This document shows positions 1 to 64,000 of a DNA stretch of 64,000 nt, one piece after another. Numbering within the stretch: the stretch's first letter is position 1; the number at the start of each line of letters is the position of its first letter. The stretch comes from Heterotrichella gracilis. Taxonomy: Eukaryota; Sar; Xanthophyceae; Tribonematales; Xanthonemataceae. The notes beneath the pieces are model-generated. The model was not told the DNA's origin and did no database searches. It saw nothing but the letters and a program-made list of their open reading frames with translations. Made by a program: the position numbers and the translations under genes. The stretch lies in NCBI GenBank assembly GCA_032358255.1, contig JAULBX010005220.1:62001-126000 (forward strand), written 5' to 3'.

Positions 1-3000
1 GAAGACATACACCATGCTGGGGAGGTCTGTGCGGGATGCTGACAAGCACCCTGAGCAGGTGTGTTTCTGTTTGCTGCTGCCTAGTTGCCTGTTCTGTGCC
101 TGTTGCCCTGTTTTGTGCTGACATGCAGATCTGCATGTGTGTCCTGCAGCAAGGGTTGGCACCAAGGGTTTTTGAGCACCTGTTCAAGCGGATTGAGGAG
201 CAAGAGACTAACTCGGTACGGCATGGGCTTGCTGCAAGCACCTGCATGGGAGCAAATTGGCAATGCAATGTATCCCAGCCATGCACGCTTATCCAATTTG
301 CTTTCATGATGATGTGCAAGCGCTTCCCTTTCCTTGTGCTGCAGGATGGCAAAACAAAATTCAATTGCAGATGCAGCTTCCTGGAGATCTACAATGAGAG
401 CATAGCAGATTTGTTAGAGCCGAGTAAGCACAACCTCCAGATCAGGGAGGACGTGAAGAAAGGGTGCTACGTGGACGGGCTCAAAGAAGACGCAGTCGTC
501 AACGGTATGTGTACCCACTACGATCCATACATTTGTATTTTTGCAGCCATTGCAGGAGGGCTGTTAATATGTCAGGATACAAACATTAATGTAAAATGAA
601 ACATTTCCTGGTTGGCAAAGTCCAGTTCTACACAATGGGTCAATTGATTGCAGCTGCAGAATGCATGTATAGGCTCTGGTGCTCACACTGCAATTCATGC
701 CTGCAGCTGCGGACTGCATGGACATCATGCGCCGGGGGATGGACAACAGGAAGATAGGGGAGACGCGCATGAACCGGGAATCCAGCCGGTCACATGCTGT
801 GTTCACCTGTGTCATGGAGTCAAACACAGTGAATGAGAGCGGCATGCAGAGCGTGCGGTTTTCTCGGCTCAATCTCATCGATCTAGCAGGTGCGCACCCG
901 CAATAGGTCACCTGCTATGCACATCTTACAATTGCCCAACAGTCCATCTCGACTGTCTCATTGCTCTGCTGCTTGGGCTGCTGCATCATCAAATATGGCA
1001 GGCAGTGGCCTGCTGAGCTCAGGGAGCAATGGCACTCCAATCAATGCACCTTGGCTTCACAATTTTTGCCAAATCCCTGGCATGCCACATCTGCATCAAG
1101 CCCCTCTCCATGCACAGGGAGTGAGCGCAACAAGGCCACTGGTGTGACTGGTGAGCACCTGAAGGAGGCTTGCAGCATCAACAAGTCGCTCACCACTCTG
1201 GGCAGGGTCATCAACGGCCTGGTGGAGGCGCAGCGGGCTGGGCGGAGGCATGTGCATGTGCCCTACCGGGACTCGCGACTGACGTTCCTCTTGCAGGTAG
1301 GGCTGCTCTGGTGATCCTGGTTTTGCCATTACCGCATGGCTGGCATATGATCCCCCTCTGCCATTCACCACATTGCGAGTACATTGAACACGGCCAGGTT
1401 TTCATGCACTCTACTCGGACTGCCAGATCCTGCATCATTATGTGGTTTTGTTGCAGGACTCTCTTGGGGGAAACGCCAAGACGATGATCGTGGCAAACAT
1501 CAGCCCTGCGGCTGGGTGTTCATCAGAAACTCTCAGTACCTTGAACTTCGCACGAAACGCCAAATTTATCAAGAACAAGGTAATCCTGGGATCCCTGACA
1601 TCCTGTCTCCTTACATACTTGTCAACAGGATTACCACCTCAGCTCATCATTGTGCATTTTTGTTTATTTCTTGCATGGAGTTGAAAGTTATGTGGCGCTG
1701 CATGTCTTCTACAGGCAGTCGTCAACATGGAGTCCAGGGGTGATGCGGAGGTGTTGAAACGTGAGGTGGACAGGTTGCAGCATGAGCTGCAGATACTCAA
1801 GAGCCAGTGCACAGACCCTCTGATTGAGGAGAATGGGCAGCTGAAGGAAAAGCTGGCTGTGTAAGTTGTATGCAACGTGGTTGATGTGCCCCCTCTCATT
1901 CATGCTGCATTGTTTATTCACTCCCCCCACAATGAATATGCTTGGTTTGGAAGCTGTTCTTGGGGGTATTGCAGTTGTAAGTGGTGCTTTCTGACAACCC
2001 TTGCCTGCATCAGGGTTTTGGGTGAGAAGCAGCAAGTATATGCGCGAGCTGAATCAGTTATCAGTGACCTGAAAACGGCCCAGAGCAGAGTACAGTGGCT
2101 GGAGGGGCAGCTCAAGGATGTCACCAGGTGAGGAACTCCTAATTCCTTATCAATATATGAACCGTCGTTCTATCCGTCTCTTTCATTTGAACAAGCCTTA
2201 ACTCAGGTCTTTTCAAAATGTTCGTTGCACTCGTTTGCAGTGAGAGGGACGTAGCGCAATCTGCTGCTGATGAGCTGTCAGCAAAGATGGCTGATGCCCT
2301 GGATGCAACAGCCAGAGCCGAGGCCTCAGCCGCAGCGGCTCAGGTTGAGCGGGAGCAGGCATGCGCCGAGAAGCAAGAAATGCAGGCCCAGCTGCAGCAG
2401 GCGCTGGAGTCTGCAGCAGCCTCGCAGAAGGCCAAGGAGCAGCTGGAACTGGTGCGAATTTATGTGCATCTCAGGGTTTGCATGCTGTGGGAATAAAATT
2501 TTACAGATGATCTGATCTGACCTTGTTGTTTGCCATTCAGGACCTTGTGCAGTCACAGCGGGGTCAGCGAGGTGCGGAGGAGATGGTTGTCATGCTGGGT
2601 GATAGGGTCCAGGGGCTGGAATCCAGCAACCAGGAGCTGTATGACGAGATCACCCAGAAGGGTCAATCATGGGATGCAGCGCAGGCCGAACTCCAAGAAC
2701 AGCTTTCCACCGTCAATCAGGTAAGACTATTTATGTGTAGCATAAAGGCTTTTGCTGCATGCCATGCCCTTTAGTACAAGTGTCTTGATTGCCCGTGTTT
2801 TGTTTGACCAACATTGAGCTTTACATGCAGGCACTCTCCGAGTCCCAAGCTGGCAGCGAGGAGCTCCAAGCTAGCTGCAACCGATTGACTGCAGAGCTGC
2901 AGGAGACACAGGCTGCCTTGGCGGAAACGCAAGCCCAGAAGCAGCAGCTGGCTGAGCAGCTGGCGCAAACACAGCAGGTGCGTAGAGGCATGGAGCCCAA

Positions 3001-4010
3001 GCTTCCAGTTTTTGGTACATGCACATCGGCATATTCAATCCTATTGTATGGCTGGATAGTTGGAATTGCATATCTACTGAACTACTATTTTTTTGCGGCT
3101 CACCTCTGACCATCACTTTGCGATTCCCGCAGGAGTTGCAGCAGATGCAGGAGCAGTGCGCTGCTGGACAGGAGCAGAATGAGCGGCTGAGCGCACAGCT
3201 GCTGGACAGCAGGCGGGAGGCAGACAATGCTGAAGAGGAATCAGCCGCAGTGCAGAGCAGTCAGCAGCAGGAGATCGCTCGCCTCAACAATGTGAGTTCA
3301 TTTCACGCCGCCATGCCTGATTGCATAATATTGGGCGGTATCATTGGGCAAACAGGCACATGCACCCACATGCTTCATGCTGGTGCGTAAACATCGCAAA
3401 AATTGCATCGCATGCATTCTGATCACTGGACAACGCTGCTGCTGTTGCAGGAGCTTGCCCATAGCCGGGCCAAGGTGGCCAGCACCCAGGCTCAGCTAGA
3501 CGAGCGCGTGCTGCGGGTAGCACAGCTCAAAAAGACCATCCAGCAGATCAACACCCTGCTGTGCAGCGCCCAGACGCCCCGCAGCAGCGTGAGCTTGTCC
3601 AACATGGCCACCACGCCTGGCTCACTCAAGTACGGTGCAGATGCTGCCTGCGCTATGTACTGCTTGCTAGTCAGGGGAAAGTTCAGGCACCCCATTCCTT
3701 CATTTTGCATTCTTGCGCTGAGGCCTGGGGAAAGGCGTCATCTGTGTGGGAAAGATTGCAGGATTTAACCCTAGTGAGCGAGAATTTAAACCCTACCGAA
3801 CACAGGGTCTGAGGTTGTGTGTGGCTGGTGTGCAGGATGAAGAGCGTGTTCAGTGAGAACCCCGACGTGACACCCTGTGAAACTGACCTCATCCGTGCCA
3901 GCTACGGCAGCAACGGCAAGCTGAGCGAAGCCATCTCAAAGCTGCGCCTTTCCCTGCCCGGCAGCAATTGCTCCACACCCAGGCTGATGTCACCAGAGGC
4001 ACACGTATGA
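1..4010 (+). CDS. Kinesin-12 family motor protein (5' truncated by window edge)
   Basis: This is a microtubule motor that hydrolyses ATP. The window opens inside the P-loop exon (KTYTMLG) and the motor continues over about six exons. Visible motor landmarks are [10 protein letters not shown], the switch I region [11 protein letters not shown], switch [49 protein letters not shown], and the neck start [15 protein letters not shown]. The later exons, from about 1750 to 3550, are rich in Q, E, A and L with heptad spacing, so they form a long coiled-coil stalk. The last exon (3837-4010) is a short non-coiled tail ending EAHV. The motor end followed by AVVN and a long coiled coil fits kinesin-12 (KIF15; plant POK/PAKRP), which acts in spindle or phragmoplast organisation; that subfamily assignment is inference. 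At least eleven exons are present with introns mostly 100-250 bp. The N-terminus, including most of the nucleotide pocket, lies outside the window. Confidence 0.9.
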
Positions 4011-5027
4011 TGTGGGGACATACAAGCTTAGACAGGGCGTCCTTAGGGCAGGGATGTGCGCGACAGTAGGAGTGTAAGAGTAATTCCATTCGATTGCGGT
4101 CTCTCAGCAGTTAGAGATTTGTAGCCGTCTAGGTATTCAACAACACGATTGTAGGTTAGCACGGGATGAACAACGCCCGGGGACAGATTCAGCGGACGGA
4201 GTAGTTTGGGTTAGCTGCACTGCCACAGCAAAGTCTTGGGTGTGTTTCCCAAATTCAGAATCCATTAATTGGTTAGCTTTTTGCCCACTTGGCTTGAACT
4301 TCAAGTTGAATCCTTGCCTTGAGCAGTTTTTCTGAACCTTATGTTGATTATCTTATAGACACGATGCAGTAAACAGCAGGTTGAATGTACAGTACTGCAT
4401 GTTCCAAGGTGATGCAGTTGACCTCCAGGAACACTGACAGCTCACCCTTGGTAAAGCAGAAATAAATTGGCAACACCCCATTGGACGACACCCTTAGCTA
4501 GGGTTTGAGCCTGGGCAGCGTCATTTTTCGCCGGACATTTTCAGGCGACGCGACGAAACCGCCCTAGAACAGACCCTCACCACAACAAGCTACCCGTTTA
4601 AACTCTTGTGTATACTTAGGCATGTATGCACATTTTGGCTTGCGATTGGCGAAGGATCGCAGCGCACCGCTGCAAACACTGCCACAAGGGTTGAGCCACC
4701 ATACACTGCGCCACTCTTGCCACACCTTATCCCACTCGTTCTCTACTATTTTGCTCAGCGTGTGCTGAATTGTACCAAGAATAAACCCTTATCACTCTCA
4801 ATACCAGCTGGCAAAGAAAGCTGGAACGCAACAAGTGTCCAAGGATTGCCACCAGAACGATGAGTGGATACCCAAACTTCAAAGTGCTATACCTGGCAGC
4901 AGTATAGAACGACAACCCTGGTGGATGGCGGACACCCTTGAATAGCGCCTGATTCCGTGCACGGCTGCAGCAACCTTTCAACAGCCCTGTTGCATCTTGC
5001 TTCCATCTTGCTTCCATTGGTCCAGCC
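4011..5027. other. Intergenic spacer between kinesin and LCB2
   Basis: This 1-kb spacer holds the kinesin 3'UTR and the upstream region of LCB2. No convincing open frame, RNA gene or repeat was seen. Short open frames in it have no family resemblance. Confidence 0.6.
4073..4077 (+). promoter_or_regulatory. Putative UGUAA polyadenylation signal of the kinesin gene
   Basis: TGTAA lies 63 bases after the kinesin stop codon. UGUAA is the usual near-upstream polyadenylation element in chlorophyte algae. The assignment rests only on motif and position. Confidence 0.4.
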
Positions 5028-8000
5028 ATGTCAGGGACAGGGTCCTTACAGCCACCTTTCTTCATTACTTTAGCAGCGTACATCAGGTAAGAAGCGTGAG
5101 AACTATCGTCTTGCTAAGCATGGGGTTACCATGCATATTGCTTGGGCTTGTGCAGTGCCAATTGTTTAGCTGTCATGGCATTGCCTAGAGACACAATTTT
5201 AAACCTGGGTTTGTTATTGTAGCTGGACCTTGCTGTTTCTGATTGGACACATTCGGGATTTCCTCCACCATGTCTTCAAGCCCACAAACAAGCGCTCCAA
5301 GGTACGTCTTCCAGTGCCCTTGTGGCCACGAGCAAACTCCAAACCCAAAGCTATGTCAACCCCATCTGTGAGCCCAAGGTTGGTTGTGAAGGGACTTTGT
5401 GAGGCTGTTGTGCTGTAGGGCCTGGCACCTATCCGACAAGACTATGAAGACTTCTATACCCGGCGCATGTACTACAGGATCCACGTGAGTAAACCCCCAT
5501 CCACTTGATCTAGGCGCACATACCACACGGGTGAATTCCATTCCTCTGACTGTGTGCTGATTTTTGGCAACCTTTGCCACTTCATATATTCTGATTAGCT
5601 GGGTCAACTAACACACTGCTTTCCCCCCGGCAGGACTGCTTCAACCGCCCAATTTCCGGCTCACCTGACGCTTGGATAGATGTCATGGAGCGCACGCCTG
5701 TGAATGGCCAGAAGTACGTACATAGTGCACTTTGGCAGGGTGTATCTTTAGGGTTACCTAGCCCCATGTGCAGATCACCCCAGCCGAGATAAAACAGCCA
5801 CTTTAGCCCAACCGTCCCTTGGCTGTGCCACTCAGTGATGATCAGTTGCGCCCTACTTTTTAAGAACCTGCCGCGTCCCACAGGGCATATCACCTACCTT
5901 CGCCAACTCCTCCTGCGCAAGCAGCATGCCTGCGAAGTCTAGGGTGCATAATGACATGAAAAGGATAAAAGCATCACATGTGTCTTACAATATTTAGTTT
6001 GTGGGTGCAGCGCACTTGAGCCTACTGGCAAGACCTTGGAGTGCTTCAATCTTGGGTCGTACAACTACCTGGGGTTTGCGGCCAAGGACGCATACTGCAC
6101 GCCCCGGGTGCAGACCTGCCTGGCGCAGCAGGGGTGGGCCATGGCCAGCGCGCGCGCAGACGCAGGTGTGTGCGCTTTGGCATCATGGCGGTGGTGGTGG
6201 CGGCGGCGGCGGCGGCGGTGGTGATGGTGGTGGTGGTGGTGGTGGTGGTGGTGATGGTGATGCCGGCAGGGGCCGACATAATTATGTCACGTGCATTGCC
6301 TGAAGCTCTCGAGTTTGCCACCACACATCCAAATCCTCGTGCTGCCAGCTGCCCATGATCACACCAACCCATCTAGGCGCCTGGCAAACCCTCATTCAGG
6401 CTTCAGGTCCCACAAACCCTAACATAGGGTTTTTCCCTTCTCTCAGGCACCACACCCCAGCACCGCGAGCTTGAGCTCCTCATGGCATCATTCCTGGGCA
6501 AGGAGGAGGCGCTGACCATCGGCATGGGCTTTGCCACCAACTCCACCATCATACCCGCGCTGGTGGGCAAGGGCTGCCTCATCATCAGCGACTCGCTCAA
6601 CCACGCGTCCATCGTGTCAGGGGTGCGCAAGTCGGCGGCAAAGGTCAAGGTGGGTGCTGGCATACGAAGCTGGAACCCTACCTCATAAACTCTACTCCTC
6701 GCCCTGAAGGTGGATGCCACTTTGAATGGGAGGCTCTCTCGCAAAATCCACCTTGTTTAGGTAGTCCTTAAAACCCTTTCCCTGCCAGGGACGGGATTCG
6801 TTGCATTTTTTATACAGGTCACGCAAGTGTCTGTTTTTTCCGGTTTCATACCCACACTACTGCATATGCAAAGAAACTCTTCCAAGCTGAGCGCGCCATA
6901 TCATTGTGAATGAGTACTCAAAGAGCGAGGTAGCGGCAACTTTTCCTGCGCTTGTCTTCAATTCCTTTCCTCTTCTCTTCCCAAGGTGTTTGAGCACAAC
7001 GACATGGACCACCTGGAGACCTTGCTGAGGGTTTCCATTGCCGAGGGCCAGCCGCGCACGCACCGGCCCTGGAAGAAGGTGCTGATCATTGTAGAGGGGA
7101 TCTACTCGATGGAGGGGGAGATGCCCAAGCTGAAGCGGATAGTGGAGCTTAAGAAAAAGTACAAGGTGCAGCCTGCGCAAAACCCTGACTCCTCAATGTT
7201 TTCCTTGTCGTCATTTGATGACGAAAGTTTGTATCCAATGTGTATAAAGCAGAAGTACCTTGAGGTACCCTGTGAGGGCTTCATTTGCGACACATTACGA
7301 CATGAAAACAGTGTAAGTTATTCAAATAGCACGCATGTGAGCGCACATGCCCTATTCCGCCCCAGTCCTAACCCCCCCATCCCTCTCGCCCCCCAGGCCT
7401 ACCTGTTCCTTGACGAGGCGCACAGCATCGGGGCCCTGGGTGCCACGGGGCGGGGCCTGTGCGAGCACCTGGGCGTGGACACTAGTGATGTTGACATCAT
7501 GATGGGCACATTCACAAAGTCCTTTGGGTCCTGCGGGGGGTACATCGCTGGGGACAGGTGGGTTAAGGGTTGGGTGGGGGGTCGGGTGGGGGATGCACCA
7601 TGTCTGGGTTGTGCGAGAATAAGAGGTGGGGGTGGGGGTGGGGGCCGTTGCGTCTGGGGAATGATGGAAAGGGCTTTCGCTGGTTGGGGAGAATGAAACA
7701 ATACGGGCTTTTGGCAGCTGGCATACGCTCCGCCCTGTGCACTGCTGTGCGTCACATGCTCTGCATCACGCCGGGACCATGGTAGCAGCAATAACAGCGG
7801 CACACTTTGACATCCAGTGAGGGCAGGCGGGCAGGAAATGCTGATGCCACCTTCATGCCCTACCCACCCACCCACCTTTCCCTCCCTTCCAGGGCGCTCA
7901 TCCGCTACCTGCGCGCCACCTGCCCCTCCCACCTCTACGCCACATCCATGGCCCCACCCGCGGTGGAGCAGGTCATTTCCGCGCTCAAGCTCATGCAGGG

Positions 8001-8973
8001 CCACGATGGCACCGACAGGGGCATGAGCAAGATCAAACAGCTGCGCGTCAACTCGGACTACGTGCGCGGCAGGCTGCTGCAGCTGGGGTACAACGTGCTG
8101 GGGGACTGGGGGTCGCCGGTGCTGGTGCGTGGTTTGGGAGGGGGGGGCGTGGCGGTGTGCTGGGGGGAAGGGTAGCCGAGAAAATGCTTTTCCGGGCTGA
8201 CGTAACAGTACCTAATAATATGGCCGTATTGCTGGAACGCATGTTCATTAATTAATATAAGCTGTCATCATTGCCAGCAGAAAGAAATCTGTAATTTTGT
8301 GTCCGAATGCATGCGTCAGCAAATTTACACATGCATATTGCCCGCGTTGCTGTGCAGTACATGTTGTTCCGCCGTGTGATGTTTACCCCCCCTCGCTGCA
8401 GCCGCTCATGATCTTCCTGCCCGCCAAGCTGCCCGCCTTCTCCCGCCTGCTGCTGGAGCGAGGCGTAGCCACCGTGGTGGTGGGATTCCCTGCCACGCCC
8501 CTGCTCACCTCGCGCGCCAGGCTGTGCATCTCCGCCGCGCACTCCAAGGAGGACCTGGAGTGGGCAATCGAGGTGTGTGTGTGGGGGGGTACAGGAGCGG
8601 GAGATTGGGGGCGGTGGATTTTGTAAACCATAAGAATGACTTTTGATTTATATCAAGCTTTAGATCATAAGGGTACATGAAAGAGATGGCAGTGCAGGAT
8701 GGTGCTGGCGGTGCATTTGGCAGCAGCTTGTGAAGGACATGAGTGCATGGCGCGTGGCCACCGTGGTTGGATGCATCGCACCTGGGCACGCATCAAAGTG
8801 CAAGCACTGGAGGTGCACATGATCTGCAACTGAATTGCACCTGTCTCTCCCTGCAGCAAATCCACGAGGTTAGCCAGCAGCTGCTGATGCAGTACGGCAA
8901 CAGCGGGGCCGGCACAGACGCAGACGGGCACAGCCACCACCTGGCCACAGCAGCCAAGATCAAGGCGGTGTGA
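5028..8973 (+). CDS. LCB2: Serine palmitoyltransferase subunit 2 (long-chain base subunit LCB2)
   Basis: This PLP-dependent enzyme condenses serine with palmitoyl-CoA, the first step of sphingolipid synthesis, in the ER as a heterodimer with LCB1. The start at 5028 is chosen because its first two exons (5028-5086 and 5223-5301) join in frame to give a hydrophobic N-terminal segment ending [13 protein letters not shown], the position of the LCB2 membrane anchor. Conserved blocks follow in order: [86 protein letters not shown], and the PLP-lysine block [18 protein letters not shown]. The Schiff-base Lys codon is 7517-7519. The C-terminal domain includes [15 protein letters not shown] and [21 protein letters not shown]. 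There are about eleven exons. The predicted length of roughly 500 residues fits the family. LCB1 is not in this window. Confidence 0.95.
6188..6262 (+). repeat. (GGT/GGC)n microsatellite in an LCB2 intron
   Basis: Uninterrupted trinucleotide tracts of GGT and GGC with a few GAT units lie in the intron after the exon ending SARADAG. They are not translated in the gene model. Confidence 0.9.
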
Positions 8974-9038
8974 GGCGGGTCAGGTACTCTGAGGTGTCAC
9001 CTCAGTGAGGCAGGGTGAGGCGTGTCTCAGTCACTTGC

Positions 9039-9118
9039 AAGGCGGTTCCAGCCATTTCAAGGCGGTGTCACCCACTCGAAGGCAGTGTCAGCCGCTTTGA
9101 AGCGATGTCAGCCACCTG
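9039..9118 (+). repeat. Four-unit 20-bp tandem array behind LCB2
   Basis: Four consecutive 20-bp units begin at 9039, 9059, 9079 and 9099. Each resembles AAGGCGGTGTCAGCCACTTT. More diverged units containing TGTCAGCCACTTT continue to about 9240. The array starts about 65 bp after the LCB2 stop, and the last coding bases of LCB2 (AAGGCGGTG before TGA) match the start of the unit. Confidence 0.85.
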
Positions 9119-9150
9119 GCCACAACCACAGCCAAGGTGATAGGCGGCAT
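9110..9150 (+). repeat. Degenerate copy of the LCB2 3' coding end
   Basis: The stretch CACCTGGCCACA...ACAGCCAAGGTGATAGGCGGC resembles the final LCB2 codons at 8937-8975, which encode [12 protein letters not shown]. It lies 170 bp downstream and is probably a decayed partial duplication embedded in the repeat array. Confidence 0.6.
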
Positions 9151-10099
9151 CTGCCACCTTTCTGGTGTGAAACTGTGTCAGCCACTTTGGGGGGTTGTCG
9201 GCGGCTTTGAGGAGGTGTCAGCTACTTTTTGGCCGCAGCCAAAGCTGCGTCAGCTACTATCTAATGCGAGGCAGTTGCAGCCAATGTTGGGGAGCAGGTG
9301 TTCATCATTTGCTTGCCACAAGCCACTATAGTGCAGGGACTGAACCTAGGGGGATGGCGATTGACCATTTGACGAGTAACTGTCAAGCTTCCCATTATCT
9401 TCATTTAGTGCATCCCCAGTGCAATTTGCAGGCATGGTGCAGAGTATTTCGAGGGCACAATGAGTCTCCAAGTGATCCATTTTGTTCAGTGCAACCGTCG
9501 TGAATCTTGCAATACTTGCACACTCGTTACTTTTGAAATTTGATGGTCTAAACCTCAGGTTGGATGATGAAGAATTTGGACCAAATGTGACAGTTTGCGA
9601 ATGACAAGCCGTGCATGGCATGAAGCCGTGCGTGAAGCCATTGACAATTTGAAACGGTTTTCTTTCTAACTTTAGTCAGATGTCATAAAGAGTCTCTGCG
9701 ACTTGACTGCGTACCACTGGTATTACTTACTAAGCGTGGGATTCCACATGCGGGGGCCTGGCTGGAATCTTTAGGATTTTCGTCAAGTAACTCGCAGCAA
9801 TGCTATATCATATTGCATGGCACCGGGCGCTGATTGATTTTCACTGTAATTCACTTGACACTAAGTAGGCCTTGAAGTGCATGGAATAGTCCAATAAACT
9901 CACAATACAAAAAATTCATTCTCATGCCGCAGCGACATGTGTGAGTTCACAGGAAATTTATCCAGCATTAAAACTGGAACAGCGCAAATGGATTCAAATA
10001 CCACCCAGTCTGGCAGAATACCAGCGACGGGCCATGTGATGTAATGCTGGCTGAGTTCAAGCGCATCAAGCAGGCGTTCCCAGACATGGGGTCTTCAAG

Positions 10100-12664
10100 C
10101 TATTGCGCCTGGTCCCTGCTTGTGTGCACCTGGCCCAGCACCTCCTCCTGCGTGGGCTCGCATCCATCATCCACCTGGAACCACATCCAGGTGGGCCAAT
10201 CAGCAAGGGCACATAAGGCAGGCACACACCCATGGCATGGCAGCACCATCTCGTACTGTAAATAGCTAGCTATCATGGGTGGTATGCAGCAGGTAACAAA
10301 CCACAAAGGTGCACTCTGCAAAGGGCGTCAAAATTTCATTAATCCTAGACTTTCACTGCATGACATCTGCACACAAAAAATGGTAAGATACTGGTGGCAT
10401 GGCTGCGGCAACATTTGCCCTGCTCTGGCACACATGCAGCGGCCATTGGACAACCCCCCATGCACGGCAGGGGATTGCAGCTACAGCCCAAGGCACGCCG
10501 AACATGCATCATCAGCTGTCTCACTTGCCCAAGCCAATTGCCCACTACAGCCTGCCTGCAACTCACCCCCATCACGATGCCCCACTTGATCAGCTCACAG
10601 AACTGACCCAAGCTGATCAGCCGAATGCCCTTGGAGCCCTGTGCCTCCGCCCGCTCCTCAGGCGTGTTGTATCCCCTGGACCATGAACACATGGGGGTGT
10701 GTATCAGGCAATAGGTGACAGGGCGTGCACTGTAGGGATGGGAAAGGGGGGGACACGAGAGAAGAGCCTATGACACAACTTGCACCGTAGTACTACGTAC
10801 AGTGGAAGGGGCAAAATGTGAGAGAAAAGCCAATGCCACACACCAGTCCGCCATGCACAGCTTGCTGCTCAGCTTCCTCCCTGATGGCCTTGACAGTATC
10901 TAGACAGGCACCAAGTACGGTACTATAAACCCAGGTGCCAGGGATACTAATGCCGGCAGAATGCCCTAATGTCTTCAGTGCTGGGACGCATGCAACCAAG
11001 TGACAGCCCGCCCATGGCCCCGCACCAGTCCGCCATGTACAGCTTCCATTGGTCCAGCTCAGCGTCCTCCCTGATGGCCTTGAGGGTGTCCAGGCGGTCA
11101 TCCACAAAGTGCAGGGTGGCTCCGCTGCCCGTGGCCAGAGGCTTGCTGCCAATGTCCCTGCACCCGCCATCGAAAAGGACAGAAACCGTCAATCGCAGAT
11201 TGCCATCACACAAGGGACATTAATGTTTGCAGATTATCTCCATGATCTATACCGCGGAAAGGAAATTGAAAGGAACCGAAACTGTCCAGTGCAGAATGCC
11301 ATCAACACACAAGGAACGTCAGGATTGTTTGCAGATTATCTTCATGATTTATACATCAGCTACACCACCACAATGTTTTGAATTTAGGCGGTCAATACCC
11401 TAAACCCTAACAGCACAAACTGGGCGTACTTGAGTGCTGCGATTTTGCGCTCTTCAGGGGGTTGCAATGAAGCATACAGCCTGGGGGAGTCCTCGGGGAT
11501 GTCCAACCCCAGGCTGTCTGCCATCAGCTTCGCAACCCGGGGAGCCGCCTTGGAGGTTGCGATGTAGAAAGGAAACGGGCAGGTCCTGAGCGCGTCATAG
11601 GCGCCTGGGTAGAGGGGGTTGAGCGCCAGCCACTGGTCACTGGACCCTGCCATGAAGCTGGCCCTGTGCTTTTCAAAGTGCCTCTCCAAGTCAGACTGCT
11701 GTGTGTCCCAGGCTGCCAAGGTTGTGGGGAGCAGTGTGCCGGGCCACGATTGGGCGATGGCGTCGATGGCGCCAGCATCGTCCTTGATCATTTTGGCCTG
11801 CGGCCATGTGTGCATGCGACAGGTGAACAAAGCATACAGGTGCCTTGGCGAGCAGCGACTACAGAAAGAGAATGCTATGGGACCAAGGTTGCATCTGACA
11901 TAAGTTAACCTGAGGCATGCTCTGAATCGGTGATTTGTGACCTGTACTGAACGGGTGATAGTTACACGCCAGCATCGTACATGGCTGTGCATGCTCTACA
12001 CCTAGCAGCGTTGACGAGTTATTTAGGTCCTGCATGCACAACAGATGGCCTGCAAAATTCTTTGCATTTTTTTATGACACTTAAAATCATAACATATTCT
12101 ATTGCATTTGGATTTTGTTTGCATGATCTCGCACCATGACCATCATCTCATACCCACGCACTAGGCGGGGTCGGGCCTGCGCCAGCATGGTCAATATCCG
12201 CTGTTCCTCCCCGCTACTCAGATTGTCAAACTCCCCCGGCCAATAGGCGGCAGCAGCTGTGTAGCCTGCCTTGGTCACCTGTGGGGACCCACCGCCAGTG
12301 AGCGCTTGATGTGGGTGGTGGGTGAGGATGGCAATGGTGCATGGTGCTGTACGTTGGAATGCATGAAACCAGAATCAGTGCCAGCCAGGGGGGCGGACTC
12401 CATTGCAACGCAACGGGTAAGCAAGCTGGCAGGGTCAGGGTGCGGCACACAAGTGGGTGACACCAGACCGACAGGAGGTCTTGGGGGCGCCTGCCCAAAG
12501 TACAATTGCCGACCACCACCACCACCTCCAACACAACACACCACCACCTCCACTACCACCATCACCACCATCCCACCACCACCACCCACCTCATGTACAG
12601 AGTCAACCACCACCCCATCGAAATCCAGCACAAAGATATCAGTGGGTGCTGCCTGTTGAGCCAT
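10100..12664 (-). CDS. HAD-superfamily hydrolase (phosphoglycolate-phosphatase-like)
   Basis: This is probably a phosphatase of the haloacid dehalogenase superfamily; the substrate is unknown. Exons on the minus strand were read as 12664-12590, 12278-12135, 11797-11412, 11157-11026, 10676-10567 and 10174-10100, and all joins keep frame. Motif I is FVLDFDGVVVDS with the DxD pair near residue 13, motif II is IATSKA, and motif IV is LHFVDDRLDTLKAI. An alpha-helical cap lies between motifs I and II. Homologous plant proteins have the same layout, with YMADWGYNTPEERAEA near the C-terminus formed across a splice. The protein would be about 300 residues. An in-frame ATG at 12811 would add about 49 Arg-rich residues and could give an organelle-targeting version; 12664 is the conservative start. 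The fourth intron holds a decayed copy of the preceding exon, and the donor at 11411 lies in a telomere-like TTAGGG motif. Confidence 0.85.
10841..10908 (-). pseudogene. Decayed partial exon copy inside a HAD gene intron
   Basis: This stretch resembles 11023-11097 of the same gene, including the exon's donor end (CACCAGTCCGCCATG on the plus strand). Its translation LDTVKAIREEAEQQ matches LDTLKAIREDAELDQ but then loses frame. It sits about 180 bp further along the gene. Confidence 0.8.
11171..11354 (-). repeat. Two diverged ~80-bp direct repeats in a HAD intron
   Basis: Copies at about 11171-11251 and 11266-11354 share GAAAC(C/T)GTC...GCAGA, CACACAAGG and TTTGCAGATTAT with CATGAT. They are intronic and non-coding in the gene model. 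Confidence 0.8.
12510..12592 (-). repeat. (CCA)n microsatellite in HAD intron 1
   Basis: A run of CCA/CAC triplets on the plus strand (TGG on the sense strand) fills most of the first intron and ends at the exon 1 donor. Confidence 0.85.
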
Positions 12665-13907
12665 CGCCCGCCTCCGGTGCACACAGCCCCTCAAGCGGGG
12701 GTGGTGGGAAACCCTAGGAAGGGTCCTGGCGCCCCCAAGAGCAGGGTTTGGGTGCCTGTCGCTGTGGGCTGCAGTGGGTGGGTTGGGGCGGCGGAGTAGT
12801 GCTGGCGCCATTCACAGCAGTTTGACCGTCAGGACCTCTGACGCAGATACCCTTGGTTAGGTTGTTTGAAGGGACTGCACAGTCGAGGTAGGAGCCTCCT
12901 AAGGAGGCCCACTGCAGTGGTTCACACCCAAGTGGACAGCCAGTGAGGATATTCCTTGAAATGCTAATATCAAGCGTTTCCCGGCATAACTTGCTGCCTC
13001 GTTAGTTCAAACGAGTATAGGTAGGGCAAGGCGATGTAGAGGACCCGTTAGCTAGTTCTGGGCTCGTTGGGTTTGTATGTGCATGCATGCATGTGTTAGA
13101 GCACAATGCATGTAGGCAGTCAAAATGTCAGACGCGACTACAACGAAGCTTATACGTAGCACGGCACTCGGGACATATCTACCCAGGAGCTGTGTTTGGA
13201 GTGCCTGAGACCGTCCTGTCAGCTATTTCAAAACGTGGGCAGGCATGTGAGGGAGGCGTACTGCCAGTTGTAGATAACCTTCTGGTACATTCAACCCTCT
13301 TTCTTTTCTTTAGTACCCGTGGAAGAAGCTTGTTCGCGAGGTTAGGGGCGACTAGCGAGGTCTGAGGGACCTAGTGGCGCGTGCTTATACCAACTTTGGT
13401 TTGAAGCTTGGGGTACTACGGCTTCCTATCACCTCCTAGCTACTGCGCTCAAACACTGGTGTACCCTGGCCTCCTTTGTATCCACAGCACGAAGGCAATT
13501 CGGTGACGTGCTCGGGAATCAGGACTGCACGCCGGTAAGGTTGGGGCTCGCACGTGTTTAAAGTACCACGGGAACCCACCCCGTGGGATCGCATGTGACC
13601 AGCACAAAAAAGCGCAGATGGCACATATTAGGGCGGTTCAAGGTTGAGTGATGTCGCGAACCAGCCCTGTGTCAACTCCTTGCTTGAAACGGCGGCGCAC
13701 TTGGGTTCGCGTCACTTTGCCTTGTGAACCACCGCACGGCCCTAGGGACCCACCTCTTGGGGGCGGCAGGGATGCTGATCGAGCCAGGGTGCCACCCTGA
13801 CCAATGGCGTCTTGAAGACTGTGGGTGGCGACTGACTAGCACCCCGTTCGCTGCATAGGCCAGGGAGCTGCACCTATCGATAGTGGCGTCCAGCGCACAC
13901 TCCGGCA
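12665..13907. other. Divergent spacer upstream of the HAD gene and kinase 1
   Basis: This is the shared upstream region of two divergently transcribed genes. No open frame here shows a recognisable family. Promoter elements could not be assigned with confidence. Confidence 0.55.
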
Positions 13908-16900
13908 GTGGCACCGATGGCAGACGGTGCACCCACCGATGGGGCTGTTTCCCTGCCTCTCCAAGGAGGGGCTGTTTCCCTGCCACTCCCAGGAAGCCCC
14001 ACAAAGACCGGGGCTAACGCGAGGTTCAGGGCGGCTGGCAAGTCGGTGCTTCAGTCCGTGCAGCTGTCTCGCTCCTTCGCCACCCTAAGGGACATGTATG
14101 GAGAAGACCTGCTAGACAACTCAAGGTTCGACCCTGTACCCTCCCCTTGCATAACACACTGCACCTAGTGAAGTGCACCTGTCCTTGCCAAGCGTTACAC
14201 ACCGCAGGTCCACCATACAAGCCCTTGCATAGCGGGTACCAGTAGTGTGGTACTGAAGGGTCCCATTGTGCCCACGCAGCCTCCAGAAGATCTCCATCCT
14301 GGGCGAAGGCGCCTTTGCCGTGGCGGAGCTCTCCACCCTCACCCTCAAGCAGGGGGGCACCGCCAAGGTGGTTGTGAAGCGCCTCAAGCCGCACCTGCTG
14401 GACGATGAGATGGAGCTCAAGGCGTTTGTGCAGGAGTGCAAGATCCTGCGCAAGCTCAAGCACAGGTGCGGGCAGGTGCCTAGGGTCCAGGGTAAGGGCG
14501 TAGGGTTGGAGCTCAAGGCGTATCTGGGGGAGTGCAAGATACTGCACGAGCTAAACCACAAGTATGTACAAACAGAAGCGCATCCTTTGCAGTGTGCACC
14601 ACAACATTTCACTCTTGCCCTCAGGCTTGGCGAGGCGTGTGGGTTCAAGGGTGGGGCCAACTGCTGCTTGCCAGAACATGGTGAACAGGAGAGAATGGTA
14701 GCATCAACACTCGGGGCTGTGTGCCAGCTGTCGGCGGTACACGCAGCACCTTGTTACTTAAGGTTTTGTAAGGGTTCAGCTTGCTCATCACCTTGCTGTT
14801 ACGGTTATAGGGTTGGGTGTGCACACCTCCTGGCCTATTCAAAATCTAGGGCTTCTTGGGTCAACGCGCAAACCACCAGTGCACACACCACATGGTGGGT
14901 TTAGGGTTTTAGGTCCAGCATGCCCCACGTCGTAGTTAGGCTTTAGGGTTCCAGCGAGCCCCACGTCTTTTGTTGACAATTGAATTCAACGCAGGAACAT
15001 CGTCAAGTTCATGGGCATGGGCCAGAACGGGGGCCAGGGCGGGGACCACGACAACTGCTTCCTGGTGCTGGAGTACCTCAACGGGGGAACCATGAAGGAC
15101 CTGCTGTCCAAGCAGATGCTCAACCCATTCAAGAAGCTGTACGCGCTTAATGATGCGCTGTCATGGTGCCTGCAACTGGCTGATGGGCTGGCCTACCTGC
15201 ACACCTCGAAGCCCAAGATCGTGCACAGGGACATGAAGCTGGAAAACGTGTTCTTCAACAAGGGTGGGTGGCTGTCCCGGGGATGGGGCTGTGGTGTCAA
15301 CGCGTGCCATGGCGTTTTAAAGTTTGTTGCGTGCTGTGGTGAATTTTGCGGTGCATCTGCACGAATTTCACTGCCAGGGGTTCACGAGCTGCCCTTCCCT
15401 GGATTTTGGGGTATAAGGTTATCTGCCTGTGGGTCGTGTACAGGACAGCGGGGAGGGACCATTATTTTACATCAGTCATGCATACTTTGGCGGTCTTGAG
15501 CATGTGCGCCTGTTCTATTGCGCAGTGGGGACCGAGTTGATTGCGGAGATTGGAGACTTTGGCTTGTTTGCTGCGGTAGGAAGGGCCGCGGCACAGAGAT
15601 CCAACACCAAGTACGGACCAGGCTGTGTCACCTTGACAGCCTGTGCTAAACCCTGCACCCTAAACCCTAAGCTGCGTCCCTCGACAGCAGTGGCTTCCCC
15701 TGCTGCTGTGCCTCACCCTCTGCCAACAGAAGATACACTGGATCCAATGGTTGGAATCTACAATGATTCCTGTATATTAGCATCAGCTGGGGCGTGAAGC
15801 AATGCCATGCAACCTGTCTTATGCAGCAATGGTTGACACTACTGCCATGCCCTCCTGGCGCGCAAGTGGTGCTCCTGCATCAGGGGGACTTGCCTGCACA
15901 GGGGTACACACATTCCTGCCCTTATTTCGTTTTCCTTTCCTCTCACAGTGATACTCCTGTAAGTAAGAAGATCGGCACTGATGAAGACAAGTGGACCATG
16001 ACAGGAGCCACAGGGTACGATGCCATGCCTGGCTGCACACGTCAAACCTTGCTGCGGCCAATTCTACCATAACACCTGCTGGAATTATACGATTGGAAAA
16101 TTGTAGTGCATTATTGTACATATTTACCCTAGTTTTGCTGCATTTCGCTGTGCCACGTCTGGATTGTTTTTACTGTCAGCGTCAGATGTGGGCGCTGCAG
16201 TTGCACATCACGCAGGCGCATGCTTGCAACCCCCACCCCAGGAGCAAATACCTGCGCTGCCTGCCTGCAGTCCACTGCCACTGGTATGCAAATTATATAC
16301 CTACTCATGCTATGCAGGTCATATATGTACATGGCTCCGGAGGTGTATCTGGGGGAGCCATACAACGAGAAGGTATGTCACTCATCCCATCCTGCCTGCA
16401 CATACAAACCAGTGGTGCAAGTGACATGGCCATCCAACATGCTAGGCCATCTGCATTTGCATGGCGGGGAGTCGACTCATCCATCATAGTGATCCACACG
16501 TGCCATTGCAAATTTATAGCCACAAAGCCTTACAAGTGGACATGGACACCTCTTCATGGAGCCCATGCACAACAGTAACACAGGAAGAATAAAGACAAAC
16601 GAAAAGGATTCAATTTAACTTTTCGTTTGTCTTTATTCTTAAAATTACTTTCCGTTTGTATTTGTGAAAATTAACAAATACATGGCCTGCAGGCGGACGT
16701 GTTTTCCTTTGGCGTGATAGCATACGAGCTGTTCCACCGGGAAATCCTGTCCAGGGCAGTTTCCCAGGAGTCCGTAGTGACGGCACCCCAGCAATGGGCG
16801 CAGAAGGTGCGGGGGCGCAAAATGCAGGGGACCCACTTGGCCTCAGGGAGTGGGCCCTATGTGGCACATGCTGGCTGCATTGCATTGCACGTGCGTGAGG

Positions 16901-17557
16901 GAGGGGCCTGCTCCTGGTGTGGCATGCACTCTTGAATGGATCATGCTGGTCCAGGGGATGATACAAAAAACCATCTACTGCAATTATCATCACGCTTGCC
17001 GTGGCTGTCGTCAATGCGCAGCCCGCACACACACACACCATGCCACCGACCGCACTCGCCCTTGCACACTCTGCGCCACTCAGCTCTGTCTCTGGCAAGC
17101 ATCATACTATTCCACGTCACAAGCCTTTCACTGTAAATATGATGCTGGGTGTCCACAAGCTGGGGTCCAGCTCCCAATTGGGAACCCTTGTACCATCTCT
17201 TTGGTGCATGCAGTAAGGCTCCTTCACGCTAGTTCTCAACCCTAAACCCTAAACCCTAAAACTGTCGTTCCCAACCCTAAAACCCTGATCTGGTTCCCAA
17301 CCCTAAACCCTACCCTGTGGTGCCAGGTGACCACCGGCTACCGGCGAGCAGTCTCTGACCAGCTTCCCGAGGCTGTGCAGCAGGTCATTAAGGACTGCTG
17401 GGCCACCCTGCCCGAGGACCGACCCAACATGACTGCTGTGGTGACAAAGCTCAAGGGGGTACAGGCAGCAGGCGCGCTCAAACACGAGAAGGGGGCGCCG
17501 GCCAAGGCGATGGTGGATGGGGAAGGGGGCGGTGGGTGCTGCTGCGTGGTTATGTGA
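13908..17557 (+). CDS. Protein kinase 1, TKL-like, with C-terminal CaaX box
   Basis: This is a Ser/Thr (TKL-like) protein kinase with a complete catalytic core. Exon 1 (13908-14125) gives a short N-terminal region ending LRDMYGEDLLDN. Exon 2 carries the glycine loop GEGAFA and the catalytic lysine in VVVKRLKPH; helix C is QECKILRKLKH. Exon 3 (from 14995) starts NIVKFMGMG and contains the catalytic loop IVHRDMKLEN. Later exons carry IGDFGLF, an activation segment ending GATGSYMYMAPEV, ADVFSFGVIAYELF, and the C-lobe end CWATLPEDRPNM. The protein ends GGGGCCCVVM; CVVM fits a farnesyl/geranylgeranyl CaaX signal, and the two extra cysteines could be palmitoylated, so membrane anchoring is inferred. 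There are about nine exons. The kinases at 19701 and 34472-37225 are close paralogs with matching intron positions. The second intron holds a partial copy of exon 2. The start could be 13917. Confidence 0.88.
14509..14562 (+). pseudogene. Partial exon 2 copy in the kinase 1 intron
   Basis: This stretch matches 14413-14466, the helix C end of exon 2, 96 bp upstream. Translation gives ELKAYLGECKILHELNHK against ELKAFVQECKILRKLKHR. It lies just after the exon 2 donor and stays open in the same frame, but the third exon joins cleanly to exon 2 without it. Confidence 0.85.
16585..16640. repeat. Perfect 22-bp inverted repeat (hairpin) in a kinase 1 intron
   Basis: The left arm 16585-16606 (AAGAATAAAGACAAAC, continuing GAAAAG) is the exact reverse complement of the right arm 16619-16640, with a 12-nt loop between. 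A diverged half-copy (ACTTTCCGTTTGTATTTGTG) follows directly. It sits between the APEV exon and the ADVFSF exon, about 50 bp before the acceptor. Confidence 0.95.
17231..17312 (+). repeat. Telomere-like CCCTAAA cluster in the last kinase 1 intron
   Basis: About six units of CCCTAAA or CCCTAAAA, some in the phrase TTCCCAACCCTAAA, lie just before the last exon, whose acceptor is at about 17328. Confidence 0.85.
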
Positions 17558-19700
17558 GGCTGGGTTGTGAATTTTTTCCACTGCAAGTTGTTGATTTAGT
17601 TTGGTTGTGTAGGAGCCACGTTCCTGTAGGGTGCCTGTGTGGGGTTTAGTATACACCAGGGCGTTGGAGCGGGGATGCTGAGCACCCCAATCAGTTTCTA
17701 CCGCCCCTATACGCATGCACACTGGGCCTTTTTTTGTTGATCCCTGTTTCTCTCTGCACTGTACGCGTGCCGTGCTGCAGAAACTGTAGCCTGCAAAACG
17801 GCTGTATCCCTTTTTCCATGAGCGATCCCCTCTCACTATTTTACTCCTTGCACGGTTGTGTCAGGCGTACCACGTTGCTGAATCCGATCTGAGAATTTTG
17901 GTAGAGCTGCCGACGCTGTGCGTTTGCTGTGCTTATACCTTTGGTAGGCCACCCACAGGGTGCCTGGCAGTGGTGGCTCACCACAGCAATATACTGTGCG
18001 AATCTGCTGCCCATCCAGGGTGAACACCAAGTGGGCGAAATATTTTGTGCAAGTATATTGTAAATGTTTATTTATTTTAAAAGCTGCCCCTGACGCTGTC
18101 AGAAAGCTTTGTCAAAGACTGGGTTGCACTCTGCACCCGATGGTGGTTGTCTGCACCCAGCTTTGGGCGTTACGGGTTCCAAACCACCGGTCTAAGCAGT
18201 GCTATCAGCGCCATCAAACAGCCAACCCATACCAGTGCACTACTGCAGTACGGTAGTACTGCCCAACCTTGCGCTAGGTCGATTGGGACGGTGTTTAAAA
18301 GTCAGGGTCAGCTGGCTGCGCCCCCACGGGGCTTGGCGCGCTTTTGCTCGGGAGGTTAGTGTGGAACCTTCCACCTGGCCAAAGTGGCCAGCTGGGAGCT
18401 GCTCGCGCCAACACATTAATTGAGAATTGATAAGTGGATCGCTGCGTTTGGTGTTGGCACTTTACCTACAAGCGCCCACTGGGTATTCATCCTTGCAAGT
18501 TGCGGGTTTCGTATTGTGGCTTGTGCTCGCGGAATCTCGCACTGGGCCGCTGTCAATGTATAGAACTGGTCACGTTTTGTGTCTCACCTGATACTAGGTG
18601 AGCTGGCGACACAATTCCCCTGCCTTCTCGGATATGTACGAGGTGAGACTGTTATACTAGCGGTTCGTTTTATCGCGAAGGTAGTTGACCGATACCGGGG
18701 GCTGTCTACTGTGCCCAAAAATCCGTCAATGCAACCAGAAGTGTGCATGTCGTTGCCCACGTGATTCTTGACACCTGTGACCCTGGTACAATGCTTGCTG
18801 CTTGCAAGGGCTGCAACCCAGCGTATTAGGAGTTCACAACCAGCAAGGGCAACCTCCCCGTTTGGTGTTGCTGTGTTAGCCACGCTTCGGCAGCGAGATC
18901 TCGATGCCGCCGACGGAAAGTTGAATGGTTTAGCACCCTTCTCGCGTACCTATAAGTATCTCGCGTATCTTTGCTAGCAAGCTTGCTGGGTCCTGTCATA
19001 CAAGCCCTCATACAGCTGCCAACGTGGTCTCACCTGCATACCCTTCTTCGGTACGTTTGGGCTGGGCCACTCGAGTGGGGAGCTCTCGGGAAGTGTGCGG
19101 GCTACATAATTTGAGTAGTGACGGTTGGGCACTCACTTTGCGAGCGGAATTACACATCCGGGCTGCCACAGCGGTCGCATGCCTCATGCTATGCACGTCT
19201 CCAGCAGGCTCTGATAGGGCACTGCTAGCTGCACTCCTAGGACCATCACATCCATGAAACCCGTTCAAATGTGGCCTTATTCACCCTCTGTGCCTCCTCA
19301 CGTTGCAGAGAACACCAGGAAGTCCAGGTCTGCGCTATTGAGAGAGCTCCTTGCGAGTTAACAGCCCGGTACACAGCATAGCGCTCTATCCGATAGTGCG
19401 CACAGCATAGCAAGATGGAGGAGCAGGCAATGCCACCACCAGTACGTTGACATCCTTCACTATTTACGGACAACCTGCAGGCCTTTGCTAACCCCTACAA
19501 GAGCAGCTTTCGGGTTCAACTATTTTGCCCTCAATGCACTAGGGTGATATACGATGAAGCACCAATTACTCCAAGCCAGCCTGCACACAACCCATGGCCA
19601 GCCCAATAGAAGGGTGCACCAGCCACCCACTTGGCTGCGCCTCACCACGCCCTCAACCTCGTTGCAGGTGAAGACCCAAGCCGCAGAAGGCATGTGGCGC
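17558..19700. other. Spacer between kinase 1 and kinase 2
   Basis: This 2.1-kb stretch holds the kinase 1 3' flank and the kinase 2 upstream region. Many short frames exist on both strands, but none has a recognisable domain. TGTAA at 18058 is about 500 bp past the kinase 1 stop, so the polyadenylation site is unclear. An in-frame upstream ATG for kinase 2 lies at 19554, preceded by no conserved sequence. Confidence 0.5.
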
Positions 19701-22175
19701 ATGGAGTCCTGCGACTCTGCCAAGGGTGCATCTGGAACCCCACAGAAGGGTCCACAGAGTGCCAAGGGCAGATGGGGGTCGCTGGGCAAAAACGTGATCC
19801 TGTCTGTCAGGCTCTCCAGCAAGTTTACAACTCTGAGAGATATGTATGGAGAGGACTTTATTGAGCCCAGCAGGTATGGCCGCAGTGTAACTGGCAGCAA
19901 GGCGCCAACGCCCAGAGTCATGACTTAGCCCTACACACATCCGCTTGCGCAATGAGTGCAACTGATCACGATGCTGAGGATGCATTCTCCAGCTCCGTGT
20001 GGGTTGCATTCACTCATAATTACCCCATGTGGGATGCATCCACCCCCACAGCTGCCAGATGCGATGCACTTCTGTCCTTCATGAGCCGCCGCCAAGTTTG
20101 CCCTAGCCCCTTGTGAGCACCCCTCATGATCATGGTGCAGGTTCGAGACAGTGAAGGTGTTGGGCGAAGGGGCATTTGCCACCGCTGAGCTGTGCAACCT
20201 CAAGTGTGGAGACACCACAAAGCCTGTGGTGGTCAAGCGACTGAAACCACACCTGGTGGAGAATGCTGAGGAGCTGCAGGGCTTTGTGAACGAATGCAAA
20301 TTGCTCAGGAAGCTGAAACACAGGTAAGCAAGTAGATGACTGGGAGGGGATGGTTCCCACTGTTATGTTCACACAGGTCAGGAGAAAAACTAAACTATAC
20401 ATAATAAATAATAATAAAACCACTTGAACCCAGGTGGGATGTGGTCAGCATCTCATTTCATATTCAAAACTCAAGACAGCTGACAACCAAATGGTTGACC
20501 CCTGCAGGAACATCGTCGCGTTCATTGGCATGGGCCAGGTGGAAGCATCAGTCGGATCTGGCACAGACACAGTGCACTGCTACCTTGTGCAAGAGTACAT
20601 GAACAGTGGCACACTTAAGGCGGTAGTTGCAAAAACTATGACGAACCCTTTCAAGCCGCTGTACTCCCACAAAGATGCCTTGGACTGGAGCATACAGGCA
20701 GCGGAAGGGCTGGCGTACCTCCATTCCTCCAAGCCCAAAGTGATCCACAGGGACATCAAGCTGGAGAACATCCTGCTTAAAGGTAGGGATCCCTATCGAT
20801 ATCCTAATTATCATTTTGGCCATGGACACGAGTGCTTGATGTAAAACGGCTGAGTTGAGCAGTACATGGCCGGATCAGGCCACTGTACCATTACCGTTGA
20901 CGGCAAAAAATATGTATTAATCTGCAAACACAGTTAACACTCACCGTTTACTGGTCTCCATGTGTGCAGCTGATGGGGATAAGTTGACTGTGAAGCTGGC
21001 AGATTTTGGGTTGTTTGTAGCTCTGCAGGCTGGTTTCCTGGGCAAGACATATGCAGTTGAGGAGAGGGAGCATGGGTAAGGCACTTGGTCAATGTTGGTG
21101 TAAATACATTAGCTGTTAAAAAGCCCAATCCATGCTGACAGTTTGATACATTGGCATGCAGGTTTGATCCGACAGTGAAGTCTAAAGCAGACAAATGGCA
21201 CCTGACAGGGGTCACTGGGTAAGCACTGCTTGCGAGCGTTAGATATTCCGTGGAACCTTCTGCGAGCTCTCAGACACAATCTTTGCTGCTGCCGAGTATA
21301 TAACACAACGAATTAATGTAGTTCACTGGATTTCGCAGGTCGTATGTATACATGGCCCCAGAAGTCTTCATGAAGCAGCCATACAATGAAAAGGTACGCA
21401 GCTGTTCATATCTGTTTGGACCTTGATGTACTCTTTGAGTCTACCACCATTGAGGCTGCGTCCATATGTGCTCCTCTTTGATTAAATTATCTACAATCTT
21501 TGCAGTGCATGCATTGCCTTCTACATTGCCTTTCACGATTGTAAATCCATGCTTCATGGATACCCAGACTGCACATCGTTAAGGCTTGGGTACCTTGCAG
21601 GCGGATGTGTTTTCCTTCTCCATTGTAATGTATGAGCTGTTCCAGAGAGAGGTTCTGTCCACAGCGCTGAGTGCGCAGTACTCTGCAAATGTCGGTGATG
21701 CTGTGTGGTGGGCGGAAAAGGTAAGCATTGGCTGTGTGTTTGTAAAACATTTTGTACAAGAAGCAGCACATTCTCACTACCAGTAGTTAAACTTCCTCCA
21801 GACAAGGCTTGCTGAGTACAGCCAAAGTCTAGCCTAGATGGTCTTATAAAACCACTGCCGTTAACCATCGTTGACCATCATTGTGGATGTCATCTCTTTG
21901 TATTGCAATGCCAACTGATCAAAATCCTCCCCTTGCACCAGGTGGCAAATGGCACCCGCCGCCCCCTCTCTGCCAAGCTCCCCCAAGAGCTCAAAGACAT
22001 CATCACCTCATGCTGGGCACCTGCACCCGAAGACCGCCCCGACATGCCCCAAGTGCTGAGCCAGCTCAAGGCACTGCAGGAGACAGGGGTCTTTGATGGC
22101 CAGGTGTCCATGAAGGCCCAGGTGGCAGGGGGGGACAAGGCGCAGCCCAAATGCAACTGCTGCGTGGTGATGTGA
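19701..22175 (+). CDS. Protein kinase 2, TKL-like, with C-terminal CaaX box
   Basis: This paralog of kinase 1 has an intact catalytic core. The start at 19701 (or 19692) gives MESCDSAKG, which resembles VEPCDSAKG in the N-terminus of kinase 3; an ATG at 19554 is also in frame. The N-terminal exon ends LRDMYGEDFIEPSR, as in kinase 1. Following blocks are VLGEGAFATAEL, VVVKRLKPHLVE, NECKLLRKLKHRNIVAFIGM, VIHRDIKLENILL, VKLADFGLFVAL, KWHLTGVTGSYVYMAPEV, ADVFSFSIVMYELFQRE and CWAPAPEDRPDM. The tail ends QPKCNCCVVM, a CVVM CaaX box with neighbouring cysteines, suggesting prenylation and possibly palmitoylation. There are about nine exons, with splice positions equivalent to kinase 1. It lies in tandem with kinase 1 on the same strand, so local duplication is likely. 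Substrates cannot be inferred. Confidence 0.9.
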
Positions 22176-24193
22176 GGGCGCAGGCAGGCAAGGCAGCGCA
22201 ACCCAGAACCCACTGGCAGTCTTCATTCAATCAACCCATGCACTCAGGGGATGCTAGGGTCGCGGCATAATGCGTAAGTATGGAGTATTGATGTTTAATA
22301 TGGGCATATTAAAGGGCGACTACATTGGGTATCCCATGCATGCAGTCGGCGCCCTGGGGTTGCATGTATAGGCAGAGAAACATCTATGGACTGCAAATAT
22401 GTCTGTGGCAGCTCAGCATGGCCATAATAGGCATGTGCAACTCCACTGCTTGAGGTGTTGAAGTGCTGCATTTTCTGCATTGAGGTTGCATATGCATTCA
22501 ACACCTTTCTAGTACCTGTATGGTTTATAGGTTGCGCCCAGTTTTGCAGAAGTCTGTACCCAGGGCCTGCAGTCAAATACTAGCATAGGTCTAGTCTTCT
22601 AAACAACTTACCAAAGGTAACGGGAGAGATAGATGGTAATGGTAATGTATGCGCAGTGTGCAGGGTAATTGGCGACATATGCCATACCACGGTGTGCAGT
22701 TTAGCCAATCATGTAGCCATAGCCACGCTTGCACACTCGACAATTAGCTTTAAAGTCCGGCGGCTGGCATCATGCAGTGATATTATGTTTTTTTTTCATT
22801 TTCGTGTTTCAATATCAAAGCTACTTGCATCTTGGCTGTTGGCTTCATGCATGGTGCCCGTACATGACTTCACATTTTACCGGCTAACGCATGACAATTT
22901 TGGGGAGATTCTTTCGGGATTTCCTAACTGGCAGTGCTTTGAAACCGCCGTTTACAATCATTAAACTTAGTTAGGCTGGTCGGGTTTGGTCACTGAGTTG
23001 ATAATCTAGTAGTTAACCTGTCAGCCTGTTGACCCAGTGGTTGCTGCCCAGCCTGTCTGTAATTTTCAACAATGCTGCAGCCACTCGAGTGTGATGGGGC
23101 TGTGTGCGCAGTGCGGGGGCGTTTTACCAAACGGTTTCTTCCTTCCATATTTCTGGTGTGCATTGGTCTTGATGTATCGTAATCGCAAGCTGGTCTGATA
23201 ATCAAAGTTGCAGCACTCACATCGTTGTTTTTCACAAATTACCATCCTGGACCAATCAATTGCTCTACTGTAACAAACAGTCTCAAACAGTCTATAGAGC
23301 TACCATCAGCTCAGCTCACCGTGACAGTGGCAGCAGCCATATGGACACAATGTGCATTGCATGACACATTGTGCGTAAACCATCATCCACGTTGCCAGCA
23401 AGTAAAAAGAAGTAATTCAATTTTAAATGAAAGCGGGCCGTACGCGTACGGAGGCGGAGATTAAGACCCGCTAGCCCTCGGACATTCAGTTTTCAACTGT
23501 GTAAATACCTGGCTAATCGTTACAGTGCTGGTTTGTACAATGCTCATTGGGCAATTGCTGATGTGGCACGGCATTTATGCACAGTGCATTAATTCTTTTC
23601 GAAAAGAATCTTTCAATGCCATGCTACTGCTGGCATCTGACAGGCAGACTTCAATACACTCAATCCCTCCTGTAATTAGCCTGTTACCTGTATTGCGAAG
23701 ATACAAAAAACAGAGAATATTCTCCAAAATTGAGGTCACCAGTCTATAATTATGTGGTATACGTACGTCACCAATAGTTCTGATCCCAAGCATGCTAGTG
23801 GTACATAGGACTGGATGCGCAGTCAACATATGCGCATCTAGTTTTGGGATGAACTAGATGTCACTCCATAGAATACTGCAACGCAAAGCAACAAATGCCA
23901 TAGCCTCTAAGCAATGCAGCCCTAGGTTGGCTTCTACATTCCAATGACTGCACAAAATCCTCACAGCCAGAAAAATGTCGAGCCCATCAGTAATCCACAA
24001 CTGCCAGCAGTACCATGGCTGTTGCACATGGAGGCCTCAACCAAATTGCTGCAAGGTTCCCAAAAGAGGGGCGCCATATGGTACATGGTTGTGCCACCCC
24101 CCTGAGGCACCACCTACCCCTTTTCTGCTGCAGTATTCTTTGCCTGATTTCTATATACGAGATACCCCTGTTTCCTCTGCCCTACCACAACCC
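22176..24193. other. Spacer between convergent kinase 2 and nucleoside hydrolase
   Basis: This AT-richer 2-kb stretch has no recognisable gene. It contains two perfect palindromes: an 18-mer at 23592-23609 and a 14-mer (CCGTACGCGTACGG) near 23439. Confidence 0.6.
23592..23609. repeat. Perfect 18-bp palindrome
   Basis: ATTCTTTTCGAAAAGAAT is its own reverse complement. It contains TTC/GAA blocks but not the regular spacing of a standard heat-shock element. No function is assigned. Confidence 0.9.
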
Positions 24194-26774
24194 TTAGCGC
24201 CGCATAAGGTCCAGCACCAATCTCGCCACTGCCTCCCCATCCACCCCCACTGCGACCTTGACCTTGGGCCGCCCCATCCACACCGTTGTGCCATGCCAGT
24301 TCTTCTCCTGTGCGTCCATCACGCAGTGGCCTTGAGACACACCGTCCGGCACCACCCGCACCTGGGGGAGACACAGGGAAAGGAGGTGAGCTGGGAATGT
24401 AGCATTTGAATACATCAGAGGTGTTGATACTATGAACCATGACTCTTCATCCTGAATTATGATACTGACACCCCTGATCATGTTTATTAAAAAATGCACG
24501 GCAATGCAGAAACCTATTGAACCTTCATTACTATCCACTCGAGTGCAGTACCGGCCCAGCCAACATCAACCCTAAAACCCTGACACTACACACCCACCTC
24601 GCCAGCCTTCCACGTGAACAGTTGCGGCTCCAGCACCGCCGCCAGCGCAGTCGGGTCGTGCACAAACACGCTGTCCATGTCATACGAGTCCCTGTGGTAC
24701 TTGAGGTAGAACTGCGTGATGCGGGACAGGAAGCTGCCGTACTTGCCCTGCCCCTCCATCTCTGCCAGCTGCTGCCCCGTGATGACCACCTTGTGGGTTA
24801 CATCCAGGCCAACCACGCGAATCTGTGGGGGAGGGGCGACAGCGGTGGGATATTGCACCATGGATGGTGGCGTGACGGCGGGGCAAATGTGTGGGTACCA
24901 TGAGCGAATGCGCCAGCCCCCCAATGTCCCAGCAGATGATTTGACTACTACAAAGGCCTCATGTAATGCATCGGTTATTGGGGGCCATGCCGCTACTTTA
25001 CCACACACACAGCACCATGCAATGCAACACACTCAGTACAATGGATGACTCTACAGGTGTAGCAACATATTGAATGAGGTGCGCGGGTGCATCTCATGAA
25101 AAAGGTGAGCTTTATGGCATTTACACTTCCTCCTGTGCCCTCCACATGTGGCATCATCCAGCCACAGGGTGCACAGCTCTGCATGATGCCCACCTTATGT
25201 GTCAGGCCCAGCACAAAGTCCGCTGCATAGGGGTCACCAAAGAAGTTGGCCTCAGCTGCCGGGTTGACATTGCCGTTCACGAAAAATGCTCCGCCAAGGA
25301 CAACAATCTCGCCCTGCGCATGGCGGTAATGTCATTGACACCGGCTGGCCATCCATGAACTAAGCAATGGCATAGCCCCAGATTGACAATGCTGGTTGCA
25401 CAACTGTGGACAGCAAAATTGTCATCTTCCCCCTGTGACCACCGCATATCTGCCACACATTGCTTTCTTACCAGTTCTTCACCCACTCCCTCCCTTGACC
25501 CCTCGAGTCCTAAACAACATCATCATAGCACGACAAGGGCCCAGAAGGTACATCCGCCATGAATGAGCCACCACTCACCAGATTGTCGCCTAGGCAGGGA
25601 TCCAGGTGAAAAGCCAGTGCCAGGTTTGTCAGAGGGCCCAGTGCTAGCACTGTAACCTGCCCCGGGTACTGCCGCGCCATCTCCACAATGAACTGCGCCC
25701 CACTGCGGCCATCAGCAGTGCCCTGCAGGTCATGCACAGGCACAAGTGAGGGATGCAAGCAGGGCACTGGGCCCTCTGTAGGGCATGCCATGCTCGCGTG
25801 CATGCAACAGGTTGTGGAAGACAAGCGCGCATGGTGGGTAATAATGGGTTGATGGGCAAGAATTGAATTAATATAAATAAAACATCATTTAATAAAATTT
25901 GTATTCACACAGCCCACTTCAGAGATTGCAATGTGTGCACGGGCAGTTGTATGCATGCAAGTTGTGGGCACAGCAAAGCCTGGATGATTTCCCATGGCGC
26001 CTGACGAGATGACGCACCGTTGGGGCTGGCTGCTTTGTGTTGCCAAAGCCGTCGTCCCCGTGCACAAAGTCTGCAACCCGCTCCTTGGCTGTGCCTATCA
26101 GCGCTCGATGGCTCCCCTCGCACACAGGCACCTGCCACACACAACTAGGGCTCAGGACCCTGCCCTTCAACGGGTTGCCCCATTCATTACTGAGGTAGTG
26201 CAAGAGGTTGCCTTTCTGGAGTTTCAGCAGAATGATGGCAATATTGCACACTTGTATGCGTACAAGTCTCTCCAGCAAGCTGCTTTATTGGGAGAGTGGG
26301 ATGCGTGTGGACACACCTGGCATTGACCAGCCACTTCCCGGAGGTAGATCGCGTTCTGAGTGGCCATGCCCGTGCGCACATTCCCATAAATAGTAGTCAT
26401 GCCCACAACCTCGACCTTTGAGCTGTTGAAGGCAGCCAGGATGGCCATGGCATCGTCTGTACCAACACAAGGGTTATCAGATCAGAGTTTGCGAGATGTG
26501 GCCATGTGGGCAATGGTGGCCACATATCCGAAGCATTGAGGCAATGGTGCTGACGGTGTGCCAGCTGCCACTGACCTACTCCAGGGTCTGTATCTATGAT
26601 CAGCTTTATCTTGGAGGCACTGCCGTTCTCTGTGGCTAGTGCTGTCTGGGCCATGCTCCCAGACAGAGCATTAATGTCTGCATGACCGTGTGCTCCTTTC
26701 CCTGCCTTGGGGAACTTGGGCAGGTCTGAGGCGGTGTCACTTCTCATAGCTCTATGCCTGTCAACTTGCTGCAT
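24194..26774 (-). CDS. Nucleoside hydrolase (inosine/uridine-preferring type)
   Basis: This enzyme cleaves the N-glycosidic bond of ribonucleosides in purine/pyrimidine salvage. The calcium- and ribose-binding signature DTDPGVDDAMAILAAF is formed across a splice at about 26575/26460. It is followed by VVGMTTIYGNVRTGMATQNA, VPVCEGSHRALIG, FVHGDDGFGNT, VTVLALGPLTNLALAF, VVLGGAFFVNGNVNPAAEAN with FGDPYAADFVL, VVGLDVTHKVVIT, and the conserved FVHDPTALAAVL. The C-terminus ends VARLVLDLMRR. There are about eight exons. The first exon starts at 26774; ATGs further in, at MRSDTAS or MAQTALATENG, are also possible, and the first 45 residues are not conserved in the family. It is divergent from PRORP. 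Substrate preference cannot be read from sequence. Confidence 0.9.
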
Positions 26775-28184
26775 TTGAGCTTGTTTTGGTTAAGTGCTGG
26801 CAACGAGGCACGGCCGGAGGGCACCACTTTCCAAGGGGTGGAACTTCCTGGATGGCACACAAGACACTATTGTGGACTGGAATGACACTGTGTTGGCAAG
26901 TCTACAGGTATACTAGTGTAACAATAAGTTAGTGTTGAATCGCAGAGATCTATGCCAGACGCTTGACTAGGCAAGGGCAATATCAACAGATCAGATAACA
27001 CACATGCCGGGATCTGGGACCAGTTAGAAATTGTTTGGAAATTGTTTACGGGTAGGTCCTTCAGCTGAACTTCATACCACCACAACCCAATGTGTAAAAA
27101 GTGCAACAAGGCTCACAATAGCACCAAAGAGGACAAAACTTGACCTAGCAACTCAACAACCTTGCGCATTTTACGTGCTGATATGCCCACTGGACAGACA
27201 TGGTCCTTATGGTATGTCAGCCACACCTTAGGCCTTATTGCTCATGAACGATCAGGCGTTTGTGCTCCGCTCGCTGCTGCTTTCTTGCAACTGCTTATTC
27301 GCTTGCGTGGCCCACACAGTTGCATGTCCAATAAAACGTTTCCAGGAGGTCCTTGCACCACAGACAGGCAGATAGGCAAGCTTGCCCTTACAGTGGCATT
27401 GGTAGCAGTAAAGTGGTGTGACCTAAGGCTAAATTGGGGTTCGTCGAGGTTTGAGCGAGCGGTTGTCAACAGCTTGCAAGTTGCAGAGTAGGATCGCCAG
27501 TGGGGTGTCAGTAATAGCAAAACCCTAGTATTTTACGTAGTCCCCAACTTTCGCCCAGGTTGATGGCCTGGTGCGGCACCTTCTTACTTCACGGATTGCA
27601 GCTCCGATACGGGTTTATAGCTACTAGAAACTGTGCTCAAGTTCTGCACAAGCACGACAGCTAAGTGACGTGACACGATAGCTCATGCGGAGTGCACACC
27701 ACTTTGGCTTTTTAGAACGCTAACCTCGCCCAGAAGCCTGTTGACCGGTTTCAAGCTCCATATGCATTGCCGAAACGTTTCCACTGACCTCAGTGCCAAG
27801 TGAGGCAGCAACTAGTCACGTTGCAGACCTGCAACTGTTATGTGAACCTGGTCCTGGACATGCATGCGTCGAATGCAAATGGCAGCAAGGTGCCTTTGCC
27901 AAAGTTTCCAAGCGCTTGGAACTTGCACACTGGGCTATCCGCGGCTGCAAGACTTCAAGTTTTTAAGGTACCGTTTCGTTGCCGTGCCCTAGCACTCGCC
28001 ACCGGATTGCCTGGTCATGCATGCATATGACTGCTTTTGGGGCGGCTGCCAAAGAGTCTAGCATGCAGCCAGATACGAAGCCACATCGAGGTACCATGGT
28101 GGGAAACACTCATGGTCGCGTTGTTTGTGCTTTCACTGTCAGCGCATTCTGCCCACGAGGCTTCGAGAAGGTGCCTAGACCTCT
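26775..28184. other. Divergent spacer between nucleoside hydrolase and PRORP
   Basis: This 1.4-kb shared upstream region has no convincing open frame or RNA gene. Nothing specific was recognised beyond ordinary promoter-like sequence. Confidence 0.55.
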
Positions 28185-31100
28185 ATGTCACAGGCTGTCC
28201 CTGCCCCCCAACGCAGATTGAGACCCGTCACAGTGCCTAAAGCAGCTTTCCCACCAAACAAGAGCCTGCAGCGGCTGGAACCTCGAGTAGTCGAAACCTC
28301 CAGTGCCCGGCAGCCTGTGGCAGCGGAGGCTCACATGGAGCAGCAACACACAGACGCACCCCCCCAGAAGAAAGCAAAGACAGGTATGCTGACACCTTCA
28401 CCATCTCAAACCCCTCTGGAGGGTTTTGATCATCGCTGAGGACTCATCCACTGCTCCGTTTGGTCCTGTTATTGCAGACGGGCAGCAAACCCAGGGCCGC
28501 AAAGCCAGGAGGGTACCCACGCCGTTCGAGGCGGTGCAGCTTGACATCCAAAACGCGGTCAAGGCAAGGAACCCGGCCGCTGCCCTGAAGGCATTCGACA
28601 GCGCGCTGGACCAAGGCTTTGTGTTCAAGACGCAGGTGTACAGCTCGCTGGTGTACCTGTGCTCCGGAGGTGAGCGTGCGCGTGTGAAGGGTTTAGGGTT
28701 TGTGTTCACGACACAGGTGGATCTTGCGCTGATGTATGAGCATGTACGTTGAGTGCGCATGGCATGGATCACGATGCAAATGGCCGATGGAGCATAGCGC
28801 CACAGGTGACAGCATTGCATGGATTAGGGTCACGTTGCAGGTAATGAGTGTGCACTGGCAAGTGCAGCTTCCAACGGACTCTAAGATGGGGCATGACTTG
28901 GGTTGTGAAGCGGGCATGTCAACAGTGGATTGCGCCACAATCCCCTGCATACTCAGGCTATGTTTGGTACTCGTGCACTGAGTATGACCATTGGAATACA
29001 TTGGGGAGCTGGCACGCATAGGCGGGTGCCTGGCAGCGGCTTATGGAGGAAAGGAGTGCATGGCGTGTGGTCATTCCATGCATTCCTTTGGGGACATGCA
29101 TGTAAACGTAATCTTCAACTCACGGCTTGGTCATGTTGGCAGGTGAGAACTGGGAGCGCGAGGTTATTGCCACAGCAAAAGCTACACATGAGCTCGCCCA
29201 ACCAACACTGCCGTGGCCGCCCCAGTTCCAGCCTGGGACAGCGGATGGGGATGCAGAGAATGGCAACGGCGATGCAGCAGCTGGTAGGGAAAGAGGGGCC
29301 GAAGGATATGCGCTTTCTGTTTGCAACTCCTCTCCCTAAGTCATGGGCTTCGGCCATGTGCGAGGCCCCTTGGGGCATGCAGCATGGCAACTATTCATTT
29401 TTCTATTCACCTTCAATTATTTATTTTTTGCAAACGGTTTATCATATGTACCTTTGTTTGTTGTTTTTTATGCAGCAGCTGGTACCGGAAGGAAGTCTGG
29501 TGGGCAGGCGCAGGAGCAGCCTGCCAGGGAGGAGCTCCTGCAACGCGGCAAGCAGATCCATGCGCTAGTGAAGGAGCAGCGGGGGGATATGGCTAATGCC
29601 GAGGTGCTGTACACAGGTGCGCATGCATGTGCAATGGCAAAGGATTCTGGCGCTGGGCGCAAGGTTTGGGCCATATCGTGGAAATGGAAACGACGCAGTT
29701 GTATTTGGTTTTGCCAACCATCGGCTGGTGCGCAAACCACGGTGGTGGAAATAATTAGCAACAAGTTATCAGGTGGGAGAATCTTCCATCATGTCACCAC
29801 CACCGCTGCATGTGATGACCATGTGGCGTTACATGGAGGAATGCATGCTGCACGGGATGGGAGGGAGGCTTGGCTTGATGATTGCGCGCTGTGCTTTGTG
29901 GCAGGGCTCGCTCGCCTGGCATCCATTGGCGGGGATTTTGATGAGGCCTACAGGATAGCCAAGTCCATTTCCAGCAATGGGGTTGCACCCAAATTGCGTT
30001 CCTTCACGCCAGCCCTGGTTGGCTTCAGCAGGAGTGGGCAGGTATTGTCATGCATGCATGGTACTGGTCACTCTGGCTGTCACTATGCTTGCATCTTTAA
30101 CCTGGTGAGCACTCAGCTTTCTGGCAGCTGTATTCAAGCGTTTGAATATATACTGATCACCTGTAATAGATGGCCATTTGGGACAAAGGCTGTTGGGACA
30201 GCTGGCTTAGTGTGTTAGATTCTCTGATAAATGGACACTGCTATTCACATCACCCCTGCTTGGCTGAACAGGTGACAAAGGCATTTGAGGTGTACCATAG
30301 CATCAAGGCAGCTGATTTGGAGCTGAACGAGGAGGAGTACGCCACCCTCCTGCGCGTGTGCCAGTATGGTGTGGAATGGCCAGTCGTGAGCGCACTGTTC
30401 CACGAAATGACCCACGAGCTCACCACGCTCTCTGACACAACGCTGGCAATCATTGAGAGCTTCTTTGCCTCGGAAGCTGCACAGCAGGCCTTTGCGAATG
30501 ACCCAGAGCTGCAGGTACTGTGGTGCTTCCTAAACCCTAAGTAATGAACCCTAAACCTCAAACCCAGCACGTTGTCCTGCACATGGAATACAGCAACTTT
30601 GCGGTGGCTTGTATTTTCCCCAAGTGTGGCTTCTTGTGCATGTGAGGCAGGACCCTATAATCCCACAACACAAGCGAAGCATGCGGGTGTAAACCCGAGG
30701 GCGCAAAGTGCAAATAGTATTGTAATGCTAGAGGCTCACAGGGCTTATTTTCTCACGCCAATGGCCCTGTGTGTGATGCAGCAGCGGGGCGATGCATGGC
30801 TGGTGGAGCGCGCCACGGTGAGCGACAGCGGCGTGTGCAGCGCGTGCGGTGACAAGGTGGGTGCGCCCGACCTTGATGATCGGGAGTGGGCGCTGTTCCT
30901 GGAGGCCATCGAGAAGCTGGCCAGGCAGAAGGAGAAGCGACCAAACGACTTCCAGCTCTTCCAGGTGTGGCGCTGGTGCTGGAAGTCACAGGGCTGCTAT
31001 AACATCACCCTTAACCCTTCTTTATTGTCAAGATTTGGCATAGTCAGTTTTCCAGCTTGTACTTAGAGCCCCCGTGCAATTATGAAGGGGACGGCATTGT

Positions 31101-32785
31101 ACATACCCCTCCTGGCCATGTATTGCACCATCACCCCATGCGTGGCCATACCATGTATCCACTGGGGTTACGTATTGTGGTTAACGCATGAGATGTAGTG
31201 TGTTTCAAATGCTCATCTGAACCACATCTGCCGCGCAAACTGATGAAGCATGGCCTGGCCATTACGCAGGAGTGGCTGGATCGGCAGGGGCCCTATGGGA
31301 CGGTGCTGGATGGTGCCAATGTGGCGCTGTTTGGCCAGAACTGGGAGGGTGGCGGGTTCTCCTTTGAGCAGATTCGGCTGGTGATGGAGCACATGCAGGA
31401 GCACCACCCCGCACTCAAGCCCCTCATGGTAAGGGGAACTTCCTGAAACCTGTGCACCGTCATGCACACCTGCGTCACACCGCGTGGGGCATCCGGGGTC
31501 TTGATGGTTTGCTACGTCGGGTGCACACTAAAATATTGCAGGGATATTATTATCGCAGGGATTGTGCCAGGAGCCATGCTCATCGATATCTTTCACTACC
31601 TGGCTTCGCTTCCCCACGCCCAATTTGGCACAATGTTGGACAGCATTACCCTAGCCCAGCACCAAAGCCCTAATTCTACCCTAATTCCGCCGTGCAGGTC
31701 ATGCACGTGGGCCGCGCACGCGCACCTGTTGCCCAGCTGGAGCAGAACCAGGAGCTGCTGGGCAGGCTGCGGCAGGAAAAGCACTTCTACGCCACGCCGC
31801 CGGGGTCCAATGACGACTGGTGAGTGTGCGTTCAGGGATTGCACATAATAGCTATTCCCCCCTCTAATTTTCCTCGCTAGTTCCCTTGAATCGCTACAAA
31901 AGTAGCAATTAAGGGGATCGTCACTTCCCTTGACAATTTGTCAACAGCGTCAGAGTCCTGCTTTTGATTGGCTTGTGGCCTGCAGGTACTGGCTGTACGC
32001 CGCTGTGAAGGCTGGTAGAGAGGGGCTGCTTGTGAGCAACGATGAGATGCGGGACCACATATTCCAGCTGCTGGCGCCAAAGTACTTCCAGAAGTGGAAG
32101 CAGCGGCATCAGGTAGGGGGGGTGCATGCCATGGGTCAGGCGTACATGTGATAACATATGCCTTTTCACCCGTCTCGCTAAACAGCAGTGCACGCATGTG
32201 GATCAATAGTAACACACACAGGTGATATAGCACACCCAGGTGAGACAATTCAAGCGCACCAAATTTAAAGGAGGTGTCAGCAGCGCCTGGACCAGGTCTG
32301 CCAGGCGCCGTGTGTACAAAGCTGGCTGCTAATCTAGCCTTTTAGGGGGAATGCAAGTTATTTACTCATTTGATGGTTGCACATGCATGTGGCAGCACTG
32401 CGTGTTATACAGCACAAATCTGCGCGTGCTTGCACCCACTTTACGGGAAAAGTCTGGGAATGGGGAACGGGGGCATGTGCGCTGCAACTTTGAGAGGGCG
32501 AATCGAAAATTCACTTAGTGTAAAAGCTAACAAGTAAAAATTGCATGCGGGGGAAGGCGGCGCATGCAACGTGTGATGCAAACCTTGGTACTTACCATGT
32601 TCTCAAACGATGTGCAGGTGCACTTCAATTTTGGGCTGGAGGGCATGGAGATCCGGTACCCCCCACCCTTCACATCATGCGTGCAACAGCTGGCGGGAGG
32701 CTCATGGATGTTTCCTTCATCGGACCACCGGCACTGGCTGTGCGCGCGACCTGTCAGGCAGGGTGCAGTGGGTGGGTCCAGCTAG
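28185..32785 (+). CDS. PRORP: Protein-only RNase P (PRORP), PPR plus NYN nuclease
   Basis: This single-protein RNase P removes 5' leaders from precursor tRNAs. The N-terminal 60 or so residues are variable and include PPQKKAKTG, a possible nuclear localisation signal. Pentatricopeptide-type helical repeats follow: AVKARNPAAALKAFDSALDQG, a linker rich in G, D and A, then GGDFDEAYRIAKSISSNGV and KAFEVYHSIKAADLELNEEE. The central zinc-site half is CSACGDKV. The NYN metallonuclease domain has VLDGANVALFGQNW and the acidic SNDDWYWLYAAV, both carrying catalytic aspartates. The C-terminal HRHWLCARPV supplies the remaining zinc ligands. The start at 28185 is the first ATG in frame with conserved sequence. 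There are about eleven exons. One intron holds a partial copy of the preceding exon. Subcellular location is uncertain. Confidence 0.93.
28696..28737 (+). pseudogene. Partial exon copy in a PRORP intron
   Basis: This stretch resembles 28614-28656. Translation gives GFVFTTQVDLALMY against GFVFKTQVYSSLVY. It lies 27 bp after the donor at 28670 and begins in a TTTAGGG motif. Confidence 0.75.
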
Positions 32786-34471
32786 TGATCATCTCAGTAG
32801 TTGTAGCGCCTCGGGCTGGCTTGCAACCCAGCCATTGCTTGGCCTTGGCTAATTACCTCTATCTAGCACGCCAATTTGGCAATCAATTGCCATCATTTGA
32901 ACTGGTGTTAGTGTAATTGGTGACGTGTTACAAGGATGTTAATATATCACGTGATATTTTAAAGTTCTCCAGGCGTTACTCAGTGGCTGTTACAGCCATA
33001 TGTAGATACAGGCTATAATAGGTACCAAGTTGTCCCATTGTGGTACTATGTCACGTTGATAGCTGCAAGTTTCCTCCTTCGTTCCAGCGCAGCCTTAGCT
33101 CTTGGTGCACATGTTGTGGACAGTTACTGAGAAACAAGCCTTGTAGTAGGCGCCAGCAAGCGCAACACGTTGAATCCGTCGTGCGTGTCTTGAAATTACG
33201 CAATGCATTCGAGGCTGCGGTGGATTCAGAGTCTGCTGTGTTGCTATCGGGTAGATTTGGAAACCTAGGTGCACTGCGAGAAACCATTTGGCTCAGCCTT
33301 GGTTCAAAACCTTCAGAGGTCTGGCGCTGGCCCTGGCCCAGTACTCGGAGTGTAGTCTGTCGCCGGTTACAGCAGATCGTGAGCCAATGATTATAGTGTG
33401 CATACCGTATATACACAGGCTGTAATACATACCATGCTACAGAAGTCCTGCCTGGCATGGTGGATCTTGTGCCACAGGCTGATTATGCAACTGCCAGACG
33501 CGAATTGTTCAAGTAGTGCAGATAGATGTAATATATGCAGGTAATAAAAATTTCACGGACTTCCAACACAGTTGTAAATTTGCAGCTGTTGCAAAGCCTG
33601 AGAACCTGGTCCAAACGGTCTTTCAGAAGGTTACGTAGATTGGCATTGCAATGTCTTAGAGTCTTGGCTCAGTCTGAGAAAGGAATGCACGTCGATGCAT
33701 TTATTAACGGCTAGCCTGAGGGGTTGTTGACGTTTTCAAAAGTTCAACCTAGCCGCTAGTTTGCTGAGAACCAGTATATGGAGGAGCAAAGGAAGGAAAC
33801 GCCCGGTGGGGCCACAGGTGATGGTCTAGGTTGAGTAAAAGGCTTGATTGTCCTGCGTAGGTCCTGCTGCAGTCTTGAAATCACTACAAAAATTTGGGAT
33901 ATGAGGGGAAACTGAAAGAAAGCAGTCCATGATGTCTTCAACATGCAATCCACGTGTATATGCTCTGAGAGCACGAGGCAGGTCTACGAGCAATGAACTG
34001 TACAAAGAAGCAAGGAGGCAGATTAAAACTTGGAGGTCAGCTAGTCGAGCGAATTATTTCCTGATCACGATTATCAAAATTGTTGACGTGTGCATGCAGA
34101 CTGTTAAGCGCAAAACTTCATCTTACTGCCATGCCTGCACCTACACACAATCTGTTTGTACAAAAAGTTATTTGCAAGAAAACATGCACCACCTGTTGCA
34201 GTAAAGCCTACGATATGCAATAACCTAGGGAAAAGTGAATTGGGTGCTTGGGAAGCTACAGTACTTTATTCCAAAGATTTTATTGGCTTGCCGCGTGCTG
34301 CAATAGCATGCTGTCATGTGATACCATCGGCGCATCGGACAGAGTCTGACGTTGTGGTGGTCTTGAATTGTTTGTGCATAATGACTGATTGATCTACATG
34401 ATAGTGTACTCACGCTAATACCGAAAAATGCTTGCTAATACCTGCTGTGTAACGCATGCACCAGCCGCCCC
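32786..34471. other. Spacer between convergent PRORP and kinase 3
   Basis: No gene was recognised. The palindrome ATATCACGTGATAT, with a central CACGTG, lies at 32944-32957. TGTAA at 32911-32915 could be the PRORP polyadenylation signal. Confidence 0.55.
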
Positions 34472-37225
34472 TCACATCACGACACAGCACCGCCCCACTC
34501 GCCGCACTCCAATGTCCTCCTCCTCCACTGCCACCTCTCCATGCTTTGGCCTGGGGGACGACTGTGAAGCAAGCGCCGAGCTCTTGCAAGACAGCGTAGA
34601 CTCCCTTTTGAGCATTGCCAGCAGGACAGACTGCCTGGTGAGCGAGGTCTTGACGAGGGACTGCCTGTTTAGAAAGGATTTCATGGTGGACTGATTGACC
34701 AGGCTGGGCTGGTGAGCAAACACACCGCCTTCCTGCATTGTCTTGAGTTGGCTCCGCACATGGAGCATGCTTGGGCGGTCCCCCGGTGTGTGCGCCCAGC
34801 ATGCGGTGATGAGGTCTTTCAATTCCTGGGGGAGCTTGGGCGAGAGAGGGCGACGGATGCCACACGCAACCTGCACACGCCAACCACACCCTGCCTGAGA
34901 CACGTCACTTAGATTTGCAGGCCATGTCATGTGTAGTAATACCGCAGTGTTGTGGGTAAAACGAGCTCTGCAATTGCAATTCACCTACCATCTCAGCCCA
35001 CCACGCTGCATCCTCCATGCCCACACCATACTGCACACTCAGAGCTGAGGCCAGGATTTCCCGGTGGAACAGCTCGTACATGATGACCCCAAAGGAAAAT
35101 ACGTCAGCCTGAAACCATTAACAACACACACGTCAGAAGGTTGGCGTCGTGTGCAATGATTGGGGAGCGGGTCATAATTTGATCACCAATGATGAAGTGC
35201 ATGTATTCATTGAAATGATATTAAACAATTCAGTTGGAACCTTCCCTGATGCAATTGACCAGGGCCGAAGTGATGCAAATAGAAGAGTTCCTCAGGCGGG
35301 TGGTCATGCATACCATGGTACCCATTTCCCACATGACAAGAGCGGCGCACCTTCTCATTGTAAGGTTCCCTCCTGAACACCTCTGGTGCCATGTACATAT
35401 AGGACCCGGTGCCACCGGTCAAGTGCCATTTATCTTGGGTTGAATGTCTGGCTGGCACCCTGCAGCAATCAAGTATCAACCCTCAACACCCTATAGTAAA
35501 AGAACGTCTAAAACCAGCAGGAATGGTCAGATGCCAATCCACTGCCCAACATTCCCAGGCTCTAGTCAATGCCCCACTTTCCATATACTCAAACAACTCA
35601 AATATGACGTTCAGGGCCAGGCGCTCTGCTTTGGTATCGACAGGCAAAGATTACCTGGGGTCTGCCGCAGGGTCTGGTTTGATCATAACCTGTCCTGTAC
35701 CCTTCTGTTCCAGTGCCACAGACAAGCCAAAGTCTGCCAGCTTGACCAACAAGGTGTCACCATCAACTGCATGAACCGCACGCAACCTCAGCAACAGGTG
35801 GACTCCCCGTACCAAGCAGGACTAATCACGCAGGTCAAATGCATGCATTGACAGCATGCAGGTGCTGATGCAAATTTTTGTTGCAGGTCATGCTGCAAAG
35901 CTTCAAACCTGCGCCGTATTGTGATGCACCTTCCAAGTTGTCCCTCAGTGACCAGGGGCAATGAATAAAATCCCACAGCAGAGCAGGCGCGCGTACCGTC
36001 ACACAGCATGTTATCCAGTTTGAGGTCCCTGTGCATGATCCGGGGGTTGGAAGCATGGAGGTACCCAAGCCCCTCCGCAATCTGCCGGCTCCAGTCCAGG
36101 GCATCGGAATGCGAGTAGATGGGCTTGAAGGGGGTCATCATCTGCTTGGTCACCAGCCCCTTGAGGGTGCCAGCCCCCATGTACTCCATGACGATGTAAA
36201 ACTCCTGGGCTACCGGGCTGTCCGACACATGCACCTCCCCCATGCCGATGCACTGCACGACGTTCCTGTACAGGGTGGGGAGGTTTATCAAGCTGCAAGG
36301 CCGATTACATCCCATACCTCCCCTCCATGATACCCTATTCATTACACAATATTTTGTGTTGGATCATCCACTTCCAATGTTGAGAATTTGCTCGGATTAA
36401 GATTAAAGTTCTCAACAAATTTTCAATACAATCAGACATCGAAATTTGAGATTACGATTTCAACTGAGGATTCAGATTTGAGATTACCCACCTGTGCCTG
36501 AGGCTCCTGACCAGCTGCCCCTCCACCACAAACCGCTGCAGCTCCTCGCGTGAGGCGGCATGGGACAGCGGCTTCTTCACAACCACGTGGCGGGGGGCCT
36601 GGTCCACGCTGTGCAGCTGGTGCAGCTCCGCAGAGGCGAAAGCTCCTCGGCCAACCTCCTTGACCAGCTGCAGCCTGTACGCATGGTGGCGTGGTCGTGT
36701 GGTAAGCATACCTCAGAACCATGCCAATTGTGCTTACCAGATGTAGGCCTGGGCCAGATAAGCAGCCCGGGCAAATAAAATAACAAATCCCTGGTACTAC
36801 TTACATATGGGCTGATAAATCTGCAATTCTGTACGCTGGTAAATATTGAAGAGTTGTAATGTTGACGATTGGCCCTCAAGTTACCGCCCAGTTGAAGTTT
36901 AATTTTGGTGTGTGGTCAGTCACATACAACATGATATGCCGCGTCTTCTGCCCAGAGTGCTGCCTAAACTTGCATGTAACTCATGCAAGAATGCATCTGC
37001 TACTGCTATATCCCAATCCAGCGTTGCGCACCGTTCAGGGCCAATGATATCGTCCTCAGTGAGGCCCGGGAGCCTGTGTTTTTGTGTCATCCAGCTGGCT
37101 TGTGGGGTGCCACCTGGCAGCACCGGGACCTCGCCCTTGGCGCTATCACAGGGCTCCACCGACCGCATGCGACCCATGCCACTGTCACATGCCTCCAGGG
37201 ACCGGGGCGTGCCAGCCGCGCCCAT
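34472..37225 (-). CDS. Protein kinase 3, TKL-like, with C-terminal CaaX box
   Basis: This is the third member of the local kinase family, on the opposite strand. Exon 1 (37225-37032) contains an internal repeat, LEACDSGMG then VEPCDSAKG, and ends TEDDIIGPER; its splice lies at the same place as in kinases 1 and 2. Core motifs are VGRGAFASAEL, VVVKKPLSHA, RNVVQCIGMGE, IMHRDLKLDNMLC, VKLADFGLSVAL, HLTGGTGSYMYMAPEV, ADVFSFGVIMYELFHRE and CWAHTPGDRPSM. The intron that splits TG/SY in the other two kinases is absent here. After the kinase domain comes an extra tail of about 70 residues with repeated NQS/NRQS/TRQS segments and basic residues, ending VGRCCVVM, again a CVVM CaaX box beside an extra cysteine. 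Membrane anchoring is inferred. The start could instead be the ATG for MRSVEP. Confidence 0.88.
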
Positions 37226-38833
37226 GCTGTGGTCTTGTTCTACCTGCGCAGAGGTGCAGCGGGATTACAGGGCAAGACCACACGTAGCATGGCTGTGGCA
37301 AAGTTGCAGGGTGCTTTCCAGGGAGGTTTGGGATGTTGACACAGATACGGTCAATATTTTTGTAATATTTGCCGTATCTATTTTTTATTGCACAAAAGCA
37401 CTGACAAACCGCCACGTGGAAACGACAGCTTGCATGCATCAGTTTGGATTGGTTGCAATTCAAAGTGCAAAACAGAATGCGCGCAGGCTGCGCCCAGGTC
37501 GCTGTGGACAAGCTAACAGAGAGTTTCAGTCTGCATACGTAGTTTGACTTTGTGTGCAGACTGCGGGGGATGGTTTGCTGGCGCGGAGACGGTGACGTGC
37601 ACCATGGTCAGCAGTGAACCAGAGCGACAACTTGCACAAGGCTGGTGGTGCACTGCACGAAGTGCACGTCACGCACTTCACTGGTGTGGTGCAATGAAAA
37701 AAGTCGACGCACCTGTGTCGTTAGGGCTTCGTCGAGGAGCCAATCGAGGTGCCTGTTGAGTCCCACCCAGCTCCCACTGCTACATGCTCCTTCGTGGGTC
37801 CGGCCTGCAGCTGCGCTAGTGGTTACTTCGACGTTGACCTCGTTGGGTGCTATGCATTTCAACCCTTGGGTAGGTGCCGCTGCAACTTCCACTACAGCAG
37901 CACATGCGGGTTGAAGCATCACTGTTGCGTGTCGTGGGCTGACGTGCAGTTTGCTCTGTGGCCTAGCTAGGTCAAACAGCACAATTGAGGCGCAGATTGC
38001 CCCCGAAATGGTTACAGCAGCGAGTTGTGGGGCTGCTGCTTTGAGGCAACACGCCTTTGAGCTTACGGAGAACTGGTTGAAACGGAATCCTGATTGTCGA
38101 AACGAAACTTCCTCACGCCGCGAACTTAAAATGCTGACTCGACTTGAGCCAAGAGTGTTGACTCAGGAGTCTGCGAGTCCACATGACTGCGCCAAAACAA
38201 AGTGCCTCAACCCCCCAGGGTATGACATTGCAGTGAGTTGCATACGCAAGCAGATGGCCCAACACTGTGTCTGGGCTTATTGGGCCATGGATGTCCATCC
38301 TGCTGTAAGATCCCACGTGGATGAACACGCTACAGCGGCATGCAATAATGTCATGCCCCAGTGCGCCGCAAAGTGCAACAACCTGATGGGCTTGAGAGCC
38401 GCTGGTGAGGCGCAGTTTGGGTGCCACCCATATCCCCAGCGCGGGCTCAATGCCACCAGCAGATATACCGGTACTTCATCGAAATTTCCGTTGACAATAC
38501 CACAGCCTTGTGGCTATAGTGAGCAAGTAAGGTGCACAAGAGGCGAGCAGCTGTGCACTAACAAACCGCTCTCAAACAACCTCCCGACCACAATTGCTCA
38601 CAGCCTGCGCCCGGGTCAGGTATTGTAGGCCAGCGACCATACGAAAGTATAACCGTAGTTGGTAACTGATTGTCAGCAATCCCAGGTGGAACCATTGGGA
38701 CAGCGCACACTACCTCAACCACCTCCTGCCCACCTACTCCCACCCCTAACCTCTACTCCACAGCCCCCGCACAACGCCGCAGTAGCGCCCAAGCTGCAGC
38801 AGCACCGCGCCTCGCCCCACCCACCTCCAGGGC
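37226..38833. other. Spacer upstream of kinase 3 and behind FKBP-MsrA
   Basis: This 1.6-kb stretch contains a plus-strand open frame of 225 codons at 37951-38628 with no recognisable domain, hydrophobic segment or repeat. It is not called as a gene. Confidence 0.5.
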
Positions 38834-41800
38834 TCACCCGTAGCACCTGATGGGGTCATCGCAGCCCTTGCGGATGCTCTGCGGCCGCCCGAATCGCCCG
38901 CCCCTGGCCAGGTACTGCTGGTGGTACTCCTCGGCAGCGCTGTAGTTGCGCAGGGGACCGACCTCCGTCACAATGGGAGCCTGGGGGCAAAGAGGGCGGC
39001 GCGTCAGGGAAATGCAAACAAGGGTGTGAGCCATAGTCAACTGATGGTATAATTATGGCGGTGAGTGGGCTGTTGATGCAGGGCTGCTCTCCAATGTCTC
39101 AAATCCCATTATGAACAGATTGGAAGTAACAACTTGACTGGGGTGCTCCAACTGATGAATCACCGCCGCGCTCACAAACCACACAGGCACATGCTGGCGT
39201 GCGCTGGCGCATGGTCCATGGTAAAGTCCTCTATCCAGGCAAGCTTCCTGTCCGTCAACATTACCACTCCCTCCCCGCCCCTTTATGTCCACCATACCAA
39301 TCTACGCATGTTGGATCATGCCAGTCTACCATGTCCACCATGCCAATCTACGCATGTTCGCACATTGAATCATGTGCATGAGACCCCCCCCCCTCCCCAA
39401 GCACCGCCACCAGCCCCCGCCCCCCGCCACACCCACCGGCAGCTGCTCCTGCTTGGCTGCAATCACCTCCTTTGCCACCTGCTCCTGCTCAGGCGTGTGC
39501 GTGTAGATGCCGGACCGGTACTGCGTGCCCACGTCGCCCCCCTGGCGGTTCAGCTGGGTGGGGTCGTGGCCCTCAAGGAAGTTCTCAACAAGCTGCGGGG
39601 AACCACAAGGAAGGGTTTTAGAGCATTGCCAGGGCAACCTCGCAGGTATACCACATGAAGGAGTGTGGGTGGGGCAAGTCACAGGAGAATGATTCAGGTA
39701 CTTTGTGCCAGCGGGGAGGGGGATGGCTGGGTGTGGGGTAATGGGAGCTTGGCCAATGTCTGGCATGCTGTGCAATGTTGTGCACTTAGCAATCACTGTC
39801 TTTTCACGACTGGCTTGGCCAGACTGTGCTTATGTGCAAGATGTGATCACTTCCATGCACCAACTTCCAGCTTAATTCATGACAGCAATCCACATGAGGT
39901 CAGTGCCACGAGCCCCCATAGTTTCGACCCATTTCAAATTTTATACTACCGTATAATAATGTAAATTGTTTTTGCAGATAAAAGACAAACCCCGGAAGCC
40001 AGCAGCACCAACCAATTAAAAAACCCTGGCAGCCGTGCCAGCCTCACCTCCTTGAAGCTGACCGCGCCACTGTCAAAGGTGACCTGCACCACCTCGGCAT
40101 GGCCGGTGCTCCCGCTGCAAACCTCCTCGTAGGTCGTGGACTCCGACTCGCCTGCAGGTCATTTCACGTGCATCAACACAGGTTCTGAAACACACATAAT
40201 TATATTGATGTGTTTGAAAAGGGCGATAATACCCTCAAACAGAAGTATTATGGCCTCCAGTGGACAGAAGGGTTATGCCCTCCTCATTGCTAGCTCTTTG
40301 CTAGCTCCAATTGTGCGCTGATAGGGGACCGAGGCTCTCAGTGAAGCAGAGCGATTTCCATGAGCCACAGTCCTTCGTCCTTATAGTTACACACCCACAG
40401 CCGCACCTTGGCTGTATCCCACCGCTGTCTCTATCACCCCAGGGATGCGCTGGAAGCGCAACTCGGGACCCCAGAAGCAGCCCATGGCAAACGTGGCCAG
40501 CTCCATTTGGGAGGCCTGCAGGGGGACACGGGTGGTGGCTGTGGGCGTGGGTGGCAGATTAAATGCAGATGGTGGTGGTGGTGGTGATGGTGGTAGTAAT
40601 GGTCCCAATTGGCGCCACCCCTGGGCATGGCAATGCCAGCTGTAGTGCGCATGTGCGCCAGCATGGGTGTGTGATGTTGGTGAAGGAAGGGGCACCCGCG
40701 GCAGATCCATGCGGCCGCTGGAACGGTGCACATGTGCCACATCAGCCATTGGGATGGATCTGGCAAAGGTGCAACGGGTCGCTAGCTGCACTTCCTTGCC
40801 TTGCGCCATCCACAGGCGCGCATGGACATCCTCCCCGGCTGAAAACCCCCACGTTTCCCCACACACCGTATCCACAAACCTCTTCAATGTCCCAGCCAAT
40901 GCCCTAGCCAAAACCCTACCGGCACATGCTTGACCAGCTCCACATCAAAGGTGAGCGCCTTGCCCGCCAGGGGGTGGTTGGCGTCGATGGTCACAAATGT
41001 GTCGGTCACCGCTGTCACGCCAGCTGTCATGCCGTTCTGCAGCTGCACCTGGCTGCCCACCTCCAGGCCCTCGGGGGCAGAGGTCTTGGGCACATCCAGG
41101 ATGAGCTCGGAGCGCACCTCGCCTGCACAATGTCATTGGTTTTATGGTTAGGATATGGGAATGGCTGGGATCGTGTGGGCCAAGGGTTCAAGCAGGGGTG
41201 TCATTATATAACCAGGAACCGGGGGCGGAGGTCTTTGGCACATCCAGGATGAGTTCAATGCGCACTTCGCCTGCAGTGTGTGATGGGATCTAATGGTGGA
41301 CTCTCGTGAAAGGGTTTGTGATAGGGATCTTGTAGGTTAACACTTGCGTGCATACGGTGGATTGGGCTCAGTCAGCTTGCAGCAATACCTTGCCCGCATG
41401 CAGTTGCCATCCCAGGATCCACATCCTGGCTGTTCAGCACACGGGAAGCAGAACAACAAGTTGTTGTACCCAATGCTTCAAGCGGACCCACTAGGGCCTG
41501 GACCCTTACTTGCATTATGGGTTTGAGCACCCAGCGGCCTATGCTAAAAAGGTATAGGGCATTGGCATCCAGCTGCACCACCCACCGTAGGCCTCCTCAG
41601 GGTCAAGCCTCTCCTTCCGTCCGGCGCCCAGTGTGAGTCCAGATACAGCCTTGTCAAACCCTGACACTACCCGGCCAGACCCCACCACAAACCCTAGGGG
41701 CTCCCCCCTCTCCCTTGAGCTGTCAAATACGCTGCCATCGTCCAGAGTGCCGATGTAATGTACCTGCAGCAACATGGAGTTCCGCTCACATCGCAGGGTT

Positions 41801-42434
41801 TAAGGTTCAGGGGTTGGTTTTTGGTTCACGTTCACGGGGTGCTCTAAGTGAGGACCGGCGATATTTGCTGGTGCCTCCTGACACTGGGAAAACATGGCGT
41901 GACCCGAAAGACATGGCATGTGCGTAACAAGGCATGGAGTGTCACGTCATGGGAGGGGGATCATTGACAGAGCATCTTGGCCATGGTAACAAGTATTGCC
42001 AATTTCCTCCTGGTGGGTGTTGCATCCCGTCCCCCTTTGATGGCAAGGGGCATGGCGCTTTGTACCTGTCGATGGAACACGTGCCCTGACAATTTTTTTT
42101 GTCATTTTTGCATGTCTCTCATTTCAGCAGCCGATGCACCATGTTATAGGCAGCTTGAGACAACCACACACAAGGAGCCTGGCACAGCCTGTGGGTGAGT
42201 GGGTCGCAACCGCAAGGGTGTCTGATCTACGAATCGCAACGAGCAAAAGCTGGAATCTCCACATTGTGCGCCACAGTCCCTACCTCCACATAGTCGCCCT
42301 TTCCTACTTCCGGTGCCGCTGCCGCCGCTGCCACTGTGCGCGCGCCATACGCCCAGTGGTGGCCCCGGGTGAGGCTCTGCCTGAAGGCTGCGCCAGCGGC
42401 CAGCGGGTGTGCGCCAGCCGTGCTGCTGCTCAGT
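38834..42434 (-). CDS. SlyD-type FKBP fused to peptide methionine sulfoxide reductase A
   Basis: The N-terminal half is a peptidyl-prolyl isomerase: [60 protein letters not shown], then [21 protein letters not shown], which is the SlyD-like FKBP layout. The C-terminal half is MsrA, which reduces methionine-S-sulfoxide: [14 protein letters not shown] holds the catalytic Cys, followed by [57 protein letters not shown] and [13 protein letters not shown]. The halves join in frame through the intron 40516-40919 to read [16 protein letters not shown]. An Ala/Ser/Arg-rich stretch before GKGDY suggests a plastid transit peptide. That exon has no ATG in its frame up to a stop, so the true first exon upstream of about 42434 was not resolved. 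Two separate genes remain possible but would leave MsrA starting at MELATF without a spacer promoter. Confidence 0.8.
39285..39374 (-). repeat. Two-copy 46-bp tandem repeat in an MsrA intron
   Basis: Copies at 39285-39330 and 39331-39374 share ATGTCCACCAT(A/G)CCAATC and TACGCATGTT. Confidence 0.85.
40565..40602 (-). repeat. (GGT)n microsatellite in the intron joining FKBP and MsrA
   Basis: GGT triplets with GAT and AGT units lie inside the intron 40516-40919. Confidence 0.85.
41221..41280 (-). pseudogene. Near-intact partial exon copy upstream of an FKBP exon
   Basis: The 60 bp resemble 41073-41132, including the acceptor CTGCAG. On the minus strand it would splice as [17 protein letters not shown] against the real [17 protein letters not shown]. 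It lacks a clear donor after this block and lies 148 bp upstream of the real exon within the intron. Confidence 0.85.
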
Positions 42435-43407
42435 GACCTGCGAGGTTTGTGTGTGTTTGTGTGTGTGAAAAAGGTGAGTGTTCTGCTGTTTAGTGGGCAG
42501 GTGGTGTACTGATGGGCAGGTGGGTGGGAAAGTGGTTGGGGATGTGATTGGGGGCCTTCTGTGGCATGTAGCCATGGTCATGAAAGCATTGGATTCATGC
42601 GGGTGGTGAAGACAGGTACACTGGGTTAGCTCAAACAATTGATCAATCCATCCTGGTTGTTTTATTGCTGAACCAGACTGGGTTGATGAGCCCAGCGCAA
42701 TGCGGCATATGCATGCGTTTGACAGTGACTGGTCCCGGACTTCATGTTAAACTAACTAGAGCCAATACGGAGTAGTTTCACAATTCTTATGTATCAAACA
42801 ACACGACTTCAATCCGGTTTGTGGCGCACACTCCTCAGTGTCCACTGGACACGAACCACCATCGAGTCACCCCGCACCTGAACGGCCTGAGGATCGCGTG
42901 GCAGGTGTTGAGGTGGACGCGCTGTACACACGCCACCACTGGGGCATGGAGCAACTGGAGGCGGCACAAGGACAACGCCATGTCGCCTGCTGGCGTGAGC
43001 GTGCGAGGCACAAGTATATGGCTGCCAGCCACAGATGGGCCCCTCGAAGGGTAGCTGTCGGTTCACAATCGTCCAACACAGATACAGCAGGTTCAAACAG
43101 TGTAGATATGCAGTTAAAGACCTCGGAGGAAGCGCGTATCGATAAATAGCAGGATGCATCAATGGATTGTGCGTTTTTGCGAAGGATTGGCTGTGTGGTC
43201 GCCACGTGTCTTTTGGAAACAATACGTCAATAGGAATGGGGAGGTATGAGCAGGGGGAGTATTATATATGCAGGCGTGTTTTTATGACTGCGGAAAAACC
43301 TGGTGCCGCGAGCCTGTACAAACGGTGAAGCCGTCGCCTGCACGGGTCTCTTTCATTGCTCTAGGCATCCCTTCTCCGTGGGGAGCGTGTAGCAACAACC
43401 AGCAACC
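42435..43407. promoter_or_regulatory. Divergent upstream region of FKBP-MsrA and RPS23
   Basis: This is the shared upstream region. ATTATATATG at 43261-43270 is a TATA-like element about 140 bp before the RPS23 start, consistent with a strong ribosomal-protein promoter. The unresolved first exon of FKBP-MsrA may lie in the left part. Confidence 0.45.
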
Positions 43408-44636
<1,229 letters not shown>

Positions 44637-45688
44637 AGCGGTTGTAGCAATACCCTGTAACATACCACACCGATTCCTCAACTGATATCCCAGCTGCGAC
44701 CAGCTTGAGTGGCAGGACAGGGCTGCGTATGCAAGATGCAGCGGCCGTGCACTTGCGTGCATGCGGTGGGACTGCTGGGTTGGCAGCTGCACTGCAAGCG
44801 CATTTGCATTGGAGGCGGCCATGCTGTTGCATTGCTTGCACAGCTGTTGGGCTGCTGCGGTGGAGCTGGTGCTTGGCATGGTAACTGTGCTGTGAGAGCT
44901 TGCAAGCTCTAGGAGAGCTGCAAGCATGCCCATGTTTTGCACACCAGATATAGGTGTCTAACTCCACATCTCTTGGGTGCCGGCGCATGCATACGGCATA
45001 TGACATGACAGCTGCAAGTGGTGGGTGTGGGTATGAGCAGCCGCCATCGCTGATTAAAAAGGCTGCTACTGTGCATACTGAATGGCTCAGATATGAGCTC
45101 GAGCGTTGTTGCCAACCATCAGGTGCATCTGGTGCTCAGCTACACCAGCCGGTTGCTATGAAGAGCAAGCTTGCAAGTAGAGCGTCCCTTCTCTAAGCTA
45201 CAGCTAACAAACAGTACTTCACAAGGCATTTATGGTACAAAACATTGCTGGGTTGCAAACATCACATCAAGGAGACATTACTGTGCAACAAGCCCAGCAG
45301 GTAGGAGAGCCGAGGTCCATAAGCTATGCCGCAGCTGTTGCCAGCGGCAGAACTCAAACCTAAAACCCTGACGAAGCGCACAGACACCACGCACAAGCAA
45401 GAAAGACCGATAAAATGCCTCATACAGCCAATTCCCGGCTTGGGCGCTGAACTCTTCCCGAGAACAGCACTCGCTACCTTCCCATGTCTAGCACCCACTG
45501 TAGTGACACCCTCAAGGCGTACCCACACTATTAGTAGACATGCCTATCCGACCCCATGGCTGCTCCCCTTGCTTGGACCTGCGTAGTGCTCCCCACCAAC
45601 GTTGGCTGCCGTGACCCTACCCACATGCAGGAGGCATCTAATGGCCACCTGCCACCAACCAGTCCCCTCCACCCCCAGCACCTGACGC
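44637..45688. other. Spacer between convergent RPS23 and HERP-like gene
   Basis: This 1-kb 3' flank region of two convergent genes holds no recognisable feature beyond the RPS23 polyadenylation signal. Confidence 0.6.
44656..44660 (+). promoter_or_regulatory. Putative UGUAA polyadenylation signal of RPS23
   Basis: TGTAA begins 20 bases after the RPS23 stop codon, as expected for a chlorophyte polyadenylation element. Confidence 0.5.
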
Positions 45689-48600
45689 TCAGTCCTGGTG
45701 CATATGGTCCTGATCTTGCTGGGGTGCGGCCCCCTCCCCCAGCCCCTCTTGCTGAGCCGCATCTTGGGCTGCAAACTCAGCCGCCATGTTCTGTGCAGCA
45801 GCAAATGCGGCGGCGTCCTCTGGGTTGATGTTCCAACCTGTGCCGGTGGGCTGAGTTCACGTCGAGGGGTACAGGCGTGTGGTACATAGACGTGGTTGGC
45901 AGGGCAGGGCAGCAAGGGGGTGCGGAGAGTGCGGGGCCGAAGCCATGCTTGATACCACAGAATACTTAGGACACCAACAGCTGGAAGCTATATGAACAGC
46001 AAGGCCACTGCTGCCAGCAAACTTACAGGGTGCTGTGCAGGCTGAAAGCAACGTACAATGTGGCGCACAATGTGCAAGGCAAGCCCCAAAGCGCCCAAGT
46101 CACGACTGAGAATACAGAGCACAATCATTACCACCTCTGCAACAAACACCCCGCTGTAGTGCGTGCACCCCCTTCATACCTGGCAGCAGCGATGTGAAGA
46201 AGCCAATGACCAGCGCCTGCAGCTCCCGCACCCAGCCCCGCGGCTGCTGCTCGCCATCCGCCCCCGGCAGCCCCTCTGGCCCGTGCGCCAGCCCCGCCAG
46301 GCGGTGCATGAAGCGCCGCAGCGGCGTGAGTGCGGTGAGGTACAGGACCAGGCCCGCCACCACGATCATGAGGAACCGGCCGGGCGGGCAGTGCTGCGGG
46401 GGTGGGAGGGGAACTAAGTGGTTGGGATGCTTTGCATATAGGACGACAATTGGGATCCGCGCAGGTCCCTCCGATGCTGTCCAGTGTGCGTTTATGAAGA
46501 AGTGGAGGAAGGGGCTGAGCCAGGGATTGCTGGTGATAACATGTACACCGGAGGCTGCCTAGTTGGTGGGGACAGCTGGGTGCTTGAGACGCAGTGTCCA
46601 CTCAAAGCCATACGGTACTTAATCGTTGATACTGCAAAATGCCATGCACTGCCCCCGTGCATTGAATAATGCAGCTTGTATCCATCCAACATACGGTAAA
46701 CCCTCTTCCATGCCTTTTTCATCGGTGTACACATGCACATCACTGCAGGTGTACACGCAACTACCAAACAACCCACATGCGCACACTCACCTGGTACACA
46801 ATGGTGCCGAGCACCACCAGCTGCAGCAGCACCCGCAGGTTGATGCGCACCAGCCGCACACGTAGCAGCGGCCGAGCCTGTGGCGCAGCCGCAGCCCCCG
46901 CCCCCTGCGCCCCTCCTGGCGCCCCGGGTGCAGCCTGGCCTTGGCCAAACCCAAACCTCAGCCTGAAGCCACCTGCGGAATGAAGGCACCGGGGTGCGAG
47001 TTAGAGGCATTTGAGAGCAATGAGGGCCTAGGGCGAAAATTACATCTTTGGATGCACACCACATGGGATCCACGGATGTACATGTCACCGTCACAGGAGG
47101 GTTGAATTTTGATCAGCGACGGCGCACGTAATGCTCAATGAACACCATGTGCTACGTAGGAACAACAACAAGGTGACCATTTCACCATGTCCTCTATCAG
47201 GCATTTGCGTTATAAACTCCACCATGGCAAGCCTGCAATATGGCCCGCCTGGAGCAACCCCTTGTCAAAGTGTGTGGGAATGGGTGTTGCATGACTCTCA
47301 CCACCTTGGTTGTTTCGCTGCCTGCGCAATCGCTGCTGGAGCTGCTGCTGCAACTGCTGGAGCTGTGCGGGAGGGAGGCCAAAGGGGTGCGGCATGGGGC
47401 CGGGGCCATAGGGCGGGTAGCCATAGGGAGGGTACCCTGGGTACGGCATGTAGCCACCATACATGCCTGGGTGCTGCTGCTGCTGCTGCTGCTGCTGCGG
47501 GTCTTGCTGCTGGTGGGGCATCATCTGTTGAAAGAAGGAGGGTGGGAGGGTGTCAGGAGTTGCGGCATATGCATGCTCAAATGTTCATAGTCAGACGTTG
47601 CATGCAAGGCAAATTATACACAGCCCAAAGCGAATGGGGTTTATGGTTTTAACGAAAGCATCTATGGATAGGGTTGCAACATATATTATATTGGCAACCC
47701 AATGTCAGCGTGCGGGGATTTAAATTGGGTACTTTACTGCATGAGCCATGCCAATGCCATGCCATTCCATGCAGCCCCCCAACCGATCAATCTTGCATTC
47801 CCGTGGGATGGACACGATGAAGCATGTCACCTGACAGCACCAGAATGTACATTGATGGCCCAGCTACAGGATGCAAAATACGTAGTTTGCATGCGATGCC
47901 ACAAATGCATATGCGCTGCCGGCGTGGCGTCAATCGCGAGCGCGATGGCGTGGCTTTGAGTACCTGTCGCATGTAGCCCACAGGGACATACACCAGGGTT
48001 GCTGCAGGGTAGGCAGGCGGCGGCGTAGCACCCGGCTGTGCAGCTGGCGTGGCATCTGGCTGTGCAGCTGTGGTGGCGGCTGGCGCAGGGGCATCACCGC
48101 TTGCAGCACCGGCAGGGGCAGCTTGCGAGGTGCTCGGCTGACTGCTACTGCTTGGATCGCCACTTGTGCTTGCCTCGGTGCTTTGCTGGGGCGCTGTCAG
48201 TGCAGCGTAAGCTGCCTGGTAAGCTGCTGAGTATGCTTGGCTGTAGTAATTGGGCAAGGCAGCCAGCGCATACACCTGCAGAAGTTGCTTGCGTCACGCT
48301 CTGTGCCGTGCGGTTGTAAAGGTGGCGCGCCTGGCAAACGAGAAATAGCAACTGCGAGGATGCCAGGCACGTCCAAGGATGTCAAAACACGTGCTGTAGT
48401 GACATGCATGTCCAGGCTACCAGCAATGTCCAAGGGCCTGCGCGTACCGGTTGGTATTGCATCTGCCCGTACCCATACCCCCAGGGGTACCCCTGGCCTG
48501 CAGGTTGCGGTCCTTGCTGCTGTGGAGCAGGTTGCTGTGGTCCAACAGGTGGTGCCTGTGCTGTCCCCGATGTAGAGGCACCACCCTGCTGTGCTGCTGC

Positions 48601-49188
48601 TGAGGTTGAGGGCTGTGAAGGTGCCGCTGGGGGCACTGTGGTGCTCCTGCTGGGGTTGCCAGCTGCTCGCTGTGGTGAAGGCTGTGCCTGCTGGGTAGCT
48701 TTGACGACCAGGTGCAGTGTGTGTGTGTTGACATCCTCTACCCTCTACGAAGAGGAGGTGGTGTGTTTTTAACGCTGCTTTGAAGGCACTGTGGAGAACC
48801 AACAGGTTCAGGGCATAGGGTTCACAGCATCATCCTTGTCACCTACCTGCCCGAACACATCCCTCAGAGGTTTGTTGCCCTCCTTCAACACCTTCCCAGC
48901 ATATATGAGCTGCATCGCAGTGGAAAGGTGTTCAGCAATGGAGTTGCCAAAGTAAGGCAGGGACGTAACACAGAGCAACATGAAGGGACGCATGCAATGC
49001 AGTACCGTTTGCTGTGCTGGTGCTGGGTTTCCTTCATAGTCCCGTTGCAGACGCAGTTTGACGTCGTCAAGAGTGGCTGACACAGCAATGGTTAGCCTGT
49101 AGTCAACCGCATTGGCTTTGGTGGGGTTCTTTATCACCAGCTCTATGTCGCTCGGCAGCAACCCCTCGGTGGGACCTTCCTCTGCCAT
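45689..49188 (-). CDS. HERP-like ubiquitin-domain ER membrane protein
   Basis: This resembles HERPUD (HERP), an ER stress protein that recruits ERAD ubiquitin ligases. The N-terminal ubiquitin-like domain reads IELVIKNPTKANAVDYRLTI, ATLDDVKLRLQRDYEGNPAP, and LIYAGKVLKEGNKPLRDVF. Long low-complexity regions follow: Ala/Pro/Gln/Ser-rich, with YYSQAYSAAYQAAYAAL, a polyglutamine tract, and MYGGYMPYPGYPPYGYPPYG. Two hydrophobic segments come next, RVLLQLVVLGTIVY and GRFLMIVVAGLVLYLTAL. The C-terminus has VIGFFTSLLPGWNINPEDAA, matching the FFxSLLP block of animal HERP, and ends DHMHQD. The start at 49188 directly precedes the ubiquitin-like fold; in-frame upstream ATGs exist to 49260. There are about eight exons. 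It is divergent from the stress-protein gene. The role in ERAD is inferred from family likeness. Confidence 0.82.
47474..47497 (-). repeat. (CTG)8 coding microsatellite (polyglutamine)
   Basis: Eight CTG units on the plus strand encode a glutamine run in the HERP-like protein after the PHQQQDP segment. Confidence 0.9.
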
Positions 49189-49873
49189 GGCTGCAGGCCA
49201 CCGAGACCAAATTTCGATAAAATGTAAGCTGCAAAATACAGTTCCAACGCTTTGATCCAACGTAAATAGGCAGGCTTGGTGATGGGGCCTGATGGACGGA
49301 ATGGAGGGTTACAATCATACATGCATCATGCATGCGAAGCTGGACACAACACTAACCTTGTCACACAGAAGCTGTGCACAATACAAAACCATTCCTTTAA
49401 AAGCTTTTGGGAAGCTCTTGTGTGGTTACCTTGGCCAACCATTCCCAGAATGCCAAGAATGTTTTGCAGCGGCGGGCTGTCCAAGTGGTTGAAGACACCT
49501 GATTGGCTTAGAGGAACGGTGGCTCTCAGAAGGGACCGCCGGCCGGACTTTCGCCGATATTTTGCGCGTTCCTGCCTTATAAAGCCGTTGCGTGTAGCGC
49601 GTCACAAAGAAAGCTACCCCTATTAGCTCAACGTGCCTGCTGAAATACCTTGCTGGGTTCATACGGCCATCGCTAGACACACACTGAAAAACACTCGGCA
49701 TGCATGCATTCGCACAACCTGAAGCGAGGCACGTCGTGCAACGACGCAGCTTCGAGCCAGCAAACTGCAGTGCCAAACCTTGTCTCATACGCACCAACTT
49801 GGGACGATGCCGGGCTGCTCGCCAAGCGCCCTCGCCCAACTATTCCCAACGATCCCACATGCACACACTTACA
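49189..49873. promoter_or_regulatory. Shared divergent promoter of HERP-like and USP genes
   Basis: The start codons are only 685 bp apart. TTATAAAG near 49577-49584 is a TATA-like element facing the USP gene. The USP reading frame stays open upstream to an ATG at 49700, so part of this region could be coding. Confidence 0.45.
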
Positions 49874-52103
49874 ATGCATGCGGTACCGGTGGCGGGTGAA
49901 GGGAGCAAGGCCACAGCTGCGGGAGAAGAAGAACCCAAAAGGCACATAGTCGTCGCAATTGATCACTCGGAGGTAATGGCAGGTGCACATAGCAGTGGCA
50001 GTGGTGCACCAGTACGTGGTCTGTCACGTGGAATCTCAACTCCGACACCCGGTGCAGGAATCAGAGATGGCGTGCAAGTGGGCAATTAAGAGCCTATACC
50101 GCCAAGGAGACCTTTTCGACTTGTGCTATGTAGTACCACTGCTTCCAGATAGCCTGTACTACAATGCGGCGGATGGCGGGTTCATTGCCACTCCATTCCC
50201 ACCGGAGGTCCTGAAGGAAATAGATGAAAAGGTGTGTGTTTACGCTCCCTGTAGAAGCACCTCTTGCAATACATGCTTTGATATGATTAAATATTAACAC
50301 TGACCTATGTATATCAACTTCCTTAAGCAAAGTGGATCAGTTGAAGCTGGATCTGCACGCTGTGTCAAAACCAATGCTTGCGAGCAGTTGCGTACGAGTT
50401 CTGCTCAGACTCACACCTTCGCACTTGTAGTGTCATCCATAGACCCGGACATAATAGCAACTTATCAGGGTTGGCCACTGCTGCAGGTTGTCCAGGATCT
50501 TGAGGCGGAGTACAGGCATGTGTTTGAGGGCAGTGGTGTGCCGTTTTCGATGACTGTGGTCAAGGAGGGTGAAAAGGAGGGATACGTAGGCGTGGGTGAG
50601 TTAACATGTACCAAAACCAAAATGAAATGCAGCTTGTGGCAATGCCAGATACTGGTAACACCCAGCTGTGGATCGCATGTCACACCAAACCCAGCACTAG
50701 CTAACCTATGGAGGCCAGAAAGGGTTCACCCCTTGAAACCACCTCACCTGTCCCTCTGCACAGACTCTAGGCCTTGTTCCCACGCAGCATGTTCCCCCAT
50801 CCCTGCAAGGCGAGCTGCTCTGCGCCACCGCCAGCGAGCTCAACGCCGCAGCGCTGGTCATGGCGACACATGGCAGGGGCCCTGTGGCTGAGTTCCTGCT
50901 GGGGTCTGTGTCCAACTTCTGCATGCACTTCAGCAGCACGCCGGTGCTCATTGTGCACAAGACCGAGCTGCTGCTGCAAGGGGGGGTTGCCGATGCGCAG
51001 GGCAAGGAGCGTGCAGTCATGGTGGCGGTGGACAACTCCCAGGTGAGCAGTACTGTGCTTTAATTGGGGAGATGTCCTCATGTGTCACAACCATTGTTAT
51101 AACGATATCCATGTGGCGCTAGTCACTAGCGCAGCATGTGCATGCCTTGCTTCTTTTTAAAGGAAGTTTTTCGTTACATGCGGTTCAGCATTTCAGCTAG
51201 ATCAGCAGGGTGCGCTAGGTTCTATAGACTTTGCCTGCAGGCTTAGGCACCACTGCACTGTTCCCTTACAGAAAATCTAGGATGATCTGGATGTGCCGCC
51301 TCAGCCTACCCAAGCAAATACTTTTGTCACAGGGGTCTGAGGAGGCGTTGCAGTGGGCCATGGACAACGTGTACCGCCCAGGGGACATGTTCTTCCTCAC
51401 GCACATCGTACCCATGCCCCGGCGACATGGTCTGTTCCACCTGGGCGGCAACAGGCTGGGATCCGTGCCCCATGGGGATGAGCTGACGGTCAATGAGCGA
51501 CTGGATAAGGCAATGGTAAGGGTGTGGGGGTCCTGGGTGCAAATGGCTTGGTGGCGGATTGCATAATACCTGCAGCAGAGGGCATATGCTGCAGCAGAGG
51601 GCCTATGCCACTGGTAAAAGTCCAGGACGCCCCTGTGTTCACTTGGGTTTGTGCACCTCTCCTCGAGTGTATTACATCACTGATTCCGGGACAGCAAAAC
51701 ATGACAGGCACCCCAATGCGTGGTTGACCAAACAGCGGCAGCATGCATGATCATCATGAGAAGATATTGAGCACCCAGTGAACAGAAAGCACAGAAAACC
51801 ATCCCCAATAAGCTACACTGACATTCATATGGATCCTCACAGAACCTTCTGTCCGACCGCTTCAGCTCCCGCCTGTCCTCTGCTGCCATCCCCCACGAGG
51901 TGCACCTCATTGCGGAGCAGGTGGACGACAGCGTGGCCACGGTGGGGGACACGCTGCTTGAGCGGGCGGAGGAGGTGGGTGCTGCTGTGCTGGTCATGGC
52001 CCACCACCGGCGCAAGGGGATGGTGGAGGAGGTGCTGATGGGGTCGGTGACAGGGTACTGCACGCACAGGGCAAGCATGCCTGTAGCGGTGCTGCATGCG
52101 TAG
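49874..52103 (+). CDS. Tandem-domain universal stress protein
   Basis: This protein has two UspA-fold domains in one chain. Domain 1 runs from HIVVAIDHSEESEMACKWAI, through VVQDLEAEYRHVFEGSGVPF, to ALVMATHGRGPVAEFLLGSV and TPVLIVHK. Domain 2 runs from AVMVAVDNSQGSEEALQWAM, through HEVHLIAEQVDDSVATVGD, to AAVLVMAHHRRKGMVEEVLM, GSVTGYCTH and MPVAVLHA. The GxxGx9G(S/T)-type nucleotide motif is well formed in domain 1 (HGRGPVAEFLLGS) and altered in domain 2 (HHRRKGMVEEVLMGS), so ATP binding may differ. It has about seven exons, and both domains begin with an intron at an equivalent place after IDHSE/VDNSQ, which supports origin by internal duplication. The ATG at 49874 precedes a short variable leader; 49700 is an alternative. 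The molecular target is unknown. Confidence 0.9.
51571..51608 (+). repeat. 19-bp tandem duplication in a USP intron
   Basis: TGCAGCAGAGGGCATATGC is followed directly by TGCAGCAGAGGGCCTATGC. Confidence 0.95.
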
Positions 52104-53347
52104 GGCGTCTAGCAGTAGGGATTTGAGCTGCAGTGCACCTCATGCGCTTCCAGGAGCAGCTCAAATAGCTGCAAGCTTTGAAGGCTGCCAGCAAGATTTG
52201 GTGCGGCAGCAAGACTTGGTGCACTAGCGTTTGAGTGAACACCTGCCATGTTATTGAGATGGCTGGCAACACAGCGTGTGCATTAATAGTATTTGCCATC
52301 AGGTAGCCCGCCCGCCATGCCTTGCCACATAATTGTTTGGTTATGAGGACAGGGTGGCAGTCACACTAAGTCAGTGCGGTGCTCGCCCATGCAGATTGCG
52401 TAGATGGTAGTTTATTGTTACAAATGTCATAAAATAAGGAAACTGCAGCACACGCCATTTGTGGCCAGGCCCACTAGTGGTTCATCTGTTGTGTTTTTTT
52501 TTTTTTTTGCAAGCATTAGATTAAGTGCATACGCGTCATGTGCATGTTTTATCATTAACTTCAGTACGGGCACAGGCCTTGCTGTTACTGTACACGGTTG
52601 GTGAATCCTGCTGGGGTCAGGCAATCTGCGGTTAGACCATGCGCACAATACAGCTCGTAAATATTTCCCGGCACAAGTGCACAAATAGGCTCCGAGTCAA
52701 CTGTGTGTATTGACACCGTGTACGCTCTGACAGTTGCACAGTTGTTACTGTAACAACGTGGTCAGGCTTCCAATGTAAGTGCACTGTAACAATAGTAGTA
52801 CCTCCCCCTGTGTGTGCACTGCATGATGTGTCGGCTAGTGGTTTCAAACTTTTGACTGAATGCATTGTGTTATTGTTCTGTATGCATATATGCATGCATA
52901 TTATGCAGGTGATCCTACTGGTCAAAATTTGCTGCACATGTATGAAGCGCACCCAACACTAATGTACATGCTTAGTGCCCCGCACAGTGATATTGTTGAT
53001 ACATACTGCAGCTTGCAAAAATGTCATATCTCCTCTCACCACCCATGCCCGACAAATGTGTCTTCTAGCCATTTGGCAATGAGCTGAGAGCCAAGCTGGC
53101 GCATTCAGCCTTGTTGTCTTGGCCGCAACCAGTGATTTGCCGCCTTCATGTAGCTGGCGGTTCAGGGGTCAGTGCCTGCGGTGTTTTGCCTCCCCATTGG
53201 CGCCCACTCCTACATGCAAGGCACATACAAGCGCTGGCAGCAGGCTGCCTGGCATGCTGGTCAACGCCACAACTGCCTTGGCTGGCATCGCAATCCCTTG
53301 CTCCAAACCCTAAACCCTAAACCCTAAACCCTAAACCCACCCACACA
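52104..53347. other. Spacer between convergent USP and GST genes
   Basis: This spacer contains a T-tract at about 52494-52509 and a clean telomere-like array just beyond the GST stop. No gene was recognised. Confidence 0.6.
53308..53338. repeat. Interstitial telomere-like array, (CCCTAAA)4
   Basis: Four perfect CCCTAAA units plus a partial one lie 10 bp from the GST stop codon (53348-53350). It is the longest perfect run in the window. Confidence 0.95.
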
Positions 53348-55400
53348 TCAACCATCCCCGTTGAAGTCCCTTGCAGAGGTGGACTTTGCTGTCCCCGCTG
53401 CATACTGCTGGTACACCCACAGCAGGTAGTCGCTGTAGCTGGTGCCGTCCATGGGCGAGTGCTGTGTGGCCTGCACCGAGGGCCGCTGGGAGCACACCTC
53501 CAGCCACCGCAGCAGCTTGCTGCACTCCTGTAGGGACAGAGGGTGACAGGTAATGGGGCGTGTGGACTAAGGCTTCTGCTGGGCACAATGCGCAATTCAC
53601 ATGCACTCTGCAAGATGAACCCAAGGGCAGCAGAGTGGTGTAGATGTGGCAGGGTTCTGAGGAGGGTAAATCCTCAGACAAGCAGAGTTGTTCTATACGC
53701 ATGCCGCATTGTAGCCGAAGGGTTGGATTGATGCCGGGGCGCCATTCGGCATGTGGTTTTGCACCCCCTGGACAATGCTACATCAGCGCGTGCCAGCAGT
53801 GCATCCGGATGCACAGCTGCAGTGGTGATGCACACCAGGAGGGCAACAACATGGCATCAGGCATCAGGCATTCCGTCCATGCGCAACCCACTTGTGGCAC
53901 TACACACCCATCCAGCAACTGCACCAACGCGTTGATTAAATTGGCGATTTTGACTAAATGGCTTAGCATCAAGCTGCAGCTGCAGCTGTAGGGCTATGGC
54001 GGCGTACCCTAGGTATCTCAAATCCTCTGTAGTGCCGCAGCATGTCGAATCGAATGAAGAAGGGGAGCAGCGCAATGTCGACAAGGGTGAACTGCAAGGA
54101 AGTGACCAAAGTCAACATGTGGGAACCGGAAGACACCATGCATGTGCCCACATGACACCTTGGCTCGCTGCATATTTGCCTAAGCCAATGCGTGCGGTTA
54201 TTTGGGGCAGGAATGTGGGGTTCTCACCTGCCCGCCCATGATGTACGGTCCCTCCTCACTGCAATGCTCCTCCAGCCACTGCAGCTCGTCAGCCATGCTC
54301 ATTTTGATGCTCAGCTGCTCATGAGGGTTTTGCCTGCCGATGCACAGCGAGTGTCAGCACACACACTGTGCGCAGACTGGCAGAATGGCATGGTATGGGT
54401 ATGCAAGTGGTGTGGTCATGGCCACCTGATCACAATCATGCATTGGATTTTCTGGTGCCCAGTATGCCCGTTGATGACGACTCAACCAATAACATACTGC
54501 CAGGCATGTGCATGATAACACTGAGCCTGTTCATTGGAACCTGTAACGCCATGCTGGCAGTTCACCAATTTGCCAGCCGGCAGTTCACTTGTATGGAACC
54601 ACTTGTTAGAGATGGGACATGCAGGATGCGCCCACCTCAGCAACAAGCGGTAGAATAGTGGCAGGAAGCGTGCGTTGAACCGGTCGATGATGATCCGCAG
54701 GACTGCCCGGCTGTACGCTGGTGCAGGGAGCAGCGGTGGCTCCCGCTGGTAATCCTGTGTGTAAATTGGCCACTAGGTGAGCAGACTGTGCCATTTAGGT
54801 TCTTTGGAGGTTCGTCCAGTGCAAATCATTGACCCCACCTGCCCACTTGGTGTCATCCAGTGGGACATATGCCTGGTGGCATGCATATTGCATGGGTGGC
54901 GTGCATGTGCAAGGCATGCGCCCTGCATTGCGAAACAATTACCTCCAAGAACTCGTTGCAGATGGAAGATTCACAGATGCTGCAAACGCTGCCTTGTTCC
55001 TTCCAAGCTAGAACAGGCACCTGTGACACGCAAAGCCAGGTGTCATCACCAAGCATTGGCACAGTGAGTGCTATTCCAATGTGTTGTGAAGTGACCACTG
55101 GTCCTCAACTTACCCTGCCCAGAGGGTTAAGGTCAAGAAACCATCTGGGTTTGGTGTCTGGGTTGTACTGGCCTGCGACAAAGCAACGCTTGGCTGTTAG
55201 CAAGGCTACTTGAGTGAGACTGTCATGGTAGAAGCAAGATGCGTGCCTGACTCGTCTCGCAAGCTGATTTCAACTCTTGTGAACGGTAGGCCCTTCTCCA
55301 ATAATGTTATCCAGGTTCTTTGAGCAAATGGGCACTCGTAAGAGTTGATGAACAACAGCTGGTTGGTCAGGTCTGGCCCACTGTCTGGCCCACTCTCCAT
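53348..55400 (-). CDS. Glutathione S-transferase, Cys-type (lambda/omega-like)
   Basis: The N-terminal thioredoxin fold reads LLFINSYECPFAQRTWITLL, with a CPF active-site cysteine in place of the usual Ser or Tyr, then KGLPFTRVEISLRDE, KPRWFLDLNPLGRVPVL and SICESSICNEFLE. The C-terminal helical domain has YSRAVLRIIIDRFNARFLPL, ADELQWLEEHCSEEGPYIMG, GQFTLVDIALLPFFIRFDML and ECSKLLRWLEVC. A Cys active site fits thiol-transferase or dehydroascorbate-type GSTs (omega, lambda, DHAR) more than conjugating classes; that role is inferred. There are about seven exons. The first splice keeps frame only with a GC donor (TCAG|GC). The start codon is at 55400. A GPDSGPD repeat in the first ten residues comes from a short tandem duplication. 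Confidence 0.88.
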
Positions 55401-56440
55401 GTTGCGCAGCGTTCATTCAAACAGCCTATTCCAACTTTGTCCAGAGTCCAGGCCTCACTGCCTCCCTGGACACATGACTGTCTATATACACAGGAAGAAG
55501 CTTGGTAAACAACATTGGAGTTGCAGGTGTCACAACATGCGCCCACGCGATGCGGCCATGTCAAGTGCTGACGTGCTAAGAGTGCACCCTGGTGCAACCA
55601 TGCAGGTCCACAACAAGCACATCGAAGAGACTGCTTGTGGAAACTGCTGGCTTTGTTCTTTGTTTAAATTTTGTCTAGGTTCTTTGTTTAAATTTTGTCT
55701 ATGGGTTGGGCTGCTTGCAGGTTGGCAAGGTGGAATGAACAGGCGTGGCCAGTTGGGGAAGGAACGAATTGGCAAGCACAGGAGTGTGCCAGCCAACTCC
55801 TGGCACAGGCCTCAGCTGGAATGCAAATATGGCGTATCGTGTTGATCACCCTCTGCAGAGCCAGAAGTTTGCAAATATCTTTGCCCAATGGGTGCACTGC
55901 AAGCCCACCGGGCTGCAAGCTGGTTTACCTGCAATAATCGGTGCTGGCTGCAGCAGCTACTGCAGTTGCCAGTTGACTACGGTGCAACGGCGTCACAGGT
56001 GTCGAGTGTATCATAGGCCTGGGAGTTTGTGTGTTACAGTAGGGGTCCACAGCTGGAAATTGTGGCCAAAGCGGCACAGAGTGCACTTGTATAGCTCAAT
56101 AAATGAAGCAACAATTGTTATTGTCCAGCACCGCTGCAGGCACCGATGTTCACTGCCTAGCTTGTGGCTGGTCATAAGGTATGGAAAAATGGTAAGTTGT
56201 GCTGTTGGTATCTGTCCTATTCAGATTGAAAAGCACTATGTAGGGAGGCAGAAACTGACTAAACTGCACATGTGTTGGGCTATGATACATCAGCCCATCC
56301 TAACCTGTCATGCATTGTTTGAAAAAAAGCAACCCTGCAGCCCAAACACCCAAAACAACACGCTGCGCCATCTGTGCTCGTGCGCAGTCCCCACCCCCAC
56401 CGACACACGCAAGCTGTCCAGCAAAGCAAACCAAGAGTAC
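55401..56440. other. Spacer between CHL27 3' end and GST 5' end
   Basis: This contains a 24-bp tandem duplication (55656-55679 and 55680-55703, unit TTCTTTGTTTAAATTTTG...). A plus-strand open frame of 329 codons runs from 55745 into the 3' part of CHL27 on the antisense strand; it has no recognisable domain and is not called. Confidence 0.55.
55656..55703 (+). repeat. 24-bp tandem duplication
   Basis: Two adjacent copies differ at a single base near the end. Confidence 0.95.
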
Positions 56441-57852
56441 TCAGTATGCCATTACGACCTCTGGGTCCACATCGACAGAGCCAGCGTTCAGGTGCTTGGC
56501 TGTGACCACCAGCGCCAGCAGGTCCCCAGCCATCTCAGCAATCACGGGGACCTTCTGCAAGTTCTTCACAAAGTCTGGGGAGTCGGACTTGCCGATCTCC
56601 ACCAGCTTCATGTTGCAGCGGACCAGGTTGTCCATCTTCTGCCAGTACTCGGGGCTCTCCACGTCAGGCACCTGCAAGGGGAGAGGTGCACGTTGAGTGA
56701 GCTGGGCACAACTAAGAGCAGCGGTGCACTATGAGTGGGCAGGGCACACCTAACAGCAGCCGGGAACAAACAGCACAGAATAGGAAGTAGCAGGCTAGAC
56801 AGGGGGCAGGAGAAGGCAAGCCTTGGGTTGGAACCAAATCAGTTCAAAAGCAAGCCACCCACCTCTGGGAAGATCCTGGCAGTGGACTTGTTGGTCTCGA
56901 TGATGACGTGCTGGTTGAACTCCTTGGTGTTCATGCCCAGGGACTCGTAGAACACGGAGCGCTGGTTGTCGTTGAGGTACATGGTCACGTACACCGAGTG
57001 GCAGAAGAAGCGGGACCACATCTTGGCCTCCCAGTCGTTCAGCAGCTCCGGCCGGGACTTGAGCATGGCGGCAAGGAAGTCCCCGTGGCGGGACTCGTCC
57101 TGGCACCAGTTCTCGAAGTACTCGAACAGGGGGTACAGCTGGTTGTCGGGGTTGCGCTGCAGGTGCCTGTAGATGCTGATGTACCTCCAGTACCCGATCT
57201 TCTCGGACAGGTAGGTGGCGTACACGATGAACTTGGGCTTGAAGAACGTGTACTTGCGGTTCTTGGTGAGGAAGCCCAGGTCCAGCGCCAGGTTGAAGTC
57301 GGACATGGCCTTGTTGAGGAAGCCAGCGTGGCGGGCCTCATCGCGGGACATGAGGGTGAAGATCTCGGCCACCACGGGGTTGGTGTCCTTGAGACGCCTT
57401 CCCAGCTCCTTGTACAGCAGGAACCCAGAGAACTCAGCAGTGCAGGAGCGCTCCAGGAACTCGATGAAAATCTTCCTGGTGGGACCCTGGATGCCGTCAG
57501 CAGCTGCCTTGAAGGTTTCGTTCCTGACAAAGTGCTTCTGGTTGTAGTCAGTCTTGAACTCGTTGAGCATGGCGTCCAGCTCCTCCATGGGCAGGTTGGG
57601 GTTGATGGTCAGGTCAAAAAGCTGCTCCATCTCATCAAAATCGGTCGTGTAAAAGCGGGGGGTGAGGATGGATTCCTGGCCAAACTCCTTCACACCCTTG
57701 CGCATGAGCTTGAAACCCAGCTCATCGGTCTCTGCTGTGGCTGCAGAAGCCCTGGTGACAGGGGCCCTGCGAGCCACCACACGGGCATTGGACGCCCTGC
57801 GGAGCCCAAGGGGGCCAGAGATGGCAGTGCGGGAGGAGAACGCGGCGGCCAT
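56441..57852 (-). CDS. CHL27: Mg-protoporphyrin IX monomethyl ester cyclase (aerobic, di-iron)
   Basis: This plastid enzyme (CRD1/CTH1/CHL27, AcsF type) forms the isocyclic fifth ring of chlorophyll using oxygen. Exon 1 is 57852-56863 (330 codons) and exon 2 is 56671-56441, joined in frame as [14 protein letters not shown], for a total of about 406 residues, the usual length. The first 35 residues ([18 protein letters not shown]...) are a typical chloroplast transit peptide. The mature part shows [40 protein letters not shown], and the di-iron blocks [15 protein letters not shown] and [15 protein letters not shown], with the glutamate and histidine ligands present. Only one intron interrupts it, far fewer than its neighbours, and codon use is strongly biased to G/C third positions, as expected for a highly expressed gene. 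Copper/oxygen-responsive isoforms exist in Chlamydomonas; which isoform this is cannot be told. Confidence 0.97.
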
Positions 57853-59789
57853 TGTAACACAGTTTGCTGATGCAACCCACGATGGACTGACAACTGGTGT
57901 GTGATGCTGCGTGAAACAGGCTATGGTGTGTGCTTGCTGTGCGTGGAAGCTCAGAACCGAAGCTCAAAGATTTGGGTGCAGACTCGAGCGACCGCGGCAG
58001 GCACAGTGCGAAATCCGATTGGCCCAGGATAAGCTGGTGATAGGGACGAAACCCAGCTGGCAACAGGATTGTCCCCGATGTAGGTGGTTGGGGATTATAA
58101 TGTAGTGTTGTAGGGATGTATGGAGCACATTCTGTCCAAGTAAAGCACGAATCCAGCAGTTGGGGACGAGCCACATCCACGTAAGCCCCATAAATTGCAA
58201 CGGTGGGCTTCGTATCCAACGTGCTGACAAAGTTTGGCTGCGTGCAAACCAACTGTCTGATACCCAATTTACCTTGCTTGTTGACGTAGCTCATTAGCCT
58301 TATCCTGTGCCTAATACCGTGTCCACTGCATACCCACTAGCTGCTGCAGGGTGCAGCATGCAATGTACAGTACATGTACAAGCTCCATGCGGTGTCCTGC
58401 TGCAGGGACTGGAAAGCAAGCAAACGTAGTCAATAGCATGTGGCGAGTTTGCACTTTCCACTGAACAGGAGGTGGATCAAGGAGCGTGCAGTGGTAAGTT
58501 CGGTGAAACAGACCCAGTTCAATGAGCTTGCTGTCAGTCTCAGCCTACAAAGAAAGAGGGGCAGGGGCGGTTTGATATGCATGAGTTAGGGATCACACCT
58601 GCATGCTACACGGCTCGCACATAGGCACTCTGCAATGGTGGCAACGTGGCGTTGGCATACATCAATGTGCTGAAAAGGCGTTTATATGCATGGGTGTTTT
58701 ATATGCATTCTTTGTGCAAGGCACCAAGGCAGGAAAACCCTGGCGGAATCGCAATTGAATTCAGGGTGGACACACAGGTAGTAGCGGGTTAAATCTGCAA
58801 GTGGTTATAATCAATTTTTTCCGTCGCATGTCACACAGCCAGGAACACACGCCAGCCCAGCCGCAGTTGTTGTGCTCTGTTCTGGGCGATGGCGGCCTGC
58901 AAAATAGAGCTGCGTATGCTCCTTTTGCATACACGAAATGCAATGGTGCATTTTCCTGAGGCAGGTGGATGTGGTGGTTCTTGCGTTGGGCCTGGGAAGC
59001 GGTGTTGTGAAGGGAGTGCACGGCGTGCAACCGAGCGCTGGTCACCGCACTGTATATCGTCATATGAGGTTGTTTCCTTGCATAACGGAACTCCCGGCAT
59101 GGGCACGTCCACAAAGCTGTGAACATGCCAGCCCCAATGTGTGCTCTTGAAGGGCATGCGAAGCAACAGGCCAATAAGAACTGGGATTGTTTTCCCGTAG
59201 TCAAATATTTTAATTTGTATCATATTCCTCTGTAACCAACAACAAGGCTTGCTGCACTAGAGGTTGTAGCACAATTAAGTACAACCTTCTACACCAACAT
59301 CCTTCAAGGTTGAACGTGTCCTAGAAAATTCACCAACAAAACACAGGTTGCCCTGCTGAAAAGGCACAATATTATCAATAATAGTCAGGCAGTGAACTGC
59401 TCGTATTGTATTTAGCTTCCAATGCTAATAAATGCAGTCGTCATCGTTGCAACTCAAAACATTAATTCAAAGTTCAATTCCTTTCTGGCAGTGGGAGCTT
59501 TCCAGCTTTCAAAGTTTTCTTGTAAATATCATTCAGTGTCATTGGAGCGAAACAAGTGGGTGTTGCATACTGCTGTACTGTAATTTCGTCCTGCAATGTT
59601 CACATAATAATTCATGCTACGTAAGTATAATCCAGCGCTGCTGCCAGCTCTGGTTGTGCAAACAGGCTGTGCTTGCGTCACTGAAAGCACCACAAAATCG
59701 GCGCATGTGATGCTTTGCAGTTGGCTAGCACTGGCCCTATTGCGCACGCCGCCACTTCATTTCATCCTGCTGCTGTTTCCGCCGCCATC
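57853..59789. other. CHL27 upstream region and 3' flank of the Pro/Ser-rich gene
   Basis: This 1.9-kb stretch has no recognisable gene. TATAAT on the minus strand near 58096-58101 could be a CHL27 TATA element, about 245 bp upstream of its ATG. The section from 59170 to 59600 is AT-rich. Confidence 0.5.
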
Positions 59790-62520
59790 TCACGCCTGGG
59801 AGTCTGCTGTCACCCGAATGCTCTGGTGTCCATCTCCATGCCCCAGCTTGCCACCATGGTACCCACTGCCAAAGTGGCGGGGCTGCTGGTACTGCGGGTG
59901 GACCGGCTGCATGTGCCTGTGCGTGTGTGCGCCCCCCTGCTCAACCGCACTGTAGCGCTGCTGCTGCTGCCCTTCATACCCCGCCCAGCTGGCGCGGCCA
60001 GGGTGCAGCGCCCTGCGCACCCCCTCGCCACGCTGCCCCATGCCCTCCTGAGACTGCCGCGCGCTCTGGGAATGGAAGAGCCGCGGCGCGCCCTCTGCAC
60101 TGCTGCCGCTGCTTGCGCTGGACAGGGAAGGCGGCCCGCTGGCATAGCTGCCACTGGGCGACGCTGGCAGCTGCAGTGGGGGCAGCATGGTGCTCCCAAA
60201 TGGCGTGCGCGTTGCCGCCGCCGCCTCCACCACCCCCACACCCCCGCCATGTGGCAGCAGCAGCCCGCGAATGTTGCCCATGAGCGCCTGCTCGACTGTT
60301 TGCTGCTGCGCCGCTGCCTTCCCCTGCTGCGCGGCCACAATGTCGGCTGCAGCCAGGATCTCGGCACTGGCGGAGGAGTTGTAGCGCGCCAGGGAGCTGT
60401 GCGTGTGGAGGGAGCTGGCGCTCTGCAGGGAGGAGGTTCGGTCCAGGGACTCGGTGCGCAGCAGGAGCGGTTTGTTGGGGAGACTCGGCTCCCCGCCCTG
60501 CTTGACGGTGTCCAGGGCCCTGATGGCGCGCTCCTGTGCGCGGCGCAGGGTGCGGCGCTGCCTGCAACACACACAGCCAAGCCGTTAGTTGCTGTATCAC
60601 TGCATGCATGCGTGCATGCGTGCAAATTGGAGTGACGTATGTATGGACACGCGTGATATGCAGCTTGAGCACGCCCAATATGAAAAAACCTGCAATATAT
60701 AGCCCCTGGGCAGGGCGCAGAGGGTCATGCAATCATGGAGTATGTTGAGGGCAAAGGTTCAAGGAACCACATCACATTGGCATACCTTGCATTGAGCCTT
60801 GGCTGGCCATCGGGGCCGCACTTGACAGCCGGCTGCACAGGCCTGCGCCCGGGTGTCCCCGAGCTGCGGCGGTACCCCCCATTAGGACTGCAGTCGCCGC
60901 CGCTGCTGCCTGAGCTGTTGCTGCGCAAGTACTGGCCAAGCTGAGGCCTGTGGCTGGTGGGTGCTGCCAGGCCGTATGCTCCCAGCAGTGCAGCCAGCTC
61001 CAGCAGCTGCAGGGGATACACCAACATTGAGTACGCCAGAGTTGTAGATGCGTCACGTGACAGGCAGTCATACCATACCATTCTAAATTTCTATTGCAGC
61101 TTTTGCATGGTGTGTGGCGCTGACTGTGGCTTGCTGTGGGTGCAAATAGGAACCCACCTGTAGTGGCGGCTCCCCATCCACTCCCTGCGCCACGCACATC
61201 GCCTTGGCCATCCGCTCAGCTGCTGCATCAATGACCGGCACCGGCTCCCCGTGCGCATCAAACTTGTGCACGGTGCTGTCTTGCTGCTGCTCCTGCTGTA
61301 GGCACTGCGCGAAGATCATCTGGCCAGGCATGCCGTAGCTGCCGGGGCTGTACACATACGCGCCTGGAGAGTACACCCCCTGCTCAGCTGGGGCGTAGCC
61401 AGGGGAGGGAGGGCCGCAGTATGCTGTGGGAGATGGCGGGCCAAAGTATGCTGTGGGTGAGCAGGGGAAGGCCACAAAGTAGGGCAGCGAGGAGAACATG
61501 AGTGGCTGGGTGGGGGTTTCTGGTTGCGGTGAGCTGGAGCCATCTGAGCCCGGGTATGAGGTCAGAGAAGGGGTGCTCAAGGGCACACCCGCTGCAACTG
61601 ATACCTGCGGAACCCAGAGAATGGGAGTTTCAACAGCAGATTGGGAAAAGATACGGACAGGCAGGGCGGTTGTGCCATCATAGGGGGGGGTTGTATCCCT
61701 TGCAACCTTCCAGTCAGAGTGTGGATGTTAGAATAGGCAAGCGGTCTATAGAAGGGTGTATGGGCTTGGAGAAGGAGGGCACTTGTTGACATCAGGTGAG
61801 GGTGGTGGCGTACCGGGCTCCAGTTGCCACCGGCATGGCCTTGCAAGTTGAAGGGAGGTGGTGAACATATGGTGTGGCCACGGTGTCCTGCGTGTGACGG
61901 TGACGGTGTGCATACGCCCTGGCTTGGTGTGAAAGGAACTGCACCACGGCACAAGTACATGTCAGCATGGCTGGGTGGTGCAGCTGCTCCGCATGCATGG
62001 CGAAGTGGCGGGGCAGGTGATAGCTAGGACTAGCCGTCCCCCCGGCAGAGGGGGATGGTTCCAGGGGTTTGACTGACAGTGCAGCCCTGCACACGCTCGA
62101 ACTAGCCATGCCAACGTGAAACAACGCTTACGGATGGTTATGCAGATGGTTGGGAATTGACTGGCGACTGTTTGCGTGTTCAAGGAGCTTGTAACCCGCC
62201 CCTTGCCCCTTGCCCCCAGGCTACGGCATCCCGTCGAGAATCACACTGCAGTCCGTATTTCGACCAAGCAACGCCATGAATGCAGTACTGATGATTATAG
62301 AAGAGCTAAGATGTTAATTAATAGTTTGCAGGCCAGTCCAGTGCCATAGGACGTGAACGGCCACATTACATTGCGGCTGTGAAGGGGTTGGTGGGAGGCA
62401 ACATGTCGATGGATGCCGTGCGATTGGTACCCCTGAAATTGGCACACAGGACGTACCGGCATCGAGCTGATCTATTGTGTCCCTCTTCCCAACGTTCACT
62501 CTGAGCTGCTTCTGAGCCAC
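59790..62520 (-). CDS. Unrecognised Pro/Ser/Gln-rich protein
   Basis: No family was recognised. Exons were read in frame from the minus strand. A short exon at 62520-62457 reads VAQKQLRVNVGKRDTIDQLD; its link to the rest is inferred. A Pro/Ser/Tyr-rich exon near 61586 has TAYFGPPSPTAYCGPPSPGY and AEQGVYSPGAYVYSPGSYG, then DAAAERMAKAMCVAQGVDGE. The next reads LLELAALLGAYGLAAPTSHR, a Ser/Gly-rich stretch, and KCGPDGQPRLNARQ, which splices to RQRRTLRRAQERAIRALD, a basic helix. The last exon (60564-59790) is Ser/Ala/Gln-rich, with RTESLDRTSSLQSASSLHTH, and ends RVTADSQA. The codon bias, clean splice sites and long open frames support a real gene. The composition suggests a mostly disordered, perhaps regulatory or RNA/DNA-associated protein; that is speculation. 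The first exon was not found. Confidence 0.6.
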
Positions 62521-63360
62521 CTGCAAGAAGAGAACGTCGGTTGAGGGCCTAGATCATGCCGGGGTGGCTAGGGGTGTCTTGGTCTTGCCTCCAGCGACGG
62601 CAGTGCGAGATGTGACATAGATTTTGCTGCAGATTGCTGCACATTCAACAGGTATTCACTATTATTACCACGGCAGGGACAAAAGCAGGTGCTGAAGGCC
62701 TCATCTCCTTTGCTTTTGCCTCCGGCAGTACTGGTGCCACTTGCCCGGTCATGGCGACGCTTTGCCTAGCTACTCAACGCCTGTACATACCGTGCCGTGG
62801 ATGAACACAGTCTATGCCTTGCTAATCAAGGCCTACTCTAGCAGTGGCTTGTGGATGCCTGAGTTGACTTGCATAATTTCACCGTCGAGGAGGCTTTGTA
62901 TTCAGGGAACTGTTGCTGGTAAATCAGGGGACTTTCCCCCTCTGCCGCAGAAAACGGCCGGCGGCCCACCGGCGCCCGTCAAGGGGTGGACAGTGACGAA
63001 CGAGTAGGTACCTTAAGGGGACATATGACGTCATCCACGTGACGCTTACTGCAGGACATCTTGATGACCAGTTTATCACGAAAGACAGTGTGCATCCAGG
63101 TGAAACCAGCCGGTCTCAAGCAATTTACTATACAGTATGAAGTGCCCCTGTATGTGTGACGCTGCCTCCTCCTTTGCGGCGCTACCCCAGGCACATGTGC
63201 ACTCCACTGCTCGCATCCCGTCCTTACAGCGCAACTCCGTGTTTTGCCTAAATGCAGAAACGCCACATATAACCGGCTTGAACCTTGCAAAGGTTGGAAA
63301 AGTATACTAGGGACCTGTTCTCTAGTGTGTGGAACGGGACTTTTCCTCCTTTCCCACAGA
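62521..63360. other. Divergent spacer between Pro/Ser-rich gene and TauE gene
   Basis: This is an upstream region for both genes and may contain the unresolved 5' exon of the minus-strand gene. Nothing else was recognised. Confidence 0.5.
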
Positions 63361-64000
63361 ATGAAGCCCCATCGAGGCCACCACCTTCCACTTTTGCTAC
63401 TGCCTGTGGTCTTGTGCACGGCCCTCCTTTGCACCGCCGCGGAAAGTGACCCAAATATTGGAGCGCGGCCAGTCTCCACTGTAGCCAAGGTGCAAGACAA
63501 GCCCGCCGCGGACAGCAACCACTCGCATGCCGCAACTGTACCCTGCAGAAATGCTGCGCAGCCCCAATTGTTGCCTTGGGGGTCCTGGCGCGCAGCCACC
63601 GCGCACAAGCCACTCTTGCCACTGGAAAGCCAGGACGTTGTGGCGTTTGTGATCGCGTTCATCGGCCTGTTCATCGCTGCTGGAGGAGGGATAGGGGGTG
63701 GAGGCATCCTCGTGCCACTATACATCGTGGTTCTAGGCAAGTCTGGCCTCACCTTGAACCATCAGGGTTTAGTTGGCGCTGTGCCCATCAGGTGCATGCA
63801 AGCCTTGTGCGTGAAATTCGAGTGCAGGCTATGAAACTAGTCAGCAAACCCAGGCGAGTGGGCCCAGTCAGGTTCAGTGTGCACGAGGGTTTGGGTCAAA
63901 CTTGTGTGCCAGCTTGCCAACGCCACCTTTAGCTATGTTGTAGCTTGCAGTGTTAAGGTTTTGTTTCAACACAAGGCCCATGCTGACTCACCCCCCAGCA
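63361..64000 (+). CDS. TauE/SafE family membrane transporter (3' truncated by window edge)
   Basis: Only the first exon is present. It begins with a signal peptide, MKPHRGHHLPLLLLPVVLCT, continuing ALLCTAAES, then a variable lumenal segment. The first transmembrane block, DVVAFVIAFIGLFIAAGGGI followed by GGGGILVPLYIVVLG, is the hallmark of plant TauE/SafE (sulfite/organosulfonate exporter-like) proteins. The family has two sets of transmembrane helices, and the rest lies past the window end. The exon probably stops at CTAG|GCAAGT (about 63736), a consensus GC donor, because the next in-frame residues no longer resemble the family; the last bases of the window (CCCCCCAG) look like the matching acceptor. 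The transported substrate is not known for algal members. Confidence 0.85.

Follow-up and report, generated by a model that had tools for sequence, protein, structure and literature searches.

CC-a-a-M/Q tails as a predicted double-lipid anchor of a TKL kinase family in Heterotrichella gracilis

Three protein kinase genes (K1, K2 and K3) in a 64,000-nucleotide stretch of the Heterotrichella gracilis genome (the window) end in the same five residues, CCVVM, which raises the question of whether these enzymes carry a membrane anchor of their own. A prenylation signal of their own is known for few protein kinases. The reading that we favour, with a probability of roughly 70%, is that the CC-a-a-M/Q tail of the TKL family to which they belong acts as a C-terminal double-lipid anchor; judged from sequence, K1–K3 are probably membrane-tethered.

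Gene models and kinase domains of K1–K3

The first-pass annotation had described three kinases ending in a CVVM CaaX box, and the gene models of K1, K2 and K3 (Table 1) each stop directly after CCVVM. The C-termini read GGGGCCCVVM in K1, with a third cysteine ahead of CCVVM, PKCNCCVVM in K2 and GRCCVVM in K3. In each of the three spliced models the last exon runs without a break from kinase subdomain XI through the CaaX box, so that joining the two takes no further splice; subdomain XI and tail likewise share one open exon in five related genes described below (C62a-d and C9), and splicing to a different end is an unnecessary assumption. K3 may in truth start further upstream than 37225. An acceptor AG there, which would set the exon start at 37243, suggests an upstream mini-exon resembling that of K2, for whose start there are several ATG-plus-donor candidates, none of which could be singled out. 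Two unrelated genes, a nucleoside hydrolase and a PRORP, are located between K2 and K3.

Table 1. Predicted kinase genes, tails and common introns in the window
Feature	Position in window	Strand	Position in C54 (tail with stop)	Remarks
Kinase K1	13917..17557	+		8 exons, 404 aa; predicted spliced model, all introns GT-AG
K1 exons	13917-14125, 14280-14465, 14995-15263, 15526-15610, 15949-16014, 16318-16372, 16693-16806, 17327-17557	+		spliced model
K1 tail CCVVM	17540..17554	+	79540-79557	stop TGA 17555-17557
Kinase K2	19415..22175	+		9 exons, 420 aa; predicted spliced model, all introns GT-AG
K2 exons	19415-19441, 19668-19873, 20141-20323, 20508-20782, 20970-21075, 21162-21218, 21339-21393, 21601-21720, 21942-22175	+		spliced model
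K2 tail CCVVM, inside CNCCVVM	22158..22172	+	84158-84175	stop TGA 22173-22175
Kinase K3	37225..34472	-		7 exons, 461 aa, N terminus uncertain; predicted spliced model, all introns GT-AG
K3 exons	37225-37032, 36674-36492, 36265-35997, 35766-35655, 35459-35351, 35108-34989, 34870-34472	-		spliced model
K3 tail CCVVM	34475..34489	-	96472-96489	stop TGA 34474-34472
Common introns				alignment column/phase: 92/2, 154/2, 246-247/1, 281-285/2 (gappy stretch), 323/0, 363/0

The shared intron positions noted earlier were confirmed, as all three genes share six positions of equal phase in their alignment; the exceptions are intron 304/2, missing from K3, and an extra first intron modelled in K2 only. 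The proposed common N-terminal block held in part: LRDMYGED is present in K1 and K2 only, and TEDDIIGP of K3 is just a loose counterpart.

The placement among TKL-type kinases was borne out by Pfam and PDB comparisons. K1 matches PK_Tyr_Ser-Thr (3.6e-46) and Pkinase (4.5e-43), K2 matches PK_Tyr_Ser-Thr (2.6e-45) and K3 matches Pkinase (7.5e-43); both profiles match all three proteins at E<=2.3e-42, and no Pfam domain besides the kinase was found in them. The closest PDB chains are TAK1 (3e-39) and then plant CTR1 (9e-31), with receptor-like FERONIA as a weaker match (1e-27). The catalytic Lys, HRD, DFG and APE motifs are invariant in K1–K3; the related C62a has DLG where DFG is expected. In the wording of its activation loop the family also resembles plant Raf-like kinases of group C (integrin-linked-kinase-like). 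The nearest solved kinase domains are those of TAK1, plant CTR1 and the Raf-like kinases, none of which is known to have a prenylation tail.

A wider family with a conserved tail

Further members were found in the same genome. C62 carries four tandem kinases (C62a-d) ending in CCVLQ, CCVVQ, CCMVQ and CCVVQ, respectively, and the kinase of C203 ends in CCVVQ, a tail that is reached by inferring one more intron at the end of the gene, a step that none of the other tails requires. In a tree built from kinase domains with the tails cut off, these genes fall into a nine-member clade (support 100/98), in which the CC-a-a-M/Q tail is present in all eight readable members; the ninth runs off its contig, so its tail is unreadable. 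C149 was left out of the tail count. The family had been thought to have expanded locally, but C203, encoded on a different contig, groups among K1–K3 (the fork is open) and C62 holds a second tandem array of four, which makes a purely local expansion doubtful. Outside the clade, a more distant relative, C9, ends in CCSVQ. Its sister, C575, has no CC-a-a-M/Q end within the 2.7 kb fetched downstream, where the only C-x-x-x-stop is CCSE, which is not of CaaX type and is tied to no exon; the C9 tail may be of separate origin, or the tail may have been lost in C575. Since the own-genome searches scored part of the candidates (100/164, 144/265 and 124/167), the family size, at least eight readable members including K1–K3, is a lower bound. 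Pattern matches in other datasets (47 in viral_contigs and 14 in genome_contigs) included no relative.

No CC-a-a-M/Q tail was present at the modelled ends of 18 control kinases of this genome (17 from a PF07714 search plus C771), these ends being modelled with less confidence than the family's (in L023 and L041 the gene extends beyond the fetched piece). Of the 20 regions fetched in all, C575 (L022), a product of the C9 search, was set apart. The PF07714 search supplied the remaining 19; two of these, L038 and L040, were left out of the tree for want of a clearly readable end of subdomain XI. Unspliced read-through from subdomain XI gave no Cys at -4 in 17/17 controls, a CaaX box in a later exon being possible for each.

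All nine tails, that of C9 included, have Cys at -5 and -4 (the CCaaX form of Ykt6-type proteins), at a fixed position relative to the stop codon, followed by V or L at -2 and M or Q at -1; the a1 residue of C9 is Ser. As X residues for farnesylation, a review gives A, M, S and Q in the part consulted (PMC9141697). Identity over six lineages is 81% in the last five residues vs. 11% in the preceding 28 (-6 to -33), and none of 100,000 shuffles reached 81% (largest 29%, mean 8%). With flank identity so near background, ancestry alone is insufficient to account for the tail, which is thus conserved beyond what the flanks explain. This agrees with the earlier view that the lipid signal had been kept, and the CaaX box is of farnesyltransferase type. 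Between the nine genes the codons for the two cysteines show synonymous differences only and, because the flanks are also unlike, gene conversion is not favoured as the source of the similar K1–K3 tails. A chance match of CCVVM was likewise rejected, on the basis of the shuffles and of the pattern CCVVM-stop, which has four matches in the 68.5-Mb genome and none in a reversed control (~0.5 expected at equal base use); three are K1, K2 and K3, and the fourth, on C495, lies outside any ORF >=30 aa in its frame. Genome-wide lists of CC-x-a-Q/M-stop are too noisy for a census (the TRR term lets TGG through as well, and the listing covers part of the 165 Q matches) and were used to locate the Ykt6 tail.

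Predicted lipidation of the tail

The genome encodes a farnesyltransferase beta subunit (best PDB matches 1e-37, one exon), an isoprenylcysteine methyltransferase (7e-8 over 34 residues), a Rab GGTase beta subunit and a Ykt6 ending in NSCCRMM (6e-21). A weak search for PF01239 (32-residue repeats, exon by exon) gave one locus, best matched by a Rab-type alpha subunit, and revealed neither a farnesyltransferase alpha subunit nor PTAR1. In the favoured scheme, farnesyltransferase would modify Cys -4, the last three residues would be removed and the new end methylated, and the invariant Cys -5, together with the further cysteines of K1 and K2, would take a second lipid. The doubly lipidated kinases would then be held at the cytosolic side of membranes, where they would phosphorylate partners.

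The adjacent cysteines had been interpreted as a prenyl-plus-palmitoyl anchor. Their invariance fits a second lipid; CCaaX can, however, be read in two ways, of which palmitoylation is one, although palmitate seems likelier than geranylgeranyl. The other is a double prenylation as in Ykt6, in which Cys -4 would be farnesylated and Cys -5 would receive a geranylgeranyl group from an enzyme of the GGTase-III type (PTAR1 plus Rab GGTase beta); such an anchor would be nearly permanent. Ykt6 itself carries the CC-a-a-M motif and, according to passages of PMC9141697, is modified by GGTase-III together with farnesyltransferase; the CCRMM end of this alga's own Ykt6, its Rab GGTase beta and a PTAR1 ortholog in Arabidopsis (PMC12609287, in the section consulted) are consistent with such a route. 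We nevertheless regard it as rather unlikely, given the PTAR1 result, the presence in K1 and K2 of more cysteines than the pair, as in paralemmin, and the recognition by GGTase-III of substrate parts other than the tail (PMC9141697, same passages), with nothing to suggest that a kinase domain is recognised.

Less probable still is a farnesyl group that serves protein contacts or activation rather than stable anchoring, as in Hsp40 and partly in LKB1. The Ydj1 and LKB1 motifs are farnesylated yet neither cleaved nor methylated, as stated in an excerpt of PMC10320760, but the a residues of the present family (V-V, V-L, M-V and S-V) look canonical and of the three-step type, and the invariant second cysteine would be left unexplained. 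That the tail escapes lipidation altogether and is kept for metal binding, a disulfide or a C-degron, or by recent common ancestry, is very improbable: the Cys pair follows a Gly-rich stretch in K1, C62a-d and C9, but the flanks are near background identity and every tail has the pair at the same distance from the stop codon, with M or Q as the final residue.

Known systems and significance

The protein kinases GRK1 and GRK7 have a CaaX box too and, like LKB1/STK11, belong to other kinase groups than the K1–K3 family. LKB1/STK11 likewise combines a kinase with a CaaX box and is farnesylated, which raises its membrane share, but it ends in CKQQ with a single Cys (PMC3898322, as excerpted). Human PALM2 has a similar tail, CQCCVVM, which matches CNCCVVM of K2 at 6/7 places. 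In the text consulted (PMC10393820), PALM2 loses its membrane location under a farnesyltransferase inhibitor and is reported to be palmitoylated, the site confirmed by mass spectrometry being C270 and not the tail; PALM2 is not a kinase and the likeness is confined to the tails. Ykt6 shares the CC-a-a-M tail (CCxxL in plants, according to part of a review; PMC12609287), but is a SNARE and not a kinase; yeast and mammalian Ykt6 are dually prenylated. The suggestion that the family is undescribed was upheld within the open PMC literature (titles and abstract starts), where no account of such a CaaX-tailed TKL family appeared among the matches listed.

The conservation of the tail in a family of at least eight members, while the stretch before it diverged, suggests that it is essential to the role of these kinases. 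Plant receptor-like cytoplasmic kinases are short cytosolic kinases placed on membranes by lipids, through an N-terminal myristoyl or acyl anchor; the H. gracilis kinases would work in a similar way but be anchored at the opposite end, by the predicted C-terminal CaaX. We tentatively propose, as a possibility short of an even chance, that the lineage of this alga evolved an expanded TKL family whose CCaaX tail bears two lipids in the manner of Ykt6 or paralemmin. Tethered at the C terminus, this family would be a counterpart of the plant enzymes and form an undescribed layer of membrane signalling. The family would give farnesyltransferase a kinase output, and it offers a direct test of the way in which kinases are brought to membranes in this cell.

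Kinase genes of the window and their surroundings

Three paralogous kinases with CVVM ends were proposed in the first-pass annotation, and all three (K1, K2 and K3) were rebuilt as spliced genes in which CVVM comes last. In their alignment, K2 and K3 share 51 and 43% identity with K1, respectively. The common intron positions noticed earlier were likewise found: six have equal phase in all three genes (for one of them the match is to within four columns, where the alignment is gappy), and one additional position is common to K1 and K2 only. The N-terminal block LRDMYGED, previously ascribed to all three kinases, is present in K1 and K2 and absent from K3. Pfam analysis identified a kinase domain and no second domain in each protein, and the catalytic Lys and the HRD, DFG and APE motifs are all intact. 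Judged from sequence, the best placement of K1-K3 is the TKL group, since the closest solved structures are TAK1 and, next, plant CTR1.

Features located in the window
Feature	Coordinates	Strand	Description	C-terminal end
K1	13917-17557	+	spliced model, GT-AG introns, 404 aa	GGGGCCCVVM
K2	19415-22175	+	spliced model, GT-AG introns, 420 aa	PKCNCCVVM
K3	37225-34472	-	spliced model, GT-AG introns, 461 aa	GRCCVVM
Nucleoside hydrolase	24586-26284	-	exons, between K2 and K3	
Protein-only RNase P (PRORP)	29340-31428	+	exons, between K2 and K3	
Rubrerythrin frame	56839-57963	-	long open frame, rubrerythrin domain E 1.4e-42	
Inverted repeat	16585-16640		sixth intron of K1, perfect, 22-nt arms, 12 nt spacer	
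Telomere-like CCCTAAA repeats	11398, 15658, 17240-17260, 53308-53335		within the contig	

The inverted repeat looks like a small palindromic insertion. Some of the telomere-like repeats also lie in K1 introns; the CCCTAAA 14-mer (at most one mismatch) gave 7 matches vs 0 expected. The rubrerythrin frame is, at first sight, unexpected in a eukaryotic genome.

Extent and origin of the kinase family

CCVVM followed by a stop occurs above chance: a degenerate pattern matched the 68.5-Mb genome at four places, whereas the reversed control gave 0 and approximately 0.5 would be expected at equal base use. Three are K1, K2 and K3, and the fourth (contig C495) has no ORF of at least 30 aa in its frame around it.

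The family extends beyond the window. Genome searches with K2, C9 and C62d as queries, together with fetched regions, yielded further kinases, named here after their contigs: (i) a tandem array of four (C62a-d), ending in CCVLQ, CCVVQ, CCMVQ and CCVVQ, all of which share an open reading frame with kinase subdomain XI; (ii) C9, ending in CCSVQ, also in one open frame with subdomain XI; (iii) C203, whose end, SSCCVVQ, is reached via one inferred intron; (iv) C149, which runs past its contig end and has an unreadable tail; and (v) C575. C62a (C62:92240-89376) carries DLG in place of DFG. In C203 (fetched piece L013) the DFG exon (4941-4885 and 5147-5091; the two 19-aa matches are identical) and the ADVFSF/TDVFSF exon (3220-3158 and 3001-2864) are doubled in tandem, possibly as alternative exons or recent exon duplications, and the subdomain XI exon of C149 (piece L017) occurs in two similar copies (499-379 and 303-163) near the contig end.

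A tree was built from kinase domains with the tails removed, so that the trait could not shape it. A branch with 100/98 support unites K1-K3, C203, C149 and C62a-d (n = 9), "clade" here presuming that the midpoint root lies outside it. C9 and C575 form an adjoining pair (100/98; joint branch 95/86), and all of these separate from 18 control kinases of the same genome. The CC-a-a-M/Q tail is found in all eight readable members of the clade and in C9, and in none of the 18 controls. C575 also lacks it: no such end occurs in the 2.7 kb fetched downstream, where the sole C-x-x-x-stop is CCSE, not of the CaaX type. The trait requires a minimum of two changes on the tree. Since C203 falls among K1-K3 at an open fork, these three are not established as a group of their own, and the expansion, earlier described as local, is therefore not simply so.

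Conservation of the tail and prenylation machinery

When K1, K2, K3, C203, C62b and C9 are compared backward from the stop, positions -2, -4 and -5 show 100% identity, position -3 shows 67% and position -1 (M or Q) 40%. The invariant Cys residues are thus both the CaaX Cys (-4) and its neighbour (-5), and their codons differ only synonymously in nine genes. The last five residues average 81% identity vs 11% over -6 to -33; the maximum in 100,000 shuffles was 29%.

The genome, taken here and in the first-pass annotation to be probably that of a green alga, encodes farnesyltransferase beta, Rab geranylgeranyltransferase beta and alpha, and isoprenylcysteine methyltransferase, each identified from one exon. 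GGTase-I beta was not seen among the PF00432 matches, confined to two contigs, nor were farnesyltransferase alpha and PTAR1 with PF01239, a weak probe. Ykt6 of this genome (piece L054; C233:114233-114250), whose last 63 residues match solved Ykt6, ends in NSCCRMM and is an internal yardstick for CC-a-a-M; its last residue is Met, whereas plant Ykt6 ends in Leu according to a review (PMC12609287).

Predicted lipid anchor

Kinases with CaaX boxes are already known, among them GRK1 and GRK7. LKB1 is another (PMC3898322). Titles and abstract openings among the matches listed from the open PMC literature contained no description of a CaaX-tailed TKL family. For CXXX proteins, the 2025 plant prenylation review lists bins of the TOR and SnRK1 kinase pathways, and its sections 3.1 and 3.2 do not name CaaX-tailed TKL kinases (PMC12609287).

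M and Q are among the terminal residues associated with farnesyltransferase (PMC9141697). The tail of K2 (CNCCVVM) resembles that of human PALM2 (CQCCVVM), whose membrane location depends on farnesyltransferase; PALM2 is reported to be palmitoylated, the mass-spectrometry-confirmed site being C270, not the tail (PMC10393820). For the kinase tails, farnesyl on Cys -4 combined with palmitate on Cys -5 is the most likely prediction. The main rival, double prenylation as in Ykt6, is less likely, because substrate recognition by GGTase-III involves regions outside the tail. Carrying farnesyl on Cys -4 and palmitate on Cys -5, the kinases would work at membranes. Plant receptor-like cytoplasmic kinases act on membranes in a similar manner, whereas the lipid predicted here would be C-terminal.
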